Part shown: positions 1 through 64,000 of the stretch, piece by piece
Position numbering within the stretch: the first letter of the stretch is position 1
How the letters are laid out: the number at the start of each line of letters is the position of its first letter
From: Marinomonas rhizomae
GTDB lineage: Bacteria; Pseudomonadota; Gammaproteobacteria; Pseudomonadales; Marinomonadaceae
Assembly (NCBI RefSeq): GCF_003315485.1
Contig: NZ_QNSE01000002.1
Location: 62,001-126,000 of the forward strand
Length of the DNA stretch: 64,000 nucleotides
Reading direction: 5' to 3'
Program-made: the position numbers and the translations under genes
Notes under the pieces: generated by a model
Databases searched by the model: none
What the model saw: the letters and a program-made list of their open reading frames with translations, nothing else
What the model was told of the DNA's origin: nothing

Positions 1-873
1 GAACTTCATAACGTTGTCCGTGAAAATACCTGGTTCAATTGAGTTGTAATACTGAACTGGAGTTGCTTCATGCTTGTGATGAGGATCGGCATCATATTCA
101 GCAAGCTTGTCATAGGAGACTTGATTCAATACGCCATTATTAATAACGTCATGAGAACCGGCTTTAACACCTTCTACCCAAGCATCAAAATCAGCTTCTG
201 TTGGCGTAGCGATCGCATTGAACTTCATGTTGCTAAAACCAGGTCCACTGTAGTTCGAAGAGATACCTTTAAAAGTACCAGGCTCATTTGCGATTAAGTG
301 AAGCTTAGTCACCATGCCTGCCATTGAGTATATTTGGCTACCCAATTGAGGGATGAAGAATGAGTTCATTGTGCCTTCAGAAGAAATCTGGAAAGCAACA
401 GGAACGTTTGCTGGGAATCTCAGCTCGTTCACAGAAGCAATACCAAGATCCGGATAGATAAATAACCACTTCCAGTTCATCGAAACGACCTGAACGTTGA
501 TATGATCTTTATCCGATTTCAACGGCTTATAAGGATCTAGTGCATGAGTCGATTTCCATGTAATCACACCAAGAATGATGACGATGACAATTGGAATAAC
601 CCAAACAATGGTTTCAATTTTTGTGGAGTGCGACCATTTTGGTTCATAGATTTCGTCACGACCTTCACGATATTTCCAAGCGAAATACAGTGTCATGAAG
701 ATGACAGGAATCACAACAAGTAGCATCAACAGAGTGGCAACAATAATTAGTTGCTTCTCTTCAATACCGACCTGCCCTTTAGGATCGAGCACACCACCCT
801 GACAACCGGCGAGCAAGCCCACCATTAGCGCCAAAGCGACTTTACTTAGGATACGAGTTAACAAGAGAATCAT
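1..873 (-). CDS. cyoA: Cytochrome o ubiquinol oxidase subunit II, 3'-truncated by window edge
   Basis: This gene runs off the left edge; 291 codons are present without a stop, so roughly the last 20-30 residues are missing. The minus-strand ATG at 873 opens a lipoprotein signal peptide (positively charged start, hydrophobic stretch, lipobox LLAGC with the Cys near residue 24). A second membrane helix follows around residues 42-64, then the periplasmic cupredoxin-like domain with the stretch MNWKWLFIYPD and the FFIPQLGSQIY segment typical of quinol (not cytochrome c) oxidases. Subunit II is the lipid-anchored subunit of the proton-pumping terminal oxidase cyoABCD. The remaining cyo genes would lie to the left. 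The upstream region carries two small palindromes, annotated separately. Family assignment is confident. Confidence 0.95.
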   Translation of the reverse strand, partial: MILLLTRILSKVALALMVGLLAGCQGGVLDPKGQVGIEEKQLIIVATLLMLLVVIPVIFMTLYFAWKYREGRDEIYEPKWSHSTKIETIVWVIPIVIVIILGVITWKSTHALDPYKPLKSDKDHINVQVVSMNWKWLFIYPDLGIASVNELRFPANVPVAFQISSEGTMNSFFIPQLGSQIYSMAGMVTKLHLIANEPGTFKGISSNYSGPGFSNMKFNAIATPTEADFDAWVEGVKAGSHDVINNGVLNQVSYDKLAEYDADPHHKHEATPVQYYNSIEPGIFTDNVMKF

Positions 874-901
874 CCTCTAACCCTTATGTTCACAAAACTG
901 C

Positions 902-951
902 TACCTGACAATCAGGTAACAGAACGAAAATCCGGCAAATACCGGGTATTT
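902..951. promoter_or_regulatory. Two palindromes upstream of cyoA
   Basis: TACCTGA (902-908) and TCAGGTA (912-918) form a perfect 7-bp inverted repeat with a 3-nt spacer. AAATACC (937-943) and GGTATTT (945-951) form another 7-bp repeat around one G. Both lie within 80 bp upstream of cyoA, so they may be operators for oxygen- or respiration-linked control. The binding protein cannot be named from the sequence. Confidence 0.4.
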
Positions 952-1031
952 CAGTAAAGATCACCACACTGAAAACAGCACAAAGACCATTACCTAGTTA
1001 ATATAATTAACGTAGCAATGGCTTTTTTGGA

Positions 1032-1421
1032 TCACCTAAATCTGAAAAGGGGAGCTCCACATCTCATCATGCACCGTGCCTCAGCACGACTAGGTTGCTC
1101 ATTCGGAGCAAACACATGGAATAAAGAGAAGGCCAATTTCTGGCGAGCGGGGTTGATATTGGTCATAACGGACCAATAACTAACCAATAATAGAGTTATA
1201 AATACGATGCTAGTAACTAGCCCCGCATTAGGAATAAGGTCGATATTAATAACATTTGGGTTATTAACAGAGAAAGGAGCGCTAATCAGGACAAAAAAAC
1301 TTAAAAACAAGCAAGACACGGCGACAGCAGGGCGTAAAGAATCCGCCAAGACGCTGGATACCGAATGCACATAATGCTGCAGAATGTCTTGAAATTTGTT
1401 CAATTTACCCATCCGATTCAT
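1032..1421 (-). CDS. Hypothetical two-helix membrane protein
   Basis: I do not recognise the family. The frame stays open upstream to a TTG at 1487, but the first ATG (1421, protein beginning MNRMGKLNKFQ) is more likely; no clear ribosome binding site marks either. The product has a soluble N-terminus of about 35 residues, a hydrophobic segment (CLFLSFFVLISAPF), a short loop, a second hydrophobic segment (LVTSIVFITLLLVSYWSV) and a basic tail containing two Cys residues (RCMMRCGAP). It lies between cyoA and the MocR-type regulator, all on the minus strand. A role in the membrane is the only supported inference; it could also be a lineage-specific or decayed gene. Confidence 0.5.
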   Translation of the reverse strand: MNRMGKLNKFQDILQHYVHSVSSVLADSLRPAVAVSCLFLSFFVLISAPFSVNNPNVINIDLIPNAGLVTSIVFITLLLVSYWSVMTNINPARQKLAFSLFHVFAPNEQPSRAEARCMMRCGAPLFRFR

Positions 1422-1634
1422 AAAAACAAAAGTGTAAAAGCCGCTTTTACTCGCTTCATACGAATTTAAGTGTGCGAAATATAGCAAAATTTATACAGCC
1501 ACACAAAGTCTAGTTTAGCCTTTGTTCCTGTTTGCTTCACGGTCTTTTTAGAAAAATTAACATTCTCGTCTTGAGAAAATTCTACTGGTATCGCCCGCAA
1601 GCGCTAAGATTAACACTGTTCTAAGACATTTTCC

Positions 1635-3140
1635 TTACAATTGGTAAGGCTTCTTTTCTACCAAATTCTCGCTCAACCATTTCTGAAGAATGTTCACTAT
1701 ATACGTCATTTCTTCCTCTTTTGGACCACTAAACCCCAACAAAAAACCAAACCGACTATTATTAGGCTCTTTTCGGCCGTATACATAATGACCAGACAAA
1801 GGGAACAGCCGCACGCCTTCAAGGTTAACTTCTTGAGTTATCAACTGATCCAAAGCCATTTCTGTTTGCTTTTTAGGAACAAAATTAGGCTTGAGCTCAA
1901 TCAACACATGCATGCCACCATGAGGCTTTTTCCATTCAAACCAAGTCGTTAAATGACGCTCTAATAGCACTAATAGAACATCTCGTTTAAGTCGATAATG
2001 GCGACGCATGCGATTTACATGGCGATCAAAATGACCTTGCAGCATAAAATCCGCAACAGCAGGCTGTATTGGTAAAGAAGCAGACGTCCCCAACACTCGC
2101 TGACTTTTATGCAATGTTTCGATATGTTTCGTCGGTGCAACAATAAAGCCAAGCCGCAAACCACGAAACAGCACTTTAGAAAAACTCCCAACAAAGAACA
2201 CTCGATCTCGGGTTTGGCTATGCACACTCGCGGTTTGCATAAAAGGCACGCTGCTTCTTCCCTGATAGACAAACTCATTGTCGTAATCATCTTCTATCAG
2301 CCACCAGCTTGGGGAACCATTCTGTAAAGCTTGCAACCATTGTTGTCGTCGAGCCGCACTGATGCTCATACCTAGAGGATATTGTCTATTTGGCGTAACA
2401 ACCGCCACATTCGAAGCATGCTCAGTATCAGGCAAACATGGCCCACTTTCATCAATTAACAGAAGACCCGCTTCGGCTGATGAAGGTATAACCTGACGAA
2501 TTGGCGGATAAGTCGGTTCTTCTAACCACCACTTCATTGGCAAGCTATCAACATCACCCAGCAACGCAATAGCATGTTGCAATAAAAGTAGCGAATCTCG
2601 ACTGCCTGCCGTGACAATAATTTGCTCTGTCGAGCACTCAAGACCGCGAACACGATATAAATAGTCCACTATCGCGGCTTTTAAATCTGGATAACCCGCA
2701 GTATATCCGCCTTCTAAAACAGCCAAATCTGGATTGAGCCAGCTACGTCGCATACTTGCCGCCCATTCTTTGTTAGGAAACACCGACACATCTGCACCCG
2801 CATCAAATGCTCGCTTAGACGGCGCTTTATTAACAGAAAATGGTGCAGAACTAGATAGTGTTGTCGAGCGATGACTCACCATAGGTAAAGCGGCTACAAA
2901 CACACCCCGCTTTGCTTCGCTGGTTAAAATACCTTCCGCGATCAACTGATCATAAGCCCGTGACGTAGTACTACGAGAAACCCCCAACGAGCTAGCCAAA
3001 AAACGCGAAGAAGGTAATTTGTCACCAACCGATAGCTCACCAGACACAATACCTTGTTGGAGTTGCGCCATCAGTTGTTGATAGTAAGGAGCGCCAGTGT
3101 CATCAAGCGAAAGGCGTAAACTGGCAATAGCGTGCTTCAT
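1635..3140 (-). CDS. MocR/PdxR-family transcriptional regulator (GntR HTH plus aminotransferase-like domain)
   Basis: The 501-residue product has the two-part MocR layout. An N-terminal winged helix-turn-helix of GntR type (about residues 12-75, including LPSSRFLASSLGVSRSTTSR) is followed by a fold-type I aminotransferase-like domain (about 110-490). The SFSKVLFRGLRLGF segment holds the lysine expected to bind pyridoxal phosphate. Such proteins usually sense PLP or an amino-substrate adduct and activate divergent genes. Here the divergent neighbour is a PNPOx-like flavoprotein starting 106 bp away, which fits control of B6-related or amine metabolism. The intergenic region has repeated TGGCTAT/ATAGCCA half-sites. 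Whether this is true PdxR or another MocR subgroup is not resolvable. Confidence 0.88.
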   Translation of the reverse strand: MKHAIASLRLSLDDTGAPYYQQLMAQLQQGIVSGELSVGDKLPSSRFLASSLGVSRSTTSRAYDQLIAEGILTSEAKRGVFVAALPMVSHRSTTLSSSAPFSVNKAPSKRAFDAGADVSVFPNKEWAASMRRSWLNPDLAVLEGGYTAGYPDLKAAIVDYLYRVRGLECSTEQIIVTAGSRDSLLLLQHAIALLGDVDSLPMKWWLEEPTYPPIRQVIPSSAEAGLLLIDESGPCLPDTEHASNVAVVTPNRQYPLGMSISAARRQQWLQALQNGSPSWWLIEDDYDNEFVYQGRSSVPFMQTASVHSQTRDRVFFVGSFSKVLFRGLRLGFIVAPTKHIETLHKSQRVLGTSASLPIQPAVADFMLQGHFDRHVNRMRRHYRLKRDVLLVLLERHLTTWFEWKKPHGGMHVLIELKPNFVPKKQTEMALDQLITQEVNLEGVRLFPLSGHYVYGRKEPNNSRFGFLLGFSGPKEEEMTYIVNILQKWLSENLVEKKPYQL

Positions 3141-3166
3141 ATCTGGCCTGCTTTTTTATATTGATT

Positions 3167-3215
3167 CTGGCTATTTTTATAAAAGCCAGTTTTTTCTAAA
3201 GTCTTGTTATAGCCA
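3167..3215. promoter_or_regulatory. Putative MocR operator between divergent genes
   Basis: CTGGCT (3167-3172) and AGCCAG (3184-3189) form an inverted repeat around an AT-rich centre. A further ATAGCCA half-site lies at 3209-3215, inverted with respect to TGGCTAT at 3168-3174. MocR regulators typically bind repeated half-sites upstream of the divergent target, so this is the best operator candidate for the 1635-3140 regulator. Confidence 0.5.
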
Positions 3216-3245
3216 AACACACTTTAAGACACAAGGAGAGAATTA

Positions 3246-3896
3246 ATGAGTCAGTCATTAGAAGAAACATCATTAAGTAAAGTAAAAAGAGGGCCAAACC
3301 GCGCTTCTTATGACAAAGATTTAGCATTCAGCATTATCGATGCTGCTCTAATGTGTCACGTCGGACAAACGAAACAGGGTCAAGTCTTTGTTACGCCCAC
3401 CAGCCATTGGCGCGAAGGCGACTATTTCTACTGGCACGCACATTCTAAAGCGCGCAATGTGAAAGGCCCAATTGATGAACCAGAAAAGGTCTGCATTAAC
3501 GTAAGTTTATTAGATGGTTTAGTGTTAGCACGTTCCGCCATGCACCATTCGGTGAATTATCGCTCTGTGACCTTATTTGGTGTGCCGGAATTGATCGACG
3601 ATAAAGATGAAAAAGTACGCCAATTCAAACTTTTCCTCGATAAAGTCAGTCCAGGCCGCTGGGACACACTACGTCCAGTCAACGATCAAGAGATCAAAGC
3701 GACTGGGGTCGTGCGCATCAAGATCGACGAAGCCTCGGTCAAATTCCGAGCAGAACCACCAATCGATGATCCAGCCGATAACAACTGGCCTGTTTGGGCA
3801 GGCGTTGTGCCCTTAAAAAGAGAGTGGGGCACGATTGAGCAAGACCCAATTCAAACGGCGCACTATTCAGAGCCCAAGGCTCCCGATGCTTTTTAG
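3246..3896 (+). CDS. Pyridoxamine 5'-phosphate oxidase-related flavin-binding protein
   Basis: The 216-residue product belongs to the PNPOx-like split-barrel flavoproteins (COG3467 type). Visible family features are the N-terminal CHVGQTKQGQVFVTPTSHWREGDYFYWHAHS region, the central YRSVTLFGVPELI strand pair, and the C-terminal GVVRIKIDEASVKFRAEPP/WAGVVPL segment. These proteins bind FMN or related cofactors as dimers in the cytoplasm; their substrates are often unknown. A strong AAGGAG ribosome site at 3232-3237 precedes the ATG by 8 nt. It is divergent from a MocR-type regulator, which is its likely controller. It is not the biosynthetic PdxH, which is better conserved around its FMN-binding Arg/Lys residues. 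Confidence 0.85.
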   Translation: MSQSLEETSLSKVKRGPNRASYDKDLAFSIIDAALMCHVGQTKQGQVFVTPTSHWREGDYFYWHAHSKARNVKGPIDEPEKVCINVSLLDGLVLARSAMHHSVNYRSVTLFGVPELIDDKDEKVRQFKLFLDKVSPGRWDTLRPVNDQEIKATGVVRIKIDEASVKFRAEPPIDDPADNNWPVWAGVVPLKREWGTIEQDPIQTAHYSEPKAPDAF

Positions 3897-3900
3897 CCTC

Positions 3901-3934
3901 AGGGACAATATCTGCATCAAAGGATCTTGTCCCT
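3901..3934 (+). terminator. Inverted repeat after the PNPOx-like gene
   Basis: AGGGACAA (3901-3908) and TTGTCCCT (3927-3934) are perfectly complementary and start 4 nt after the stop codon. There is no clean T-run behind the repeat, so termination is plausible but unproven. Confidence 0.4.
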
Positions 3935-3962
3935 CTTAATCGAGCCTGCTAGTATCAAAAGC

Positions 3963-4049
3963 ATGACGTATCTTATTGCACGATCACATCGATTTATCAG
4001 CCTCCGAGTCCCTAAACTGGACGCGGCGGCTTTGCTCTTTCTGAAATAA
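3963..4049 (+). other. Possible leader peptide and alternative-hairpin leader of the PheRS-like gene
   Basis: A 28-codon ORF (ATG 3963, TAA 4047) precedes the PheRS-like gene. It has no convincing ribosome site. CCTCCGAGTC at 4001-4010 inside this ORF is perfectly complementary to GACTCGGAGG at 4080-4089. That second segment can instead pair locally with CTCCGAGT at 4069-4076 (8 bp, CCTG loop). The two pairings exclude each other, which is the architecture of an attenuator or a translation-controlled switch. Aminoacyl-tRNA synthetase genes such as E. coli pheST are known to use leader attenuation. Here the peptide holds only two Phe codons (residues 11 and 26), so the analogy is weak. Confidence 0.3.
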
Positions 4050-4089
4050 CCTTTCAAAGACAAGCTCTCTCCGAGTCCTGACTCGGAGG
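4001..4089 (+). promoter_or_regulatory. Mutually exclusive hairpins in the leader of the PheRS-like gene
   Basis: The 3' arm 4080-4089 can pair either with 4001-4010 (10 bp, long range) or, through 4081-4088, with 4069-4076 (8 bp, tetraloop). Neither hairpin is followed by a T-run, so if it is a switch it would act on translation or RNA stability rather than as a simple terminator. The gene's ribosome site is downstream at 4129-4132. Confidence 0.4.
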
Positions 4090-4139
4090 AATCCAAAAGC
4101 ATTGCACTAATTTTTATCTTGGATTTATGGAGCTTTACT

Positions 4140-5261
4140 ATGTCTACGCACAACTATCTAACCCACGAACAATTACTTCACGCACTGTCTCTTCGCGACC
4201 TGAGCAACCCTTACCATGGCATACACGCCATGCAGCAACTCATTAGCGAAGCTGAAACCGCAGTTTCATCACTTTGGCCTTGTTACTTACAACGTGTAAA
4301 TGCTAACCCTATCGTGCCAGTCTACGAAAACTACGACGCCCTCGGTTATCCGTCCGATGGTGCATCAAGAGACGCTCGCTACAGTCGCTATATTTCAAAT
4401 AGCTTAATGCTACGCACGCAAACATCCAGTACTGTGCCAACCTGGTTAAAGAGTTGGCAAAGTCTACGACCAGAGTCTGTAGGGATAATCAGTCACGGAT
4501 TGGTTTATCGTCGCGACTGCATTGATCGCTGGCATTGCGCAGAACCTCATCAATTGGACATCTGGATTGTATTGCCAAAACATCAAGCAGAAGACAATCA
4601 GATACTGAAAGAATCCATTTCAGCGCTGATGAAAACCTTGTTACCGAATCATGTGGTGCAGCAATCCAAATCACCGCACCCCTATACCATAAATGGCATT
4701 CAGCTAGACGCTGTAGACGATCAAAGTCTTATTGAAGTAGGCGAGTGTGGCAATATAGACCCAGACTTATTAACCAGAAATGGTTGGCCAAGCAATAACT
4801 ATACAGGCGTCGCCATTGGGTTAGGATTGGATAGAATACTGATGCTGCGCAAAGGCATTCCCGACATTCGATTGCTTCGAGATCCAGATCCACGGATTGA
4901 GCAACAAATGCTCGATTTATCCCCTTGGCGGCCCGTCTCGCGACAACCTAAAGCCGAGCGAGATATTTCGATTGTGGTGGAGCAAAATTGCGATATGGAC
5001 ATTATCGGCGATCAAGTTCGTATCGCCTTAGGAGAACAAGCCCATTGGCTAGAAGAGCTTAAACTTTTATCTCGAACGAATTATCAACAACTACCTAGGT
5101 CCGCCGTGGAAAGACTAGGAATGTCCTCAGATCAGGTAAATCTACTGTTACGAATAAGTTTACGTCATCCAACCAAGAGCGTACCAACAAGCCTAGCCAA
5201 TGAGTTGAGAAACAAGATTTATTTATCGCTGAATCAAGGACATAACTACTTAGCAAGTTAG
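4140..5261 (+). CDS. Standalone PheRS-like protein: class II synthetase core fused to an anticodon-binding (FDX-ACB-like) domain
   Basis: The ATG at 4140 has GGAG at 4129-4132; an upstream TTG at 4119 is in frame but less likely. The 373-residue product has a class II aminoacyl-tRNA synthetase core of PheRS type. Motif 2 reads GLVYRRDCIDRWHCAEPHQL (compare G-x-V-Y-R-x-D and H-Q in PheS). Motif 3 reads GVAIGLGLDRILMLRKGIPD with a following LLRDPDPR. From about residue 270 (RDISIVVEQNCDMD) to the end it resembles the ferredoxin-fold anticodon-binding domain found at the end of PheT. Bacterial PheRS is normally an alpha2beta2 enzyme from pheS and pheT; a single chain joining core and this domain is the layout of mitochondrial PheRS. 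Function is unknown: paralogous synthetase, amino-acid activator or tRNA-directed regulator are options. Confidence 0.75.
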   Translation: MSTHNYLTHEQLLHALSLRDLSNPYHGIHAMQQLISEAETAVSSLWPCYLQRVNANPIVPVYENYDALGYPSDGASRDARYSRYISNSLMLRTQTSSTVPTWLKSWQSLRPESVGIISHGLVYRRDCIDRWHCAEPHQLDIWIVLPKHQAEDNQILKESISALMKTLLPNHVVQQSKSPHPYTINGIQLDAVDDQSLIEVGECGNIDPDLLTRNGWPSNNYTGVAIGLGLDRILMLRKGIPDIRLLRDPDPRIEQQMLDLSPWRPVSRQPKAERDISIVVEQNCDMDIIGDQVRIALGEQAHWLEELKLLSRTNYQQLPRSAVERLGMSSDQVNLLLRISLRHPTKSVPTSLANELRNKIYLSLNQGHNYLAS

Positions 5262-5289
5262 ACTGATCAACAAAACACTCTTAAAGCCA

Positions 5290-5331
5290 AACCACATTCA
5301 TGCACTTTTTATGTGCATAAATGTGGTTTTT
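5290..5331 (+). terminator. Rho-independent terminator after the PheRS-like gene
   Basis: AACCACATT (5290-5298) pairs with AATGTGGTT (5320-5328), and an inner ATGCAC/GTGCAT stem extends the hairpin. A T-run at 5327-5331 follows. It lies 29 bp after the stop codon. Confidence 0.85.
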
Positions 5332-5482
5332 CCTTGCGGTTTTCCATAAAATCGCTACCCTTGCACACTTTTCGAGCTTCTGCGCGTTTCTTAGAGTGCT
5401 TTTTTTACCTGAAAAAGTGCTTCTAATATTCAACCCACGAACAATAAAGCGATAATCCTATCGAATAAAGGGAGTGCCCTAC

Positions 5483-6889
5483 ATGGCAGCCATCATAGAC
5501 TTTTTAAATACTATTTTCTGGGGGTATATCCTCATCTATGGACTACTAGCTGTAGGCGTATATTTTACTTTACGCCTAGGTTTTATTCAGGTCCGTCGTT
5601 TCCCAGAGTTCATCCGTACTGTTCTTAAAGCCCCGCAATCCGATCGTGGTGGCATATCACCTTTCCAAGCACTTTGTACTAGTCTCGCTTCTCGTGTCGG
5701 CACTGGTAACATGACAGGTGTTGCTGTCGCATTATATCTAGGTGGTCCAGGGGCCATTTTTTGGATGTGGGTTGTTGCTCTTATTGGTATGGCAACCGCT
5801 TATGCAGAAAGCACCTTGGCTCAGCTCTACAAAATGCGCGACCAAAATGGTCAACTACGTGGTGGACCAGCGTTCTATATCAGTAAAGGCTTAAAAGCCC
5901 CTTGGGCTGGCGCGGTATTTTCACTTGCGCTTATCTTGGCCTTTGGTTTGGTATTCAATGCGGTTCAAGCCAACTCGATTGCTGGCGCAATGGAAGGCGC
6001 ATTTGGTATCGACACCAGTGTGACTGGCATCGTTATCATGTTGCTAGCAGCGATTGTTATCTTCGGTGGCATCAAGAAAATCGCTCGCTTTGCTGAAATA
6101 ATCGTACCATTTATGGCCGTTCTTTATCTTCTGGTCGCTTTGTACGTGATTGTTATGAATATCGACGAAGTACCAGCCGCTTTTGCATTAATTTTCAAAA
6201 GTGCATTTGGTATCGAACAAGCCGCTGGCGGTGTATTAGGCGCGATGCTGAATGGTATTAAACGTGGTTTGTTCTCGAACGAAGCCGGTATGGGCTCAGC
6301 ACCAAACATCGCAGCCGTAGCAACACCGAACCCTCACCATCCGGCATCTCAGGGCATGGTACAGTCACTTGGTGTATTCATCGATACGCTACTAATTTGT
6401 ACAGCAACCGCCTTGATGATTCTTCTATCTGGCGCTTTGGGTAATGGTCAAACCGGCATTGCCTTAACACAAACGGCGTTGACAACTCACATCGGCAGCG
6501 CAGGGCAATACTTCGTTGCTATTGCGATATTTTTCTTCGCGTTTACCTCCATTATTGGTAACTACAGCTATGCAGAAAATGCGCTAACTTACCTAAAATG
6601 GGCAAACAAACCAGGAATTTTTATTCTTCGTATCTTAGCTCTTGGTATGATCCCGTGGGGCGCTTATGAAAGTGTCGCGATGGTCTTCAATGCAGCCGAT
6701 GCAGCAATGGGGCTAATGGCAACCATTAACCTGATTGCCATTATGATGTTATCTGGCCTGGTAGTGAAATTAACCAAAGACTACTTCAATCAGTTGAAAA
6801 CACATACGCCAGTCTTCAACTCAGAAGACTACCCAGAAATTCGTGATGATATCGACCTAACCGTTTGGGATGAAAAGCCAAGCAAATAA
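5483..6889 (+). CDS. Alanine/glycine:cation symporter (AGCS) family protein
   Basis: The ATG at 5483 is preferred over an in-frame GTG at 5474 because GGGAG lies 8 nt before it. The roughly 468-residue integral membrane protein belongs to the AGCS family of sodium- or proton-coupled alanine/glycine importers. Diagnostic segments are the N-terminal FQALCTSLASRVGTGNMTGVAVAL region, GGPGAIFWMW, and RGLFSNEAGMGSAPNIAAVA. About ten to eleven hydrophobic segments are visible. It forms a single-gene transcription unit bounded by terminators on both sides. Alanine or glycine uptake is the family norm; the exact substrate cannot be read from the sequence. Confidence 0.93.
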   Translation: MAAIIDFLNTIFWGYILIYGLLAVGVYFTLRLGFIQVRRFPEFIRTVLKAPQSDRGGISPFQALCTSLASRVGTGNMTGVAVALYLGGPGAIFWMWVVALIGMATAYAESTLAQLYKMRDQNGQLRGGPAFYISKGLKAPWAGAVFSLALILAFGLVFNAVQANSIAGAMEGAFGIDTSVTGIVIMLLAAIVIFGGIKKIARFAEIIVPFMAVLYLLVALYVIVMNIDEVPAAFALIFKSAFGIEQAAGGVLGAMLNGIKRGLFSNEAGMGSAPNIAAVATPNPHHPASQGMVQSLGVFIDTLLICTATALMILLSGALGNGQTGIALTQTALTTHIGSAGQYFVAIAIFFFAFTSIIGNYSYAENALTYLKWANKPGIFILRILALGMIPWGAYESVAMVFNAADAAMGLMATINLIAIMMLSGLVVKLTKDYFNQLKTHTPVFNSEDYPEIRDDIDLTVWDEKPSK

Positions 6890-6930
6890 GTTCTACTGAT
6901 GTAGAACAGGCTTAGCCTTGTTTCAAACAC

Positions 6931-6958
6931 AAAAAACCCGCTGCCAAGCGGGTTTTTT
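6931..6958 (+). terminator. Rho-independent terminator after the AGCS symporter
   Basis: CCCGCT and AGCGGG form a 6-bp GC-rich stem flanked by A6 and T6 runs, so it can work in both directions. It lies about 40 bp after the symporter stop codon and 45 bp from the end of the convergent DUF2798 gene. Confidence 0.93.
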
Positions 6959-7003
6959 GTTTGCGGCCTCATACGCATACGCTGCGCAGTATTATTTCAA
7001 ACG

Positions 7004-7219
7004 TTATACTTTCGCAGCGAGTTTATGAGCGAAGGCGTGCAAAAATGGTCCTGCGATAAAAGAAATAACCCCAGCTACAGGCCATGCCAATACCCAAGCA
7101 TGCATCCAGAAAGAAGCAAAATCTGGATGTACACCAATATTCACAAAGGTGATCCATGCAGACATAAACAGTGACAAAGTGAACGACATTAAAAGTGCAA
7201 AAATAACTCTGTGTTTCAT
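7004..7219 (-). CDS. DUF2798-family small membrane protein
   Basis: The 71-residue product has two transmembrane helices (about 5-25 and 40-62) and the family hallmarks F-x-x-x-S-x-x-M-S, W-x-x-W-x-x-A-W-x-V-A-x-P and a C-terminal P-x-x-x-x-x-A. DUF2798 proteins are small inner-membrane proteins of unknown function. The start has a ribosome site (GAGGAGAG) directly upstream. It is divergent from the LysR gene beginning at 7372 and might be its target, which is inference from position only. Confidence 0.85.
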   Translation of the reverse strand: MKHRVIFALLMSFTLSLFMSAWITFVNIGVHPDFASFWMHAWVLAWPVAGVISFIAGPFLHAFAHKLAAKV

Positions 7220-7371
7220 ATTTCTCTCCTCATTGACTCATCGTCATCTCTAAAAAAGAGTGCCCCAGACGAAAAGTAGATAAACGACTCAATTTATTTA
7301 TAGTCATACTAGCAAACAAAAATATTTGTAAATATACTGAATTTTTAAAAACAAATTTACGATATTGTAAA

Positions 7372-8262
7372 ATGCTTGATGATCTAAAGATTTTTATAAC
7401 CGCCGCCAACAAACATAGTCTGACAGCGGCCGCACAACATCTTGAAATGACCATCGCCACAGTATCTCGTCGTATCAGCGCCCTTGAGCAAAGGCTAGGT
7501 TGCGAGTTATTACATCGTTCAACCAAAGGCCTCACACTCACCACCATGGGCGAAAGCTATTACCAAGAATGCGCGGAATTTATCGATGCCTTAGACCAAC
7601 GTATTTCTAACCTAGATCACACTCTAAACAGTCTAAAAGGTGATTTAAAAGTACTCGCGCCAGTAAACTTGGGCAGTGGATCCTTAAACGTCTTTTGGCA
7701 GGAATTTGTTCAGCGGTACCCAGATATCGCATTAAATATCGAGCTTAGCAACTCCCTTCAAGATATCAGAGACACCCGCGCAGACATCGCCTTGCGCTCG
7801 GGGAATCAACCAAGCTCTTCATTAATTCAAAAGAAACTAGGGCATATTGAACCTATCTTAGTTGCCTCACCAAAGGCCACCTTCCTGTTACCTAAAACAA
7901 TAGAAGACTTACAAACAGCGCCGAGCATTGCATCGCATATTTTTTCTGACTGGTTGCTAATAAATAAACAAGGTGACCTTCATCCACTCAACAAAGAGCA
8001 CCGACATATTAGTAACGATATGACCATCACGCTCAATCTAGCAAAAGCCGGCGCTGGAATTGCGTTAATGCCTATGAGTATGGTGATAAGTGCCCTTGAA
8101 ACGGGCGAACTGGTTCGGATATTGCCTGAATGGCGCGGTCAAAATAGAGAAATTTTCTTAGTCTGGCCATATCGACGTAGCTTGTCTGCCAGAGCCAAAC
8201 TATTGAAAGATGAATTAACCAAATTTCTTCACCAACAAACCTGGTTTCACCCAAGCCCTTAG
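7372..8262 (+). CDS. LysR-family transcriptional regulator
   Basis: The 296-residue product starts directly with the LysR winged helix-turn-helix (DLKIFITAANKHSLTAAAQHLEMTIATVSRRISALEQRLG). The ligand-binding domain of the CrgA-type subgroup follows (LAPVNLGSGSLNVFWQEFVQRYPDIALNIELSN, AKAGAGIALMP). No clear ribosome site precedes the ATG. It lies between the divergent DUF2798 gene and the co-oriented TSUP permease gene 84 bp downstream, either of which could be its target. Confidence 0.9.
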   Translation: MLDDLKIFITAANKHSLTAAAQHLEMTIATVSRRISALEQRLGCELLHRSTKGLTLTTMGESYYQECAEFIDALDQRISNLDHTLNSLKGDLKVLAPVNLGSGSLNVFWQEFVQRYPDIALNIELSNSLQDIRDTRADIALRSGNQPSSSLIQKKLGHIEPILVASPKATFLLPKTIEDLQTAPSIASHIFSDWLLINKQGDLHPLNKEHRHISNDMTITLNLAKAGAGIALMPMSMVISALETGELVRILPEWRGQNREIFLVWPYRRSLSARAKLLKDELTKFLHQQTWFHPSP

Positions 8263-8346
8263 CCTAAAAAGAAAACTTTGGTTACACTAACGCGCAACAA
8301 TTTTTCTCGAATAGTTCAATCTCATTTCTAAGCACTAAGGACGATC

Positions 8347-9153
8347 ATGGAAAACTTATTTTGGTGGCAATACGCCTTAATTGGCGCCATTTTTATATGG
8401 AGCGGCTTTGTTCGTAGTGGCTTAGGGTTTGGCGGTGCCGTGCTCGCTTTGCCTTTCCTATTATTGGTAAAAAACGACCCTCTGTTATTTTTGCCGATTA
8501 TTTCCATTCACCTTTTAGTCTTTTCCAGCTGGATTGCTTGGCAAGGGTCGAGAACCACGAAGCAACAAGCCAAACTCGCAGCAGAGCGGGGCGAAACGTC
8601 ACAAGAAGCACAAGGCAACATCGCTTGGGGTTATTTAAAAAAAGCTCTCAGTATCATGATTATTCCCAAACTGATTGGCGTATTTGGCTTATTAACCTTA
8701 CCTGGCAACATAGTCACAGGTGTGATTTTTGTCATCGTCGCCGTCTTCGCTGTATCTTACATATTGAATAAACCCTTTTATACCAATAACAAATTCCTCG
8801 ACACCATCTTCCTCATGCTTGGTGGTTACGTCAGCGGCACCTCTTTAATCGGCGCGCCACTCATCGTCTCCGTCTTCGCCACCAAAGTACCGCGCCACCA
8901 ACTACGCGATACCTTATTCGTACTTTGGTTTATCCTCGTGATGATCAAAATGGTGTCATTCCTCATCGCAGACATCGACCTACAACTCATCCACCAACTT
9001 TGGTTACTGCCTTGCGCCTTACTCGGTCACGTCTTCGGACAAAAACTCCACAACCGCATTCAAAAAGCCGAAACACCCGTCTTCTTCCAATTCGTTGGCT
9101 GGGCGCTGCTCATCGTCTGCGGATTTGGCTTGTACTCGACGTTTATGCTTTAA
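8347..9153 (+). CDS. TSUP (TauE/SafE-type) membrane permease
   Basis: The 268-residue protein has 7-8 hydrophobic segments and the duplicated TSUP pattern, with the first-half signature SGFVRSGLGFGGAVLALPFLL and a second-half counterpart GGYVSGTSLIGAPLIVSVFA. TSUP proteins export or import small organic or sulfur-containing anions such as sulfite, sulfoacetate or sulfonates. Its substrate is not predictable here; the LysR gene immediately upstream may control it. Confidence 0.88.
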   Translation: MENLFWWQYALIGAIFIWSGFVRSGLGFGGAVLALPFLLLVKNDPLLFLPIISIHLLVFSSWIAWQGSRTTKQQAKLAAERGETSQEAQGNIAWGYLKKALSIMIIPKLIGVFGLLTLPGNIVTGVIFVIVAVFAVSYILNKPFYTNNKFLDTIFLMLGGYVSGTSLIGAPLIVSVFATKVPRHQLRDTLFVLWFILVMIKMVSFLIADIDLQLIHQLWLLPCALLGHVFGQKLHNRIQKAETPVFFQFVGWALLIVCGFGLYSTFML

Positions 9154-9195
9154 GGTTTTCACTCACCTTTAATGGAGCCACTCATAGTTAGCTCA

Positions 9196-9335
9196 GTCAC
9201 CAGATCAACTCTCGCTCCGGCGCTAAAGCGCAAACATCCGCGAGATGTTGATCTTGTAACCGCTATATCAGAGTCAATTGCTCAAAAACATTTATGTGCA
9301 AATATCCGTGAGATATTGATCTGGTAGCATTTGCT
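9196..9335. repeat. Cluster of three related palindromic (REP-like) units
   Basis: Three copies of a GAGAnnTTGATCTnGT unit are packed here: one on the minus strand (about 9198-9215) and two on the plus strand (9242-9257 and 9310-9325). The two plus copies each form a small hairpin: AACATC/GATGTT (9233-9238 with 9244-9249) and AATATC/GATATT in the second. The second copy differs by a C-to-T in one arm and the matching G-to-A in the other, so pairing is preserved. Such intergenic palindromes are typical of REP/BIME-like repeats. Confidence 0.6.
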
Positions 9336-9364
9336 AAATGAACAATAGTGTCGACATGACATGT

Positions 9365-9600
9365 TCAAGCGATTAGGAAGCTGAGGATTGAGCCAATCTC
9401 GCAGGTGCGGCTGTTTGAATAAACCGCTTCGCAGCCTTCTACGGCTTTGGCTAGGGTTTTCAAGGCGCTGGCGTTGAGCTCTGGAGTCGAGAAGCCTTTG
9501 TCGCCAGCAAAGCCACAGCAGGTAATGTCTGGCGGAATCACCACTTCGTCAGCCAGTTGATGAGCAAGCTGCACGAAGCTGTCAGCCAGTCCCATGCGGG
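9365..9600 (-). pseudogene. Fragment of a FAD/Fe-S D-lactate dehydrogenase gene
   Basis: A 76-codon open frame matches the C-terminal part of the intact 969-residue dehydrogenase at 21904-24813. Nucleotides 9392-9600 align without gaps to 21973-22181 with 12 mismatches. The second cysteine-rich motif (ITCCGFAGDKGF) and SRTCEIG are retained, then the sequence diverges to SILSFLIA and stops. Of the ten differences inside the aligned codons, seven are synonymous, which suggests the copy diverged while still part of a functional gene. It is a remnant, not a functional product, and marks the left edge of the island. Confidence 0.9.
9392..9600. repeat. Left 209-bp direct repeat flanking the island
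   Basis: This segment is about 94% identical to 21973-22181, in the same orientation, 12,581 bp away. It derives from the 3' region of the D-lactate dehydrogenase gene. Confidence 0.92.
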
Positions 9601-9641
9601 TACTTCAGTTCAGCCATACTAAATTTCTACAAAGAACCAAT

Positions 9642-9683
9642 AAAAAAATTGGAAGTAGACAAACTAATTGGTTAGCTTGTCTA
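9642..9683 (-). terminator. Terminator of the leftward island operon
   Basis: A 12-bp stem with one mismatch (9656-9667 with 9672-9683, TTGG loop on the plus strand) lies 10 bp after the FAH-family stop codon. Reading the minus strand, a run of seven T (9648-9642) follows 7 nt later. The spacing is a little long but the fold is strong. Confidence 0.7.
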
Positions 9684-9692
9684 GTTATAAAG

Positions 9693-10541
9693 TTATTCTG
9701 CTGCAAGTGTAGTTTGCTGCTGAACGCCTAATCCCTCAATACCCAGCTTCATGGTTTGACCAGGTTTGAGGAATACTGGAGCTGGCTTAATGCCCATACC
9801 TACACCAGGAGGTGTGCCTGTCGAAATGATATCGCCAGCTTGTAAGCTCATACATTTACTCAAGTAGGAAATAATCTGAGGAATATTGAAAATAAGGGTA
9901 TTAGTGTTACCGTCCTGGTATTTCGTACCATCCACTTCAAGCCATAAATTTAAGTTGTGCGGATCTGTAATTTCATCACGAGTTACTAGCCAAGGGCCAA
10001 TCGGTCCAAAGGTATCAAAGCCTTTGCCTTTATCCCAGCTGCCCCCACGCTCAAGTTGCCATTCACGCTCAGAAACATCATTGATTATACAGTAACCAGC
10101 AACGTGGTTCATGGCATCTTCTTCTGATATATAGCGGCCACTTTTACCGATGACAACGCCTAACTCAACTTCCCAGTCAGTTTTTGTTGAGCCTTTAGGA
10201 ATCTCAACATTATCGTTTGGACCTACAATAGCGCTAGTCCATTTGTTAAATACGACTGGCTCTGAAGGAACGGGCATTCCTGCTTCAGCTGCGTGATCTG
10301 CGTAGTTAAGGCCAATACAAATAAATTTACCGACTTTGCCAACACATGGACCAATACGTTCACTTGCGTTTACAAGAGGCAATGAGGCTAATTCCACTTC
10401 TTTAATTTTTTGAATAGATTCGTCTGAAATATTGGCTCCATCAACATCGGTAATGATTGAAGAAAGATCGCGAATATTTCCTTCATTATCTAGGACGCCT
10501 GGTTTTTCAAAACCAGATTTACCATAACGTAGTAGTTTCAA
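9693..10541 (-). CDS. FAH-family hydrolase, likely 2,4-diketo-3-deoxy-aldonate hydrolase
   Basis: The 282-residue product is a fumarylacetoacetate-hydrolase-fold enzyme with the core ICIGLNYADHAAEAG, a metal-binding DWEVELGVVIGK, and the C-terminal GDIISTGTPPGVGMG. Length and motifs match the ureidoglycolate lyase/2,4-diketo-3-deoxy-L-fuconate hydrolase subgroup, which cleaves a beta-diketo acid into pyruvate and a hydroxy acid. It is the last gene of a minus-strand operon with an SDR and an aldehyde dehydrogenase. Pairing of SDR and FAH enzymes is the signature of the non-phosphorylative deoxy-sugar route. AGGAGT precedes the ATG. For a 6-deoxyhexonate the products would be pyruvate plus lactate; a pentonate would give glycolate. 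Confidence 0.85.
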   Translation of the reverse strand: MKLLRYGKSGFEKPGVLDNEGNIRDLSSIITDVDGANISDESIQKIKEVELASLPLVNASERIGPCVGKVGKFICIGLNYADHAAEAGMPVPSEPVVFNKWTSAIVGPNDNVEIPKGSTKTDWEVELGVVIGKSGRYISEEDAMNHVAGYCIINDVSEREWQLERGGSWDKGKGFDTFGPIGPWLVTRDEITDPHNLNLWLEVDGTKYQDGNTNTLIFNIPQIISYLSKCMSLQAGDIISTGTPPGVGMGIKPAPVFLKPGQTMKLGIEGLGVQQQTTLAAE

Positions 10542-10575
10542 AATGTACTCCTAATAATCTTGGAAGGAATGAGCG

Positions 10576-11310
10576 TTAAACGCTCATTCCTCCATCAATG
10601 ATTTGAACCGTGCCTGTAGTGTAAGATGAATCATCAGAGCCAAGGTAAACAGCTAATTTTGCTATCTCTTCAGCTGTACCTATACGTCCCATAGGTTGAC
10701 GGTCAATAAATTGTTGGAAAACGATGTCCTCAGAAGCGTTTTGCTGAATCGCTTGATCAGCTATTCGGTCACGTAATGAGGGTGAGTCAACTGTTCCAGG
10801 ACAGATTGCATTACAGCGAATGCCATTTTTTATGTAGTCCGCTGCAACAGCTTTGGTAAGACCGATGACAGCAGCTTTACTGGCAGTGTATGCAAGGCGG
10901 TTGGGAACTCCTTTAATACTTGAAGCCACCGAAGCCATATTGATAATTGAACCTTGACCACGCTCCAGCATCCCAGGGATAAATGCTTTTATGACTTGAT
11001 ACATAGATGTTACATTTAAATCAAAGGACTTGTTCCATGCGTCTAAATCACACTCCATAATGTTGCCTGCATGCACGTACCCAGCACAGTTGAAAATAAC
11101 ATCCACATTGCCAACATTTTTTTTCAAAGACTCTATATCTGATTCGGATGTGACATCTAAATAGTAAGCACGTACTCCTGGGAGGTCTTCTAATTGTTGA
11201 GTATTTATATCTGTTGCAATAACTTCAGCTCCGGCTTCCAAAAATGCTTTAACACTTGCTAAGCCTATGCCTTGGCCTGCCCCAGTAATTAAGACCTTTT
11301 TTCCATTCAT
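10576..11310 (-). CDS. SDR oxidoreductase, likely 2-keto-3-deoxy-aldonate 4-dehydrogenase
   Basis: The 244-residue protein is a classical short-chain dehydrogenase/reductase. It has the nucleotide-binding TGAGQGIGLASVKAFLEAGA, the NCAGY motif, the catalytic Ser (MASVASS), the YTASKAAVIG Tyr-x-x-x-Lys, and CPGTVDSPS. The dinucleotide specificity residue is Asp (ATDIN), favouring NAD. It resembles 2-keto-3-deoxy-L-fuconate dehydrogenases, and its placement 34 bp before the FAH-family hydrolase supports oxidation of a 2-keto-3-deoxy acid at C4. The ribosome site AGGAAAA precedes the ATG. Confidence 0.85.
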   Translation of the reverse strand: MNGKKVLITGAGQGIGLASVKAFLEAGAEVIATDINTQQLEDLPGVRAYYLDVTSESDIESLKKNVGNVDVIFNCAGYVHAGNIMECDLDAWNKSFDLNVTSMYQVIKAFIPGMLERGQGSIINMASVASSIKGVPNRLAYTASKAAVIGLTKAVAADYIKNGIRCNAICPGTVDSPSLRDRIADQAIQQNASEDIVFQQFIDRQPMGRIGTAEEIAKLAVYLGSDDSSYTTGTVQIIDGGMSV

Positions 11311-11326
11311 TATTATTTTCCTATGG

Positions 11327-12913
11327 TTAAAGATTTATTGAGTCTTTGGTGAAAGATCCATTAATCAATCGATTGATTCTTAGTGGATTAGAATTTTTTA
11401 TAGCATCTGGCAATAAGTGGTCAGGATAGTTTTGGAAGCAAACAGGGCGGAGGAAACGTTCTATGGCCAACGTTCCTACAGAGGTTCCGCGAGAATCTGA
11501 TGTAGCTGGGTAGGGGCCGCCGTGAACCATCGAGTCACATACCTCTACTCCTGTTGGGTAGCCATTGATTAGAACTCGGCCGGCCTTATGTTGAAGAAGT
11601 GATAAAATATCACTAGATGCTGCCATTTCGTCTTCTTCGCTGATTAGAGTTGCGGTCAGTTGACCTCTCATAGCTGATAAACACTTAATCAATTCATTGC
11701 GATCTTGAGCTTCAATTAAAACCGTAGCTGGTCCAAACACCTCTTCTTGTAAAAGCTCGTCACTATCGAGTAGAAGCTTTGAAGAGGCTTTAAAAAGGTA
11801 GGGAGTTGCTTGACCTTCATGACTTTGGCCTCGTGAAAGTACCTCTATGCCATGATATTTTTCTAAGGTTTCAATTCCACTTACATAACTTGAAAGTGTG
11901 CCTTTATTAAGCATTACTGAGCTTGCTTTGTTAGAAATCTCAGTCGATAAATCATCAATAAAACTTGAAAAACTTTCTGATTTGATAGCAATCACTAAGC
12001 CTGGATTAGTACAAAACTGTCCTGTACCAAGTACAACAGAGTCCGCTAATTCCTTGGCAATGAGCTTACCTCTATTTTTAATGGCACCTTCATTAAGAAT
12101 GACAGGGTTGATGCTACTCATTTCAGCAAAAACAGGGATTGGTTCTGCACGCTCTGAGGCCATTTTACAAATTGCGTTACCGCCTGAAAGGGACCCTGTA
12201 AAGCCGACAGCTTTTATGTGAGGGTTTTGAACCAAGGCTTTGCCAACCCCTGAGCCAAAAATCATATTAAATACACCTGATGGCATATCCGTTTTTTGTG
12301 CGGCATTAATGATCGCTTCCGCAACTATTTCAGCAGTCTTCATATGTCCACTATGCGCTTTGAATACCACTGGGCATCCAGCCGCTAGGGCTGCTGCTGT
12401 ATCGCCACCAGCGGTGGAAAATGCAAGTGGGAAGTTGCTTGCACCAAACACCGCTACTGGACCAATACCAATTTGATATTGTCTGATATCAACTTTTGGG
12501 GCAGGCTGTCGTGACGGATCACCGGTATCTATTCTTGCGCCATAGAAATCACCACGTGAAAGTAGTTCAGCAAAAAGTCTTAATTGATTCGAAGTACGGG
12601 ATTTCTCACCGTTAATTCGAGGATATGGGAGGGCAGTTTCTTGATGCACTATTTCAACAAAATCGTCACCCAGTGCATCAAGTTCATCAGCAATACAATT
12701 TAAAAATTTTGCTCTTTTAGAAGAACTGAAGTTACAAAATTCAAAAAAGGCTTCATTTGCGGAGGCACAGGCAGCCTCAACCTCAGCCTGAGTTGCTTGA
12801 AAAAATGTTGTGTTTAGCGGCTCGCCACTAAACGCGCTATAGCTATTAATAACCGTATTCCCATCGGAGCTACGGCTACCATTGATAAAGTTTTTTCCAT
12901 GTTCTTTAGACAT
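11327..12913 (-). CDS. 2-Ketoglutarate semialdehyde dehydrogenase (NADP-type aldehyde dehydrogenase)
   Basis: The 528-residue enzyme belongs to the aldehyde dehydrogenase superfamily, KGSADH subgroup. It shows GPVAVFGASNFPLAFSTAGG, the glycine-rich GFTGSLSGG, the catalytic Cys in GTGQFCTNPG and the C-terminal GVEVCDSMVHGGPYPA typical of this subgroup. It converts 2-ketoglutarate semialdehyde to 2-ketoglutarate, the last step of Weimberg-type pentonate pathways. It heads the minus-strand operon (gap of 16 bp to the SDR). A clear paralogue lies at 55513-57027 in the hydroxyproline cluster. Its promoter region contains LysR-type palindromes. Confidence 0.9.
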   Translation of the reverse strand: MSKEHGKNFINGSRSSDGNTVINSYSAFSGEPLNTTFFQATQAEVEAACASANEAFFEFCNFSSSKRAKFLNCIADELDALGDDFVEIVHQETALPYPRINGEKSRTSNQLRLFAELLSRGDFYGARIDTGDPSRQPAPKVDIRQYQIGIGPVAVFGASNFPLAFSTAGGDTAAALAAGCPVVFKAHSGHMKTAEIVAEAIINAAQKTDMPSGVFNMIFGSGVGKALVQNPHIKAVGFTGSLSGGNAICKMASERAEPIPVFAEMSSINPVILNEGAIKNRGKLIAKELADSVVLGTGQFCTNPGLVIAIKSESFSSFIDDLSTEISNKASSVMLNKGTLSSYVSGIETLEKYHGIEVLSRGQSHEGQATPYLFKASSKLLLDSDELLQEEVFGPATVLIEAQDRNELIKCLSAMRGQLTATLISEEDEMAASSDILSLLQHKAGRVLINGYPTGVEVCDSMVHGGPYPATSDSRGTSVGTLAIERFLRPVCFQNYPDHLLPDAIKNSNPLRINRLINGSFTKDSINL

Positions 12914-12967
12914 AAATTTCCCGTACTATTTTATTGTTTTGGGTAATTTATGTTGCCTTTTGATTAC

Positions 12968-13009
12968 TTACCAATGGTTAAATTTGATTGACTGATAACC
13001 ACTGGTTAT
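12968..13009. promoter_or_regulatory. LysR operator sites upstream of the leftward island operon
   Basis: ATAACCACTGGTTAT (12995-13009) is a near-perfect palindrome matching ATAACCATTAGTTAT at 13974-13988 on the other side of the LysR gene. A third related copy, TTACCAATGGTTAA, lies at 12968-12981. The right-hand site overlaps the LysR stop codon. The shared core is TAACCAnTgGTTA. These are the best candidates for sites through which the LysR protein controls the 12913-9693 operon. Confidence 0.7.
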
Positions 13010-13956
13010 TGAATAAGGTCTTTTGTGTCAGAAGCATTTCGTTGCAGAATGTCCATGAACTCCCGTGTTGCTCCGACTAAGTCTTCTCCTTTCCTTGTTA
13101 AAATACCGTAGTATTGCGGGATTAGTTCAAGCGGCGTTTGTAAAACACTCAAAGCCCCACTTTTCAAATGAGAGTCAACCATTACAGTAGGCAGCATGCC
13201 AATCATGGGGCCACGCTGAAGTAACTCTAAGAAAGTCTGTACCGAAATAGTTACAACAGTGTTTTTTGGCAAAGACACGCCAGCGTTATGAAAGGATTCT
13301 TCCATCCTAGTCCTAATGGGCGTCCCCTCTGGATATAACAACCAAGGCCAATCAAATAAATCCTCTAAAGATATCGACGCCTTTTTGCTAAGAGGATGAG
13401 TTGAATTCACAACAAGGCAAAAATTTTCGGGGGCTAAAGGAGTGTAATCAAAGTTAGGTTGTTGGTTTTGTTCAGAGAATCGACCTATTGCCAAATCAAG
13501 CGTCCTATCCTCCAACATCTTTATAAGGTTACCGCTTGTCTGTTCGACTACCTCTACATTTAAAAGAGGGTATCGCTGCTTAATCTCTAGAATTGCCTCA
13601 GGTAATGCTGCAGATGTGGCGGCAAAAATCCCTCCTACTTTTAAGTAGCCATATCCTCCATCTCGTAAACTAATTATCTGATCAACAAAACCTTCAGAAT
13701 CGTTAAGCATTTTGTTTGCAAAGTGTATTAGATGTTTACCAAGGTCTGTTGGCGGCATACTACGAGCATGTCTTTCAAAGATTTCAAACCCAACCAACGC
13801 CTCAATTTCTTTAAGCATTTTACTGACAGCAGGTTGACTGAGGTTCATCTGCTGAGCTGTTAAGTGCATATTTTTGGTGTTTCCTAATGAGCTCAAAAGT
13901 ACTAAGTGCTTAAATTTTACCCAGTTGCAAAAGCTGGCGAATGAGAATACAGACAT
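13006..13956 (-). CDS. LysR-family regulator of the sugar-acid island
   Basis: The 316-residue protein has an N-terminal LysR HTH (HLVLLSSLGNTKNMHLTAQQMNLSQPAVSKMLKEIEALVG) preceded by about 15 extra residues, and a full effector-binding domain (GYLKVGGIFAATSAALPEAILEIKQRYPLLNVEVVEQ). It resembles GbpR/CbbR-like regulators of sugar or aromatic acid catabolism. AAGGAG lies 6 nt before the ATG. The gene sits between the two divergent operons and is flanked by copies of the same palindrome, so it very likely controls both. The inducer is probably the imported sugar acid or a 2-keto-3-deoxy intermediate. Confidence 0.9.
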   Translation of the reverse strand: MSVFSFASFCNWVKFKHLVLLSSLGNTKNMHLTAQQMNLSQPAVSKMLKEIEALVGFEIFERHARSMPPTDLGKHLIHFANKMLNDSEGFVDQIISLRDGGYGYLKVGGIFAATSAALPEAILEIKQRYPLLNVEVVEQTSGNLIKMLEDRTLDLAIGRFSEQNQQPNFDYTPLAPENFCLVVNSTHPLSKKASISLEDLFDWPWLLYPEGTPIRTRMEESFHNAGVSLPKNTVVTISVQTFLELLQRGPMIGMLPTVMVDSHLKSGALSVLQTPLELIPQYYGILTRKGEDLVGATREFMDILQRNASDTKDLIQ

Positions 13957-13972
13957 GATTACTCCTTGATGC

Positions 13973-13989
13973 GATAACCATTAGTTATC
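13973..13989. promoter_or_regulatory. LysR operator between the regulator and the rightward island operon
   Basis: GATAACCATTAGTTATC is a palindrome with 6-bp arms around a 5-bp centre. It matches the site at 12995-13009. It lies 17-33 bp upstream of the LysR start and about 80 bp upstream of the 14069 gene, consistent with autoregulation and activation. Confidence 0.7.
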
Positions 13990-14068
13990 ACATATCTACT
14001 ATTTGTCATTGGATTTTATCACTAAGTCGCTCTAATTTAATTCCAAAATAATAAAGGAAGTAAATGAA

Positions 14069-15250
14069 ATGTCTTTGATTCTAACGATTGAAAATACAAT
14101 GCCTGCTGATTACGAACAGGCCTGCTTAGTTGGGCGTGCGTGGGTTCCTGGTAACCCATCTGGTCCATCCCCAATCGCAGTAGTAGACAATGAAATATTC
14201 GACATTTCAGAGAGCTACCCCACATTAAGTGAGCTCCTTGAGTTAGATAGTCCTGCACAAGCTGTGAAGGGTATACAAGGAAAGTACCTCTGTAGCCTAT
14301 CTCAGCTGTTGGAAAATACAGATGTATCACCAAACACGTCATCTCCACACCTTTTAGCGCCTCTAGATTTGCAGGTGATCAAAGCTGCAGGCGTTACATT
14401 TGCTTCAAGTATGATTGAGCGAGTTATTGAAGAGCAGGCTGGGGGTGACCCAGCTAGAGCAGAAGCTATTAGAAAACAAGTGGTTGAGGTGGTTGGAAAC
14501 AATCTTAAATCGATCGAGCCAGGTTCATCGAAAGCGAGTGATCTTAAAAAATTATTGATTGAAAAAGGAATGTGGTCGCAATACCTAGAGGTTGGTATCG
14601 GTCCTGATGCTGAGATTTTCACTAAAGCCCCTGTGCTTTCTGCGGTGGGAAGTGGTAGTTTTATCGGCGTCCATCCTCAGTCCGAATGGAACAACCCAGA
14701 ACCTGAGGTGGTTCTAGCTGTTAACAGCAAAGGACAGATACAGGGGGCAACACTAGGGAATGATGTCAACTTGAGAGACTTTGAGGGAAGAAGTGCACTG
14801 CTTCTTAGTAAAGCAAAGGACAATAATGCATCTTGTGCGATTGGTCCTTTCCTTAGATTGTTTGATGAAAGCTTTTCCTTAACTGATGTCGCTGATGCCG
14901 AAATCGCACTAGAGGTAAAGGGTGCAGATGGTTTCCTGATGTCTGGTTTATCATCAATGAATCAAATTAGTCGTACACCTCAAGATCTAGCTAGTCAGAC
15001 TCTAAATAAAAACCATCAATATCCAGACGGCTTTTATTTGTTTCTGGGGACGCTTTTCTCTCCTACACAGGACCGACACGAACCCGGTAGCGGTTTTACC
15101 CATCAATTAAATGATCTTGTTTCAATCCGTAATCCTAAATTAGGAGCTTTAAACAATATTACTTCTCACAGCAACAATGTTCAGCCATGGACATTTGGTA
15201 TCAACGCTCTGCTTACTAATCTGTCAGATAGAGGTTTGTTAAAGAAATAG
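14069..15250 (+). CDS. XylX/AraD1-type FAH-fold 2-keto-3-deoxypentonate dehydratase
   Basis: The 393-residue product is a long FAH-fold protein like Caulobacter XylX and the AraD1-type dehydratases. Visible features are the N-terminal domain, the LDLQVIKAAGVTFASSMIERVI segment, the metal-ligand region NPEPEVVLAVNSKG, and the C-terminal DRHEPGSGFTHQLNDLVSI. Family members turn 2-keto-3-deoxy-pentonates (from D-xylonate or L-arabinonate) into 2-ketoglutarate semialdehyde. This fits the dehydratase next door and the KGSADH in the divergent operon. GGAAG lies upstream of the ATG; a nearby ATG at 14064 is out of frame. Which pentonate is used cannot be told. Confidence 0.85.
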   Translation: MSLILTIENTMPADYEQACLVGRAWVPGNPSGPSPIAVVDNEIFDISESYPTLSELLELDSPAQAVKGIQGKYLCSLSQLLENTDVSPNTSSPHLLAPLDLQVIKAAGVTFASSMIERVIEEQAGGDPARAEAIRKQVVEVVGNNLKSIEPGSSKASDLKKLLIEKGMWSQYLEVGIGPDAEIFTKAPVLSAVGSGSFIGVHPQSEWNNPEPEVVLAVNSKGQIQGATLGNDVNLRDFEGRSALLLSKAKDNNASCAIGPFLRLFDESFSLTDVADAEIALEVKGADGFLMSGLSSMNQISRTPQDLASQTLNKNHQYPDGFYLFLGTLFSPTQDRHEPGSGFTHQLNDLVSIRNPKLGALNNITSHSNNVQPWTFGINALLTNLSDRGLLKK

Positions 15251-15292
15251 TATCTAAAGCATTTAATTTATAAGAATAACAGGAAGTAAAAA

Positions 15293-17077
15293 ATGCAGAA
15301 TAATAAAAACCTCAAACTAAGAAGTCAGCAATGGTTTGATGATCCAGAACACGCAGATATGACTGCTTTGTATGTTGAGCGCTACATGAATCAAGGCTTG
15401 ACTAGAGAGGAGCTACAATCAGGCAAGCCAATCATAGGCATCGCCCAAACCGGAAGCGACTTGACGCCATGTAATCGACATCACATTCAACTCGCTCAGA
15501 GGATTAAAGACGGCATTAGGGATGCTGGTGGGATTCCCATGGAATTTCCGGTACACCCAATTGCAGAGCAAAGTCGTAGGCCTACTGCCGCACTTGACCG
15601 AAACCTAGCGTACCTTGGGTTGGTAGAGGTGTTGCACGGTTATCCTTTAGATGGAGTTGTCTTGACTACTGGCTGTGACAAGACAACGCCAGCCTGCCTG
15701 ATGGCTGCAGCAACAACTGATTTGCCATCAATTGTGCTATCAGGTGGCCCAATGCTAGACGGTTATCATGATGGTGAGCTGATTGGTTCCGGCACGGTCA
15801 TTTGGAGCTCTCGTAAGCTACTTGCCAAAGGTAAGATAGATTATGAAGGCTTCATGGAATTGACAACTGCGGCGTCACCTTCTGTGGGTCACTGTAATAC
15901 GATGGGAACTGCCCTCTCGATGAACGCCATTGCAGAAGCTTTAGGTATGTCGTTACCGGGCTGTGCAAGTATCCCTGCACCTTATCGAGAACGTGGTCAA
16001 ATGGCATACGCTACAGGTCGTCGTATCTGCGAGATGGTTTTGCAAGATATAAAACCTTCTAGCATCATGACAAAAGAATCATTTCATAATGCTATTGCTG
16101 TTGCATCAGCCCTCGGCGCTTCGTCAAATTGTCCACCACATTTAATCGCTATTGCCCGACATATGGGTATCGATTTATCTCTAGATGACTGGCAAGAATT
16201 TGGTGAGCATATACCTCTTATTGTTAACTGTATGCCGGCTGGTAAACATCTCGGAGAAGGATTCCATAGGGCAGGTGGCGTCCCGTCTGTTTTGCATGAG
16301 CTTCAAAAAGCAAACTATCTAAATAATGATTGCTTAACAGTAAGTGGTAAGACTCTTGGAGAAATAGCTACCACAAGTGAAACGAATAATCGTGATGTAA
16401 TTTATAGTTATGAAAAGCCATTAAAGCATAAATCTGGCTTCATTGTTTTGAGTGGTAACTTCTTCGAAAGTGCGATTATAAAAATGTCAGTTGTTGGTGA
16501 TGCTTTTAAGAAAACTTACCTTTCTGATCCTGGGTCTGAAAATAGTTTTGAAGCGCGTGCAATCGTGTTTGAAGGACCAGAAGACTATCATGCTCGAATT
16601 AATGATCCTTCTTTAGATATAGATGAGCGTTGTATTCTTGTTGTTCGAGGTGCGGGTACTGTTGGTTATCCAGGAAGTGCTGAAGTTGTAAACATGGACC
16701 CACCTACAGAGCTGATGAAGAAAGGTGTTTCTTCATTGCCTTGTCTTGGTGATGGTCGTCAAAGTGGTACATCTGCAAGCCCTTCAATTCTCAATATGTC
16801 GCCTGAAGCTGCTGTTGGGGGAGGTATCGCTTTATTGAAAACGAATGACATACTGAAAGTTAATCTTAATGATCGGTCAATTGATCTTTTAATTTCCGAT
16901 GAAGAAATGCAAACGCGCAGAGAAGAGTGGAAGCCTTCCATTCCAGCCTCTCAAACTCCTTGGCAGGAGATATACAGAAGCCTTGTTGGACAACTTTCGA
17001 CTGGTGGTTGCCTTGAGCCCGCCACATTACACCTAAAAGTTATCTCTAAAGACAAACCTCCTCGTCACTCGCATTAG
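15293..17077 (+). CDS. IlvD/Edd-family aldonate dehydratase (xylonate/arabinonate/fuconate type)
   Basis: The 594-residue enzyme has the three Cys positions expected for the iron-sulfur cluster of sugar-acid dehydratases: GIAQTGSDLTPCNRHH, VLTTGCDKTTPACLMAA and SVGHCNTMGTALSMN. The C-terminal GDGRQSGTSASPSILNMSPE is the conserved active-site loop. Its length matches Caulobacter XylD and L-arabinonate dehydratases rather than IlvD (about 615 residues, different N-terminus) or Edd. It removes water from an aldonate to give a 2-keto-3-deoxy acid, the common entry step for both downstream branches. It is 42 bp after the XylX-like gene and followed by the TRAP genes. Confidence 0.88.
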   Translation: MQNNKNLKLRSQQWFDDPEHADMTALYVERYMNQGLTREELQSGKPIIGIAQTGSDLTPCNRHHIQLAQRIKDGIRDAGGIPMEFPVHPIAEQSRRPTAALDRNLAYLGLVEVLHGYPLDGVVLTTGCDKTTPACLMAAATTDLPSIVLSGGPMLDGYHDGELIGSGTVIWSSRKLLAKGKIDYEGFMELTTAASPSVGHCNTMGTALSMNAIAEALGMSLPGCASIPAPYRERGQMAYATGRRICEMVLQDIKPSSIMTKESFHNAIAVASALGASSNCPPHLIAIARHMGIDLSLDDWQEFGEHIPLIVNCMPAGKHLGEGFHRAGGVPSVLHELQKANYLNNDCLTVSGKTLGEIATTSETNNRDVIYSYEKPLKHKSGFIVLSGNFFESAIIKMSVVGDAFKKTYLSDPGSENSFEARAIVFEGPEDYHARINDPSLDIDERCILVVRGAGTVGYPGSAEVVNMDPPTELMKKGVSSLPCLGDGRQSGTSASPSILNMSPEAAVGGGIALLKTNDILKVNLNDRSIDLLISDEEMQTRREEWKPSIPASQTPWQEIYRSLVGQLSTGGCLEPATLHLKVISKDKPPRHSH

Positions 17078-17109
17078 CGAATGGCTAGTCTCAGCCGATA
17101 AAAATTAAA

Positions 17110-17649
17110 ATGGTGGACGGAATGGAAAAAATAACAAAGATATTTGAAAAAACTATTGAATATCTAATGGCATTATCCCTAGCTGTAATGTTTTTAGCAG
17201 TATTTGTTAATGTTCTCCTAAGGTATCTTTTTAGCTCTGGTTTTGCTGAATCAGAAGAGTTATCAAGACTTTTGTTTGTCTGGCTTATTTTTCTTGGGGC
17301 TACTTTAGCTGTAGGAAAAAATGCACACATAGGGTTTGATTTAGTTCAATCTAAGCTACCTGAAACCTTAAGAAGTATATGTTTTTTCTTTTCAAGAATG
17401 CTAATGCTATATGGCCTGTATCTTTTTCTTTTAGGTAGCTGGAGTCAGTACCAAATAGGCTGGAATATTACATCCACAGTTATTAAATATCCTTTAGCGT
17501 ATATGTATGCGACGGGGTTGTTTGCCTCTGTAGGTATGGGCTTTTATTTGTTAAGAGATCTGGTGCAAGAGCTAAATGCTATTCGAACCAGGTTAGCGCC
17601 GAATAAATATAATCAAGCATCAAAAGAATGTAAGGGGAGCAATCTATGA
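17110..17649 (+). CDS. TRAP transporter small permease (DctQ type)
   Basis: The 179-residue protein has four hydrophobic helices and the DctQ pattern (NVLLRYLF, SEELSRLLFVWLIFLGATLAV). It is the small membrane subunit that pairs with DctM. ATG 17110 and an in-frame ATG at 17122 are both possible; a weak purine stretch precedes the second. The gene is unusually AT-rich. Its stop overlaps the start of the next gene (ATGA), so translation is probably coupled. Confidence 0.88.
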   Translation: MVDGMEKITKIFEKTIEYLMALSLAVMFLAVFVNVLLRYLFSSGFAESEELSRLLFVWLIFLGATLAVGKNAHIGFDLVQSKLPETLRSICFFFSRMLMLYGLYLFLLGSWSQYQIGWNITSTVIKYPLAYMYATGLFASVGMGFYLLRDLVQELNAIRTRLAPNKYNQASKECKGSNL

Positions 17650-18923
17650 CTCTTGGTTTATTTTTAGTTAGTCTTTCTGGTTTGATGGTTTTAGGTCTTC
17701 CTATTGCATTCGCATTGATACTAACAGGTGTGATTTTAATGTGGCATCTTGACTTTTTCGATGCTCAATTAATAGCCCAAAATTTAATCAATGGTGCGGA
17801 TAGCTTTCCTTTAATGGCGGTACCATTCTTCATTTTAGCTGGCGAAGTAATGAATGCTGGAGGCATTTCAAAACGCATTATCAATTTGGCGATAAGCTGT
17901 GTTGGGCACAGACGAGGGGGATTAGGGTATGTTGCAATTATAGCTGCCGTTATCCTAGCGAGCTTATCAGGGTCTGCAATTGCAGATACCGCAGCACTAG
18001 CAACTTTGCTACTGCCAATGATGCGAAATAACGGATATCCAGTTGGTCGATCTGCGGGACTAATTGCAGCAGGTGGCATCATTGCTCCCATCATACCGCC
18101 AAGTATGCCTTTTATTATCTTTGGTGTTACAGCCAACCAATCAATTAGCAAGTTATTTATGGCTGGCGTTGTTCCTGGAATTATTATGGGGCTAGGGTTG
18201 GTTCTTGCTTGGAAATGGAGCATGCGTACTGTAGATGTTGAGCCGCAACCAAGACAAGATATGAAGACAAGGTTGAAAGTAGCTAAGGACGGTTTCTACG
18301 CGCTTTTGATGCCTGTGATTATCATCGGTGGTCTTCGAGGTGGCATGTTTACACCGACTGAAGCGGCAGTAGTCGCTGCAGGTTACGCAATGTTTGTAAG
18401 CCTTGTTGTCTACAGAGAAATTAAAATTAAGGATTTAGTCCCTCTATTTGTTCAGGCAGCGTATACAACTAGCATTGTTATGTTCCTTTGTGCAGCGGCT
18501 ATTGTTTCTTCTTATATGGTTACGCTAGCTGATTTGCCCTCAGAACTTATTAAATTCTTAGCTCCAATTATGGATGAACCGAAACTTTTGATGGCGACTA
18601 TTGTTGTCGTGATGTTAATGATCGGAATGGTAATGGATTTAACACCAACCATTTTAATATTAGCGCCTGTTACGATGCCTTTAGTTGTTCAAGCTGGAAT
18701 TGATCCAATTTACTTTGGTGTAATGTTTATTATGGTTGGCTGTGTTGGTCTGATAACACCTCCTGTCGGCACTGTATTAAGCGTTGTGTCTAGTGTTGCA
18801 AGTGAACCACTTGAAAAAATCACAAAAGGGATACTTCCATTTTTGTTTGTTTACATGCTGGTGATTGTTCTATTTGTTTTGTTCCCCGAGATAATTACTG
18901 TTCCTGCTAATTTTCTCTATTAA
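17646..18923 (+). CDS. TRAP transporter large permease (DctM type)
   Basis: The 425-residue protein has about twelve hydrophobic segments and DctM signatures such as FPLMAVPFFILAGEVMNAGGI, GSAIADTAALATLLLPMM, IAPIIPPSMPFIIFG and the C-terminal VGLITPPVGTVLSVV. It is the sodium-coupled channel subunit of a tripartite ATP-independent periplasmic transporter. AGGGGAG precedes the ATG, and the start overlaps the DctQ stop by 4 nt. With the neighbouring genes it should import the sugar acid degraded by the island. Confidence 0.93.
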   Translation: MTLGLFLVSLSGLMVLGLPIAFALILTGVILMWHLDFFDAQLIAQNLINGADSFPLMAVPFFILAGEVMNAGGISKRIINLAISCVGHRRGGLGYVAIIAAVILASLSGSAIADTAALATLLLPMMRNNGYPVGRSAGLIAAGGIIAPIIPPSMPFIIFGVTANQSISKLFMAGVVPGIIMGLGLVLAWKWSMRTVDVEPQPRQDMKTRLKVAKDGFYALLMPVIIIGGLRGGMFTPTEAAVVAAGYAMFVSLVVYREIKIKDLVPLFVQAAYTTSIVMFLCAAAIVSSYMVTLADLPSELIKFLAPIMDEPKLLMATIVVVMLMIGMVMDLTPTILILAPVTMPLVVQAGIDPIYFGVMFIMVGCVGLITPPVGTVLSVVSSVASEPLEKITKGILPFLFVYMLVIVLFVLFPEIITVPANFLY

Positions 18924-18947
18924 TAAACTGAAGAAAGGAAACTTAAG

Positions 18948-20000
18948 ATGTATAAGAATAAAAACGTCAAATCAGTTCTATCTAAATCAAAAATTGCAAA
19001 GTCTTTAATCGCATTGTCGGTTGGTGGAGCATTAACCGTATGCTCGGTTGCTGCCAGTGCACAAGATGTAAGCAATCGCTTTATTCGATTTGGCTATGGT
19101 TTAAACCAAGACAGTAAGCAAGGTCGTGCTGTTGAGGTTTTCAAGGAAGAAGTTAGTAGGCTTTCTGAGGGTAAGCTTAAAGTTAAACCTTTCGCAAATG
19201 CCTTACTGGGTAATGAAAACCAAATGCAAAATGCCTTAATAGGTGGAGCCCAAGAGATGATGATGACTGCTAGTTCTTCATTAATTGGTATTGATAAGAA
19301 GTTTGCTGTTTGGGATCTACCTTTTATGTTTGATGACGGACCTCATGCAGACAGAGTATTAGATGGGGAGTTTGGGCAAGGACTGCTGGATGGATTAGAG
19401 CCACATGGTTTAGTGGGCCTAGTGTATTGGGAAAATGGTTTTCGAGATCTAACAAACTCAAAACGTCCGGTTCATAAAATGGAAGATCTGGACGGTGTTA
19501 AGCTTCGTGTAATGCAAAACCCAATGTTCCTAGATCTATTTAATGACATGGGAGCAAATGCAGTTCCAATGGCCTTCTCAGAATTGTTTACTGCTCTTGA
19601 AACTGGCGCGGTAGACGGTCAGGAGAACCCTTACAGTACGATTCAGTCCAGTAAGTTTTATGAAGTTCAAAGCTATTTGAGTCAGACGCATCACGTTTAT
19701 AGCCCATGGGTAATGCTGGTTAGCAAACGTTTCTGGGATAAATTGAGTGATGATGAAAAGGAAATTATCACGAAAGCAGCTATCAAGTCTCGTGACTTTG
19801 AACGTCAAGATAGTCGTGCACAGGCTCAAAAATCACTTGAATTCCTCAAAACTAAAATGGCTGTGAACAGTATCGCTCCTGAAGAAATGGAGCGAATGAA
19901 AGAGGCTGCTAAGAAGGTGATAGACGCTCAAGCCGATGAAATTGGTGAAGATGTACTAAACAACTTCCTTCAGGCTGTAAAAAACGCTAAGAGTAATTAA
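18948..20000 (+). CDS. TRAP transporter periplasmic solute-binding protein (DctP type)
   Basis: The 350-residue protein begins with a long signal peptide (basic residues, hydrophobic stretch to about residue 39, cleavage likely after ASA). The mature part has DctP-family features: IRFGYGLNQDSKQGRAVEVFKEEV, LPFMF, LRVMQNPMFLDLFNDMGANAVPM and the ligand-contact region ELFTALETGAVDGQENP. It captures the substrate in the periplasm for the DctQM permease. A strong terminator follows. Confidence 0.92.
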   Translation: MYKNKNVKSVLSKSKIAKSLIALSVGGALTVCSVAASAQDVSNRFIRFGYGLNQDSKQGRAVEVFKEEVSRLSEGKLKVKPFANALLGNENQMQNALIGGAQEMMMTASSSLIGIDKKFAVWDLPFMFDDGPHADRVLDGEFGQGLLDGLEPHGLVGLVYWENGFRDLTNSKRPVHKMEDLDGVKLRVMQNPMFLDLFNDMGANAVPMAFSELFTALETGAVDGQENPYSTIQSSKFYEVQSYLSQTHHVYSPWVMLVSKRFWDKLSDDEKEIITKAAIKSRDFERQDSRAQAQKSLEFLKTKMAVNSIAPEEMERMKEAAKKVIDAQADEIGEDVLNNFLQAVKNAKSN

Positions 20001-20004
20001 AGTT

Positions 20005-20039
20005 AAGCCGGCAAGGCGCGTGTCTTGCCGGCTTTCTTA
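20005..20039 (+). terminator. Terminator after the TRAP solute-binding gene
   Basis: AAGCCGGCAAG (20005-20015) and CTTGCCGGCTT (20024-20034) form a perfect 11-bp stem with an 8-nt loop, followed by a T-rich stretch. It probably attenuates transcription between the TRAP genes and the D-lactate dehydrogenase gene. Confidence 0.9.
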
Positions 20040-20059
20040 TATTAAAAGTAGGTCTAGTA

Positions 20060-21760
20060 ATGAAAGTCAGCCCTTCAAATCCAGAGCAGTTTCTGAAAGA
20101 AATAGGCTCGATAGTCAGTAAACAAAACTTCATAACAGATAAAGCTAAAACAGCCAGTTACTTCAAAGGTTTTCGATTTGGTGGCGGAGATGCTAAAGCT
20201 GTTGTTATACCAAAAACTCTCCTAGAACTGTGGCGCGTAGTTCAAGTATGTGTTGATCATGATGTGATCATGGTTATGCAAGCGGCCAACACCGGATTAA
20301 CAGGCGGATCAACGCCTTATGGTCAGTATGATCGTGATGTTGTTCTTATTAGTACAGTCAAGCTAAAAGGCATCCAACTACTAGACGAAGGTAAGCAAGT
20401 TTTGGCTTTTCCTGGTAGCTGCCTTTTTGAATTAGAAGAAGAATTAAAGCCATATAACAGAGAACCTCATTCAGTAATTGGCTCTTCATGCATTGGTGCT
20501 TCTATTATTGGTGGGGTATGTAATAACTCTGGTGGTGCTTTAGTACAGCGGGGTCCAGCCTATACGGAAATGGCCTTGTATGCTCGTGTCGATGAAAATC
20601 AAAAATTAACCTTGGTAAACCACCTAGGTATTAACTTAGGCTCTGAGCCAGAAAGGGTTCTATCGGCATTAGAGAACAAAGAGTACACAAAAGCAGATAT
20701 TAAATATCCAGATCGATCTGCCAGCGACAATGGTTATCAGCAGAAAGTAAGAGAGATTGATGCTGACACTCCGTCGCGCTTTAACAATGATGGGCGTCTT
20801 TTATACGAAGCGTCAGGTTGTGCGGGAAAACTGATTGTTTTCGCCGTTAGACTAGACACTTTCCCAAAGTCAAAGAAAGATAAGGTGTTCTATATCGGTA
20901 CAAATGATACGGAAACGCTTACTGGGATTCGTAGAGAGGTTCTTGGCAATTTTGAGCATCTACCGATATCAGGCGAATACATACACAGAGATTATTTTGA
21001 TGTGTCCGATAAGTACGGAAAAGACTCATTCTTAGTAATCGAAAAGCTAGGTAGTGAAATGATGCCTAAGCTCTTTAAACTAAAGAACACAATTGACTCT
21101 TTCTTATCGAAGTTCTCTTTCTTACCGAAAAACATACCTGATAAGTTATTGCAGCAATCCGGGAAACTCTTTCCAGATCATCTGCCCAAGAAAATGAGGG
21201 AGTTTCGTGATAAATACGAACATCATCTAATGTTGCACATGTCGGACGATGGCGTTGACGAAGCGCACAAGTTTCTTGAACGTTTTTTTGAAGGTTCGGA
21301 GGGTGGCTACTTTATTTGTTCAGAAAGTGAGGGCAAAAAAGCATTCTTGAATCGATTCGTAGCAGGAGGGGCTGCTAAAAGGTTCCACACCTTACACCCT
21401 GATTGTGGTGCAATTATGGCTCTAGACATCGCTCTGAAGAGAAATGAAACTGACTGGTTTGAAAAGCTGCCTCCAGAATTGGATGAACTCGTTGAAGCTA
21501 AGCTATACAACGGACATTTTATGTGTCATGTAATGCATCAAGACTATATCCTCAAGACCGGAGTTGATGAAAACGAGTTCAAAAATAAAATCCTATCATT
21601 TTTTGATGCCAAAGGCGCTGAGTACCCTGCCGAACATAACGTTGGTCAGCTGTACACAGCGAAATCGGAATTAAGAGAGTTTTACAGACAAAATGACCCG
21701 ACCAATAGCCTTAACCCTGGCATCGGAAAAACGTCAAAGAATAAGCATTGGTGCCATTAA
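20060..21760 (+). CDS. dld: Quinone-dependent D-lactate dehydrogenase (E. coli Dld type)
   Basis: The 566-residue product matches E. coli Dld in length and layout. A FAD-binding domain (about residues 35-260; MVMQAANTGLTGGSTPYG, IGGVCNNSGGALVQRGPAY) is followed by the membrane-associated D-lactate dehydrogenase domain (about 275-560; HLMLHMSDDG, FHTLHPDCGAIMALDIALKRN, YPAEHNVGQLY). It is a peripheral membrane flavoenzyme passing electrons from D-lactate to quinone. Inside a cluster that contains SDR and FAH enzymes it suggests that D-lactate is a pathway product, as expected from a 6-deoxy-aldonate with D configuration at C5. It is independent of the FAD/Fe-S dehydrogenase encoded on the other strand next door. 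Confidence 0.92.
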   Translation: MKVSPSNPEQFLKEIGSIVSKQNFITDKAKTASYFKGFRFGGGDAKAVVIPKTLLELWRVVQVCVDHDVIMVMQAANTGLTGGSTPYGQYDRDVVLISTVKLKGIQLLDEGKQVLAFPGSCLFELEEELKPYNREPHSVIGSSCIGASIIGGVCNNSGGALVQRGPAYTEMALYARVDENQKLTLVNHLGINLGSEPERVLSALENKEYTKADIKYPDRSASDNGYQQKVREIDADTPSRFNNDGRLLYEASGCAGKLIVFAVRLDTFPKSKKDKVFYIGTNDTETLTGIRREVLGNFEHLPISGEYIHRDYFDVSDKYGKDSFLVIEKLGSEMMPKLFKLKNTIDSFLSKFSFLPKNIPDKLLQQSGKLFPDHLPKKMREFRDKYEHHLMLHMSDDGVDEAHKFLERFFEGSEGGYFICSESEGKKAFLNRFVAGGAAKRFHTLHPDCGAIMALDIALKRNETDWFEKLPPELDELVEAKLYNGHFMCHVMHQDYILKTGVDENEFKNKILSFFDAKGAEYPAEHNVGQLYTAKSELREFYRQNDPTNSLNPGIGKTSKNKHWCH

Positions 21761-21903
21761 AGTCTTGGAAGCTTCAGAACGTACAATTGAAATTAAGCAC
21801 AACACATTATTTGTAGACACCCAACAAAACTTATCACTTGAGCCCTTTTTACTAAAAATAATTTTTTACAGCACAGTTATAAAATAATATGGCGATTAAA
21901 TGA

Positions 21904-24813
21904 CTAGGACTCAGACAATTGATCCACCAAATAGACAATGGATTGATACTCGATGCCGCTGTGTTCCGATAAGCCAATCTCACAGGTGCGGCTGTTGGAG
22001 TAACCCACTTCGCAGCCTTCTACGGCTTTGGCTAAGGTTTTCAAGGCGCTGGCGTTGAGCTCTGGAGTCGAAAAGCCTTTGTCGCCAGCAAAGCCACAGC
22101 AGGTAATGTCTGGCGGAATCACCACTTCATCAGCCAGTTGATGAGCAAGCTGCACGAAGCCGTCAGCCAGCCCCATTCGCGTGGTGCTGCAAGTCACATG
22201 CAGGGCGATTTTGCTGATTTTTTCCTTAACCGTGAGATTTTGCATGACATGGGTCGATACAAAGCCAACTTGCTCGTGCAGTTCTAAACAAGGATCAAGG
22301 CTTTCTTGCATTCGTAGCAAGCAAGGGCTCACATCGCAGACGATAGGGATTCGGCCATTATCGCTAGCAGCTAACAGTAAACTATTGAGATCGCTGGATT
22401 TTTGGTTCGCCGCATCAAATTGCCCCTTGGATTGAAACGCCATACCACAGCATTGGCTGTCGACATTATCAGGTACAGTGACTTTATAGCCTGCTTTTTG
22501 CAATACAGAGAACATCACAGCCATCACCGAACGTTTATCCTCTGCATTCGGCCCTGCGCCCATGACGCGAGTCGCGCAGCTAGGGAAGTAAATGACTTCT
22601 TTCTGCCTGTCATCCGCTTGCATCCCATTACTTTGAATATCATTACATTGAATAACAGGAATAGACTTCAAAGACGCGGCGGAGCTGGGCATTTGTTTAT
22701 GCCATTTAGGTACAGCTCCTTGGGAAACTTTGTTCATTACCGAGGTGACAGCGGTCATGCCTGAATCACCAACAATACGACGAGCACCGCTGGCAAGGCT
22801 AAGTCCCACTTTTGCCGTTTTGGTCACGCCTTCAAAATGATCTGCAATCCAATAACCAACTTTACTGTCAGTGTGGCGATCGTGGCGTAATTCGCGAGTT
22901 AAATCGCCCGTATTAATGCCAACGGGACATTGCATCGAACACAAACCACAGCCAGCGCAGGTATCAACACCTTGATAATTATAGTCTTTTTTCAGTTCTG
23001 CAAGACGTTCAGGCTCCTCGCCTGAGGCAAGCAGTCGTTGTATCTCTCGCCAAATCACAATACGTTGGCGAGGTGTTAAAGTAATGGATTTTGACGGACA
23101 AGACGATTCACAAAAACCACATTCGATACAGGTGTCGACTTTGTCATTGGCTTTGGGTAAAGGTTTGAGGTTCTGTACATGCAAATTGGCGTTGTGAGAT
23201 AAAATCACATCTGGATTCAGCAAGCCTTGCGGGTCAAAGGCGCGCTTAATTTCCCACATGATGTTATAGGCTTCTTTACCCCATTCTAATTCCACATACG
23301 GTGCCATATTACGGCCTGTACCATGTTCCGCTTTTAACGAACCTTGGTATTTCACCGCGACTAATTGCGCGACTTCGTCCATCAATTGCTCGTATCGTTT
23401 CACTTCGTACGGGTCATCAAAACCTTGGGTAAAGACAAAGTGCAAATTGCCTTCTAAGGCATGACCAAACAAAATCGCTTCGCGATATCCATGCTTTTGA
23501 AACACACCTTGTAGCTCCAAAACACCTTCGGCAAGCTGTTCGACAGGGAAAGCCACGTCTTCAATGATTACCGTGGTGCCAACTGGGCGTACCGCACCAA
23601 CGGCAGGAAACAAGCCTTTGCGAATCTTCCAATAGGAGTCGTAAATAACTTTGTTTTGTGTAAATTCGATTGGATTGAGTGTTGCTTGACCGCTTAACGC
23701 TTGCTGCACCAAGTCCAAATTCACAGCTAACTCTTCAGCATCGGCAGCGCGTACGTCAACTAATAAACCCGCAGCTTGCGGGCCAAGAGACGACAAGATT
23801 TCTGGCATGCCCGGTTTGCCTTCCACTGCTCGTAGGCCCGCGCGATCAATCAATTCGACAGCAGACACAGGTGAGCTTTTTAGCGCGGTTACCGCTCGAC
23901 AAGTGACCTCCATATCGTCAAAGAAGATCATCGCTGCCGCTTTTATTGGATGATCAATCACGGTGTCGTAAGTTACTTCGCTGATAAAGCCCAAAGTGCC
24001 TTCTGAGCCAATCATCAAATGTAGCAAAATATCAAACGGATCTTGGTAATCAGTTAAGCTGTTTAAACTGTATCCTGTGGTGTTTTTTAAACGATATTTG
24101 TGTCTGATTCTTTCGGCTAACTCGCTATTGCCTTGCACGCTTTTAGATAATCGAACAAGCGTATCAAGCAAGTCAGCATGACGCTTGCCAAAGGCGAGTC
24201 GGCTGGCTTCGTCTGCGGTATCTAACAAAGAGCCATCGGCAAAAATCAGACGCGCACTTTGAATCGTGTGGTAACTGTTTTGCGCTGTACCACAACACAT
24301 GCCGCTGGCGTTATTGGCCGCAATACCGCCAATCATACAGGCATTAATAGACGCAGGATCTGGACCGATTTTACGTTGAAACGGCGCCAGTAGTTGATTC
24401 GCTCGCGCTCCGATAATACCTGGTTGCAATGAGATACTATGACCATGGTCATGCATTCGGTGGCCTTTCCAGTTATCGGACAATTGTATCAGGATTGAAT
24501 CGGTTACCGCTTGCCCAGATAAACTCGTACCCGCCGCACGAAATGTCACTGGCAAGTTGCGTTTTCGGGCTTCCTCCAACACCAACTGCACTTCCTCTTC
24601 ACTATCAACTCTCACGACTAGTTGCGGAACCAGCCGATAAAAGCTTGCATCTGTACCGTACGCCAAGGTACGAAGAGGGTCTCGGATCAACCGACTCTCA
24701 TCAATCGCACTATTCTTTGCATCTTTCAAGGCAAAGTATAAATCGCGGTATTGAGCCATTTTATAAGCAAGTGAGTCGGTAGCAGTTGAGGCAGTATTCA
24801 TCAGAAGTCCCAC
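21904..24813 (-). CDS. FAD/Fe-S D-lactate dehydrogenase (Dld-II-like, GlcD-GlpC fusion)
   Basis: The 969-residue protein fuses a FAD-binding oxidase to an iron-sulfur and CCG module. The FAD domain shows LPVTFRAAGTSLSGQAVTD and GGIAANNASGMCCG, then an FAD-oxidase C domain (YRVEAILFGHALEGNLHF region; KAEHGTGRNMAPYVE). Two 4Fe-4S motifs follow near residues 565 and 618 (CIECGFCESSCPS, CAGCGLCSMQCPVG). Two cysteine-rich CCG segments (CCGMAF near 790, CCGFAGDKGF near 906) complete it. Similar proteins in Shewanella act as respiratory D-lactate dehydrogenase. It is divergent from a GntR regulator with an LldR-type operator between them, which supports lactate. Its 3' region is the source of the direct repeat at 9392-9600. 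Confidence 0.88.
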   Translation of the reverse strand: MGLLMNTASTATDSLAYKMAQYRDLYFALKDAKNSAIDESRLIRDPLRTLAYGTDASFYRLVPQLVVRVDSEEEVQLVLEEARKRNLPVTFRAAGTSLSGQAVTDSILIQLSDNWKGHRMHDHGHSISLQPGIIGARANQLLAPFQRKIGPDPASINACMIGGIAANNASGMCCGTAQNSYHTIQSARLIFADGSLLDTADEASRLAFGKRHADLLDTLVRLSKSVQGNSELAERIRHKYRLKNTTGYSLNSLTDYQDPFDILLHLMIGSEGTLGFISEVTYDTVIDHPIKAAAMIFFDDMEVTCRAVTALKSSPVSAVELIDRAGLRAVEGKPGMPEILSSLGPQAAGLLVDVRAADAEELAVNLDLVQQALSGQATLNPIEFTQNKVIYDSYWKIRKGLFPAVGAVRPVGTTVIIEDVAFPVEQLAEGVLELQGVFQKHGYREAILFGHALEGNLHFVFTQGFDDPYEVKRYEQLMDEVAQLVAVKYQGSLKAEHGTGRNMAPYVELEWGKEAYNIMWEIKRAFDPQGLLNPDVILSHNANLHVQNLKPLPKANDKVDTCIECGFCESSCPSKSITLTPRQRIVIWREIQRLLASGEEPERLAELKKDYNYQGVDTCAGCGLCSMQCPVGINTGDLTRELRHDRHTDSKVGYWIADHFEGVTKTAKVGLSLASGARRIVGDSGMTAVTSVMNKVSQGAVPKWHKQMPSSAASLKSIPVIQCNDIQSNGMQADDRQKEVIYFPSCATRVMGAGPNAEDKRSVMAVMFSVLQKAGYKVTVPDNVDSQCCGMAFQSKGQFDAANQKSSDLNSLLLAASDNGRIPIVCDVSPCLLRMQESLDPCLELHEQVGFVSTHVMQNLTVKEKISKIALHVTCSTTRMGLADGFVQLAHQLADEVVIPPDITCCGFAGDKGFSTPELNASALKTLAKAVEGCEVGYSNSRTCEIGLSEHSGIEYQSIVYLVDQLSES
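21973..22181. repeat. Right 209-bp direct repeat (inside the intact dehydrogenase gene)
   Basis: This is the functional copy of the sequence duplicated at 9392-9600, lying within the last quarter of the dehydrogenase gene. It defines the right edge of the island at sequence level. Confidence 0.92.
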
Positions 24814-24863
24814 GGCGAGTCGCCTGTTTTTTTATTATTCATATTAAAAATTAACGCTAGACA

Positions 24864-24880
24864 AATTGGTAAGACCAATT
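24864..24880. promoter_or_regulatory. LldR/PdhR-type operator
   Basis: AATTGGTAAGACCAATT is a perfect palindrome with 7-bp arms and an AAG centre, the classical site of FadR-subfamily GntR proteins such as LldR and PdhR. It lies about 50 bp upstream of the dehydrogenase start, where a lactate-responsive repressor would act. Confidence 0.85.
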
Positions 24881-24971
24881 TACCTTTTAAACATAAGGCA
24901 CATTAAGAAGACTGGGAGACTTTGTCAACTGATAGTTTAGCCAATATTTCTTGAATTTTAGCGACAAGATT

Positions 24972-24988
24972 AATTGGTTTTACCACTT
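24972..24988. promoter_or_regulatory. Second, weaker LldR-type site
   Basis: AATTGGTTTTACCACTT matches the upstream palindrome except in the centre and near one end. It lies 108 bp from the first site and 60 bp upstream of the regulator start, so looping between two sites, as described for E. coli LldR, is possible. Confidence 0.6.
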
Positions 24989-25048
24989 TTAGACTTATGC
25001 ACAGAAGACAAGAAAACCTCTTTTAAGAATACATTTTTAGGAAAATTC

Positions 25049-25825
25049 ATGGATTCCAATCAGTTTGGTCGCATTAAACAACCAAAAATATCCGACATCA
25101 TCATGAAAGAGCTCGAAAGCATGATTTTAGAAGGCAGTTTCTCTGCAGGGCAAAAATTGCCGCCAGAAAGAGAATTAGCGGCGCGTTTTGAGGTATCTCG
25201 ACCTTCCTTGCGGGAAGCTATTCAAAAGCTGATCGCGCGCGGTGTGTTATTCAGCCGTCATGGCGGCGGCACGTATGTGTCGGAGCAACTCGGTACCTCG
25301 TTTACTGATCCGCTGCAGGATTTACTCTGTTCTCATGATGAATTTTTATATGATCAGCTAGAGTTTCGCGATGCATTAGAAGGCCTTGCGGCTTATTACG
25401 CGGCATTACGCAGCACAGACGCAGACAAAACCAAACTCACGCACTGTTTTAATCAGCTAATAGAAGCCAATCAAAACAAAGCCTTCACCTTAGAAACCAA
25501 GTTAGATGTGGAGTTTCACATGATAATCGCTGAAGCGGCACACAACGTCGTGTTGTTGCACACACTTCGAAGCTTGCACGCTATGTTAGCAAAAAGCATT
25601 TCAAGTAACTTGAGAAACCTGTTTGAAAAACAGGCTGCTCGTCAGCGTGTGATGGAACAACACACCAATCTTTATCAAGCTATCATGGCTGGCCATGCAG
25701 AAGATGCACGAACCGCAGCACACACGCACTTGGTATTTGTAGAAGATAACTTATTGAAAATGCGTCAAGAGGAAACACGAATACAACGCTCGCTACGCAG
25801 AAGCGAGCACCAGAATCCGTCTTGA
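25049..25825 (+). CDS. lldR: GntR (FadR subfamily) regulator, likely lactate-responsive LldR
   Basis: The start at 25049 (MDSNQFGRIKQPKIS) is preferred over an upstream frame extension because AGGA lies 7-8 nt before it. The 258-residue product has a GntR winged helix (KLPPERELAARFEVSRPSLREAIQKLIARG) followed by an all-helical FCD ligand domain (EFRDALEGLAAYYAALRS; FHMIIAEAAHN, with His ligands for a metal). It is divergent from the FAD/Fe-S D-lactate dehydrogenase and two LldR-type operators lie between them. The symbol is inferred from context and operator; a close relative sensing glycolate cannot be excluded. Confidence 0.82.
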   Translation: MDSNQFGRIKQPKISDIIMKELESMILEGSFSAGQKLPPERELAARFEVSRPSLREAIQKLIARGVLFSRHGGGTYVSEQLGTSFTDPLQDLLCSHDEFLYDQLEFRDALEGLAAYYAALRSTDADKTKLTHCFNQLIEANQNKAFTLETKLDVEFHMIIAEAAHNVVLLHTLRSLHAMLAKSISSNLRNLFEKQAARQRVMEQHTNLYQAIMAGHAEDARTAAHTHLVFVEDNLLKMRQEETRIQRSLRRSEHQNPS

Positions 25826-25829
25826 AATC

Positions 25830-27194
25830 TTAAGTACTTTTAAACCAAATGTTTTTCTTCATATTCTGTAAATAGCACCAATACAGTGTGACAGCGCGCG
25901 CGATAAATAGGGCAGCTTGACTTAGCCAAAGGCCATGGTTCCCCATGCCTTGGCTGAGAAACCAAACCGGAAAAAAGACCCCAATGACACAGATAATCAT
26001 GGTGTTTTGCATTTGCTTTACACTGGTAGTACCAATAAAAATACCGTCCAGCATAAAGGACCAAATACCCAACAGAGGAAAGAAAATGAGCCACGGTAGG
26101 TACAGATTGGCATCGTCACGAACGCTTTGTACATTCGTCAATAACGATATGATTTGATTACCAAAAAGCCAAAATATCAGCATCAAAATAACTGCAGCAA
26201 AAAGCGCCCAATAGGTAGAAAGCTTAATCACCTTTTTAAAATTCGTTTTGTCTTTACGGCCATAATATTCGCCACACAAGGCTTCGACTGAAAAGGCAAA
26301 ACCATCCAAGGCGTTCGAAATAATCATCAAGAAAGTCAGCAGAACGGCATTCGCAGCAAGAATCGAATCCCCTTGGCGCGCGCCTTGAGCCGTGAAAAAC
26401 AACATGACCAACAGCAAAAGAATGGTTCGCACAAATAAGTAACGGTTCACTTTCACTAACGCCATGTATTCACGCCATTTTGCTAAAACGCTTAACGGCA
26501 CATGACCGGAAAAGCCTTTTAACTTATGCCAAGCCAATACGCCGGCGACCGTTACGCCAATATAATGCGCAAACACAGTCGCCCACGCCACACCATCACT
26601 CGCCATGCCTAAACCATAAACGGCCACATAATCGAGAATCATATTGGCGATGTTAATCACCAGTAACATCCACAATGGCCCTTTGGAATATTGCACGCCA
26701 AAGAACCAACCCATTAAGGCATAACCCGCTAATACAGCTGGCGCACTGAAAATTCGCGCTTCACAATATAAACGTGCCCACGGCTCCACTTCAGCACTTG
26801 GCTCCATCAAGGTAATTGCCAAATCAATCAGTGGCCCTCGAAACAGAATCAGCATGAGCCCGATAAAAACGCCCATCAAAATCGATTGCAAAAGCAATTC
26901 ACGAACGCGTCGTTCGTCACCTTGCCCAAGCGCTTGTGCAGTCAATCCGGTTGAGCCCATACGCAAGAAGCCAAATGCCCAAAATAGAAAGCTAAAAATG
27001 CTCGCACCAATCGCCACTGCAGCAAGGTGTGTTGCCGTTCCTAAATGCCCAACCACCGCCGTATCAACCAAGCCAAGTAATGGAGTGGTGATGTTCGACA
27101 CCATAGGTGGCCATGCCATGCGCCAAATTTTTTGATTCAATACAGCATTTGCACGATACGAGCAAAAAATAGAACTGGGGGATAACTTTGACAC
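25830..27194 (-). CDS. MATE-family efflux transporter (DinF-like)
   Basis: The 454-residue membrane protein has twelve hydrophobic segments and MATE features: MAWPPMVSNITTPLLGLVDTAVVGHLG at the start, a duplicated six-helix arrangement and LDGFAFSVEALCGEYYG at the centre of the second half. The NITTPLLGLVDT opening is typical of the DinF branch. These antiporters export cationic drugs, organic acids or metabolites using sodium or protons. Its stop lies 4 bp from the convergent lldR stop, with no obvious terminator in between. Confidence 0.9.
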   Translation of the reverse strand: MSKLSPSSIFCSYRANAVLNQKIWRMAWPPMVSNITTPLLGLVDTAVVGHLGTATHLAAVAIGASIFSFLFWAFGFLRMGSTGLTAQALGQGDERRVRELLLQSILMGVFIGLMLILFRGPLIDLAITLMEPSAEVEPWARLYCEARIFSAPAVLAGYALMGWFFGVQYSKGPLWMLLVINIANMILDYVAVYGLGMASDGVAWATVFAHYIGVTVAGVLAWHKLKGFSGHVPLSVLAKWREYMALVKVNRYLFVRTILLLLVMLFFTAQGARQGDSILAANAVLLTFLMIISNALDGFAFSVEALCGEYYGRKDKTNFKKVIKLSTYWALFAAVILMLIFWLFGNQIISLLTNVQSVRDDANLYLPWLIFFPLLGIWSFMLDGIFIGTTSVKQMQNTMIICVIGVFFPVWFLSQGMGNHGLWLSQAALFIARAVTLYWCYLQNMKKNIWFKST

Positions 27195-27507
27195 AGAGAG
27201 CTCACTTGTGGATAAAAATCAATCAAAATAGGAAAACAGCAACGCGCCGATCTGTGGAAAATAATAGCAGTTATTAACAATTCGGGGCAGTTCTTAATGG
27301 TTTTGTGCAATAATTGGTCAAAAAGGAGCCGTTATCAGGTATGGTTCTCGTTTATGTCTTACTTACCCACAAAAAGCGGCTCCATAGATTCGACAAAATT
27401 CAATATTTCTAATATTGGATAAGTGATGCTTTTTTCCACAATCATGCTCACATCGTCGCGGAAATTTGCTAGAATCGCGTTTATTTTTTATCGTTCGGAG
27501 AACTTTT
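27195..27507. other. Intergenic region, about 310 bp, AT-rich
   Basis: It must hold the divergent promoters of the MATE gene and the small-membrane-protein/globin pair. One exact DnaA-box-like word (TTGTGGATAA, 27206-27215) and a near match at about 27363 occur, too few to suggest an origin. A short hairpin AATATT/AATATT lies near 27400. No further gene is visible. Confidence 0.4.
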
Positions 27508-27723
27508 ATGCCCAAGAAACTCAAGCCCTTTATCGAAGGTTTAGCTGTCGGGTGCGTATTCATCAGTATCACTATGCTGTTTCAAATTCCGCTTTACATG
27601 AGTTTCATCATAGGTGCATTGGCAGCATTAGGCGGATATCGTAATTCGATCAAAATGGACAAAGAAAAAACCGCCAAAAAAGAACAAAACCAGCCAAGCG
27701 ATAATAAGAAAGACACCGAATAG
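27508..27723 (+). CDS. Small membrane protein of unknown function
   Basis: ATG 27508 follows CGGAG at 27496-27500; the open frame extends upstream but without support. The 71-residue product (starting MPKKLKPFIEGLAVG) has two hydrophobic stretches (about 9-29 and 31-45) and a charged, Lys/Glu/Gln-rich tail. Its stop codon touches the ATG of the truncated globin gene, so the two are almost certainly cotranscribed. No family was recognised. An accessory role with the globin is inference. Confidence 0.7.
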   Translation: MPKKLKPFIEGLAVGCVFISITMLFQIPLYMSFIIGALAALGGYRNSIKMDKEKTAKKEQNQPSDNKKDTE

Positions 27724-28158
27724 ATGGCAAACTCTATCCCTCCGATCTATGGTGAAGGCGACGCTACATTACAAGCCGTAGGCGGGCTAACTGGCTTACA
27801 AAGCTTGGTCGAAACCTTCTATCGCATTATGGAAAACACACCAGAGTTTCGGCCGCTTTTTGATATGCATCCTAGCAATATTGAGCTAACCATCGATAAA
27901 TTGGTGTCTTTTTTATCCGGTTGGATGGGCGGCGAGAAGTTATTCTCGAAAAAATATGGCCCAATCAGCTTACCTCAAGCCCATGCACACTTAATCGTCA
28001 CCGAAAAAGAAAAAGCCATGTGGCTAAACTGCATGGCGGCTGCTCTCGATGAATTGAGTTATTCAGAAGATTTAAAAGCGTATTTACTACCTAAACTCGA
28101 GTTTCCCGCGGAACGCATTCGTCAGGTGAGTGCGGCTAGGCACAGCGAATCAGTTTAA
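27724..28158 (+). CDS. Group II-like truncated hemoglobin
   Basis: The 144-residue product is a truncated globin with the pattern GLQSLVETFYRIMENTPEFRPLFDMHP, a W-M-G-G segment, LPQAHAHLIVTEKEKAMWLNCM containing the likely proximal His, and a final helix LPKLEFPAERIRQV. Such globins bind O2 or NO in the cytoplasm. It starts immediately after the small membrane protein gene and lies 80 bp from the convergent norR gene. Placed next to NorR and Hmp, a role in NO or oxygen handling is plausible. Confidence 0.85.
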   Translation: MANSIPPIYGEGDATLQAVGGLTGLQSLVETFYRIMENTPEFRPLFDMHPSNIELTIDKLVSFLSGWMGGEKLFSKKYGPISLPQAHAHLIVTEKEKAMWLNCMAAALDELSYSEDLKAYLLPKLEFPAERIRQVSAARHSESV

Positions 28159-28237
28159 ACGAAACACAATGACATTCCTCTTCGAAACTGTCGCCTCCCT
28201 CAGTGGAATGTCATTGCGCTTCTGAAACGCTTTACGA

Positions 28238-29875
28238 TTAAGAGCGAATTTCTTTGGCGACAAAAATGCCTAAGCGTTTCGCTAAGCGCGCTAGGTTGGC
28301 GCGGTCCATAGATAGCTGCTGAGCAGCTTTAGTCCAATTCCCTTGATTCTTTTCTAATGCTTTTCGGATTAAATTTCGTTGGTAAGCCTCTGTTTCTAAA
28401 CGCAAATCGATTGAGTTGTGTTTTTCTAAGCACGGTAGCTCCAGTTCGTTTTTCTGTATCTTTTCTTTAGCACTATTATCGATTTGTAACCCTGTTAAAT
28501 GAGCAGAAGTGATAACGGTAATACCCGTTGGCTTATCTGCTTTAGAACTCTCTGCCTTTGAGAAAAGCGCAGCACGAGAAATAACATGCTCTAGCTCGCG
28601 CACATTTCCTGGCCAGTGATAAGCATCTAATAAATCAATTGCCGACGCAGACAAGGTAAGTTGTTGCAGACCCAATTTACGGCGGAATCGCTCGGCAAAA
28701 AAGCCGGCCAATAAAGCAATGTCGCCTTGTCTGTCACGCAAGGCAGGAACTTGGATAGGAAACACACTAAGGCGATGAAATAAATCGGCTCGAAAACGAT
28801 GCTCAGCGACTTCGGTTTCTAAATGTCGGTTGGTCGCAGCAATGATGCGTACGTTTACTTTGCGAATTTGATCTTTGCCAACCGCTTGGATTTCTTGGTT
28901 TTGAATAGCACGAAGTAAAGTACCTTGTACTTCTAGCGGCAGTTCACCAATTTCATCAAGCAACAAGGTACCACCGTCGGCCAATAAAAACTTACCATCG
29001 CGATCTCGATCCGCGCCAGTAAAGGCGCCTTTCACATGCCCAAACAACTCACTTTCGATGAGGTGATGCGGAATCGCGGCGCAATTCACATACACCATAG
29101 GTGCGTCAGAACGGGAAGAATGCTCATGCAGGGCTCGTGCAACAAGCTCTTTGCCTACGCCAGTTTCGCCTTCGATCAAGATGGAAAAGTCCGATGATGC
29201 AACCAAATTAATAGACTGTTTGAGATCTTGCATGACCTTACTTTGTCCAATCATTTCATGGTTTTGTTCGCCCATTACTTTTAATACGTTCTGAGCATGT
29301 TGCGATTGGTTTTCTAATTGCTCCATCAAGATGGCGGTATTTAGCGTCATCGCCGCCATAGTCCCGATGATTTCTAGCGCACGCGCATCAATATCATCAA
29401 AAACACCTGGCATGATGCTATCTAACGTCACAACTCCGATTAATTTTCCCTCCAAATGTAGCGGAACGCCCATGCAAGAATGCACAGGTAAATTCTCATC
29501 ATGACCTAACACCATACCATCGTAAGGATCGGGGAGAGGCGAGTCAGCAGGAAAACGAACTGGATAATGACCGCTACTAATGGTCTTCAAACGTGGATGT
29601 TCATCAATAATAAATCGACGCCCCATAAGGTCATCTGATAAACCGCGCTGAGCCAGCGGCGTCAACACCCCATGGCTATGAGACAACAAAACAACGGCAT
29701 CGCAGTTGATCGTGGCCCGTACCGCGTAAACCAATTGTTCAAAACGATTGGGCTGCGTCACTGCGCTAGCAAGGTCGAGGGCAAAGCTTAGTAAAGCGTT
29801 ATTAGAAACCTGATTCATGGTCATCCATTCATAGAGGGCATTACAGTTAGTGTCAATTTGACTCAAAGATATCAT
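28238..29875 (-). CDS. norR: Nitric-oxide-responsive sigma-54 activator NorR
   Basis: The 545-residue protein has the NorR layout. A GAF sensor domain spans about 25-185. The AAA+ domain spans about 212-440, with Walker A GETGVGKE, the GAFTGA loop that contacts sigma-54 and Walker [14 protein letters not shown]-terminal Fis-type HTH follows ([27 protein letters not shown]). NorR binds NO through a non-haem iron in the GAF domain and activates detoxification genes. It is divergent from hmp, with a -24/-12 promoter in between, so hmp is the predicted target. Confidence 0.92.
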
Positions 29876-29893
29876 ATGGACTTTTTATTTTGC

Positions 29894-29908
29894 GAGTCTT
29901 ATTGACTC
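29894..29908. promoter_or_regulatory. Possible NorR enhancer half of the hmp control region
   Basis: GAGTC (29894-29898) and GACTC (29904-29908) form an inverted repeat with a 5-bp centre, about 55 bp upstream of the -24 element. Known NorR sites are inverted repeats in this kind of position. The match is loose. Confidence 0.35.
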
Positions 29909-29960
29909 TTCTATCAATATAAAATATCTAACATACTGATTTAAATATCTATTTTTTTGT

Positions 29961-29975
29961 TGGCACGCGCTTCGC
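29961..29975 (+). promoter_or_regulatory. Sigma-54 promoter of hmp
   Basis: TGGCACGCGCTTCGCT has GG and GC separated by exactly 10 bp, matching the -24/-12 arrangement; the -12 half deviates from TTGC by one base. It lies about 50 bp upstream of the hmp start and is the natural target for NorR. Confidence 0.75.
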
Positions 29976-30024
29976 TATAGAAGAGATAGAAAGACTTTAA
30001 TCATCCAATCAAAAGGATACAAAA

Positions 30025-31215
30025 ATGCTATCTCAACAACACATAGATACAGTAAAAGCCACTATCCCACTTCTTGCTTCTGCAGGTACAGCGATTACAG
30101 AGCATTTTTATCAACGCATGTTTTCTCATAACCCAGAACTAAAAGATGTGTTCAACATGACGCATCAAAGAACGGGAGGCCAACCTGCGGCTTTGTTTAA
30201 TGCTATCGCAGCCTACGCAACACACATAGATAACCTAGAGGTACTAACCAGCGCTGTGATGCGTATCGCTCATAAGCACACCAGCTTTAATATTCAGCCA
30301 AACCAATACGACATCGTTGGCCATCACCTGCTTGAAACTTTACGCGAACTTGCGCCAGATGCTTTTACTAAAGACGTTGAAGAAGCCTGGGCTGCGGCTT
30401 ACGCCCAATTAGCAGAAATTTTCATCAAAGTAGAAGGCGACCTTTATGCAGAACGCGCCGCCCAACAAGGCGGCTGGAAAGATTTCCGCCGTTTCCGAGT
30501 GGCTTCTAAAACACCAGAATCTGAGCTGGTTACCAGCTTTGTGTTTGAACCTGTCGATGGCGGTGCGGTAATTGATTATCAACCGGGGCAATACCTTGGC
30601 ATCAAATTACACCCAGAAGGCAACGAGTTCGACGAAATTCGTCAGTATTCACTGTCTACTGCGCCAAACGGCAACAGCTACCGCATCAGTGTGAAACGCG
30701 AAGGCACAGGTGATATCAAGGGCGTGATGTCGAATTACCTACACGATCACATCAGCGTAGGCGATGAAATTGAAGCCATGCCTCCCGCTGGTGATTTTGT
30801 TTTCCAAGATAAGCAAACACCTGTGGTATTGATTTCTGGTGGTGTCGGCTTAACACCAATGCAAGCCATGCTAAATACGCTCGCTAAGCAGCAATACAGC
30901 TACCCAGTAAGCTATTTGCACGCTTGTGCTCATCAAGGTCAGCATTCCTTCAAAGAACACGTAAACAGCCTGAAAGACCAACTAAACTTGTCTGTTCACA
31001 CTTGGTACGAGCAAACCGACAGCGAAGCCGAAGGTGTGTTAAACGGCATGATGCAACTCGATGCCATCAAAGACAGCTTACCGCTGACAAATGGCGAGTT
31101 TTACTTGTGCGGGCCAGTGGGCTTCATGATGTTCGTCAAGCAGCAATTATTAACCCTTGGGGTAGAAGCAGACCGCATTCATTACGAATTGTTCGGCCCG
31201 CATCAAGAGGTGTAA
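30025..31215 (+). CDS. hmp: Flavohemoprotein (nitric oxide dioxygenase)
   Basis: The 396-residue protein equals E. coli Hmp in length. A globin domain (about 1-138) contains AHKHTSFNIQPNQYDIVGHHLL with the proximal His. It is followed by a FAD domain (YQPGQYLGIKL, IRQYSLS) and an NAD-binding domain (VLISGGVGLTPMQAML, YLCGPVGFM). It turns NO plus O2 into nitrate in the cytoplasm. AAAAGGA precedes the ATG. It is controlled by the divergent NorR through a sigma-54 promoter. Confidence 0.95.
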   Translation: MLSQQHIDTVKATIPLLASAGTAITEHFYQRMFSHNPELKDVFNMTHQRTGGQPAALFNAIAAYATHIDNLEVLTSAVMRIAHKHTSFNIQPNQYDIVGHHLLETLRELAPDAFTKDVEEAWAAAYAQLAEIFIKVEGDLYAERAAQQGGWKDFRRFRVASKTPESELVTSFVFEPVDGGAVIDYQPGQYLGIKLHPEGNEFDEIRQYSLSTAPNGNSYRISVKREGTGDIKGVMSNYLHDHISVGDEIEAMPPAGDFVFQDKQTPVVLISGGVGLTPMQAMLNTLAKQQYSYPVSYLHACAHQGQHSFKEHVNSLKDQLNLSVHTWYEQTDSEAEGVLNGMMQLDAIKDSLPLTNGEFYLCGPVGFMMFVKQQLLTLGVEADRIHYELFGPHQEV

Positions 31216-31233
31216 CCTTTAACTCCTCCCTAA

Positions 31234-31306
31234 CCCTCCCTTTCAAAAACAAAAAGGGAGGGAGTTAATACAGCAAGACTAGCTCCTCCCCCTGCTAAGG
31301 GGGAGG
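31234..31306. terminator. Double hairpin between convergent hmp and GST genes
   Basis: Hairpin one pairs 31234-31243 with 31253-31262 (10 bp). Hairpin two is CCTCCCCCT/AGGGGGAGG (31285-31293 with 31298-31306, GCTA loop). Neither has a long T-run on the plus strand. Their position between two gene ends suggests termination or RNA 3'-end protection. Confidence 0.65.
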
Positions 31307-31317
31307 TTGGGAGGGGG

Positions 31318-31977
31318 TTACTCACTTTCCTGGGCAAGCAGCAGCGCTTGGTCTTGTTGCTCAGCTTTAATAAACGCTGGACGTGAAATGACGCGATCAA
31401 TATAAGCATCCACCACAGGGTTCGTCGTAATGAGTCCAAACATACGACACCATTTCAAGCTGATACCCCACAGAATATCAACAGCATAAAGTTGTTCTCC
31501 TAATAAATAAGGGCCTTTGGCGATTTGATCGAATAAGGTTTTAAGCATTTTATCAAAACTACCATAGGATAATTGAGTAGCTTCAACAGGAGAGCGATTA
31601 AAGGCTTTGTCGATCAAAGCAGGTTCAAAGCTGCTGCCTTGGTAGGCCATCCAGCGCAAATAAGCTCCACGTTTTGGGTCATTTAAAGCTGGGGCCAAGC
31701 CTTTTTCAGGGAAAAGATCAGCCAAATATAGATAACAAGCGACTTGTTCAGTGACTACCGTGCCGTTATGTACAAGGGTTGGAAATTTACCCAAGGGATT
31801 GATAGCCAGAAATTCCGGCTGCTGGTTTTCTCCTGCTTTAAAATTCAGCACTTTCATCTCATAGGGTACACCCAATTCTTCTAGCAAAACCAACACGCCA
31901 GTGCCTCGAGTTTGTGGGGCGTGATATAGCGTGATGGTGCCATTGTTTCGAGCTATGTTGTCGTGGATATTACTCAT
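31318..31977 (-). CDS. Glutathione S-transferase family protein
   Basis: The 219-residue protein has a thioredoxin-fold N-terminal domain (TLYHAPQTRGTGVLVLLEELGVPYEMKVLNF, LGKFPTLVHNGTVVTEQVACYLYLADLFP) with the conserved cis-Pro in FPTL and the glutathione-contact pair near TEQ. An all-helical C-terminal domain with GPYLLGEQLYAVDI follows. It is cytosolic and its substrate is unknown. It is divergent from the WYL regulator 155 bp away, which may control it. Confidence 0.9.
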   Translation of the reverse strand: MSNIHDNIARNNGTITLYHAPQTRGTGVLVLLEELGVPYEMKVLNFKAGENQQPEFLAINPLGKFPTLVHNGTVVTEQVACYLYLADLFPEKGLAPALNDPKRGAYLRWMAYQGSSFEPALIDKAFNRSPVEATQLSYGSFDKMLKTLFDQIAKGPYLLGEQLYAVDILWGISLKWCRMFGLITTNPVVDAYIDRVISRPAFIKAEQQDQALLLAQESE

Positions 31978-32041
31978 GTCAGTTGCCTCAAAAGGATGTT
32001 GGGGAAATAATGCTTACTACATGAACAATACTAGCGATGAA

Positions 32042-32062
32042 ACCTGCCATCTGATGTCAGGT
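32042..32062. promoter_or_regulatory. 21-bp near-perfect palindrome between gst and the WYL regulator
   Basis: ACCTGCCATC and GATGTCAGGT are inverted around a central T with one mismatch. A TATACT -10-like box sits at 32070-32075. This is a good operator candidate for the adjacent WYL/YafY-type regulator and may control both divergent genes. Confidence 0.65.
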
Positions 32063-32132
32063 ATTTCTTTTATACTGGAAAAATACAATTCACTTATCGC
32101 TACTACTGATGACACAGCTTAAGGGAAATCTC

Positions 32133-33110
32133 ATGCGGGCCAGTCGAATACTGAAACTTCTGATGATGTTACAGACCCATGAAAGGGTGACTGCTCGCAC
32201 ATTGGCTGGCGCCTGTGAAACGTCGATCCGCACGGTTTATCGAGACATTGATGCGCTTAGCGCTATTGGCGTGCCCGTTTATAGCGAGCAAGGCGTACAA
32301 GGCGGCTATCGGCTATTGCGAGGCTACGACACCAGACTGAATGGGCTTTCTGCTAAGGAAGCTGAAACACTGTTTCTGACGGGTTTGACCGGTCCAGCTC
32401 AAAAAATGGGGCTGCAAGCGACTCTTGCTGACGCGCAATTGAAATTAAAAGCCGCTTTGCCAGAAAACATGAGACTCGAGACGGATCGCTTACAGAGCCG
32501 ATTCTTGCTGGATGCGCCAAATTGGTTTTTCGACGATGAACAAGTCACTTACTTACCAGACTTAATGACAGCAGTATTAGAACAGCAATGTATTGTCATG
32601 CAATATCAAAGCTGGAAAGCCGAAGTAAATCGTCAGACCCAACCCCTAGGCATCGTTTTAAAAGGTGGGCAATGGTATTTGCTAGCAAAAGTCGATACAG
32701 ACGTTCGAACGTATCGCGTATCTCGTATTGAATCACTGACCTTACTGGATGAGACATTCGAGCGGCCTAAAGACTTCAATTTAGCCGCGTTTTGGCAAGA
32801 TAGTTTACGACGCATGGAAGCGATTCAATTTCCAATTATTGCCGATGTACGCTTAACCGCGTTGGGCGTTAAGATCATGCAACATGTGTGTTCTTCTTAT
32901 GTGGTGAAACAAGCGACGATTGAACCAATGGATGATTCAGGCTGGCACCGAGCTAAATTGCCAGTAGGTGAATCAGTACACGGCTGTGCTGAACTCTTGC
33001 GTTTCGGTGCTGAATTGGAAGTCATTGGCCCACCAGAACTGCGTAAGGAAATGGAGGAATTGGTATCGTCCTTGGCAGTGCTGTATCAGAGAAATGCCTC
33101 CCAAGATTAA
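32133..33110 (+). CDS. YafY/PafC-type HTH and WYL-domain transcriptional regulator
   Basis: The ATG at 32133 (MRASRILKLLMMLQ) is chosen because AAGGGA precedes it; an in-frame ATG at 32109 lacks a ribosome site. The roughly 325-residue product has an HTH_11 domain (VTARTLAGACETSIRTVYRDIDALSAIGVPV), a WYL domain (about 130-230; QPLGIVLKGGQWYLLAKV) and a C-terminal extension. WYL domains bind ligands or nucleic acids. It is divergent from a GST gene with a strong palindrome between the two. Confidence 0.87.
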   Translation: MRASRILKLLMMLQTHERVTARTLAGACETSIRTVYRDIDALSAIGVPVYSEQGVQGGYRLLRGYDTRLNGLSAKEAETLFLTGLTGPAQKMGLQATLADAQLKLKAALPENMRLETDRLQSRFLLDAPNWFFDDEQVTYLPDLMTAVLEQQCIVMQYQSWKAEVNRQTQPLGIVLKGGQWYLLAKVDTDVRTYRVSRIESLTLLDETFERPKDFNLAAFWQDSLRRMEAIQFPIIADVRLTALGVKIMQHVCSSYVVKQATIEPMDDSGWHRAKLPVGESVHGCAELLRFGAELEVIGPPELRKEMEELVSSLAVLYQRNASQD

Positions 33111-33317
33111 GCAAATCTCCTTCCATGAAAATATCCTTGATCACCCGCCGACTACAAATAGTCAAGCTACTGCTTCCACACTCAAAAATCACTAATTTAC
33201 TCAAGTTCACCAACTACAATATGTGCAAACTAGCCCGCGACTGCTGGCAAGACATTAGTCTCGATTGATGCTTTCCTGTATTGAAAAGTAGGGGGGATGT
33301 AGGATGATGATTGTTAA

Positions 33318-33533
33318 TTAGTCTAAATTGTCACTCTTGTCTCGATTAGGTTTAGCTACTGGGGTTTTTACGCCATTCTGGTCTCTAACATAGTACTCAC
33401 CATAGTTGCCTTTGTTTATTTCTTTAACAAATTCAGCACGTGTCATTTTCTCATTCGTTTTGGTGTTCTTAAACTTAGTATTTCTACCTGTTTTGCTTTC
33501 TTCAGTGACGATGACTTGTGGTTTCTTGGCCAT
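33318..33533 (-). CDS. Small DUF3892-like protein
   Basis: The 71-residue, highly charged product (starting MAKKPQVIVTEESKTGRN) has the pattern M-T-R-A-E-F-V-x-x-I-x-x-G-x-Y-x-x-Y-Y-V, then N-G-V-K-T-P-V-A-K-P-N. This is the layout of short DUF3892-type proteins that are common in accessory regions; the link is by pattern, not a search. A ribosome site (GGGG then ATG) lies just upstream. Function is unknown. It marks the left side of an accessory pocket that also holds an Abi/HEPN protein. Confidence 0.72.
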   Translation of the reverse strand: MAKKPQVIVTEESKTGRNTKFKNTKTNEKMTRAEFVKEINKGNYGEYYVRDQNGVKTPVAKPNRDKSDNLD

Positions 33534-33593
33534 TAGAAGCCCCTGTTTGATGATGTGTAGGCTTTTAAGGGTAGTTGATAAATTAAAAAATTA

Positions 33594-33608
33594 GGGGGGG
33601 GGAAAAAA
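33594..33608. repeat. G9A6 homopolymer tract
   Basis: Nine consecutive G (33594-33602) are followed by six A. On the minus strand the C9 tract lies about 60 bp upstream of the small DUF3892-like gene, within promoter range. Tracts of this length are prone to slippage and can drive phase variation of expression. Confidence 0.7.
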
Positions 33609-33703
33609 GCGAGTGGGCTAACTAGAAGATGCAAATTAACTAAAGGGTTAGCAGTTTTATTTTGCAATAAAAAATTTCTATCGCAATTCCATGTTGCAAT
33701 AGT

Positions 33704-33709
33704 TATAAT
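33704..33709 (+). promoter_or_regulatory. Candidate promoter of the small-ORF transcript
   Basis: TATAAT (33704-33709) is a perfect -10 box. A weak -35 (TCGCAA, 33681-33686) lies 17 bp upstream. Transcription would begin near 33716 and could run to the terminator at 34199-34261. Confidence 0.45.
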
Positions 33710-33757
33710 CAATTGGCACAATACACATAAATAACAATACCACATTCCTGTCTTATT

Positions 33758-33898
33758 ATGGAGATTAAGTTAAAGAGCCAAGAAAATGCAGCGGGATTTA
33801 GTTGTATTACTGACGCGCCAGTCAACATTTTAGTTGTTACAATGCATGAAAAAGGAGGAGAGCTATATGAAAAAGACATAAAAATGCCGCTTACTTAG
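33758..33898 (+). CDS. Hypothetical 46-residue peptide
   Basis: The frame starts MEIKLKSQENAAGFS and ends KDIKMPLT. It contains a beta-like hydrophobic stretch (PVNILVVTM). There is no convincing ribosome site before the ATG; a strong AAGGAGGAG at about 33851-33859 lies inside it and instead precedes a 4-codon frame (MKKT). The peptide looks plausible as protein but could equally be chance or the tail of a decayed gene. Confidence 0.3.
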   Translation: MEIKLKSQENAAGFSCITDAPVNILVVTMHEKGGELYEKDIKMPLT

Positions 33899-34022
33899 CG
33901 GAACTAAAAAAGCGGCTTCGATGTGCAATCTTGCTCGCCAAAGCAATCAGCACTTGCTGAGATAGACTCAACGAATTACAAATCAGATCCTAGCGCACAT
34001 AGGTTAGGATCTCAAGAGTCTA
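33887..34022 (+). ncRNA. Multi-hairpin structured RNA segment upstream of a 33-residue ORF
   Basis: Two sets of hairpins are visible. First, GCCGCT (33886-33891) can pair with AGCGGC near 33910-33915, or its CCGCT can pair with AGCGG just downstream, which are alternatives. Second, TAGACTC and GAGTCTA (about 33963-33969 and 34015-34021) enclose a perfect 8-bp hairpin AGATCCTA/TAGGATCT. The nested arrangement next to small ORFs suggests a structured leader or small RNA rather than chance. Confidence 0.4.
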
Positions 34023-34073
34023 TTAATGCCATCGGAGCTTTTTCATTAATCTGTACTTAATAGAGGAAAATCT

Positions 34074-34175
34074 ATGAGTAAGTTACAGCTTGTTATTGAA
34101 AAGGCAGTTGAGGTGCTAGTGCTTCTCAATGAGCTAATAGACAGCTTAACCGTCTTGATCCATTCGCTGGCTTAG
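34074..34175 (+). CDS. 33-residue hydrophobic/amphipathic peptide
   Basis: An AGAGG ribosome site (34062-34066) lies 7 nt before the ATG. The product begins MSKLQLVIEKAVEVLVLL and continues with Leu/Val/Ile every three to four residues and sparse charges. This pattern would form one amphipathic or membrane-associated helix. It is preceded by nested hairpins and followed by a terminator. Size, helix and structured leader recall type I toxin peptides, but no known toxin family was recognised, so function is open. Confidence 0.5.
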   Translation: MSKLQLVIEKAVEVLVLLNELIDSLTVLIHSLA

Positions 34176-34198
34176 GTGGTTTCTGTTTTGATATTAGA

Positions 34199-34261
34199 AG
34201 CCACACTTGAATGGCTCTTCTATCGTTGGTTAATCAACGTTAGGGACACGGTGTGGCTTTT
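34199..34261 (+). terminator. Terminator of the small-peptide transcript
   Basis: AGCCACAC (34199-34206) and GTGTGGCT (34251-34258) pair perfectly. Between them CGTTG/CAACG (34224-34238) forms an inner hairpin. A short T-run follows. The long stem starts 23 bp after the 33-residue ORF. Confidence 0.65.
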
Positions 34262-34266
34262 AGCTA

Positions 34267-34353
34267 TCAAGATTGGCTAAATATACTTTCAGTTATATAT
34301 TGACTAGTAGATTGATTATTAAGGAAAGACTTGAAGTCATCAGTTAACTTCAT
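34267..34353 (-). CDS. 28-residue peptide translationally coupled to a leader frame
   Basis: On the minus strand GGAGGGG lies 4-9 nt before ATG 34353. The frame begins MKLTDDFKSFLNNQ and ends SIFSQS. Its start overlaps the stop of an 8-codon frame (34350-34376, MNILEGTQ), which has its own strong GGAGGTGAT site. The ATGA overlap and two strong ribosome sites argue for genuine coupled translation. No family is recognised. It is downstream of, and in the same orientation as, the Abi/HEPN gene. Confidence 0.45.
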   Translation of the reverse strand: MKLTDDFKSFLNNQSTSQYITESIFSQS

Positions 34354-34376
34354 TGCGTCCCCTCCAATATATTCAT
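34350..34376 (-). other. 8-codon leader frame with strong ribosome site
   Basis: ATG 34376 is preceded by GGAGGTGAT. The frame encodes MNILEGTQ and its TGA overlaps the next ATG. It may only set up translation of the following peptide. Confidence 0.4.
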
Positions 34377-34407
34377 CTATCACCTCCTAAACGGCGACAA
34401 AGCTTGG

Positions 34408-34442
34408 GTGTCATGAGGACACTCACGCTAGGCCCGCCTAGC
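34408..34442 (-). ncRNA. Tandem hairpins downstream of the Abi/HEPN gene
   Basis: GTGTC/GACAC (34408-34412 with 34418-34422) and GCTAGG/CCTAGC (34427-34432 with 34437-34442, CCCG loop) are adjacent. They lie between the Abi/HEPN stop and the coupled small ORFs. No T-run follows, so they may be processing or stability elements. Confidence 0.4.
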
Positions 34443-34472
34443 AATAATCATCCAGTAAATAGTATTGGTTTG

Positions 34473-35108
34473 TTAGGGTTTCACTTGCAAAAGCGCCTGC
34501 ACTTGATAATACGGGGTTGCCCAGTCTGATGTGTTTGAGCATCGAAAATAAATCAAACTCTCAATTTTATTCATGATCAAATTCAGGTCTTGTTTGAAGA
34601 TAGGTTCATGGTGAGCGATACGGTTACGTAGTTTTCGGATTTTATCTAAGTCGTTGAATATACTGGCTCGTAATTGGTCAACGGGCATATTGGCGGGGGC
34701 ATTTGGTAGTAGAGTATGTAGGTATGGTTGCCAAAATTGTTGATCGTATTTGGTTACAAACATTTGCTGCCAAAAATTGAAGGTCAGTTCTGGTATAACC
34801 TTGCTGGCTCTATTTCTTACATCTTGCTGATTACGTGCTTTAGTTAGCTCTGCTCTAAAGTACTTAGGTAGTGTGAGTTCTAGGCTCCGAGCCCATGGCC
34901 ATTGAGCATTAAATTGTGTTTCAAGTACCTGTGCGACAGTATTTCTTATGGTGATCTCACATAGATGCATTGGTACTAGTAAAGCGGCGGATATTTGACT
35001 GTTCCAAATGTACAGCTCTAAGGCTTTGGCTTGGTCTTGGTTCGTTGCATTTAGGTAAGTGCTCATACGGGAGGGGGAAAGTGTGTTAATAATGGGGGTG
35101 TGTGGCAC
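34473..35108 (-). CDS. Abi-family (Abi_2/COG4823-like) HEPN protein
   Basis: The 211-residue product resembles abortive-infection Abi-like proteins. It shows LSPSRMSTYLNATNQDQAKALELYIWN, the LCEITIRNTV helix, LTFNFWQQMF and the C-terminal KLRNRIAHHEPIF. The last contains the R-x4-H motif (Arg161 or Arg163 with His166/167) of HEPN ribonucleases. Such proteins usually act as phage-triggered RNases or as toxins held in check by a partner. The start is GTG 35108 with AAGGA 6-7 nt upstream. No protein antitoxin is adjacent. A divergent, terminator-ended small RNA starts about 118 bp upstream, and tiny coupled ORFs lie downstream. Family is fairly sure; defence activity is inferred. Confidence 0.85.
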   Translation of the reverse strand: MPHTPIINTLSPSRMSTYLNATNQDQAKALELYIWNSQISAALLVPMHLCEITIRNTVAQVLETQFNAQWPWARSLELTLPKYFRAELTKARNQQDVRNRASKVIPELTFNFWQQMFVTKYDQQFWQPYLHTLLPNAPANMPVDQLRASIFNDLDKIRKLRNRIAHHEPIFKQDLNLIMNKIESLIYFRCSNTSDWATPYYQVQALLQVKP

Positions 35109-35190
35109 TTTTTGTCCTTACTAAATGCTTGTATTCGCTTACTTTAACCGTATACATACTAAAAATACACAATTCCCATGGTTCACATAG

Positions 35191-35220
35191 TGGACGAATT
35201 GATGTTAATACTATTATACT
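35191..35220 (+). promoter_or_regulatory. Promoter of the divergent small RNA
   Basis: TGGACG (35191-35196) and TATACT (35215-35220) are separated by 18 bp, a fair -35/-10 pair. Transcription would start near 35226. Confidence 0.55.
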
Positions 35221-35225
35221 AAGGA

Positions 35226-35308
35226 TGTGAGCTATGGGGATCGTGGGTGAGAGCCTCCCTCGTAGACAAATGAAAAGAAGCCCGTGTCCTTGGATACGGG
35301 CTTTTTTT
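35226..35308 (+). ncRNA. Candidate small RNA (about 83 nt) divergent from the Abi/HEPN gene
   Basis: After the promoter, a first hairpin pairs CGtGGG (35242-35247) with CCCtCG (35257-35262), with a possible GAGA tetraloop (35249-35252) closed by GGU/GCC. A second, very stable hairpin pairs 35279-35288 with 35293-35302 and is followed by seven T, a textbook intrinsic terminator. No ORF with a ribosome site is inside. The unit starts 118 bp upstream of the HEPN gene on the other strand. Structured RNAs next to abi genes and RNA antitoxins of HEPN-like toxins are known classes; membership here is untested. Confidence 0.65.
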
Positions 35309-35556
35309 ATGCTTGATAGATTCCAGAGTCGTCGACTAACATTTGGCTAAGGTAAAAGCCAGCCAACTTGATCAAGAAAGGTCTCACGCAGTCGTCGTAG
35401 ATAAGGGCTTGTACGGCAAAGGATCATGCCATTTGCTTGTGCGTTTTGTACACCTCTTCAATTTTTCGTGCTTCGTTAGTTATTAACCCCATTACGATCA
35501 AATAAAAATAATCCTTAATCCTTGTATCTCCCCTTACAGCACAAAAGAGGCGGTTA
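35309..35556. other. Intergenic region without a supported gene
   Basis: About 250 bp between the small-RNA terminator and the end of the GNAT-like gene. Short open stretches occur (for example a 44-codon frame without start near 35350-35490 and a minus-strand tail reading MGLITNEARKIEEVY), but none has a ribosome site or recognisable family. Confidence 0.4.
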
Positions 35557-36717
35557 CTAAGTTTCCCGCTTAAACGGCAACAGCGTATGGGTATCTTGAT
35601 GGTACTCACGCACGGCTTGGGCTTCTTCTTCGCAGAAGTTGCCAATGGCATCGCGGAAACCTTCGTGGGCGATGTAGTGAATACTGTGACTGAATACAGG
35701 TTCGAATCCACGGGCGATTTTGTGTTCCCCTTGAGTGCCTGGATCAAAGTGCTGTAACCCTTTTTCGAGACAGAACTCGATGCCTTGGTAGTAGCAAGCT
35801 TCAAAATGTAGGCAATCCACTTCCTCCATACAACCCCAATAACGACCATATAAAGAATGATCGTCGAAGAAACACCAAGACGCAGCAACAGGCTCTTCGT
35901 CTCGAAAGGCTTGTACCAGGAGGATTTTATCGCCCATATTCTTAGCTAATTGACCGAAAAACTCTCGGGTTAAATAGCCTTGTTGCCCACGCTTTCCGTA
36001 AGTGGATTGGTAACACAGATAAAAGAAATCGATGTCCGCAGTGGTTAAATCTTTGCCAATGGTGCGAGTCAGTGTAATGCCTTCTTTAGCGACTTTTTCT
36101 CGTTCCTTACGGACGGTTTTGCGTTTGCGGCTGGAGAAGTGCGACAGGTAGTCTTCCATATTTTTATAGCCACGATTAAACCAATGAAACTGACAGGAAA
36201 TACGGTGCAGCAGGTCTTTGTTTGGTGCGAATAAGGCCGCGTGTTCGGGTTTGGCAAATAATAGGTGCCAACTTGAAAACTCTCGCTCTTGGTTGGCTTG
36301 AGTCATTAACTCAGCCAGCGCAGGGTACAGATGAGCAAACTGCACATCATCACCTTTCGGATCAAGATGAGAGAAAATTCGTAAGCCTGTCACCGGCGAA
36401 AAAGGAATCGCCCAAATACGCTTAGGAAAGTAACGCATGCCGTAACGTTGGTAGGCATCGGCCCAAGACCAATCGAAGACAAATTCACCTTGCGAGTGAG
36501 TTTTCAAATAGGTTGGTGCGATAGCAAGAGGGTGGTCGTCATCGTCCATCACTAACAAATATTCTGGGTACCAGCCCGTTCCATCGCCGATGCTTTTGCT
36601 TTGTTCTAACGCTTGATGAAAAGCAAATTGCGCAAAGGGATAACGTGTCGTTCCAATAGCCTCTTGCCATGTGGCTTCGCCTATTTGATCAACCGCATTG
36701 AACCATTGCGCTTTCAT
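35557..36717 (-). CDS. GNAT-superfamily protein of the COG3146 (DUF482) group
   Basis: The ATG at 36717 (MKAQWFNAVDQIGEATWQ) has AAGGA about 8 nt upstream; the frame extends further upstream without support. The 386-residue product belongs to the peptidogalycan biosynthesis/recognition-like group, a double-GNAT fold. Visible family segments are PFAQFAFHQALEQSKS, FDWSWADAYQRYG, SSWHLLFAKPEHAALF, FHWFNRGYKNMEDYLSHFSSRKRKTVRKERE, and FDPGTQGEHKIARGF. Its biochemical function is not established. It is 40 bp downstream of aroE in the same direction, possibly in one operon with aroE and hemF. Confidence 0.82.
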   Translation of the reverse strand: MKAQWFNAVDQIGEATWQEAIGTTRYPFAQFAFHQALEQSKSIGDGTGWYPEYLLVMDDDDHPLAIAPTYLKTHSQGEFVFDWSWADAYQRYGMRYFPKRIWAIPFSPVTGLRIFSHLDPKGDDVQFAHLYPALAELMTQANQEREFSSWHLLFAKPEHAALFAPNKDLLHRISCQFHWFNRGYKNMEDYLSHFSSRKRKTVRKEREKVAKEGITLTRTIGKDLTTADIDFFYLCYQSTYGKRGQQGYLTREFFGQLAKNMGDKILLVQAFRDEEPVAASWCFFDDHSLYGRYWGCMEEVDCLHFEACYYQGIEFCLEKGLQHFDPGTQGEHKIARGFEPVFSHSIHYIAHEGFRDAIGNFCEEEAQAVREYHQDTHTLLPFKRET

Positions 36718-36757
36718 ATTGCTTTCCTTTCTCTCGCTGATTGCAAAGATCGTTGGC

Positions 36758-37558
36758 TTACATCTGTTCGCGCATTGTCTCAACTAGACTAGCAGTTTCA
36801 GGTCGGACCTGTCGCCACAGATAAAAAGCTTCTGCGGCTTGACCTACCAACATACCAAGACCATCCGCACCACGGGCTCCATGCTCATGAGCCCACTGTA
36901 AAAACACGGTGCGCTCTTTGCCGTACATCATGTCGTAACACCATGTTTCAGCGTTTACCAGCTCCTCTTTTAATGGCGGTAAACTGCCAGACAAGCTGGC
37001 CGAAGTGCCATTAATGATAATGTCGAAAGGACCTTCTAATGCTTCGAAAGAGGACGCTAGACAATCAAAATGATCCGCCAAAGATTGCGCTTTTTCAAGG
37101 GTACGATTAGCGATGGTAACCGATTCAGGAGCGGCATTTAAAACAGGTTCAAGCACACCGCGAACGGCACCGCCGGCACCTAAAATTAAGATACGTTTGT
37201 CTTTTAAACTCTGTCCATGATTATGAGTTATGTCACGAACCATGCCGATTCCGTCGGTATTATCGCCAAACAACTCACCATTTCTGCCCATTAACAAGGT
37301 ATTTACCGCACCAGCTTGCTTTGCTCGTTGGCTTAAAATATCACACATGGCGTAAGCACGTTCTTTAAACGGCACGGTAACATTTAAGCCTTTACCATCT
37401 TTCGCAAAAAAGTCTCTAACTTGATGTTCAAATTCAGCCTCATCGCCCAGCAGGGTCGAATAGACCAATTCTTGATTCGTCAGCGTCGCAAAGTGCGCAT
37501 GAATGCTAGGTGATTTGCTGTGAGCAATCGGATTTCCAACAACAGCGTATTGATCCAA
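36758..37558 (-). CDS. aroE: Shikimate dehydrogenase
   Basis: The 266-residue enzyme shows the AroE substrate domain (YAVVGNPIAHSKSPSIH; NVTVPFK with the catalytic Lys; GAVNTL; GDNTDGIG with the catalytic Asp). The NADP domain follows (ILGAGGAVRGVLEPVL; ANRTLEKAQSLA with the NADP-preferring Arg). It reduces 3-dehydroshikimate to shikimate in aromatic amino-acid biosynthesis. The hemF-aroE order is common in gammaproteobacteria and the gap to hemF is 56 bp. Confidence 0.96.
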   Translation of the reverse strand: MDQYAVVGNPIAHSKSPSIHAHFATLTNQELVYSTLLGDEAEFEHQVRDFFAKDGKGLNVTVPFKERAYAMCDILSQRAKQAGAVNTLLMGRNGELFGDNTDGIGMVRDITHNHGQSLKDKRILILGAGGAVRGVLEPVLNAAPESVTIANRTLEKAQSLADHFDCLASSFEALEGPFDIIINGTSASLSGSLPPLKEELVNAETWCYDMMYGKERTVFLQWAHEHGARGADGLGMLVGQAAEAFYLWRQVRPETASLVETMREQM

Positions 37559-37614
37559 AATGTATCCCCTTCATGGTTCTGCTACTTCATGGTTCTTCTA
37601 ATAGTAAGCCGCAA

Positions 37615-38623
<1,009 letters not shown>

Positions 38624-38661
38624 AGTTTATCACTTATAGACAATTTTCGTGCAGCCTCTCA

Positions 38662-39600
38662 TTAATAAAGACGGGAACCATCAGGGCGAGTGCGCAGTAA
38701 ATTAAGAACCCACATATATTGTTCAGGGTGCTTGGCAATCATTGATTCAAGAGCTTGATTCATAATAAGCGCATCCGTCGCTTCATCTCCGCTGGGAAAG
38801 TTTTCCAAAGGAGGAGAAATGAAAAGTTCGTATTTACCCGACTGAGCATTGTAGGCTGGCAACATAGGAATTACTGTCGCATCCGTCAGAGCCGCCAAGC
38901 GGCCCAAGCCTTTCATAGTGGCTTTGTTAGAGGCAAAAAAAGGTGTAAAAACAGAGTGTTGCGGACCTAAATCTTCGTCCGGCAGATAATACCCTAAATG
39001 ACCTTCCTTAATCGCCTTCATAAAAGGCTTAATACCACTCGTTCGACAATACACACGGGCGCCATAACGGGTACGTTGACGATGAATGAGCCAATTGAAA
39101 ATAGGATTTTTCTGAGTGCGAATCATGGCTACCGTTTTGTAACCTTTCGCTGTTAGCATGATCCCAGCGTAGTCAATCGCCCAACAGTGAGGAACTAAGG
39201 CGATAACCTTCTTACCGCGATCTAAAAGCGGAAATAAATGCTCTTCTCCAGAAATAGAGCAACGACCTTCACAGCGCTGCTTACTACGAATAACAAGCTC
39301 TCCATAAGCAACGAAAAACTGTGCCGCCGTCTGAAAACTTTTTTTCAATAGACTTTCACGCTCTTCCAAAGACTTTTCGGGAAAACATTGTTCAATGTTT
39401 ATTCGCGCTCTTTTTAACGCTCTACTTTTTGTATTAAGCAAACGACAAGCAATCCCGCTAGCCAACTTATCACGCCAGCGCAACGGCATAAAAGCCACCA
39501 ACAGCGAGAACAACACACCGACCCACGTGGCCCAAAAACGAGGATGCAGAAATCGCCATTGGAAAGTTGGATTATATATATGTTTATCGCCTTTGCTCAT
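38662..39600 (-). CDS. lpxM: Lipid A acyltransferase, LpxM/MsbB-like
   Basis: The 312-residue inner-membrane protein has an N-terminal hydrophobic anchor (WATWVGVLFSLLVAFMPL) and the HtrB/MsbB acyltransferase domain. The catalytic H-x4-D is in PHCWAIDYAG, with further conserved blocks IRTQKNPIFNWLIHRQRTRYG, GHLGYYLPDEDLGPQHSVFTPFF and the end EQYMWVLNLLRTRPDG. The terminal motif and P-D-E-D-L-G block favour the late (LpxM) over the early (LpxL) acyltransferase, but that is a judgement. It adds a secondary acyl chain to lipid A. Confidence 0.88.
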   Translation of the reverse strand: MSKGDKHIYNPTFQWRFLHPRFWATWVGVLFSLLVAFMPLRWRDKLASGIACRLLNTKSRALKRARINIEQCFPEKSLEERESLLKKSFQTAAQFFVAYGELVIRSKQRCEGRCSISGEEHLFPLLDRGKKVIALVPHCWAIDYAGIMLTAKGYKTVAMIRTQKNPIFNWLIHRQRTRYGARVYCRTSGIKPFMKAIKEGHLGYYLPDEDLGPQHSVFTPFFASNKATMKGLGRLAALTDATVIPMLPAYNAQSGKYELFISPPLENFPSGDEATDALIMNQALESMIAKHPEQYMWVLNLLRTRPDGSRLY

Positions 39601-39682
39601 TCAGTCAGTATTCGCATTAATTGTGGAAATAATATGATACCTCAAACGCTCTATATTGTTTATATTCCTATTGCCTTAATTG

Positions 39683-40261
39683 TCATAACAATGAACTTGG
39701 TAGACAATGCGCTTTCCAGCGAGACAACGCTTTATCAAAAAAATCAGGCTTATCTGTACCTTGCACTAAAATCGAAGCACCATGCAAACAAGCCAATAAT
39801 TGACTAGCCTGTATCAGCCCCGAGTCCTCATCAATCTTCTCTAAACGCACAAAAATTCGTGACAACCAATCTAAAAGAAACTGATAAAAAGCCGCTAATT
39901 CATGACCAACTGATTCAGGCAAAATACCTTTATTCGACGTCAACATAGTACACAAGCTCATGTCTCGCTGATCAACTATCTTGGCTTTAAAGCCATCGAT
40001 AAATCCATTGATCATTATTTTCGGATCTAAACTTTCGTCTGTTGGGTCGGGTAATTGTCTAAAGAAAGATTCGGTGTAACGAGCCATCACGGCAGAGACC
40101 AGATCCGCTTTGGTCGAATAGTGATAGTGAACACTTGCACTCTTGATACCCACTGCTTCGGCTATGTCTCGGAAGCTAAACGCGTTATAGCCACCTTGTA
40201 CAATAAAGCCCTCGGCAATGTCTAGAATCTTGCTTTTCGTATCAATTTTTTCAACGCCCAT
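39683..40261 (-). CDS. TetR-family transcriptional repressor
   Basis: The 192-residue protein has a TetR N-terminal HTH (KSKILDIAEGFIVQGGYNAFSFRDIAEAVGIKSASVHYHYSTKADLVSAVM) and a helical ligand domain with several Cys. It is divergent from an lpd gene, and two palindromes sharing the core CTACCTAGTGATAG lie between them, one close to each gene. Autoregulation and control of lpd are therefore likely. The inducer is unknown. Confidence 0.92.
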   Translation of the reverse strand: MGVEKIDTKSKILDIAEGFIVQGGYNAFSFRDIAEAVGIKSASVHYHYSTKADLVSAVMARYTESFFRQLPDPTDESLDPKIMINGFIDGFKAKIVDQRDMSLCTMLTSNKGILPESVGHELAAFYQFLLDWLSRIFVRLEKIDEDSGLIQASQLLACLHGASILVQGTDKPDFFDKALSRWKAHCLPSSLL

Positions 40262-40284
40262 GAAATTGTCTTATCCTGATTTGC

Positions 40285-40360
40285 CTACCTAGTGATAGGT
40301 ATTTTATTGACCCAGTCCAAATACTCAAGTTATATTCTATCTACCTAGTGATAGATAGAA
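40285..40360. promoter_or_regulatory. Twin TetR operators between tetR and lpd
   Basis: TACCTAGTGATAGGTA (40286-40301) is a perfect palindrome with a central GTGA-type core. The second site spans 40335-40360 with 9-bp arms (TTCTATCTA and TAGATAGAA) around the same core. CTACCTAGTGATAG occurs in both, 56 bp apart. Each is near the start of one of the divergent genes. Confidence 0.8.
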
Positions 40361-40401
40361 TTATTTTTCGCTTCATCAAACAACCTGAGGAGAACAATGT
40401 G

Positions 40402-41805
40402 ATGTACGATTTAGTGGTTTTGGGTAGTGGTCCTGGCGGGTATGCTTCGGCGTTCCGAGCCGCAGATTTAGGCTTAAACGTCGCCATGATAGAACGTCAT
40501 GATGCCTTAGGTGGTGTTTGTTTAAACGTTGGCTGTATTCCTTCTAAAGCCTTATTGCATGTGGCTGGAAAAATACTCATGGCAGACGAACCGACTCATG
40601 GCGTGCAATTCTCTAAACCGACTATCGACCTTGAGGCTATCCGACATCACAGACAATCCACCGTAGACACATTAACAGGCGGCCTCACCATGATGGCAAA
40701 GGGGCGAAAGGTCACTGTTTTTCATGGGGAAGGGAGGTTTGACACTGCAAACTCGATGACTGTCTCAAAAGACGGCTCAGAAGAAAAAGTAGAATTTAAA
40801 AACGCCATTATCGCTGTCGGTTCTCGTGCGATAAAATTGCCATTTGTGCCTTACGACGACCCACGTATTTTAGACTCCACCAGCGCCTTGCAACTCGAAC
40901 GCATTCCAGAACATTTATTGGTTCTCGGTGGCGGTATCATTGGCTTAGAGATGGCCACTGTTTATCAATCCCTCGGCGCGAAAATCACCGTTGCGGAGCT
41001 GGGCGAGCAAATCATGACGGGCGCAGACAAAGATTTGGTCAAGGTTTTTGAACAAGTAAATAAAGACCGCATGAGCTTCTTAACCAACACCCAAGTCACC
41101 AACATTGAAGCCACGCCAGAAGCGTTAAACGTTACCTTGAAGGACAAAGATGGCGAACGCCAGCTTGCTGTCGATGCGGTACTGGTGGCCGTCGGTCGCT
41201 CGCCTAATGGTAAAACGGCTGGTATAGCCGACATAGGAGTGAGATTAGATGAACGAGGCTTTGTATTGACTGATGATAAATGCCAAACATCTGTACCCAA
41301 TATTTACGCCATTGGCGACGTGACTCACGGCCCCATGCTGGCGCACAAAGCCTCGCATCAAGGCCATACCGCCGCCGAAGTGATTGCGGGTCACAAGGTT
41401 GATTTCCAACCGCTCGCTATTCCTTCTATTGCTTATACTTTCCCAGAAGTGGCTTGGGTTGGCTTGACTGAAACCGAAGCGAAAAAGCAGGATATCTCAG
41501 TCAAAACAGCCGTTTTCCCATGGAGTGCTAGTGGACGTGCCATTGCCTCAGGCGTTACTCAGGGCAAAACCAAGCTCATCTATGATGAAGTAACAGAACG
41601 CGTCCTAGGCGCTGGCATTGTTGGCTCTCACGCAGGGGAACTACTCGGAGAATTGACTCTCGCCATCGAACTAGGCGCCACATTGGAAGACATTGCTTTA
41701 ACCATCCATGCTCATCCAAGCCTACACGAAACCGTTGGCTTAGCGGCCGAGCTCGGTGCAGGAACCATTACAGACTTGCCAAACAAAAAAGCAAAGAAGG
41801 CTTAA
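40402..41805 (+). CDS. lpdA: Dihydrolipoyl dehydrogenase
   Basis: The start at 40402 (MYDLVVLGSGPGGYASAFR) follows GAGGAG; an upstream in-frame ATG at 40348 overlaps the TetR operator and is unlikely. The 467-residue flavoenzyme has the FAD motif GSGPGGYASA, redox-active disulfide GGVCLNVGCIPSKALLH, the NAD motif LGGGIIGLEMATVY, a second FAD motif YAIGDVTHGPMLAHKA and the C-terminal HAHPSLHE His-Glu pair. It reoxidises lipoyl groups of 2-oxoacid dehydrogenase or glycine-cleavage complexes. It stands alone with a TetR regulator, so it is probably an extra Lpd rather than the housekeeping one. Confidence 0.93.
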   Translation: MYDLVVLGSGPGGYASAFRAADLGLNVAMIERHDALGGVCLNVGCIPSKALLHVAGKILMADEPTHGVQFSKPTIDLEAIRHHRQSTVDTLTGGLTMMAKGRKVTVFHGEGRFDTANSMTVSKDGSEEKVEFKNAIIAVGSRAIKLPFVPYDDPRILDSTSALQLERIPEHLLVLGGGIIGLEMATVYQSLGAKITVAELGEQIMTGADKDLVKVFEQVNKDRMSFLTNTQVTNIEATPEALNVTLKDKDGERQLAVDAVLVAVGRSPNGKTAGIADIGVRLDERGFVLTDDKCQTSVPNIYAIGDVTHGPMLAHKASHQGHTAAEVIAGHKVDFQPLAIPSIAYTFPEVAWVGLTETEAKKQDISVKTAVFPWSASGRAIASGVTQGKTKLIYDEVTERVLGAGIVGSHAGELLGELTLAIELGATLEDIALTIHAHPSLHETVGLAAELGAGTITDLPNKKAKKA

Positions 41806-41907
41806 TATCTAGTTACTAGACTGTGCGTGAGCAACCAATGTTGTTCATGCAAGGTCATTTTTTTATGTATAAAAAGCAATAGGTAATGATAATAAAGCAA
41901 TCTGTAA

Positions 41908-42261
41908 TCAACTCACATAGACGATATGCTGTTCGTCATCATAGCTGAAATTGAGACGGATCTGGATTTGGTTTTCCTCTAGATGCAGCTTCAAAACTAG
42001 ATCAAAGGTGCCTTTTTCGGCTTTTTCCGCAAAGGCTTTTAACTGCTTCTCCAGCATCACCCAAGCGACTTCATCCCTTGATTCATCGAAGCCACTATCC
42101 GCTCTAGAAGTCGTCCGCAAGCAACGGAAATAGGCCAATGAATTCATTTTGATATCAAGGCTATCGCCAGCGTCCGTGTCAACATAGCTCATGCCACATT
42201 GAGCAAGCTGTTGTTGTAAATACGCTTTCCACTGCTGCATAAACTGATCTAAATAGGACAA
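41908..42261 (-). CDS. Hypothetical protein (117 residues)
   Basis: I do not recognise the family. The product (starting MSYLDQFMQQWKAYLQQQ) is soluble and acidic, with a helical N-terminus rich in Gln, a central region with Cys-Leu-Arg-Thr-Thr-Ser, and a C-terminal beta-like stretch (LVLKLHLEENQIQIRLNFSYDDEQHIVYV). It follows the LacI gene on the same strand with an 18-bp gap, so the two may be cotranscribed. No signal peptide or membrane segment is visible. Confidence 0.6.
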   Translation of the reverse strand: MSYLDQFMQQWKAYLQQQLAQCGMSYVDTDAGDSLDIKMNSLAYFRCLRTTSRADSGFDESRDEVAWVMLEKQLKAFAEKAEKGTFDLVLKLHLEENQIQIRLNFSYDDEQHIVYVS

Positions 42262-42278
42262 ATAAACCTCTTATTGGA

Positions 42279-43331
42279 TCAACCGATTTTTGCTCCCATA
42301 TTTTCACGCAACGTTATAATCGGAGCACTCGTCGTCTGCACTGGCTCTTTTTGAAGACGCTCAAAATGATGCATTAATACATTAATCGCGGTAAGCACTT
42401 CCGATTTCAAATCTTGGTCAATGATAATATCCACCTCATTTTGAGATAGTAAATCATAGGAACCATCATTCAACTCATGCCCAATAAAAACAACATCATT
42501 TGACCACCCCTTTTCTTTTAACGCTTGAGCAACCCCTTGAGTCCCACCTGTCACATTATAAATACCTAAAGGCTTAACTCCGGAATTAAATAGTTTAATC
42601 AAGCTATCATAACTTTCTTCGTCTAAATCATGATTATTAAAAGATTCTAGGATTGTAAGATTGGGAAATTGTTCCCTAATGACACGTCTAAAACCTAGCT
42701 CGCGCTCATATTGAGATCGATAAGGAGCACTCACAACAAGAACAACCTCACCACTACATGGCCCGATATAACGCCCCATTAAAGATCCTGCTGTTCGACC
42801 TGCACTCACGTGGTTCGGCCCAACATAAGACAAACGCGAAGTGTCACATAAATCAGTAGTAAAGCAGACAATTGGGCAGCCAGCTTTAACGATTTTATTC
42901 ACACAAGCGGAAATTGCAGGGTCTTCTCTACACAGTAATACGATAGCGTCATATTGTTTTGAAGACACCTCTAATAACTCAATGAAGTGCTCTACATTGA
43001 ACGGATAAAGTGACTTTGTATGGATCGTAATATTTTGCGAAGAAAACTGCTCTCTGATTTCCATTACGGTGTTTTCAATAGAGCGTAAAAAATTCACGCC
43101 AGATTCTGATAGAAATAAAAATCGTAGAGGTTCGTTCACTTCTACATTACTTGAATCAATCGATAGTTGCTGCTGGAGGTTTAATTGTTGAATAGCCGCA
43201 AACACTCTTTCTTTCGTATGAGGGCTGACTTTGGCTCGACCACTTAATACGCGATCTACCGTCGCTACACTTACACCAGCCAGCTCAGCAACTTCTTTCA
43301 TCGTTGTTTTTTTTAGTAAATCCACTGACAC
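42279..43331 (-). CDS. LacI-family regulator with RbsB-like ligand domain
   Basis: The 350-residue protein has a LacI HTH and hinge helix (TMKEVAELAGVSVATVDRVLSGRAKVSPHTKERV) and a periplasmic-binding-protein-like sensor domain (about 65-345). The start is uncertain: GTG 43331, or ATG 43301 just before the HTH; neither has a strong ribosome site. The VDRVL variant of the hinge is common in regulators of ribose/inositol-type sugar uptake. It is divergent from a sugar-binding protein gene 289 bp away, across a repeat-rich control region. Confidence 0.9.
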   Translation of the reverse strand: MSVDLLKKTTMKEVAELAGVSVATVDRVLSGRAKVSPHTKERVFAAIQQLNLQQQLSIDSSNVEVNEPLRFLFLSESGVNFLRSIENTVMEIREQFSSQNITIHTKSLYPFNVEHFIELLEVSSKQYDAIVLLCREDPAISACVNKIVKAGCPIVCFTTDLCDTSRLSYVGPNHVSAGRTAGSLMGRYIGPCSGEVVLVVSAPYRSQYERELGFRRVIREQFPNLTILESFNNHDLDEESYDSLIKLFNSGVKPLGIYNVTGGTQGVAQALKEKGWSNDVVFIGHELNDGSYDLLSQNEVDIIIDQDLKSEVLTAINVLMHHFERLQKEPVQTTSAPIITLRENMGAKIG

Positions 43332-43440
43332 GTCTATTGTTCTCTATTTAGTAAAGTGAAGTCTGACTTAGATTACCGTCTTTGATCTTGAAAGAGAACC
43401 TAACTATCAGCAATACATAAAAGTCACCGCATACAAAACA

Positions 43441-43476
43441 GATAATTAAGTTAAAAAAAACAATAACTTAATTATC
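43441..43476. promoter_or_regulatory. Perfect 12-bp inverted repeat in the LacI/binding-protein control region
   Basis: GATAATTAAGTT (43441-43452) and AACTTAATTATC (43465-43476) are perfectly complementary around a 12-nt A-rich spacer. It may be a cruciform or RNA hairpin, or an operator for the LacI protein, though it lacks the usual LacI central CG. Confidence 0.65.
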
Positions 43477-43484
43477 AACAGACA

Positions 43485-43552
43485 TCAAAATGAATAAAAA
43501 TAACCTCAAAATGATTTAATTCAAATCAAAATGATATTGATAACATCAAAAC
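43485..43552. repeat. Four direct repeats at 20-21 bp spacing
   Basis: TCAAAATGA occurs at 43485, 43506 and 43526, and a partial copy TCAAAACTC at 43546. The spacings are 21, 20 and 20 bp, about two helical turns, which puts all copies on one face of the DNA. They lie 70-135 bp upstream of the binding-protein start, as expected for an activator array or a curvature element. Confidence 0.7.
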
Positions 43553-43619
43553 TCAGTGATAGATTCGCAAGCTAGTGAGGCTTCATTTCACTAATAAATA
43601 AAATAATAAGGAGAAAACC

Positions 43620-44558
43620 ATGAAAAAAATAATTACAGCAGCCATGACGCTAGCCATCCTAGCAACCCCAGTACTAGCGAACTCTCACCAACCTCGAATC
43701 GGTGTCACACTATTTAGTTTTGATGACAATTTTTTATCTGTCCTAAGAAATAATATCGAGTCGTCTGCAAAGAAAGCTGGCGCTAACTTGCAAGTTGAAG
43801 ATGCACAGAATGAAATCGGTGTTCAGTTAAACCAAATACAAAATTTTATCGCATCAGGTGTTGATGCAATTATTGTTGATACAGTGGACTCCGATGCCAC
43901 TATGGGCATGAGCGATGCCGCCGAAGAAGCAGGTATTCCTTTGGTTTTCGTTGGTCGTCATCCAATAAATATTGACATGATGCCCGACAACCAAGCTTTT
44001 GTAGGCTCAAACGAATTGGAATCAGGCACCCTGCAAGCACAAGAAGTTTGCCGCTTATTAGGCGGCAAAGGCAGAGCCGTTATTATGATGGGCACAATTG
44101 GTGACAACAACACAACCATTCGAACTAAAGACGTTCATGATGTATTTGCTACTCCTGGGTGCAACGGCATTGAAATCATTGAACAACAATCCGCTAATTT
44201 TATGCGTACCGAAGGTAATAACCTAATGTCCAACTGGCTAACTGCTGGATTGAGATTTGATGCTGTTATTGCTAATAACGATGAAATGGCACTGGGCGCC
44301 ATTCAAGCACTTAAAGCCACAGGACGCTCCATGGACAGTGTCATTGTCGCAGGTATTGATGCAACAACAGACGCTCTCTCAGCGATGGAAGCAGGCGACC
44401 TTGACGTAACCGTTTTTCAAAATGGTGCGGCTCAAGGCAGTGGAGCCGTCAAAGCAGCATTGCAACTTATAAATAACGAAAATATAGAACCAAAAGTATG
44501 GATTCCTTTTGAGTTAGTCACACCATCAAACATGTCTAGTTATAACAAGCGTAACTAA
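43620..44558 (+). CDS. Periplasmic sugar-binding protein, RbsB/inositol-binding (IbpA) type
   Basis: The 312-residue protein begins with a signal peptide (MKKIITAAMTLAILATPVLA, cleavage likely after VLA). The mature part is a type I periplasmic binding protein with IGVTLFSFDDNFLSVLRNNIES, GVDAIIVDTVDSDAT and VIANNDEMALGAIQALKA. It resembles ribose/inositol-binding proteins. AAGGAG precedes the ATG. The usual ABC ATPase and permease genes are missing from the window, so it must work with a transporter encoded elsewhere. The next genes look inositol-related. Confidence 0.88.
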   Translation: MKKIITAAMTLAILATPVLANSHQPRIGVTLFSFDDNFLSVLRNNIESSAKKAGANLQVEDAQNEIGVQLNQIQNFIASGVDAIIVDTVDSDATMGMSDAAEEAGIPLVFVGRHPINIDMMPDNQAFVGSNELESGTLQAQEVCRLLGGKGRAVIMMGTIGDNNTTIRTKDVHDVFATPGCNGIEIIEQQSANFMRTEGNNLMSNWLTAGLRFDAVIANNDEMALGAIQALKATGRSMDSVIVAGIDATTDALSAMEAGDLDVTVFQNGAAQGSGAVKAALQLINNENIEPKVWIPFELVTPSNMSSYNKRN

Positions 44559-44571
44559 GAACTCCCTCCTA

Positions 44572-44597
44572 GCTGGGAGAAAATTCTCTCAGCTTTT
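44572..44597 (+). terminator. Terminator or attenuator after the binding-protein gene
   Basis: GCTGGGAGA (44572-44580) and TCTCTCAGC (44585-44593) form a 9-bp stem with one G-U pair and an AAAT loop, followed by TTTT. It sits between the binding-protein gene and the dehydrogenase gene, probably lowering expression of the downstream genes relative to the binding protein. Confidence 0.75.
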
Positions 44598-44666
44598 GAG
44601 CAAGATTCACTCGAAATTTCTGATTTTCCCCAATAAAAATTTTCACTAATAAATAAGGTTAACAAT

Positions 44667-45674
44667 ATGAGCATACGAGTTGCATTAATAGGCACAGGTA
44701 TCATGGGAATGGATCACGCACGTATATTTGCTGAAGAACTACCACATGTTGAATTACGTACCATTTGTGATGTGTCTGCAGAACGCGCGCGCTACGTCGC
44801 CGATCAATTTGGCATTCAACATGCTGAAACAGACGCCCTAAAAGTCATTGCAAGTAAAGAAATAGATGCCGTAGTAATTGCCAGCCCAGATCACACGCAC
44901 ACACCATTAACATTGGCCGCGATAAAAGCAGGTAAGCCAGTACTATGCGAGAAGCCGTTGGCAACAAGTTCGCAAGAATGCCTGACCGTCATAGAAGAAG
45001 AGATGAAGCTTGGTAAGAAGATGGTACAACTTGGTTTTATGCGCCGATTTGATCCGGCCTATACGGCAATGAAAAAAGATCTATTACAGGGAAAAATAGG
45101 TCAAGCCGTGATGTTTCATTGCTTCCACCGTAATGTCGAGGCGCCAGCAAACTTCACAGGGCAAATGGCCATCTCTAATTCCGCTCCTCATGAATTCGAC
45201 GCAGCACGTTTTATTCTGGATGAAGAGGTTAATTCTATTTCAGTATTTCAGCCACAATGCTTAGACACTTCTAAAGTAGGGGCCCCAGTATTCATGGTCT
45301 TGGAGACTGAATCTGGCCGCTTAATAAACATTGAGATCAACAATAATGCTGCGTATGGCTATGACGTACGAGGGGAGTTAGTCGGAGAGAAAGGCTCTAT
45401 AGCATTACGCAGTCCAGTTCTTACTGAGCTGCACAGCGAATTACAAGCAAGCGAAGCCTATGCCGCAGATTGGCGACCACGCTTTGCAGAAGCCTACCGT
45501 TTGCAAAATAAGGCGTGGATTCAATCAATCATGACGAACACACCTAGTCCAATCGCTTCAGACTCATGGGATGGTTATTGCGCCACACTGATTGCAGAAG
45601 CGGGTGTGCAGGCACTCTCTTCAGGCACTAAAACGCTTATCCATCGCATAGAAAAACCGACATTTTACCTATAA
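44667..45674 (+). CDS. Gfo/Idh/MocA oxidoreductase, inositol 2-dehydrogenase-like
   Basis: The 335-residue protein has an N-terminal Rossmann fold (VALIGTGIMGMDHARIFAEELP, VVIASPDHTHTPLTLAAIKAGKPVLCEKPLA with the E-K-P motif) and a C-terminal GFO_IDH domain. QLGFMRRFDPAYTAMKK and HEFDAARFILDEEV match inositol 2-dehydrogenases (IolG/IdhA), which oxidise myo-inositol to 2-keto-inosose with NAD. It lies in a unit with a sugar-binding protein and a TIM-barrel isomerase. Activity on a related polyol or sugar cannot be excluded. Confidence 0.85.
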   Translation: MSIRVALIGTGIMGMDHARIFAEELPHVELRTICDVSAERARYVADQFGIQHAETDALKVIASKEIDAVVIASPDHTHTPLTLAAIKAGKPVLCEKPLATSSQECLTVIEEEMKLGKKMVQLGFMRRFDPAYTAMKKDLLQGKIGQAVMFHCFHRNVEAPANFTGQMAISNSAPHEFDAARFILDEEVNSISVFQPQCLDTSKVGAPVFMVLETESGRLINIEINNNAAYGYDVRGELVGEKGSIALRSPVLTELHSELQASEAYAADWRPRFAEAYRLQNKAWIQSIMTNTPSPIASDSWDGYCATLIAEAGVQALSSGTKTLIHRIEKPTFYL

Positions 45675-45686
45675 GGAACCCTCTTC

Positions 45687-46646
45687 ATGAAACTTGGTTT
45701 TGTATCAGATAGTCTTAGTGGTCAATCATTGACGAAAATGCTCGATAACGCCCAGCGAATGGGTGTACATGGCGTAGAAATTAATACTGGCGGATGGTCC
45801 ACCGCACCTCACTGTCGCTTGGAGGAATTATTAAACAACGCAGAAGCTCGCCAAGCATTTCAACACGAATTCAACAGTCGAGGACTCGAAATTGCCTCGC
45901 TAAATGCCAACGGTAACCCCCTACACCCAACAGACAAAGCACAGTCTCAATGCTTAAAAGACACCATTCGCTTAGCGGGCAAGATGGGAGTTAAAACAGT
46001 CTGCACTATGTCTGGTTTGCCAGCAGGTGCGCCAGGTGACTCTATGCCAAATTGGATCGTGTCTTCGTGGCCACCGGAAACACAAACCATGCTGAAATAT
46101 CAGTGGGAAGAAGTACTGATTCCTTACTGGAAAGACATTGCCGCACTGGCAAAAGAATGTGGAATAGAACGTATTGCATTGGAATTACACGGCAACCAAT
46201 GCGTATATAATGTACCTAGCCTATTAAAACTGCGCTCTGAAGTGAGCCCTATCATTGGCGCTAATTTAGACCCATCACATTTATTTTGGATGGGAGCCGA
46301 CCCAATTGCGGTAGCAGACGCCCTAGGTGATGCAATTTATCACGTACATGCCAAAGACACACAGCTAAATCCAAGTGTACAGGCAACCACCAGCTTATTG
46401 GAAAACGGCAGCTTAATTGATATTTCTGCACGTTCATGGTCATACATCACCCTAGGTTATGGTCATGGTGAAGAGTGGTGGCGTCAGTTCTGCTATCGAT
46501 TACTTATGAATGGTTATGACCGCTGGTTATCTATTGAGCATGAAGACGTTTTGCTTAACTCATTAGAAGGTTTAGAAAAGTCCGTCGAGTTGCTGCAAGG
46601 TGTGATGCCAAAAGCACCTTCTGACTTTCAATTACAAGACATTTAA
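45687..46646 (+). CDS. Sugar phosphate isomerase/epimerase-family TIM-barrel protein
   Basis: The 319-residue product belongs to the xylose-isomerase-like TIM-barrel family. It shows LGFVSDSLSGQSLTKMLDNAQRMGVHGVEI at the start, metal-site residues in ERIALELHGNQ, IIGANLDPSHLFWMGADP, YHVHAKDTQ, and WLSIEHED. In inositol clusters such proteins serve as IolE/IolI-type dehydratase or isomerase. It starts 12 bp after the dehydrogenase gene, with AAGGA upstream, so the two are cotranscribed. The exact reaction is not determinable. Confidence 0.85.
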   Translation: MKLGFVSDSLSGQSLTKMLDNAQRMGVHGVEINTGGWSTAPHCRLEELLNNAEARQAFQHEFNSRGLEIASLNANGNPLHPTDKAQSQCLKDTIRLAGKMGVKTVCTMSGLPAGAPGDSMPNWIVSSWPPETQTMLKYQWEEVLIPYWKDIAALAKECGIERIALELHGNQCVYNVPSLLKLRSEVSPIIGANLDPSHLFWMGADPIAVADALGDAIYHVHAKDTQLNPSVQATTSLLENGSLIDISARSWSYITLGYGHGEEWWRQFCYRLLMNGYDRWLSIEHEDVLLNSLEGLEKSVELLQGVMPKAPSDFQLQDI

Positions 46647-47158
46647 ACCACTGTTGTTTAAATAGTAAAAGGGAAATATGAGGCATATCAAGTGGCTCTT
46701 TTCCCTTATGTTCTCTCATATTGAAAAATCTCGTACTAGCATCACAAACTTCTATGCAGAGACATCAAACTAAAAGCCTTTCCGCATTATTGTCATAGAT
46801 ATACTTAGATGAACGCTTTTTTCCTATCCTGAATTCCCTCCTGACACAAAGAAATAAAAATTAAAGAACCATAGCATTGATTGCTTTTTGTACTATATGC
46901 ATTTGGGATACGACATACATTTGCATGAAGTTTCTTTTGATTTAATTTTCCGCCCGCTTTTTTATTCAACATTCCCATTAAAATCATGCACCTATTAAAT
47001 CAAAACTCACTTCACACCTGCTAGTTCCTCCTCTTTTTAAGCAATTTTCTCTGTTTAATTTTTAAGCCGTTCTTGACGGCCTGAAAATCTAAATGTATTT
47101 TGTATCCAATATCCCAAAGAAAACAAAAAATAATCTATCAATAACAAGGAACATAAAA
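46647..47158. other. Intergenic region, about 510 bp
   Basis: It contains a hairpin AAGGGAAA/TTTCCCTT (46669-46676 with 46700-46707), probably terminating the inositol-like operon. A small GCCGT/ACGGC hairpin lies at 47066-47080 and a GntR-like site near 47100. A 60-codon minus-strand frame at 46805-46987 has no ribosome site or recognisable family. No gene is supported. Confidence 0.5.
47100..47112. promoter_or_regulatory. Candidate GntR site upstream of the hydroxyproline ABC operon
   Basis: TTGTATCCAATAT shares TTGTATCCAA with the palindrome at 57077-57094 upstream of the ketoglutarate-semialdehyde dehydrogenase gene. The same word at both ends of the cluster suggests control by the one GntR regulator. 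Confidence 0.5.
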
Positions 47159-47959
47159 ATGAAGAAAGTAATAACGACTCTTTTGTCGATTGCCGCCCTA
47201 AATTCCAACATGGTCACAGCAGATACACTCGATGATGTCGTGGATAGAGGAACCCTACGCTGTGGTGTAGTACTTGATTTCCCACCTATGGGTTATCGCG
47301 ATGCCAACAATGAACCAGCAGGGTTTGATGTGGATTATTGCCATGATTTAGCGAAGTCATTGGAAGTGGATGTGAAAATAATGCCGCTTACATGGTCTGA
47401 ACGTTTACCTGTCATTGTGACTGGGCGAGCAGATGTTGTATTTGGTTCCACATCAGACAGTTTGGCGCGAGCACGTACCGTCGGGTTTAGTATTCCTTAT
47501 GCTATTTTCTATTCTCAGGGTGTTGTTAATGCCAGTAGTAATATCAAGACATTAGAGGATATTCGAGGCAAACGAGTGGCATCAGCCCTTGGTACATTGC
47601 CAGAGCAAGAATGGCTGAAAATCGCGAAGCAGTGGGGTGAAGAAAACCTCTACCAAAGTTATCAGTCTGAAAACGAAGTTTTTTTAGCCGTCGCTCAAGG
47701 TAAAGCAGACATCGGTATTACATCAAACACCACAATCAAGCCTATCACTCAGCAATACACTAATTTAGACGCGGGTCCTCGTATGCCTTGGGTCGCGGAT
47801 TACACTTCGGTTATTGGCAAACGTCAGGATGTCACTTGGTTAAATTACTTGAATCTGTTTGTTACCCACCAAGTTCGCTCAGGTCGCTACCAAGAGCTTT
47901 GGGGGAAATATATTGGCGGTGATTCTCCTTCTCTGCGTGTCCCAGGCGTCATGTATTAA
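47159..47959 (+). CDS. Polar amino-acid ABC transporter substrate-binding protein (putative hydroxyproline)
   Basis: ATG 47159 is preferred over an upstream in-frame start because AAGGA lies 9 nt before it. The 266-residue product starts with a signal peptide (MKKVITTLLSIAALNSNMVTA) and has a SBP_bac_3 domain (TLRCGVVLDFPPMGYRDANNEPAGFDVDYCHDLAKSL; RADVVFGSTSDSLAR; KRVASALGTLPEQEW). It is the first gene of an ABC operon. Genes downstream encode hydroxyproline breakdown, so hydroxyproline is the likely ligand; that is inferred from context. Confidence 0.88.
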   Translation: MKKVITTLLSIAALNSNMVTADTLDDVVDRGTLRCGVVLDFPPMGYRDANNEPAGFDVDYCHDLAKSLEVDVKIMPLTWSERLPVIVTGRADVVFGSTSDSLARARTVGFSIPYAIFYSQGVVNASSNIKTLEDIRGKRVASALGTLPEQEWLKIAKQWGEENLYQSYQSENEVFLAVAQGKADIGITSNTTIKPITQQYTNLDAGPRMPWVADYTSVIGKRQDVTWLNYLNLFVTHQVRSGRYQELWGKYIGGDSPSLRVPGVMY

Positions 47960-48024
47960 TACATAAATGATGACTCATCGCTTCCCTTCCTATTATAAGA
48001 AGGGAAGCCTAAGGAGATACCAGA

Positions 48025-48687
48025 ATGTTTGATTATAGTTTCCATTGGCGTCCTGTTGTAAAAAGCCTTCCTGAGTTGATCCAAGCAGGTCTTGTCACCC
48101 TTGAAATAGCGTCTTTAGCGATGCTTTTGGGTGTTGTTATCGGCCTTTGCTTGGCGTTAATGCGTATGAACATGAAAGGCCCACTGAAGTGGTTTGCCGT
48201 CACCTGGATTGAAATCGCACGCAATACACCGGCGCTGTTCCAGCTGTTCTTTTTTGGCTTTGGTTTAGGTGCTTTTGGCATCAACTTATCGCCCTTTACT
48301 ATTATCTTAACGGGGCTCAGTTTTAATTGTGCAGGCTATCTTGCTGAAAATTTTCGTGGCGGCTTCCAAGCCATTCCCGTGATGCAAATCAATTCCGCGC
48401 GCTGCTTAGGCATGAATAGCTGGCAGGCTTACACTCGTATTGTCATTCCTCAAGTTTTACGCATTGTGTATTACCCCATCACTAATCAAATGGTCTGGGC
48501 GGTACTCATGTCTTCTTTGGGCATGCTGATCGGCTTTAGAGAGCTCAGTGGTGAAACTCAATTTTTTGCTAGTAAAACCTTTCGAGTATTTGAGTACTTT
48601 GCCGCCGCTGCGGTTATTTACTATGTCATTGTCAAAATAGTTTTAGGTGCTTCTCGCTTGCTAGCGATGCGTCTATTTCGATATTAA
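48025..48687 (+). CDS. Amino-acid ABC transporter permease
   Basis: The 220-residue protein is a HisMQ-type permease with about five helices. It has the N-terminal LPELIQAGLVTLEIASLAMLLG, the EIARNTPALFQLFFFGFGL block and the EAA-like loop AENFRGGFQAIPVMQINSARCLGMNSWQAY that contacts the ATPase. AAGGAG precedes the ATG. It pairs with the next gene's permease. Confidence 0.9.
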   Translation: MFDYSFHWRPVVKSLPELIQAGLVTLEIASLAMLLGVVIGLCLALMRMNMKGPLKWFAVTWIEIARNTPALFQLFFFGFGLGAFGINLSPFTIILTGLSFNCAGYLAENFRGGFQAIPVMQINSARCLGMNSWQAYTRIVIPQVLRIVYYPITNQMVWAVLMSSLGMLIGFRELSGETQFFASKTFRVFEYFAAAAVIYYVIVKIVLGASRLLAMRLFRY

Positions 48688-48701
48688 CGGGGCTTTATAT
48701 T

Positions 48702-49364
48702 ATGCAAGAACCTATAAGCTTCTTTACCGGCTTTAACCCAAATGACCTTTGGTTTCTAGGTGAGGCAGCACTTAAAACACTTTGGATTTCTATACTGTCA
48801 ATTACCGTCGGCAGTGTGCTCGGCTGTATTTTTGGCTGGATCCTCCATGAAAGCAGATTTGCTGGTGGCATTATCCTTGCTCCTATTTTGGATGTTTTCC
48901 GCTCTGTTCCTCTGATTATTCAGTTGGTGCTTTTCTATAATTTTGCTCCTATTGTGGGTTTGGATCTGAATCCATTCCTTTCCGGCGTTGTTATTCTGAC
49001 TTTCTATACGGCGTCATTAGTATCAAACGTGGCAAGAGGCGGAATAGAGTCCGTTGATATGTCTATGCGCCGAGCTTCTCGCTCACTTGGGCTCACTTAC
49101 TGGCAAGATTTGTTTCATGTTGTGTTACCCATTGGTGGCCGTACTGTATTCCCTGCTTGGATCGGTGTTGTGCTTGGGGTGATGAAAGACAGCGCGCTGG
49201 TCTCTGTATTGGGCTATGTGGAGTTACTCAAGGCCAGCCAAATTCTTATTACTAGAACGCAGGAGCCCTTGCTCATTCTATCTATCGCTGGCGTTTTTTA
49301 CTTTGCGCTTTCTTATCCAATTTCACTGTATGCCTCTAGATTCGAAAAAAGGTGGGCGAAATGA
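48702..49364 (+). CDS. Amino-acid ABC transporter permease
   Basis: The 220-residue protein is the second HisMQ-type permease. It shows AALKTLWISILSITVGSVLGCIFGW, DVFRSVPLIIQLVLFYNFAPI and the ATPase-contact loop RGGIESVDMSMRRASRSLGLTYWQDLFHVVLP. It starts 14 bp after the first permease and overlaps the ATPase gene by 13 bp, so the three are translated as one unit. Confidence 0.9.
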   Translation: MQEPISFFTGFNPNDLWFLGEAALKTLWISILSITVGSVLGCIFGWILHESRFAGGIILAPILDVFRSVPLIIQLVLFYNFAPIVGLDLNPFLSGVVILTFYTASLVSNVARGGIESVDMSMRRASRSLGLTYWQDLFHVVLPIGGRTVFPAWIGVVLGVMKDSALVSVLGYVELLKASQILITRTQEPLLILSIAGVFYFALSYPISLYASRFEKRWAK

Positions 49365-50083
49365 TTCAAATACGAGATCTACATAAACACTTCGGCGACC
49401 TTCATGTTCTTAAAGGCATTAACCTTGATGTCAATAAAGGGGAAGTATTGTCCATCATTGGTTCTTCAGGCTCTGGTAAATCAACCTTGCTGTACTGCAT
49501 TAATGGGCTTGAGACTATTCAGCAAGGCACAGTTCATATCAATGGCACTGATGTTCACGCGAAGAATACGGACATTAATAAATTGCGCCAAAAATTAGGC
49601 ATGGTATTCCAACAATGGAACAGCTTCCCTCATTTAACGACCTTAGAAAATGTGGCGTTGGCGCCACGTATTGTGAAAGGGAAATCTAAGGAGGAAGCTC
49701 TAGAGCTTGCCGCTAAGCAGTTAAAACACGTGGGACTGGGCGATAAATTAAAAAATTACCCCGTGTCTTTGTCTGGTGGCCAACAACAACGCTTGGCGAT
49801 AGCACGTGCGCTCGCTATGGAACCAGAATACATGCTATTTGACGAAGCTACGTCGGCACTGGATCCCGAAAAAGTAGGCGAAGTTCTCGACACCATGCGG
49901 CTTCTTGCTGAAGAGGGTATGACGATGATTTGCGTTACCCATGAAATGAGTTTTGCACGAGAAGTCTCCGATAGAGTGGCTTACTTCCATGAAGGCATCA
50001 TGGAAGAAATTGGTCCACCGCAGCAGGTTTTCGAAGACGCTCAATCAGAACACACGCGCAAATTTCTTATGAATGTCCGCTAA
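49352..50083 (+). CDS. Amino-acid ABC transporter ATP-binding protein
   Basis: The 243-residue ATPase of the GlnQ/HisP type has Walker A IIGSSGSGKSTLL, Q-loop FQQWNSFPHLT, signature LSGGQQQRLAIARAL, Walker B YMLFDEATSALD and the H-loop CVTHEM. It begins inside the end of the upstream permease gene. It energises import by the two permeases. Confidence 0.95.
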   Translation: MGEMIQIRDLHKHFGDLHVLKGINLDVNKGEVLSIIGSSGSGKSTLLYCINGLETIQQGTVHINGTDVHAKNTDINKLRQKLGMVFQQWNSFPHLTTLENVALAPRIVKGKSKEEALELAAKQLKHVGLGDKLKNYPVSLSGGQQQRLAIARALAMEPEYMLFDEATSALDPEKVGEVLDTMRLLAEEGMTMICVTHEMSFAREVSDRVAYFHEGIMEEIGPPQQVFEDAQSEHTRKFLMNVR

Positions 50084-50171
50084 TCTGAAGCGGTTTAAGA
50101 CAACGTCTATTATTCATTTAAACACACAAGATTAAATACAAAACCATCGATTAAAAATAAAGGATTACAGA

Positions 50172-51134
50172 ATGAACAAAGATATTTTTTACGGCGTAAT
50201 ACCAGCCCTAATGACGCCATGCAAAGCAGACCGCACACCGGATTACGATGCCTTAGTGAAAAAAGGCCAACAGATGATAGCGGCAGGCATGTCTGGCGTT
50301 GTGTACTGTGGCTCCATGGGCGATTGGCCGTTGTTGACGGATGAAGAGCGCATGGAAGGCGTAGAACGTCTTGTTAAAGCTGGCGTGCCCGTAATGGTCG
50401 GCACTGGTGCGATTAATACAAAATCAGCTGTCGCTCTCGCCGCTCATGCCGAGAAAGTGGGTGCCGCAGGCCTCATGGTTATCCCACGTGTTTTGTCTCG
50501 TGGCTCGGTGAGCTCTGCGCAAATTAATCATTTCAAAGCCATTCTTGCGGCGGCACCATCTATTCCTGCCATCATCTATAACAGCCCAGTATACGGTTTT
50601 GAAACACGAGCCGATGTCTTCTTTGCTTTGCGTCAAGAACACAAAAACCTTATTGGCTTCAAAGAGTTTGGTAGTAAAGAAGCCATGCGCTATGCCGCTG
50701 AAAACATTACCTCTGGCGATGAAGACGTGTTGTTAATGGTTGGCGTAGATACTCGTGTATTCCATGGATTCGTCAACTGTGGCGCTACCGGCTCGATTAC
50801 AGGGATAGGGACGGCATTACCAAAAGAAGTTCTATTGCTTACTAACCTTTCAAAAATGGCTGCTACTGGCAATGCAGAAGCACGAGTACGAGCTCAAGAG
50901 TTAGAAGAAGCCATGTCCGTTCTTGCTAGTTTTGATGAAGGCCCAGATCTTGTACTCTTCTTTAAACATCTATTGGTATTGAATGGTGAAGAAGAGTATC
51001 GCCTACATTTTAATGAAACAGATGAACTAAACGAAGAGCAACGCCGATACTGCGAAAAACAATATCAGCTTTTCAAAACCTGGTTTGCTCAGTGGATAAA
51101 ACAAGGTGGAGTGATTACTGAATGCATATCGTAG
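50172..51134 (+). CDS. DapA-family lyase, putative 1-pyrroline-4-hydroxy-2-carboxylate deaminase
   Basis: The 320-residue protein is a DHDPS/NAL-type TIM barrel. It has GVIPALMTPCKADRTPDYDALVKKGQQMI, GVVYCGSMGDWPLLTDEER, the catalytic Tyr in IIYNSPVYG and the Schiff-base Lys in LIGFKEFGS. In hydroxyproline clusters this family deaminates 1-pyrroline-4-hydroxy-2-carboxylate to 2-ketoglutarate semialdehyde. It fits between the epimerase/oxidase genes and the KGSADH. The 3' end overlaps the epimerase gene by 13 bp. Confidence 0.88.
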   Translation: MNKDIFYGVIPALMTPCKADRTPDYDALVKKGQQMIAAGMSGVVYCGSMGDWPLLTDEERMEGVERLVKAGVPVMVGTGAINTKSAVALAAHAEKVGAAGLMVIPRVLSRGSVSSAQINHFKAILAAAPSIPAIIYNSPVYGFETRADVFFALRQEHKNLIGFKEFGSKEAMRYAAENITSGDEDVLLMVGVDTRVFHGFVNCGATGSITGIGTALPKEVLLLTNLSKMAATGNAEARVRAQELEEAMSVLASFDEGPDLVLFFKHLLVLNGEEEYRLHFNETDELNEEQRRYCEKQYQLFKTWFAQWIKQGGVITECIS

Positions 51135-52075
51135 ATAGCCATACTGAAGGCGAACCTACTCGAGTGATTCTTAAAGGAGGCCCTGATCTTGGATCAGGGT
51201 CTTTGGCAGAACGGGCGGCATGTTTAGCCACCGAGCATAGAGACTTCTATCGCTCTGTGGTGCTTGAACCCTATGGACAAGAAGCCATGGTCGGTGCGTT
51301 ATTGACCGAACCAACGAACCCTGAATGCGTCGCTGGTGTTATCTATTTTGATGCTGCCGCGGTCATTGGCATGTGTGGTCACGGCACCATTGGTGTCGCC
51401 GCAACACTGGCTCACATAGGTACAATTGGCATTGGTACTCACAAAATAGAAACACCGGTTGGTATTGTTGAAGTCACTTTGAGCGACAAAAATACGATAA
51501 CGGTAAAAAATATCGACAGCTACCGATTCAAAAAAGCCATCACGATTGAAATAGAAGGCATTGGCAAGGTAACAGGAGATATTGCTTACGGCGGCAACTG
51601 GTTCTTTATGGTCGATGATAGCCCAACGCCAGTGCAACCCAGCAATATTCGTGGCCTAACGGAAGTAGGAATCGCCATTCGAGAAGCCATTTACGCTCAA
51701 GGTATTGAAGGTGACAAGGGCGGTATTATCGATCACATTGTGCTGTATGGCCCTGCGCTTACTGAGAAAGGGCACACGCGTAATTTTGTTTTATGCCCTG
51801 ACGATGCCTACGATAGATCACCCTGTGGAACGGGCTGTTCAGCTCGCTTGTCATGCCTTGCTGCTGATAATCGACTTGCCCCTGGAGAGGAAATCTATCA
51901 AGAAAGCACGATTGGCAGTGGTTATACCTTAAGCTATGAAGTGTCCAGCAACCCAACCGCTCCAAAAGGAAGTATTGTGCCGTCTATTACTGGTCAGGCC
52001 TTTATTACTCGTGAAGCAACATTTATCAATAACCCAAACGATCCTCTCAGAAAAGGTATCGAACTGGGCCGCTAA
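51122..52075 (+). CDS. 4-Hydroxyproline 2-epimerase (proline racemase family)
   Basis: The 317-residue enzyme has both catalytic cysteines of the family: Cys85 in GMCGHGTIG and Cys235 in DRSPCGTGCSAR. It also has the opening HIVDSHTEGEPTRVI. Cys/Cys family members with the M-C-G-H-G-T motif are usually trans-4-hydroxy-L-proline 2-epimerases, giving cis-4-hydroxy-D-proline in the first catabolic step. GGTGGAG precedes the ATG inside the upstream gene. It belongs to the hydroxyproline operon. Confidence 0.92.
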   Translation: MHIVDSHTEGEPTRVILKGGPDLGSGSLAERAACLATEHRDFYRSVVLEPYGQEAMVGALLTEPTNPECVAGVIYFDAAAVIGMCGHGTIGVAATLAHIGTIGIGTHKIETPVGIVEVTLSDKNTITVKNIDSYRFKKAITIEIEGIGKVTGDIAYGGNWFFMVDDSPTPVQPSNIRGLTEVGIAIREAIYAQGIEGDKGGIIDHIVLYGPALTEKGHTRNFVLCPDDAYDRSPCGTGCSARLSCLAADNRLAPGEEIYQESTIGSGYTLSYEVSSNPTAPKGSIVPSITGQAFITREATFINNPNDPLRKGIELGR

Positions 52076-52093
52076 AACGAGCAAGGAGTCACT

Positions 52094-53347
52094 ATGAGCG
52101 ACCAAATAAAAGCGGATGTTATTGTGATTGGTGCTGGCATTATAGGTATCAGTACCGCGCTTAAATTGCAGTCAGAAGGCAGGCAGGTGCTGGTCCTAGA
52201 CAGGAAAGGCATCGCCGCTGAAACATCCGCAGGTAACGCGGGGGCATTCGCTTTTGCGGACGTTATTCCGCTTGCCACTCCAGGTATTATGCGCAAAGCG
52301 CCAAAGTGGCTCCTTGACCCCCTAGGCCCTTTATCCCTGCGTCCTGGTTACGCGTTAAAAATTCTACCTTGGATGTTCCAATTCTGGCGAGCCAGTTGGA
52401 AAGACAAGTACCAAGCCGCTCTCGCCGCTCAAGCCAATTTAATGGCGCTATCAAAAGTCGCTTTAGAGCGTCAAATAACCGCCGTCAATGGTGAACCTTT
52501 GATTCGAAGAGAAGGGCAATTACAACTGTATGAAGGCGCGGCCGAATTTAAAGCAAGCCTTGCCGGTTGGCAAACTCGCAAGGAAAACGGCGTTGTATTC
52601 GAACTGCTAGAAAGCCCTGAAGCCATCGCTAACATCCAGCCCGGAATTCACCCTCGTTTTACCCATGCGGCTTTTACTCCTGAATGGAAAAACGTCGTTC
52701 ATCCTGCCCAATGGACACAACACCTAGCTGACGCTTTCGAAAAGCTAGGTGGTCAGATACGCATTGCCTCTATCAATAGCATTGATTTGAAAGACAGCAG
52801 TGTCCTCTTAAAAAGCGATGATTTGGAATATGAAGCACGTTATGTGGTGATCGCAGCAGGTGCATGGTCCAAGACATTAGCTCAATCAATTGGTGACAAT
52901 TTACCACTCGACACCGAACGAGGGTACAACACGACATTACCAGCCGGGGCATTTGACCTTAAAACCCACATAACATTCAGTAACCACGGCTTTGTGGTGA
53001 CGAAAGCTGGTCAAGGTGTACGAGTCGGTGGGGCCGTAGAACTCGGCGGTCTGTCTCTTAAACCGAATTATAAACGCGCCGATGCTCTGCTTAATAAAGC
53101 CGCTCATTTCTTACCCGATCTAAACATTACAGGTGGAGAACAGTGGATGGGATTTCGTCCATCTATGCCAGATAGTTTACCAGTCATAGATTACGCCACT
53201 CAGTCTAAGCGTGTGATTTACGCTTTTGGGCACGGCCATTTGGGGCTCACTCAATCCGCTGGTACCGCCGAGTTAATCTGCGACCTTCTGGCTGAAAGAA
53301 CGATCGACATTCCCATGCAGCCATATTCTGCAACACGCTTCCAATAA
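52094..53347 (+). CDS. D-amino-acid dehydrogenase (DadA-like), putative D-hydroxyproline dehydrogenase
   Basis: The 417-residue flavoprotein has the DAO fold with the FAD motif DVIVIGAGIIGISTALKLQSEG, VLDRKGIAAETSAGNAGAFAFADV, the C-terminal GFRPSMPDSLPVIDYATQ and YAFGHGHLGLTQSAGTAELI. It oxidises the cis-4-hydroxy-D-proline made by the epimerase to 1-pyrroline-4-hydroxy-2-carboxylate, passing electrons to the respiratory chain. It starts 18 bp after the epimerase gene. Confidence 0.88.
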   Translation: MSDQIKADVIVIGAGIIGISTALKLQSEGRQVLVLDRKGIAAETSAGNAGAFAFADVIPLATPGIMRKAPKWLLDPLGPLSLRPGYALKILPWMFQFWRASWKDKYQAALAAQANLMALSKVALERQITAVNGEPLIRREGQLQLYEGAAEFKASLAGWQTRKENGVVFELLESPEAIANIQPGIHPRFTHAAFTPEWKNVVHPAQWTQHLADAFEKLGGQIRIASINSIDLKDSSVLLKSDDLEYEARYVVIAAGAWSKTLAQSIGDNLPLDTERGYNTTLPAGAFDLKTHITFSNHGFVVTKAGQGVRVGGAVELGGLSLKPNYKRADALLNKAAHFLPDLNITGGEQWMGFRPSMPDSLPVIDYATQSKRVIYAFGHGHLGLTQSAGTAELICDLLAERTIDIPMQPYSATRFQ

Positions 53348-53368
53348 CATCAGAGGACATCCAAGCCT

Positions 53369-54394
53369 ATGCGCAGCCGTAAAACGATCCATGTTATTTC
53401 CGCTCATGCCGAAGGTGAAGTCGGTGATGTGATAGTCGGCGGCGTGACGCCGCCGCCCGGAAACACCTTATGGGAACAGCGTTCGTTTATCGAGCAAGAT
53501 AAAACTTTACGCAATTTCATGCTGAACGAGCCTCGCGGCGGTGTGTTTCGGCATGTTAATTTATTGGTGCCCCCTAAACACCCTGACGCTGACGCCGCGT
53601 TTATTATTATGGAGCCAGAAGACACTCCTCCTATGTCGGGTTCTAACTCTATTTGTGTGTCCACCGTTCTCTTGGACAGTGGAATCTTGCCAATGCAAGA
53701 ACCCTACACCGATATAGTTCTAGAAGCTCCCGGTGGTCTGGTATATGTTCGTGCAGAGTGCCGTGATGGCAAGGCCCAGCGTATTTTTGTGCAAAACGTT
53801 CCAAGCTTTGCCGATAAGATCAATGTGCCTTTAAAAGTCGAAGGGCTAGGCACTATTATGGTTGATACTGCTTATGGCGGTGACAGCTTTGTCATTGTAG
53901 ACACCCAATCATTAGGGCTTGAGATTGTTGAAAGTGAAGCCAAAAACCTTGCTCAGCTGGGTGTGAAAATTACCAATGCCGCAAATGAGCAATTAGGCTT
54001 TACTCACCCAACGAACCCAAATTGGAAACACATTTCTTTTTGCGCTTTTTGCGGTCCACTCGAGACGACAGAAAAGGGGCTTCGCAGTAAATCGGCGGTC
54101 GCGATACAACCTGGCAAAATCGATCGCTCCCCAACTGGTACAGCGGTTTCCGCTCGAATGGCGCTAATGCACGCTAAAGGCTTGATGACAACAGGACAAG
54201 AGCTAATGGCAACGTCCATTATCGGTTCGCAGTTTAATGGCAAAATTATTGAAACTACTCAGGTTAATGGTCATCCTGCCGTGATTCCACAAATCAGTGG
54301 ACGCGGATGGATTACAGGGACACATCAACACATGTTGGACCCAGATGATCCCTGGCCTGAAGGTTATAAGCTAAGTGATACTTGGGGAGCCTAG
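53369..54394 (+). CDS. Proline-racemase-family protein with Ser/Thr at the catalytic positions
   Basis: The 341-residue protein has the family fold ([63 protein letters not shown]). At the first catalytic position it has Ser90 ([11 protein letters not shown]) and at the second Thr256 ([12 protein letters not shown]), where racemases have two Cys. Enzymes with Cys/Thr are known to be trans-3-hydroxy-L-proline dehydratases; Ser/Thr is less usual and its reaction is uncertain. It is followed by a putative 1-pyrroline-2-carboxylate reductase, the partner of that dehydratase, which supports such a role. No terminator separates it from the oxidase gene upstream. Confidence 0.82.
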
Positions 54395-54429
54395 CTTCTA
54401 CGGGAATAACTAAACATAATGGAGAAAGT

Positions 54430-55449
54430 ATGAGCGATAACGTCACCCTAAGTTTGGCTGAAATGCGCGAGCTAAGCGAAACGATACTCATGGACAATGG
54501 CTTTAATAAAGATCACGCCCGTTCCATCACCGATATTATGTATGCCTGCCAGCAGGATAATTGTCACTCGCACGGCCTTCATCGACTACTTATGTGCGTT
54601 GATAGTATCAAGTCAGGACGCATAGATGGCACGGCTGCGCCCACCATCACAGACGCTGGACCTTCGGTGGTTAGAGCCAACGCCAACCAAGGAATGTCTT
54701 TACTTGCCTTTCAAGCGGCGCTGCCTCAATTAATAGAAAAGGCCAAGAAAAACGGTATCGCTGCGCTGGCAATTAATAACTGTTATCACTTTTCTGCACT
54801 TTGGCCTGAGGTTGAAAAGCTGTCTGAAGCCGGGCTCGCCGCCATTGCCATGGTGCCCAGCCATGCATGGGTCGCCCCTGCTGGCGGTACTCGCGGCACG
54901 TTAGGAACTAACCCTTTAGCCTTCAGCTGGCCACGCATAGGCAAACATCCCTTTACCTTTGATTTTGCCACCAGCCAATTTGCTAGAGGTGAAATAGAAC
55001 TGTATCGCAGAGCAGGGAAGGCGTTACCAGAAGGCGTTGCGATCGATAAAGATGGACAACCAACCACAGACGCAGAAGCCGCAATGAATGGCGCTATGCT
55101 GACGTTTGGAGGGTATAAAGGCTCAGCTTTATCAATCATGGTTGAGTTACTTGCAGGGCCACTTATCGACGACCTGACCAGCAAAGAAAGTATGGAATTT
55201 GCCCAAGGCAAACCCGAAGCGCCTTATCATGGCGAAATAATAATCGCGATCGACCCGAATTTATTGAGCGGAGGTAAAACCCTCGCCAATGATGAACGAG
55301 CAGAGCGGTTGTTTGCAGATATTATTGACCAAGGCGCGCGACTGCCATCTCAACGACGCTATATTGCACGTGAGCACAACATGAAACGTAATGCGGTCGA
55401 GATTCCTCGAACTCTGTACGAAGAACTTCTCACATTGCGTAAATCTTAA
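54430..55449 (+). CDS. Malate/lactate dehydrogenase-like reductase, putative 1-pyrroline-2-carboxylate/1-piperideine-2-carboxylate reductase
   Basis: ATG 54430 (MSDNVTLSLAEM) follows GGAGAAAG; an earlier in-frame start overlaps the previous gene. The 339-residue enzyme belongs to the Ldh_2/DpkA family: QDNCHSHGLHRLLM, NNCYHFSALWPEVEKLSEAGL, APAGGTRGTLGTNPLAFSWP, and FGGYKGSALSIMVELLAGPL. These NADPH-dependent enzymes reduce 1-pyrroline-2-carboxylate to L-proline. Next to a putative trans-3-hydroxyproline dehydratase, the pair would convert trans-3-hydroxy-L-proline to proline. Confidence 0.87.
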   Translation: MSDNVTLSLAEMRELSETILMDNGFNKDHARSITDIMYACQQDNCHSHGLHRLLMCVDSIKSGRIDGTAAPTITDAGPSVVRANANQGMSLLAFQAALPQLIEKAKKNGIAALAINNCYHFSALWPEVEKLSEAGLAAIAMVPSHAWVAPAGGTRGTLGTNPLAFSWPRIGKHPFTFDFATSQFARGEIELYRRAGKALPEGVAIDKDGQPTTDAEAAMNGAMLTFGGYKGSALSIMVELLAGPLIDDLTSKESMEFAQGKPEAPYHGEIIIAIDPNLLSGGKTLANDERAERLFADIIDQGARLPSQRRYIAREHNMKRNAVEIPRTLYEELLTLRKS

Positions 55450-55463
55450 CCGGTTCAGGCAAT

Positions 55464-55494
55464 AAAAAGCCGCACTCCTTGGTGCGGCTTTTTT
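55464..55494. terminator. Bidirectional terminator between convergent operons
   Basis: AGCCGCAC (55468-55475) and GTGCGGCT (55482-55489) form an 8-bp stem flanked by A5 and T6 runs. It serves the hydroxyproline operon on the plus strand and the KGSADH gene on the minus strand. Confidence 0.93.
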
Positions 55495-55512
55495 GTCTAA
55501 TAAACGGTTATA

Positions 55513-57027
55513 TTAGATAAGATCTTCTGGTAATAATCCTGCTGGAATATCTTGATAGCACACTGGGCGCAAGAAGCGGCGAATGGACATTGTTCCTACT
55601 GACGTCGCACCAAAGTTGGTTGATGCAGGGTACGGCCCGCCATGCACCATGCTGTCACATACTTCCACACCTGTTGGGAAAGCATTCGCCAAGATACGAC
55701 CCGCTTTACGCTCCAGAACAGGCAGAAAACATTTTGCGGCACGAGTATCAGACTCATCCAAATGGATAGTACAAGTCAGTTGTCCCTCTAGGCTTTTGGC
55801 GACTTGCAACATTTCCTCAATCGACGCGGCCAACACCACCACTCCTAATGGGCCAAATACTTCCTCAGCTAATTCTGTATTCGCTAACCACTCTGATGCG
55901 GTTGTGGCGTAAAGATACGGTGTTGCATCGCGTAATTCACAGGACGTTGCCAGTACTTCACGAACTCCCGTTGTCGCCGCAATACGTTTTTGACCAGTAC
56001 GGTACGCTTCTGCAATTCCATCCGTTAGCATAACCTGAGAAGGTACAGTCGAAAGACTATTGCTCACAGTAGATACAAATGCATCCGCTTCAGGGCCAGC
56101 GAGCAACACGGCAATACCAGGATTAGTACAAAACTGCCCAGCCCCCATAGTCAAAGAAGCCGCCCAGCCTTTGCCCAGCGATTCTCCGCGATTGGCAATG
56201 GCATTAGGGAATAAGAACATGGGATTAACGGACCCTAACTCACCAAAGAAAGGGATCGGCTCAGGGCGTGCAGCACATAAATCAAATAAAGCACGTCCTC
56301 CTGCCAAAGAACCCGTAAAGCCAACTGCCTTGATCAATGGGTGCTGCACCAAGGCTGAACCCACCTCACGATTACCACCTTGTATTAAATTGAACACACC
56401 AGCCGGCATGCCACATTTTATAATCGCAGAGTGAATGGCTTCGGCAATAATTTCACCGGTTCCAGGGTGCGCACTGTGTCCTTTTACAACCACAGTACAG
56501 CCAGCAGCCAAAGCGGCAGCGGTATCGCCACCAGCAGTGGAAAAGGCCAATGGGAAGTTGGATGCACCAAACACGGCAACAGGGCCAATAGGACGCTGTA
56601 TCAGTTTTAAATCGGCGCGAGGAAGAGGCTGACGCTCAGGCAATGCCGCATCGTGACGCTTATCTAAATAATCTCCTTGTAGAATATGCTGTGCAAACAA
56701 GCGTAATTGACCGCATGTGCGTCCGCGCTCGCCAATTAATCGAGCTTCAGGCAAGCCAGTTTCTGCGCAACCAATGGCGGTAATATCATTACCACGGGCA
56801 TCTATTTCATCAGCGATGGCGTTTAAAAAATCAGCACGTGTTTCACGTGAAGAATAGCCGTACTCAAGAAAAGCCGATTCTGCAGTCTCAACCGCGTCGT
56901 TGACATTTTTTACCGAACCCTTTGCAAAGGCATGGGCTTCGCCAGTGGCTGGCGAAGATTGGAATGTTTGATCTGAAGAGATCCATTTGCCGGCGATGAA
57001 ATGTTTACCATGTGGCATGAAAGTCAT
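55513..57027 (-). CDS. 2-Ketoglutarate semialdehyde dehydrogenase (hydroxyproline branch)
   Basis: The 504-residue aldehyde dehydrogenase shares with the island paralogue the blocks GPVAVFGASNFPLAFSTAGG, GFTGSLAGG, the catalytic Cys in GAGQFCTNPG and GVEVCDSMVHGGPYPA. It oxidises 2-ketoglutarate semialdehyde, the deaminase product, to 2-ketoglutarate. It is transcribed alone, convergent to the rest of the cluster, with a TTGTAT/ATACAA palindrome upstream. It differs enough from the island copy to be an old paralogue, not a recent duplicate. Confidence 0.92.
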   Translation of the reverse strand: MTFMPHGKHFIAGKWISSDQTFQSSPATGEAHAFAKGSVKNVNDAVETAESAFLEYGYSSRETRADFLNAIADEIDARGNDITAIGCAETGLPEARLIGERGRTCGQLRLFAQHILQGDYLDKRHDAALPERQPLPRADLKLIQRPIGPVAVFGASNFPLAFSTAGGDTAAALAAGCTVVVKGHSAHPGTGEIIAEAIHSAIIKCGMPAGVFNLIQGGNREVGSALVQHPLIKAVGFTGSLAGGRALFDLCAARPEPIPFFGELGSVNPMFLFPNAIANRGESLGKGWAASLTMGAGQFCTNPGIAVLLAGPEADAFVSTVSNSLSTVPSQVMLTDGIAEAYRTGQKRIAATTGVREVLATSCELRDATPYLYATTASEWLANTELAEEVFGPLGVVVLAASIEEMLQVAKSLEGQLTCTIHLDESDTRAAKCFLPVLERKAGRILANAFPTGVEVCDSMVHGGPYPASTNFGATSVGTMSIRRFLRPVCYQDIPAGLLPEDLI

Positions 57028-57076
57028 ATTGTTCTTGCTCCATTAGTATTCGTTTGAAGTAATTCTTATATGGATA

Positions 57077-57103
57077 TTGTATCCAAAAATACAAATTGTA
57101 CAA
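57077..57103. promoter_or_regulatory. GntR operator upstream of KGSADH
   Basis: TTGTAT (57077-57082) and ATACAA (57089-57094) form an inverted repeat, and TTGTACAA (57096-57103) is a second perfect palindrome directly beside it. They lie 50-75 bp upstream of the KGSADH start. The word TTGTATCCAA also occurs upstream of the ABC operon at 47100. Confidence 0.65.
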
Positions 57104-57234
57104 GTAATATGCGAATAAGCATCATAAAGAAGCCGTAAGCAAGGCATTTGAAACACACTAGTAGAGCAGGAAATAAGGGGGGACTGAATACGGTTACCTG
57201 TCCTTAGCAACAGTATTCAGTTAAACAAAGTGAG

Positions 57235-57906
57235 TTATTTAGAACGTGTTGCTGCAATCAACTCTAGTATTTGTTGCTTGGTGTTCTCAAGGTGGGCTTT
57301 CAATAAATCTGCAGCACCATCCACATCACGTAAGCGAGCTAAGTTAAATAAAGATCGATGATCATGTTCAGCATTATCGGCTTTACTCAGCTGATCAATA
57401 TGCATACTGACATATCGATTCGCCAGCATACTGACCCGTTCAAGAAGCTGCATCGTCAGCTTTTGATTAGCTGCTTCATATAACATTGCGTGGTATTGCG
57501 CATTTAATGGCCCCCAGTCAGCCACATTTCCAGCGGCGTATGACGCTTCCATTTCATCGAGCAACTCACGGCACCGGTCAAAGTGATGCTCATCCATTAA
57601 CGGTATGGACTTTTTAAGCAAATCAACTTCTAAGAGAATTCTAACATCAAAAAATTCAGCAATTTCATCTAATGAGTGCTTTGTTACGGTAGCGCCTCGA
57701 TTGTTGATAAAAACAACAAGTCCTTCCGAATCAAGCCGCTTTAATGCCTCTCGAACAGGCATTCGTGACACATCATATTCTTCAGCTAATAATTCTTGTC
57801 GGATAAGACTACCTTCTGCTAGGTCACCAGACAAAATTCGATTACGCAAATCAGTAGCGATGACATCAGGCAAACTTTGGCGTACGACAGCCCTCTTTTG
57901 AGCCAA
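57235..57906 (-). CDS. GntR (FCD) regulator of the hydroxyproline cluster
   Basis: The 223-residue protein has an N-terminal GntR HTH (DVIATDLRNRILSGDLAEGSLIRQELLAEEYDVSRMPVREALKRLDSEGLV) and an FCD ligand domain (about 80-205; FDVRILLEVDLLKKS, NAQYHAMLYEAANQ). It is on the same strand as the KGSADH gene. Its operators probably include the TTGTAT/ATACAA sites at 57077 and 47100. A decayed copy of the same gene lies immediately upstream at 58008-58237. Confidence 0.9.
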   Translation of the reverse strand: MAQKRAVVRQSLPDVIATDLRNRILSGDLAEGSLIRQELLAEEYDVSRMPVREALKRLDSEGLVVFINNRGATVTKHSLDEIAEFFDVRILLEVDLLKKSIPLMDEHHFDRCRELLDEMEASYAAGNVADWGPLNAQYHAMLYEAANQKLTMQLLERVSMLANRYVSMHIDQLSKADNAEHDHRSLFNLARLRDVDGAADLLKAHLENTKQQILELIAATRSK

Positions 57907-58007
57907 TTTTCTACCCTCACTTGATACATAAATTAAGAAAAAGTAATGACTTCATAATGAAATCAAAACGTCTATCTATACAAATTAAAGCATAATTGTA
58001 CTCGATT

Positions 58008-58237
58008 TTACGGCGAATACGGAGCCACAATTAATTCTTCTACTGTTTGGTTTGACACTTTCAAAAATAATTCACTCGGCTTATTCGGCGGAATAGCTTT
58101 GCAACAAAGCACTGTGCCCCTAACGTGTACCCTCCTAGTCCACCCTGTGTAATGTCCTCCGATAAAATATGCTGGCGCAGATCCGCAAGGATAATGTCCG
58201 CTAAGCACTGACGAACAAATACTCTATCTTGGGCCAA
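58008..58237 (-). pseudogene. Decayed GntR paralogue with internal deletion
   Basis: From a TTG at 58237 the frame reads AQDRVFVRQCLADIILADL and on to ILSEDITQGGL, closely matching the first 33 residues of the intact regulator (AQKRAVVRQSLPDVIATDL...ILSGDLAEGSL). It then loses similarity and stops at 58061. In another frame, the last codons before 58008 (VEELIVAPYSP) resemble the C-terminal ILELIAATRSK of the regulator. The simplest reading is a former duplicate whose middle was deleted and frame disrupted. The rest of the 57907-58537 interval holds no further gene. Confidence 0.75.
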
Positions 58238-58537
58238 TGTTTTTTCCTCTTTGACGTTCTTATAAACCTCTGCAAAGCCGTTTTACTTTTCTGCATTTTG
58301 AATCTTCTCGTTTGCGCTACAAACGAAATCATCATTTCGTAAACAGTTATCAAATACAAAGTCGATGTTCCTCGATCATTGTGCTTCTTCTCGAATGTTT
58401 GAAAAAGATCAAACATTGAATTGATAGCTTCTCATTTTTCAAACTGTGACCTTTGCCTACTATCGATTGATATTGCAAGTGCAATGCCTTGGCTCGTACT
58501 TACCAACCGTTCTCCGCAATCTAGTCTGGAGTGTTTT

Positions 58538-60004
58538 ATGACCACAATACTATCTCAGCTTTCTCTACTCAAAAGCCACTCGTACATTGATGGCAAATGG
58601 GTGGAAGCCACATCTGGAAAAACCTTCGCCATTACCAATCCAGCCAATGGCGAACACATTATTGATGTGGCGGATTTAGGCGCAGAAGAAACAACACTTG
58701 CGGTTGAAGCTGCTGAAAAAGCACAGAAAGAATGGCAAGGTCGCACAGCAAAAGAGCGTGCAACCTTATTACGCCGCTGGAACCAGCTGATTCTGGACAA
58801 TCAAGACGACCTAGCAAAACTAATGACCTTAGAGCAAGGCAAACCATTTGCCGAGGCCAAAGGCGAAGTTGCTTATGGCGCGTCTTTTATTGATTGGTTC
58901 GCGGACGAAGCGCGTCGCTTAAATGGTGATGTGATTCCAACCTTTGCCAAAGACAAACGCGTATTAACGATTAAACAGCCTATTGGTGTAGTAGCGGCGA
59001 TTACGCCATGGAACTTCCCGATTGCTATGATCACTCGTAAAGCAGGTCCTGCACTGGCAGCAGGGTGTGCGATTGTGATCAAGCCTTCCGATGAAACGCC
59101 TTTGTGTGCGTTGGCACTGGCTGAACTTGCCCATCAAGCGGGCATTCCAGCCGGCGTGTTAAATGTTGTGGTGGGTACAGATGCGAAAGCTATTGGTGGA
59201 GTACTAACCGGTCATCCTACGGTGCGTAAATTGTCTTTCACAGGTTCAACACCTGTGGGCAAATTGTTGCTTTCTCAGTGCGCACAAACGGTTAAGCGTA
59301 CTTCAATGGAATTAGGCGGCAACGCGCCTTTCATCGTATTTGATGATGCCGATCTAGATGCGGCTGTAGAAGGCGCGATTGCGTCTAAATACCGTAACGC
59401 GGGCCAGACCTGTGTTTGTGCTAACCGCATCTTGGTACAAGAAGGTGTGTACGATGCTTTTGCCGAGAAACTAGCCAAACGTGTTGTCACCTTCAAAACG
59501 GGAGATGGTTTTGCCGACGGTGTAACTATTGGGCCGCTAATCAATGCCGCAGCCATCAGCAAGGTAGAGCAGCTTGTTAGCGATTCCGTTGCTAAAGGAG
59601 CTAAAGCTCTCGTTGGTGGATCAAAAGCGTCTACCGCTGGCGCTCAATTTTTCGAGCCAACCATTTTGACTGGTGTCACTGAAGACATGGATATCTTTTC
59701 TAACGAGATTTTTGGTCCTGTTGCGCCCTTGTTCAAATTTAAAACTGAAGAAGAAGCCGTTGCCATGGCAAACAATACCCCATTTGGCTTAGCTTCTTAT
59801 TTCTATTCCCAAAATATTGCTCGTATTTGGCGCGTCTCTGAAGCCTTGGAATACGGCATGGTGGGCATCAACGAAGGCATCATTTCTAGCGAAGTTGCGC
59901 CATTCGGTGGTGTAAAAGAGTCAGGCAGTGGCCGTGAAGGCTCTCAATACGGCATCGACGAATACGTTGAAATCAAATACTTGTGCATGGGCGGCTTGGC
60001 GTAA
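58538..60004 (+). CDS. gabD: Succinate-semialdehyde dehydrogenase
   Basis: ATG 58538 (MTTILSQLSLLKSHSYIDGKW) has GGAG 6 nt upstream; the longer frame lacks support. The 488-residue enzyme has the GabD-type blocks TLEQGKPFAEAKGEVAYGASFIDWFADEARR, AAITPWNFPIAMITRKAGPALAAGC, the catalytic Glu in MELGGNAPFIVFDDADLD and Cys in NAGQTCVCANRILVQ. It oxidises succinate semialdehyde to succinate, mainly with NADP. It is followed by gabT, completing GABA degradation. Confidence 0.93.
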   Translation: MTTILSQLSLLKSHSYIDGKWVEATSGKTFAITNPANGEHIIDVADLGAEETTLAVEAAEKAQKEWQGRTAKERATLLRRWNQLILDNQDDLAKLMTLEQGKPFAEAKGEVAYGASFIDWFADEARRLNGDVIPTFAKDKRVLTIKQPIGVVAAITPWNFPIAMITRKAGPALAAGCAIVIKPSDETPLCALALAELAHQAGIPAGVLNVVVGTDAKAIGGVLTGHPTVRKLSFTGSTPVGKLLLSQCAQTVKRTSMELGGNAPFIVFDDADLDAAVEGAIASKYRNAGQTCVCANRILVQEGVYDAFAEKLAKRVVTFKTGDGFADGVTIGPLINAAAISKVEQLVSDSVAKGAKALVGGSKASTAGAQFFEPTILTGVTEDMDIFSNEIFGPVAPLFKFKTEEEAVAMANNTPFGLASYFYSQNIARIWRVSEALEYGMVGINEGIISSEVAPFGGVKESGSGREGSQYGIDEYVEIKYLCMGGLA

Positions 60005-60043
60005 GGTTTTACCTCACTCAACCTCTCTTTATCGTTAACAAAC

Positions 60044-60063
60044 AAGCGGTGCTCGCGCCGCTT
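60044..60063 (+). other. Intercistronic hairpin between gabD and gabT
   Basis: AAGCGG (60044-60049) and CCGCTT (60058-60063) form a 6-bp stem without a T-run. It may protect or process the shared transcript rather than end it. Confidence 0.4.
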
Positions 60064-60101
60064 CATGTACATAGAGCTTGCTCTAAAAGGTGAAAGATAA
60101 A

Positions 60102-61379
60102 ATGAACAACGCTGATCTACAAAAACGCAAAGAAAGCGCTATCGCTCGTGGCCAAGGCAACATGGCACCTGTTTACGTTGACCGTGCTTTAAACGCTGAA
60201 ATCTGGGACGTTGAAGGTAAGCGTCACATCGATTTTGGGGCTGGTATCGCAGTGGTAAACACGGGTCATAATCATCCAAAAGTAAAATCAGCGGTACAAG
60301 CCCAATTGGAGCGCTTCACTCACACTTGCGTAATGGTTAGCCCGTACGAGTCAGCAGTGGCTTTGGCTGAAAAACTAAACGCTGCAGCACCGGGCAACAC
60401 GCCGAAAAAGTCTATCTTCGTGACAACCGGCGCTGAAGCAGTAGAAAACTGTGTAAAAATCGCTCGTGCTTATACAGGTCGTCCTGGTGTGATTGCGTTT
60501 AACGGTGGCTTCCACGGCCGTACTAACATGACCATGGGTCTAACGGGCAAAGTAAATCCTTACAAAATTGGTTTCGGTCCTTTCCCAAGTGATATTTTCC
60601 ATATCCCTTACCCAAATGAGTATTTAGGTATTACAGAAGAACAAGCTTTAGCAGATCTTCAAATGCGTTTTACATGTGATATCGAGCCTTCTCGCGTTGC
60701 GGCTATCATCATCGAGCCAGTACAAGGTGAGGGTGGTTTCTACCAAGCATCTGCAAGCTTTCTACAGAAGCTTCGTAAGCTATGTGATGACCATGGCATG
60801 CTATTGATTCTTGATGAAATTCAATCTGGTTTTGCACGTACTGGCACCATGTTCTGCCACGAACAAGCAGGCATTGAAGCTGACCTTATGACGGCAGCAA
60901 AAGGTATTGCCGGCGGTTTCCCAATCGCTGCGGTAGTCGGTAAAGCAGACATTATGGATGCGCCAATTCCTGGAGGACTTGGTGGTACTTACGGCGGCTC
61001 TCCAGTTGGTTGTGCGGCCGGTCTTGCTGTATTTGATGTGATCGAAGAAGAGAAGCTGTGTGACCGCGCAGTGGAAGTAGGTGCTCACTTCGTTAAGCAC
61101 CTTAATGCAATGCAAGCTGAATACCCACAGATCATTGGCGAAGTCCGTAATGCTGGCGCGATGATCGCCGTAGAGTTTGTACACGATGGTGATGTCAGCA
61201 AACCTTACCCAGAGCTTGCTAAGAAATTATCTGCAAAAGCAGCCGAAAATGGCCTAGTTCTACTTTCTTGTGGTATTCGCGGTAACGTTATTCGTTTCCT
61301 ACCCGCGTTGACCATCGAAATGGACATCATTGACGAAGGCATGGACATCTTCAAACGCTGCTTTAAAGAGCTTGTTTAA
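60102..61379 (+). CDS. gabT: 4-Aminobutyrate aminotransferase
   Basis: ATG 60102 (MNNADLQKRKESAIARGQG) is preferred over an in-frame GTG at 60090; AAAAGGTGA lies upstream. The 425-residue PLP enzyme has GAGIAVVNTGHNHPKV, FVTTGAEAVENCVKIARAYTGR, AIIIEPVQGEGGFY, LILDEIQSGFARTGTMF and the cofactor Lys in TAAKGIAGGFPIAAV. It transfers the amino group of GABA to 2-ketoglutarate, giving succinate semialdehyde for GabD. Confidence 0.95.
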   Translation: MNNADLQKRKESAIARGQGNMAPVYVDRALNAEIWDVEGKRHIDFGAGIAVVNTGHNHPKVKSAVQAQLERFTHTCVMVSPYESAVALAEKLNAAAPGNTPKKSIFVTTGAEAVENCVKIARAYTGRPGVIAFNGGFHGRTNMTMGLTGKVNPYKIGFGPFPSDIFHIPYPNEYLGITEEQALADLQMRFTCDIEPSRVAAIIIEPVQGEGGFYQASASFLQKLRKLCDDHGMLLILDEIQSGFARTGTMFCHEQAGIEADLMTAAKGIAGGFPIAAVVGKADIMDAPIPGGLGGTYGGSPVGCAAGLAVFDVIEEEKLCDRAVEVGAHFVKHLNAMQAEYPQIIGEVRNAGAMIAVEFVHDGDVSKPYPELAKKLSAKAAENGLVLLSCGIRGNVIRFLPALTIEMDIIDEGMDIFKRCFKELV

Positions 61380-61458
61380 CCTTTAATTGCGCGGTTTTAT
61401 TCGAACCGCTTTAATTAAAAAGGAAAAGCTTCCGCTTGCAAGAATGACTCTTGCTCTA

Positions 61459-61488
61459 AGCCACTGTGGCAACACAGTGGCTTTTTTT
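61459..61488 (+). terminator. Terminator of the gabDT operon
   Basis: AGCCACTGTG and CACAGTGGCT form a perfect 10-bp stem with a GCAA loop, followed by seven T (61482-61488). Confidence 0.95.
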
Positions 61489-61538
61489 ATGAGAGAAATT
61501 CATACAAGTTAACCGGATTCATAAGATAATCTGAAGGA

Positions 61539-61742
61539 TTACTGAGAATCTTTGGATCTTATTTCTTTGCGCTCCGTATAGGGCGGCAGCCCCATATCAC
61601 GACGCAAATAAGCAGGTAAATAACGAGCAAGCATCATTTGCTTTCTTGTGACCCGCCTATCTCTTAGTACTTCATACCGATTTTTTAACCATTCATAGCT
61701 TGCTACTATTTTTTGATTCAACCACAGTAATAACGTCCACAT
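61539..61742 (-). CDS. DUF1127-family small protein
   Basis: ATG 61742 is 7 nt after a strong AGGAGGT; a GTG at 61748 is too close to that site. The 67-residue basic protein has a hydrophobic/amphipathic start (MWTLLLWLNQKIVASYEWLKNR) and the C-terminal DUF1127 signature LARYLPAYLRRDMGLPPYTERKE (RDxGL). DUF1127 proteins are small and often linked to phosphate, carbon or RNA-related regulation; the specific role is unknown. Confidence 0.85.
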   Translation of the reverse strand: MWTLLLWLNQKIVASYEWLKNRYEVLRDRRVTRKQMMLARYLPAYLRRDMGLPPYTERKEIRSKDSQ

Positions 61743-61860
61743 ACTCACACCTCCTGTCGATAAGAGCTTTATTGTGTCGTTAAAAAAAGGTAAAAACGAA
61801 TGCTATATTCTTACAGATAAGATTAGAAAATCTTATGGGTTCTATTTTGGATACTAGTTT

Positions 61861-62811
61861 ATGAACAATCGAGTCACTCATTTAAAGGCGGCCCATTACT
61901 TTTCAGTAGCGAGCCAAACTTTGAGCTACACCAAGGCAGCAAAGCAGTTACACGTATCCCAAGCGGCGGTGAGCCAACAAATTCGTTTATTAGAAGAATA
62001 CCTAGGGGTGCCGCTGTTTTATCGTTCGGGCCGTGATATGCGGCTGACCAGCCAAGGACAAGAGCTCGCAGAGCATCTTACCCAAGCATTTAATTTTATT
62101 AGTAAAGGGTTAGAAAGCGTCAAACTCGAACCAGTGGAAGGAACATTGCTTGTCTCTGGATTACAAAGCTATGTGTCTCTATGGCTCATGCCAAGACTGT
62201 GGCGCTTCTCAGATCTTCAAAAAGATATTACGGTAAAGCTCTTCTCAGCAGACGAACGAATAGACATACATGGGGGGAAAATAGATGTCGGCATTGATGA
62301 TAATCAGCATCTAACCGTCGATCGAGAAGACACCGTAAAACGAACACTTATATCGTCTGACATTATTCCAGTTTGCTCTCCGTCGTTGGCGGACAGGATT
62401 GGCTTATTTCAGCCCACTGATTTATTAAAGTGTTGGATGATTCAGGTAGACGATTCATCTTATCAGTGGAAAGCCTGGTTTGAAGAGCTGGAGATTTGCC
62501 CTATCAGAAACAAGAATATTCTATGGGCGGAAGTGAATTCTTGGTACATGGGAATCAGCGCCGTAAAAGCCGGCCACGGTGTCTTTTTATGCCCGAAGTT
62601 TATGGTCCAACAAGAGCTTGATGAAGGAATACTCGTCCAACCTCACCCCAAAGCATTGAATGAAAAGATCGAGTTTTATGCTTATTATGCAAAGAGCTCT
62701 CCAAGAAGGGCGAGAATTGAAGCCTTCGTGGATTGGTTAAGAGCGGAAAGTGGCGGACAGGGTGAGAGCATCCTTAAAGCAAACACCCATCAACCGCTGC
62801 CTTGGCCGTAG
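61861..62811 (+). CDS. LysR-family regulator, GcvA-like
   Basis: The 316-residue protein has a LysR HTH (AAHYFSVASQTLSYTKAAKQLHVSQAAVSQQIRLLEEYLGVPLFYR) and a GcvA-type effector domain (LLVSGLQSYVSLWLMPRLWRFSDLQKDITVKLF; AVKAGHGVFLCPKFMV). GcvA-like regulators control varied amino-acid and catabolic genes. It is convergent with uxuA and divergent from the DUF1127 gene, so its target is unclear. Confidence 0.9.
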   Translation: MNNRVTHLKAAHYFSVASQTLSYTKAAKQLHVSQAAVSQQIRLLEEYLGVPLFYRSGRDMRLTSQGQELAEHLTQAFNFISKGLESVKLEPVEGTLLVSGLQSYVSLWLMPRLWRFSDLQKDITVKLFSADERIDIHGGKIDVGIDDNQHLTVDREDTVKRTLISSDIIPVCSPSLADRIGLFQPTDLLKCWMIQVDDSSYQWKAWFEELEICPIRNKNILWAEVNSWYMGISAVKAGHGVFLCPKFMVQQELDEGILVQPHPKALNEKIEFYAYYAKSSPRRARIEAFVDWLRAESGGQGESILKANTHQPLPWP

Positions 62812-62826
62812 TAACAGCGTTAAACT

Positions 62827-64000
62827 TTATTCGTCTTTCAAGACATATTTCTTCAGAGCAAATTCAACACCACGGATTTCAGCTAAGCCCTTCATTCGAC
62901 CAAGAGCCGAGTAACCGGGTTTTGCGTCACGGCGTAAATCATCCATAATCTGATGACCATGATCTGGGCGCAATGGAATTCCTTTATCTATGCCAGCTTG
63001 TTGGCGACGTTGCTCTTCTTTCAGTAACACCAGGATCACATCCGAAATGTCTGCATTGCCTTCTAAATGCGCCGCCTCATGAAAGCTTCCCCACGTCTCT
63101 TCTCGTTGAGTCGAGCGTAAGTGAGTGAAGTAAATTCGATCCGCAAAGGTGGTCGCCATATCGCACAAATCATTATCTTCACGTACGCCATAAGACCCCG
63201 TGCAGAAAGTAATGCCATTGGCTGATGAAGGGATTCGCTCAACTAACCATTCAACATCTTGCTTGGTCGAAACAATTCGAGGCAAACCTAAAATTGGACG
63301 CGGTGGATCATCAGGGTGAACGGCTAAACTCACACCACAAGATTCCGCTATTGGCACAATATGTTCTAAAAAGTAGGCGAAGTTTTCTCTTAAAATATCT
63401 TTATCAATATCATCATAAGCCGCTAATGCGGCACGAAAGTTATCTAACGAATAACTCTCTTCAGCACCAGGAAGCCCAGCCAATATGGTACTTATTAACA
63501 GCTCCTTTTGCTCGTCGCTGAGCGCTGAAAAATAGGCCTGAGCGGCCGCGATTTCAGCCTCACTGTAATTTTTCTCGCTATTTGGACGCTGTAAAATAAA
63601 TAAATCAAACGCCGCAAAAGCGGTTTGGTCGAAACGCAATGCTCGGGAACCATCAGGTAAGGCATAAGTAAGATCGGTTCGAGTCCAATCAAGCACTGGC
63701 ATAAAGTTATAGCACACGGTTTGAATGCCACAGGCTGCAAGGTTTTGAATGCTCTTACCGTAGTTTTCAATATACTTTTGGTACTCGCCCGTTCGCTGTT
63801 TAATATCTTCATGAACAGGAATACTTTCCACAACGGACCAACGCAGACCCGCCGCTTCTATCTTGTCTTTCACCGTTTGGATGGCCGATACAGGCCACAC
63901 TTCACCATTGGGTATGTCATGTAATGCTGTAACAATGCCGGTTGCACCGGCTTGACGAATATCTTGTAAGGTTATGGAGTCATTTACTCCAAACCAACGC
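62827..64000 (-). CDS. uxuA: Mannonate dehydratase, 5' end beyond window
   Basis: The open frame runs to the right edge, so a few N-terminal residues (probably 5-10) are missing; an internal Met at 63900 is not the true start, because the upstream codons still match UxuA ([21 protein letters not shown]). Family blocks include [68 protein letters not shown] and [12 protein letters not shown]. It dehydrates D-mannonate to 2-keto-3-deoxygluconate in glucuronate breakdown, using a metal ion. About 390 of an expected 394-400 residues are visible. Confidence 0.95.

Follow-up and report, generated by a model that had tools for sequence, protein, structure and literature searches.

A catabolic gene cassette between apparent alleles of one dehydrogenase gene in Marinomonas rhizomae

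We analyzed a 64,000-nt stretch of the Marinomonas rhizomae genome (the window; assembly GCF_003315485.1, contig NZ_QNSE01000002.1, positions 62,001-126,000 of the forward strand). Within it, ten genes lie between a TSUP gene and a FAD/Fe-S dehydrogenase gene that is followed by a FadR-type regulator (Table 1). Pfam and NCBIfam matches support the sugar-acid content that the initial annotation had read from this cassette. Its products are predicted to take up a sugar acid through the TRAP transporter and then dehydrate it, with further conversion possibly yielding either pyruvate and lactate or alpha-ketoglutarate; Dld would oxidize D-lactate. Excerpts on the non-phosphorylative clusters of Herbaspirillum huttiense likewise place a dehydratase, SDR, FAH-type proteins, a regulator and a transporter together, and the deoxyhexose route of such clusters ends in pyruvate and lactate (PMC6336799). 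Unlike the clusters in those excerpts, the cassette has a TRAP rather than an ABC transporter and additionally encodes Dld.

Table 1. Features of the cassette and its flanks (window coordinates; a dot marks features listed without strand).
Feature	Coordinates	Strand	Evidence or remark
TSUP (TauE/SafE family), left neighbour	8347..9153	+	PF01925; adjoins dehydrogenase in relatives
Native TSUP-dehydrogenase intergenic DNA	9154..9372	.	Matches G001, G038; alignment
Broken dehydrogenase, final codons and stop	9373..9390	-	Alignment, frame by eye
Dehydrogenase remnant, left repeat copy	9391..9601	-	211 bp; net 59-bp deletion separates it from 9390
Left cassette edge	9602..9692	.	No useful similarity; chance-level 14-bp match among fetched loci
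FAH-family hydrolase	9693..10541	-	Like 2,4-didehydro-3-deoxy-L-rhamnonate hydrolase, below NCBIfam cut-off
SDR dehydrogenase	10576..11310	-	Pfam and NCBIfam
Aldehyde dehydrogenase	11327..12913	-	PF00171; best NCBIfam match alpha-ketoglutaric semialdehyde dehydrogenase, far below cut-off
LysR-type regulator	13006..13956	-	Pfam
FAH-like protein	14069..15250	+	Weak Pfam match, below cut-off
IlvD/EDD-type sugar-acid dehydratase	15293..17077	+	PF00920/PF24877; NF009560 above cut-off
TRAP transporter DctQ subunit	17110..17649	+	PF04290
TRAP transporter DctM subunit	17646..18923	+	PF06808
TRAP transporter DctP subunit	18948..20000	+	PF03480; TIGR00787 above cut-off
Dld, membrane D-lactate dehydrogenase	20060..21760	+	NF008387 above cut-off; PF09330
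Right cassette edge	21761..21903	.	Non-homologous join at about 21890-21903
Right repeat copy	21972..22182	-	Within intact dehydrogenase gene
Intact FAD/Fe-S dehydrogenase, right allele	21904..24813	-	969 aa; Pfam
GntR/FCD (FadR-type) regulator, right neighbour	24974..25825	+	PF07729/PF00392; order in relatives

The cassette is framed by a 211-bp direct repeat, the copies of which start 12581 bp apart and are identical at 199/211 positions. The initial annotation had described 209 bp with 197/209 identities, which is exact over that shorter span, and had rightly called the left copy a dead fragment and placed the right copy within an intact, open gene. Its tally of seven synonymous changes among ten codon differences needs correction: 12 codons differ, nine synonymously and three non-synonymously. 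Between 8000 and 24000, no other family of direct repeats of at least 30 bp was found, and a search of 9200-9800 against the 4.42-Mb genome returned only the two repeat places. To judge from sequence, each copy comes from the 3' part of a different allele of a single FAD/Fe-S dehydrogenase gene.

More of the left allele survives than had been described: the block itself stood, but the last codons and stop beyond its end were also kept. Positions 9367-9390 are identical to sequence beside the end of the dehydrogenase gene in G017, and the intergenic DNA towards TSUP matches G001 (96% over 131 bp) and G038 (92% over about 180 bp). Because this native flank and the final codons and stop are retained, minus 59 bp, the remnant lies in place. 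With G032 as third sequence, the remnant carries three private changes and the intact copy nine, versus 29 expected in the remnant had it already been dead when the copies diverged; the contrast in rate is weaker when six other sequences serve as the third (3-7 versus 5-8). Such limited change for a sequence dead since the split suggests that two once-functional alleles were probably joined. At 9/12 of the sites that differ between the copies, each of the two states is found in the set of 16 close species. The native flank, the retained stop and the few private changes support the earlier proposal that the left copy is what is left of a formerly functional allele.

Trees of the 211-bp region used 18 of 35 sequences, namely the 16 close species and the two copies. 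The best tree groups the intact copy with G031, and the remnant differs from G032 at seven sites versus 12 from the intact copy; approximately unbiased (AU) tests excluded none of the three trees tested for this region. The alignment of the dehydrogenase gene left out three of 36 stretches, those of G036 (remnant only) and of G045 and G046 (no dehydrogenase gene). When identity was followed in sliding windows over the intact gene, similarity to G032 was raised near the 3' end, without a clean breakpoint. Across 50172-55449, G019, G029 and G017 reach 88-89% identity and most others about 66-76%, a pattern that makes the region mosaic, so that the nearest species is not fixed.

Both edges of the cassette, at 9601/9602 on the left and about 21890-21903 on the right, join unrelated sequences abruptly. 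On the right, similarity to relatives begins at about 21901-21906 by search and about 21890 by alignment and eye, and within the genome this edge matches only itself. Apart from the shared gene part, which is 94% identical and not an identical att pair, no flanking repeat reaches 30 bp. The cassette looks foreign. Third-position GC (GC3) is 0.337 in its ten genes versus 0.424 in 39 others (Mann-Whitney p = 6e-6; two of 51 ORFs were dropped, one cut at the window edge and one of 151 aa at 1032-1487), so the identical composition of island and flanks that the initial annotation had named as counter-evidence is not what we find. The compositional contrast extends to GC3 but not to overall codon usage, in which the same gene sets do not diverge significantly (p = 0.15). 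The case is a clear but essentially ordinary gene acquisition.

Comparison within the genus shows the site without the cassette. The TSUP and dehydrogenase genes are adjacent, with a gap of at most 421 bp, in 13 relatives, and the uninterrupted TSUP-dehydrogenase-FadR order anticipated at the outset is present in relatives. The gap is variable: 11 of 24 measured gaps are at least 853 bp and hold different genes. In seven other carriers of the cassette's FAH-like gene the cassette lies elsewhere, at sites that differ between species. None of the other genus genomes searched showed it here, and thus none combines the cassette at this place with the lack of a left fragment, which had been put forward as contrary evidence. 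A donor genome with the cassette adjoining the dehydrogenase gene was not found among the matches listed.

Our favored explanation, which we regard as probable, is that the ten-gene cassette entered by recombination with a homologous anchor on one side and an illegitimate join on the other. DNA of two lineages with slightly different dehydrogenase alleles would have recombined at the TSUP-dehydrogenase border. One end of the incoming DNA would have paired and crossed over with homologous DNA on the dehydrogenase/FadR side, and at the other end a non-homologous join would have formed, in the manner of homology-facilitated illegitimate recombination. The 3' end of one allele would thereby be stranded beside TSUP, dead, with the other allele complete on the far side. 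A mirror case, in which pairing was on the TSUP side, the TSUP side and cassette were incoming and the right gene was resident, fits as well; where the donor DNA came from, where the crossover lay, and in which direction and order the events ran are what we infer. Two illegitimate joins imply that one pre-existed in the donor or arose separately. Homologous, integrase-free entry, as first proposed, agrees with the lack of PF00589 matches on the contig, but homology explains one side at most. Removal of the cassette through the repeats, also proposed, is possible, but the gene left behind would inherit the remnant's deletion and encode a dehydrogenase with an altered C-terminus.

Homology-facilitated illegitimate recombination is described in excerpts of PMC3240628 and has been proposed for Vibrio cholerae T6SS modules (PMC5361080). 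As in those excerpted cases, genes were gained at a border, the 3' end of an old gene was displaced and one homologous side is deduced. Unlike them, the present locus has a catabolic cassette of 12 kb flanked by two alleles of a gene of housekeeping type, its second edge is also non-homologous, and neither crossover nor donor has been located.

Tandem duplication of the dehydrogenase gene in the species' own lineage, after which the cassette would have inserted between the duplicates and the left duplicate decayed, is unlikely. A sister relationship of the copies is compatible with the AU test (p = 0.151), but two full dehydrogenase genes were seen in 0/48 genus genomes (38 have a single full gene), and the remnant is too little changed for death at the split, so that under duplication both copies would have had to stay functional for long. 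We also think it improbable, and a little more so, that the cassette came by a now-lost transposon, integrase or other mobile element, with the remnant left by an adjacent deletion or a separate recombination. Such an element would suit the differing cassette sites among species and G039, where a pair of orphan 3' fragments of the cassette's own Dld gene lies beside ORFs that by eye resemble transposases. Against it, the nine PF00589 integrase matches in the genome include none on this contig, no transposase or insertion sequence occurs among the ten cassette proteins or scanned neighbours, the 64-kb window has no tRNA, and repeats that are 94% identical and inside a gene are unlike a target-site duplication.

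Retention of the remnant as an RNA or DNA element functional in itself is very unlikely. Its few changes would fit, as would an overlapping remnant (residues 851-933) that G036 also retains and the higher synonymous identity that 17 close sequences show at the 3' end of the gene (0.717 versus a mean of 0.616; 27/900 windows as high). With all 34 sequences that contrast is nearly lost (0.535 versus 0.511; 171/900 windows as high), which leaves the candidate conserved element weak; moreover, the window has no Rfam match at gathering scores, and the stretches read of G045 and G046 contain no remnant. An assembly artefact misjoining the two copies is hardly credible: the genome is a draft of 34 contigs, but the longest exact run common to the copies is 56 bp, the cassette junctions lie outside the shared block and estimated contamination is 0.03%.

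Many transferred catabolic cassettes bear few traces of their route of entry. Here the remnant on its native flank is a record of the event, with testable junctions; the locus would be a further natural case in which a large cassette was acquired and no integrase is visible. The site is also a candidate variable locus at which to compare cargo among marine bacteria. Tentatively, and with less confidence than in the entry route, we suggest that throughout the genus the TSUP-dehydrogenase border may be a docking site that works without an integrase. Cargo of unrelated kinds, among them metabolic cassettes and candidate anti-phage KAP ATPases, might be inserted or exchanged there through recombination that is partly homologous and uses TSUP and the 3' end of the dehydrogenase gene; stranded 3' remnants of that gene would then be traces of such exchanges. 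Integrase-poor hotspots flanked by core genes that recombine (PMC5635113) resemble this site in variable cargo between conserved genes, the lack of an integrase and slightly higher synonymous identity in both flanks; unlike those hotspots, the present comparison has one genome per species. The KAP genes at the site share 73-79% protein identity, not above that of TSUP in the same genomes, and a recent KAP swap is therefore not shown. Synonymous identity is 0.68-0.73 in TSUP; in the dehydrogenase gene the final tenth stands at 0.72, with most other bins at 0.56-0.66; it is likewise high in a far gene at 4119 (0.67-0.69, n = 6).

The source genome is a 4.42-Mb draft in 34 contigs, and the genus sample comprised 48 genomes, its own included. 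Across 36 stretches compared around the dehydrogenase gene or its neighbours, the cassette was present in none. TSUP adjoins the dehydrogenase gene in 24 of them (in G036, a dehydrogenase remnant), across a gap of 72-421 bp in 13 and 853-2830 bp in 11; the FadR gene comes next in every short-gap stretch except that of G016. In ten of the remaining 12 stretches no TSUP was seen beside the dehydrogenase gene, and the other two (G045, G046) are without that gene. The uninterrupted TSUP-dehydrogenase-FadR order, which the initial annotation had suggested seeking in relatives, is found in 12 of them. At E <= 1e-200, 38 of the 48 genomes hold one full dehydrogenase copy and ten hold none; no genome has two.

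The cassette is framed by a 211-bp direct repeat (199 bases identical, spacing 12,581 bp), both copies being the 3' part of one minus-strand gene. Over the slightly shorter span described initially we obtained the same 197/209 identity, but we counted 12 codon differences, nine of them synonymous, rather than ten and seven. No other family of direct repeats of at least 30 bp was found within 8000-24000, and a genome search with 9200-9800 as query matched both copies and no third place. The encoded protein has FAD_binding_4, FAD-oxidase_C and Fe-S domains and a weak CCG match; no NCBIfam model reached its cut-off among the 25 matches listed, and the six solved structures that match include glycolate oxidase, a lactate dehydrogenase subunit and D-2-hydroxyglutarate dehydrogenase. 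These domains, sub-cut-off models and mixed structure matches leave the initial name, D-lactate dehydrogenase, plausible though unproven.

Positions of features in the window and in loci (L) from genomes of the same genus
Sequence	Feature	Position	Strand	Remark
Window	tRNA-synthetase-like gene	4119-5261		
Window	TSUP gene	8347-9153		left neighbour
Window	palindrome-like unit, two copies	9200-9340		by eye
Window	left repeat copy (remnant)	9391-9601	-	
Window	cassette genes	9693-21760		
Window	dehydrogenase, 969 aa	21904-24813	-	open reading frame
Window	right repeat copy (intact)	21972-22182	-	
Window	FadR gene	24974-25825		right neighbour
Window	putative mosaic region	50172-55449		
L054	KAP-type ATPase	5433-6962		
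L058	KAP-type ATPase	13243-14793		
L064	KAP-type ATPase	13266-14774		
L066	KAP-type ATPase	13297-14823		
L066 (G036)	dehydrogenase remnant	15066-15317		residues 851-933
L109 (G039)	Dld 3' end, 284 bp	4574-4857		
L230 (G039)	Dld 3' end, 284 bp	10069-10352		
L231 (G039)	Dld 3' end, 284 bp	10031-10314		

The intergenic DNA that separates TSUP from the left copy resembles that lying between TSUP and the dehydrogenase gene in relatives (G001, 96% over 131 bp; G038, 92% over about 180 bp). It is followed by the gene end with its stop codon kept, a net 59-bp deletion and then the 211-bp block (frame judged by eye). By eye, a palindrome just past the gene in seven of ten aligned relatives is absent beside the left copy. 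Its sequence context marks the left copy as an in-place remnant. Likeness of the right copy to relatives ends within about 15 bp past the stop codon; unrelated DNA is thus joined at both cassette edges. By eye, a short palindrome-like unit is present twice between TSUP and the remnant, in diverged copies, and recurs in that gap in some relatives.

When G032 serves as third sequence, three changes are private to the remnant (one nonsynonymous) and nine to the intact copy (two nonsynonymous). Judged by the synonymous changes in the intact copy, a dead sequence of equal age should have gained about 29 changes (Poisson P about 1e-9 for the three observed), and still 11.7 when the rate is set at its lower 95% limit (P = 0.003). 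The size of this contrast varies with the third sequence, because six other choices give 3 to 7 changes in the remnant and 5 to 8 in the intact copy. Among 16 close species, both states are present at nine of the 12 differing sites; two sites are fixed for the remnant's state and one for the intact copy's. These patterns fit a pair of alleles that differ in descent, one of them recently dead. The few changes, native flank and kept stop codon agree with the once-functional, diverged allele proposed initially, but the AU test retains the copies as sisters (p = 0.151) as well as the remnant with G032 (p = 0.359), and so the 211-bp tree does not settle their descent.

The simplest account would be one homologous crossover plus one illegitimate join, uniting DNA of two lineages. 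Such an event would be like homology-facilitated illegitimate recombination, which PMC3240628 describes for three competent species and also, at low frequency, for conjugating E. coli, and which PMC5361080 proposes for module displacement shifting a 3' end in Vibrio cholerae. The cassette might have brought the right allele along, or it might have entered together with the TSUP side and the remnant, next to a resident right allele; the data favour neither direction. A variant would have a circle integrate by single crossover, with later deletion. None of the genome's nine PF00589 integrase matches lies on this contig, no tRNA was found in the window and no transposase among the cassette proteins. 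Entry by homologous recombination rather than by an integrase, as initially read, holds in part: homology could have served one side at most, and in either direction. Loss of the cassette through the repeats is conceivable, because the longest exact run they have in common is 56 bp, but would not restore the ancestral gene: since the remnant carries the 59-bp deletion, eight new C-terminal residues are predicted to replace the native last 22. The initial observation was right and its reading mostly so, and the locus exemplifies, in well-preserved form, a known kind of event.

The ten-gene cassette encodes an FAH hydrolase, an SDR, an aldehyde dehydrogenase and a LysR regulator on the minus strand, and an FAH-like protein, an IlvD/EDD dehydratase, TRAP DctQ, DctM and DctP, and Dld on the plus strand. 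From these families and routes outlined in PMC6336799, we infer that a sugar acid is dehydrated and then either dehydrogenated and hydrolysed to pyruvate and lactate, or dehydrated again and oxidised to alpha-ketoglutarate. The presence of Dld points to D-lactate. GC3 is 0.337 against 0.424 in 39 other window genes (p = 6e-6); total codon usage does not diverge significantly (p = 0.15).

The FAH-like protein is present in seven further genus genomes. The cassette around its gene is complete in G039; G025 and G038 lack Dld alone, G012 lacks the first two genes, G023 has a shorter version and G045 and G046 have a partial one. In all seven it lies away from the TSUP-dehydrogenase site: on a different contig from the dehydrogenase gene in G012, G023, G025 and G038, some 745 kb from it in G039, and on a different contig from TSUP in G045 and G046, neither of which yielded a full dehydrogenase. 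Proteins of the window share 60-90% identity with those of the carriers, and the carriers' proteins share 70-100% with one another; these ranges leave out the G023 aldehyde dehydrogenase (47%) and TRAP-like proteins in G045 and G046 (33-39%), which seem to be different genes. The window copy is the most distant in most genes; Dld hardly differs (69-72% versus 70-75%). Pseudomonas loci have in common with the cassette parts of the gene order FAH, SDR, aldehyde dehydrogenase, LysR, FAH-like, dehydratase. In none of the 80 rows listed, which include 70 of the 80 named loci, did the flanks compared show the repeated dehydrogenase. In G039 the last 284 bp of Dld occur in three identical copies, two of them lacking the Dld gene and lying beside transposase-like ORFs (by eye). 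The copy in L231 adjoins a 699-aa gene that by eye resembles the gene at the cassette border in G038 and G025.

The TSUP-dehydrogenase gap holds varied cargo in relatives. KAP ATPase genes occupy it in G017 and G025 (assigned by Pfam and PADLOC, the best PADLOC match being candidate defence family PDC-S20) and in G031 and G036 (assigned by alignment). It holds an ORF with a sub-cut-off PD-(D/E)XK match in G006, MFS and AsnC-type genes in G029, DUF2867, DUF559 and a weak TetR match in G024, and DUF5924 in G021. Synonymous identity is somewhat higher on both sides of the gap, and also in one gene farther away. Varied cargo and raised flank identity are like those of the integrase-poor hotspots with recombining flanks treated in PMC5635113, so that the gap may be a site of that kind, on weak evidence from one genome per species. 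The FadR gene was not found beside the G036 remnant, and the dehydrogenase gene is lost in G045 and G046.

Farther along the window, one region looks mosaic, because three genomes (G019, G029, G017) match it at 88-89% and most other genus members at about 66-76%. At the DNA level, the tRNA-synthetase-like gene left of TSUP has 93% identity with G001 and G032 but 80-82% with G025, G038 and G039, a pattern that sets it apart from its neighbours.

Follow-up and report, generated by a model that had tools for sequence, protein, structure and literature searches.

A divergent, covarying small RNA as the proposed antitoxin of PD-T4-5-like Abi_2/HEPN proteins

The pairing of a HEPN toxin with an RNA antitoxin is an established principle. 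AbiF is a HEPN toxin that is neutralised through direct binding of a noncoding RNA (PMC12373285), which bears out the precedent of structured RNAs near abiF genes named in an earlier note on the DNA studied here. The RNA serves as the inhibitor in AbiF pairs of both C. difficile (PMC12373285) and Prevotellaceae (PMC12737573), and the AbiD/F proteins are related to RNA-guided Cas13 (PMC12165695; PMC12737573). Another member of this company, the anti-phage gene PD-T4-5 of an E. coli plasmid (PDLC04038), provides defence through abortive infection and was judged to be toxin-antitoxin-like; as a single gene it fell outside the systems tested for an antitoxin, and the paper mentions no RNA partner (PMC9519451). 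HEPN RNase toxins with an R-x4-H motif are also found in HEPN-MNT (type VII) systems, where the antitoxin is an adjoining nucleotidyltransferase protein. In type III toxin-antitoxin systems, a small structured RNA holds a protein RNase, the systems are carried by plasmids or phages, and release of the RNase is triggered by phage.

Here we describe a locus in a 64,000-nucleotide stretch of the Marinomonas rhizomae genome (the window) at which a PD-T4-5-like Abi_2/HEPN protein gene is accompanied by a divergently encoded small RNA (Table 1). The RNA shows conserved, covarying helices beside homologues of the protein, and we propose it as a previously unreported antitoxin of the PD-T4-5 clade.

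Table 1. Positions of the protein gene and of the divergent RNA within the window.
Feature	Position	Strand	Basis or remark
PD-T4-5-like Abi_2/HEPN protein, putative RNase toxin/defence effector	34473..35108	-	211 aa, GTG start
HEPN catalytic motif RNRIAH, residues 161-166, R-x4-H	34611..34628	-	invariant residues in homologues
Sigma-70-like promoter of the RNA: TGGACG, 18-nt spacer, TATACT	35191..35220	+	9/12 matches, alone not significant
Divergent small RNA, ~83 nt, intrinsic terminator at its end	35226..35308	+	folding, homologue comparison
Conserved RNA core, 43 nt	35227..35269	+	covariance model R1 match, 44.5 bits
P1 5' strand CUAUGGGG	35232..35239	+	covariation
P2 hairpin, GAGA tetraloop (GGGU-GAGA-GCCU)	35245..35256	+	covariation; homologue loops include GAAA and UUCG
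P1 3' strand CCUCGUAG, continuing into conserved GACA (35265-35268)	35258..35265	+	covariation
Intrinsic terminator, hairpin and U-run	35278..35308	+	folding; same place in homologues

The reading frame of the abi gene is open, and the GTG at 35108 is taken as the correct start because homologues begin with MPxxxI..LS..R. Its product matches the Pfam profile Abi_2 (PF07751) with 28.9 bits, over the gathering score of 25.6. The R-x4-H HEPN motif reported in the earlier note stands: R161, N162 and H166 of R161-N-R-I-A-H166 are invariant in alignments of 20 and of 16 homologues, RNRIAH has the conserved R-x4-6-H of HEPN RNases, and RNase activity would be expected of the protein. The same note had called it a COG4823-type protein, an assignment that can be refined, for PADLOC places it nearer to PD-T4-5 (52.5 bits, 1.1e-14, in a partial alignment of protein residues 4-173 with profile positions 8-207 of 309) than to the AbiD/AbiF (COG4823) group, AbiD scoring just 2e-4. 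The closest named relative is found in M. hwangdonensis (69% identity), and plasmids are a frequent location of the homologues. As had been noticed before, no ORF for a protein antitoxin adjoins the abi gene at the locus.

An AlphaFold2 model of the protein is confident and all-helical (pLDDT 91.8), and the only solved structure that it clearly matches is that of the PbAbiF dimer in complex with a noncoding RNA, its antitoxin (8vz6; VIA Z 11.9, 197 residues, rmsd 3.2), followed by Csm6 with a Z of 6.8. Foldseek gave an E of only 0.011 to 8vz6, with 11% identity, and a PDB search with the protein sequence returned no significant match; the predicted model nevertheless has an AbiF-like fold.

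The RNA unit lies on the opposite strand to the abi gene and is divergent from it, starting 118 bp upstream. A promoter-like site, a hairpin with a GAGA loop and a terminator had all been proposed for this unit and are all present, but the hairpin is not the simple one first drawn: it is nested, with an outer helix P1 around P2. Although the full unit folds with -34.9 kcal/mol (z -4.8), the core without the terminator is not unusually stable (z -0.4), and since the terminator supplies almost all of the z-score, it is covariation, not energy, that argues for a structured core. A simple terminator scan missed the terminator in the window, which is evident by eye and in folding. The Rfam covariance search that the earlier note had suggested was run on the window and related loci, at gathering and permissive thresholds, and yielded terminator-driven noise only, so that the RNA matches no family. 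As a separate observation, the window also contains, at 34074-34175 on the plus strand, a small ORF for a hydrophobic peptide of 33 aa, MSKLQLVIEKAVEVLVLLNELIDSLTVLIHSLA, followed by a GCCACAC...GTGTGGC hairpin, which resembles a type I toxin peptide.

The same core, with the majority consensus ACTAGCCACGGGACTnGTnGGCGAAAGCCTCCCCCCGnGGACA, occurs on the divergent strand upstream of close homologues in Pseudomonadota and one genus of Actinomycetota. The hosts include Moraxella, Psychrobacter, Pantoea, Pseudoalteromonas, Marinobacter, Acinetobacter, E. coli, Klebsiella, Burkholderia, Xanthomonas, Zymomonas, Stutzerimonas and the actinomycete Rhodococcus. These cores mostly have a promoter-like TTGANN...TANNNT site before them and a terminator after them, and many homologues carry TTGNNN-N16-19-TANNNT at the position of the window promoter. 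Unconstrained folding of 20 sequences with RNAalifold recovered both P1 and P2, and 7 of the 9 pairs have changed in a compensatory way. Among these homologues, which are not phylogenetically independent, 93.5% of cells were paired against 80.2% after shuffling, 27 cells showed double changes against 7.4, and covariation was 0.517 against 0.254, values that none of 500 shuffles reached in any of the three cases; one more measure was reached in 3 of 500. The covariation signal was lost when the pairing partner was slid by 1-3 columns. In a second subgroup, from Marinomonas and Shewanella, the sequence is different and the shape is the same; its five distinct rows, few as they are, are 100% paired and show one compensatory pair in each helix, P1 and P2. 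A search for a conserved, covarying RNA at the same place beside homologues had been put forward earlier as a test, and the RNA has passed it. Comparative sequence evidence thus indicates that the RNA is real, and the idea of a dedicated divergent RNA partner for the Abi/HEPN protein gains support from both conservation and covariation, its action on the protein being a likely extension.

A covariance model of the core, R1, finds a single site in the genome that the window comes from and gives a match in seven of 398 genomes of the phylum, six of them strong and one marginal. The Abi protein adjoins the RNA in all six genomes with a strong match, a count that is partly circular, given that several of the matched sequences were used to build R1 and that the protein had led to most of the loci behind the model; genomes G1047 and G1128 lie outside the model, yet are close relatives of one model sequence. 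Counted from the protein side, a close homologue (E < 1e-37) is present in eight of the 398 genomes; six of these have an R1 match, and the remaining two have a related RNA variant recognisable by eye. The one marginal match (L067, 30 bits, E 0.004) is regarded as probable chance. Two orphan RNAs that lack an adjoining Abi protein were found in Marinomonas (L120:9906-9950, the same as L068, and L018:2509-2557). The former, in M. hwangdonensis, lies exactly between the genes that flank the module in the window; its terminator has decayed, the Abi gene is absent, and such a decaying RNA is as expected if a toxin may be lost before its antitoxin.

The association of such RNAs with Abi proteins spans the whole protein clade. 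Upstream of distant Abi_2 homologues (~20-35% identity) there are divergent, terminator-ended units of other sequences, often with the same nested P1/P2. A divergent terminator 60-320 bp upstream was scored at 46 of 58 dereplicated Abi_2 loci, as opposed to 16 of 196 control genes drawn from 11 stretches of 20 kb of the window's genome and from the window itself (p ~1e-25); a stricter count is 45 of 58, because the terminator counted at one locus (L083) sits in an inserted IS element. No divergent terminator was scored at L024, L058 and L093-L097. Some relatives use P1 itself as the terminator, and in a subfamily where the U-run follows P1 the consensus fold has 13 pairs, 8 of them with compensatory change. 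The window's genome holds a second system (L069, G000:C7:166561-167445), whose protein is PD-T4-5 proper (238 bits) and whose divergent RNA consists of two tandem copies of the hairpin motif, recalling the two-motif RCd22 of C. difficile. In four copies, from Marinomonas and Vibrio harveyi, P1 is kept despite differing sequences. On a Klebsiella plasmid (L083:1-2433), ISKpn28 lies between a near-reference PD-T4-5 (384 bits) and a divergent RNA of this kind; when the near-reference gene was used to search E. coli genomes, IS ends were all that came up.

We estimate at roughly 0.7 the probability that the locus encodes a HEPN RNase together with an RNA that neutralises it, operating as AbiF does with its noncoding RNA, that is, a type III-like toxin-antitoxin system for defence by abortive infection. 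An antitoxin role for the divergent RNA is the simplest reading because the protein has an AbiF-like fold, AbiF is neutralised by a noncoding RNA, and PD-T4-5 is toxin-antitoxin-like. The AbiF/AbiFr system of Prevotellaceae (8vz6) and the AbiF/RCd22 system of C. difficile phi027/phiC2 (RF03085) likewise have an Abi_2 protein with a HEPN motif, a single gene with a structured RNA of nested P1/P2 shape, no protein antitoxin, and an RNA in which one or two motif copies are possible, as in the second system of the window's genome. Observations that speak against this reading include the lack of an RF03085 match, an orientation opposite to that of the abiF leader, the unremarkable stability of the core by itself and the modest Foldseek E for 8vz6. 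The consensus of the AbiF RNA is a different one, and its internal loop has the long side 3', whereas that of the window RNA has it 5'. The RF03085 motif had no match in the window or related loci, and none above the cut-off in 49 genomes of the genus; near-matches of 34.9 bits, below the cut-off of 37, in three Marinomonas genomes (L076/G021, L077/G002 and L078/G038) lie away from the window gene and were set aside. While the AbiF RNA is a co-directional leader with readthrough (co-directional in phiC2), the window RNA is divergent and has its own putative promoter, and in PADLOC the window protein, unlike those of AbiF systems, scores as PD-T4-5 rather than AbiD.

PD-T4-5 itself belongs to the same protein clade, although the window protein is shorter (211 against ~309 aa) and a distant member, with 52.5 bits where closer proteins reach 227-384; its relatives analysed here carry a divergent RNA of which its description says nothing. 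The toxins of the classical type III systems (ToxIN, CptIN, TenpIN) have a fold unrelated to that of the window protein, and their RNA, unlike the window RNA, is an array of tandem repeats that precedes the toxin gene and runs in the same direction. The likeness to HEPN-MNT ends at the toxin, for the window locus has no adjoining nucleotidyltransferase.

Linkage and covariation would fit equally well if the RNA were an activating or sensing cofactor instead of an inhibitor, forming with the HEPN protein a ribonucleoprotein in which recognition of phage RNA, or of some other cue, depends on the RNA. The kinship of AbiD/F to RNA-guided Cas13 (PMC12165695; PMC12737573) lends this some appeal, and a structured RNA on a HEPN dimer could keep the enzyme ready. 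We nevertheless consider a cofactor role unlikely: the RNA core shows no evident variable stretch of the kind expected of a guide, the RNA is inhibitory in the nearest pairs that have been characterised (those of AbiF in C. difficile and Prevotellaceae), and an orphan RNA that outlasts its protein fits an antitoxin better.

Control at the level of the abi transcript, with the RNA base-pairing to the mRNA in type I-like fashion or divergent transcription interfering with the abi promoter, is less likely again. In several homologues the RNA starts no more than ~26 nt from the annotated start codon, where the mRNA leader and the RNA may overlap and antisense action or promoter interference is conceivable. 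In the window, by contrast, the RNA is directed away from the gene from a start 118 bp off, there is no overlap, and the cognate duplex energy is no better than that of non-cognate pairs; non-overlapping cognate pairs have no excess of complementarity (rank 0.80 in the window, 0.68 at L002 and 0.72 at L005), and covariation reflects selection on intramolecular helices. Antisense action is therefore unlikely for the window RNA. An overall advantage of cognate RNA-mRNA duplexes was traced to loci where the RNA start and the mRNA leader share DNA, and is an artefact. It is very improbable that the RNA is an unrelated trans-acting small RNA which merely sits beside the abi gene: the two protein-less copies in Marinomonas might suggest as much, but the strong matches in the 398 genomes, the orphan excepted, all adjoin an Abi_2 gene, the pairing is seen again on plasmids from a wide set of hosts, and the terminator has decayed in at least one orphan.

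Under the preferred reading, in which the RNA is the antitoxin, the Abi protein would be a HEPN RNase of helical fold that probably forms a homodimer, placing the RNRIAH motifs at the interface. The divergent RNA would be transcribed from its own promoter and fold into P1/P2, and, by analogy with AbiF, its binding may keep the protein inactive. Either a phage or the loss of the element would stop host transcription or remove the RNA; phage shut-off of transcription is a plausible trigger by analogy with type III systems. The longer-lived protein would then be set free to cleave RNA, halting both growth and phage. Transcription, RNA-protein binding, inhibition, RNase activity, phage defence and the trigger are all put forward here as predictions of this model.

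What is new is the RNA family, its divergent placement under a putative promoter of its own, and the inclusion of the PD-T4-5 clade; a limited literature search found no description of a divergent Abi RNA of this kind, and an earlier mention is possible. PD-T4-5 and its many relatives on plasmids carry annotations as solo defence genes or as 'hypothetical protein', and a toxin-antitoxin-like toxic gene that has no antitoxin is a puzzle for which a covarying divergent RNA, found beside almost all of them, offers a candidate. The puzzle becomes directly testable with two genes. We see about even odds that the whole PD-T4-5-like Abi_2 clade, in Pseudomonadota and Actinomycetota, forms a single large class, so far unrecognised, of HEPN toxins neutralised by divergently encoded RNAs. 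Its systems, on plasmids and chromosomes, would number in the hundreds, and their cognate RNAs, though diversifying fast, would share the nested P1/P2, some with P1 as the terminator and some with two motifs. The independent promoter of the RNA would let such an antitoxin sense phage shut-off of host transcription directly, unlike the AbiF leader with its readthrough. The findings add several RNA families absent from Rfam and give the AbiF/Cas13-related HEPN family a second lineage of RNA, which may be useful for understanding how HEPN enzymes came to use RNA.
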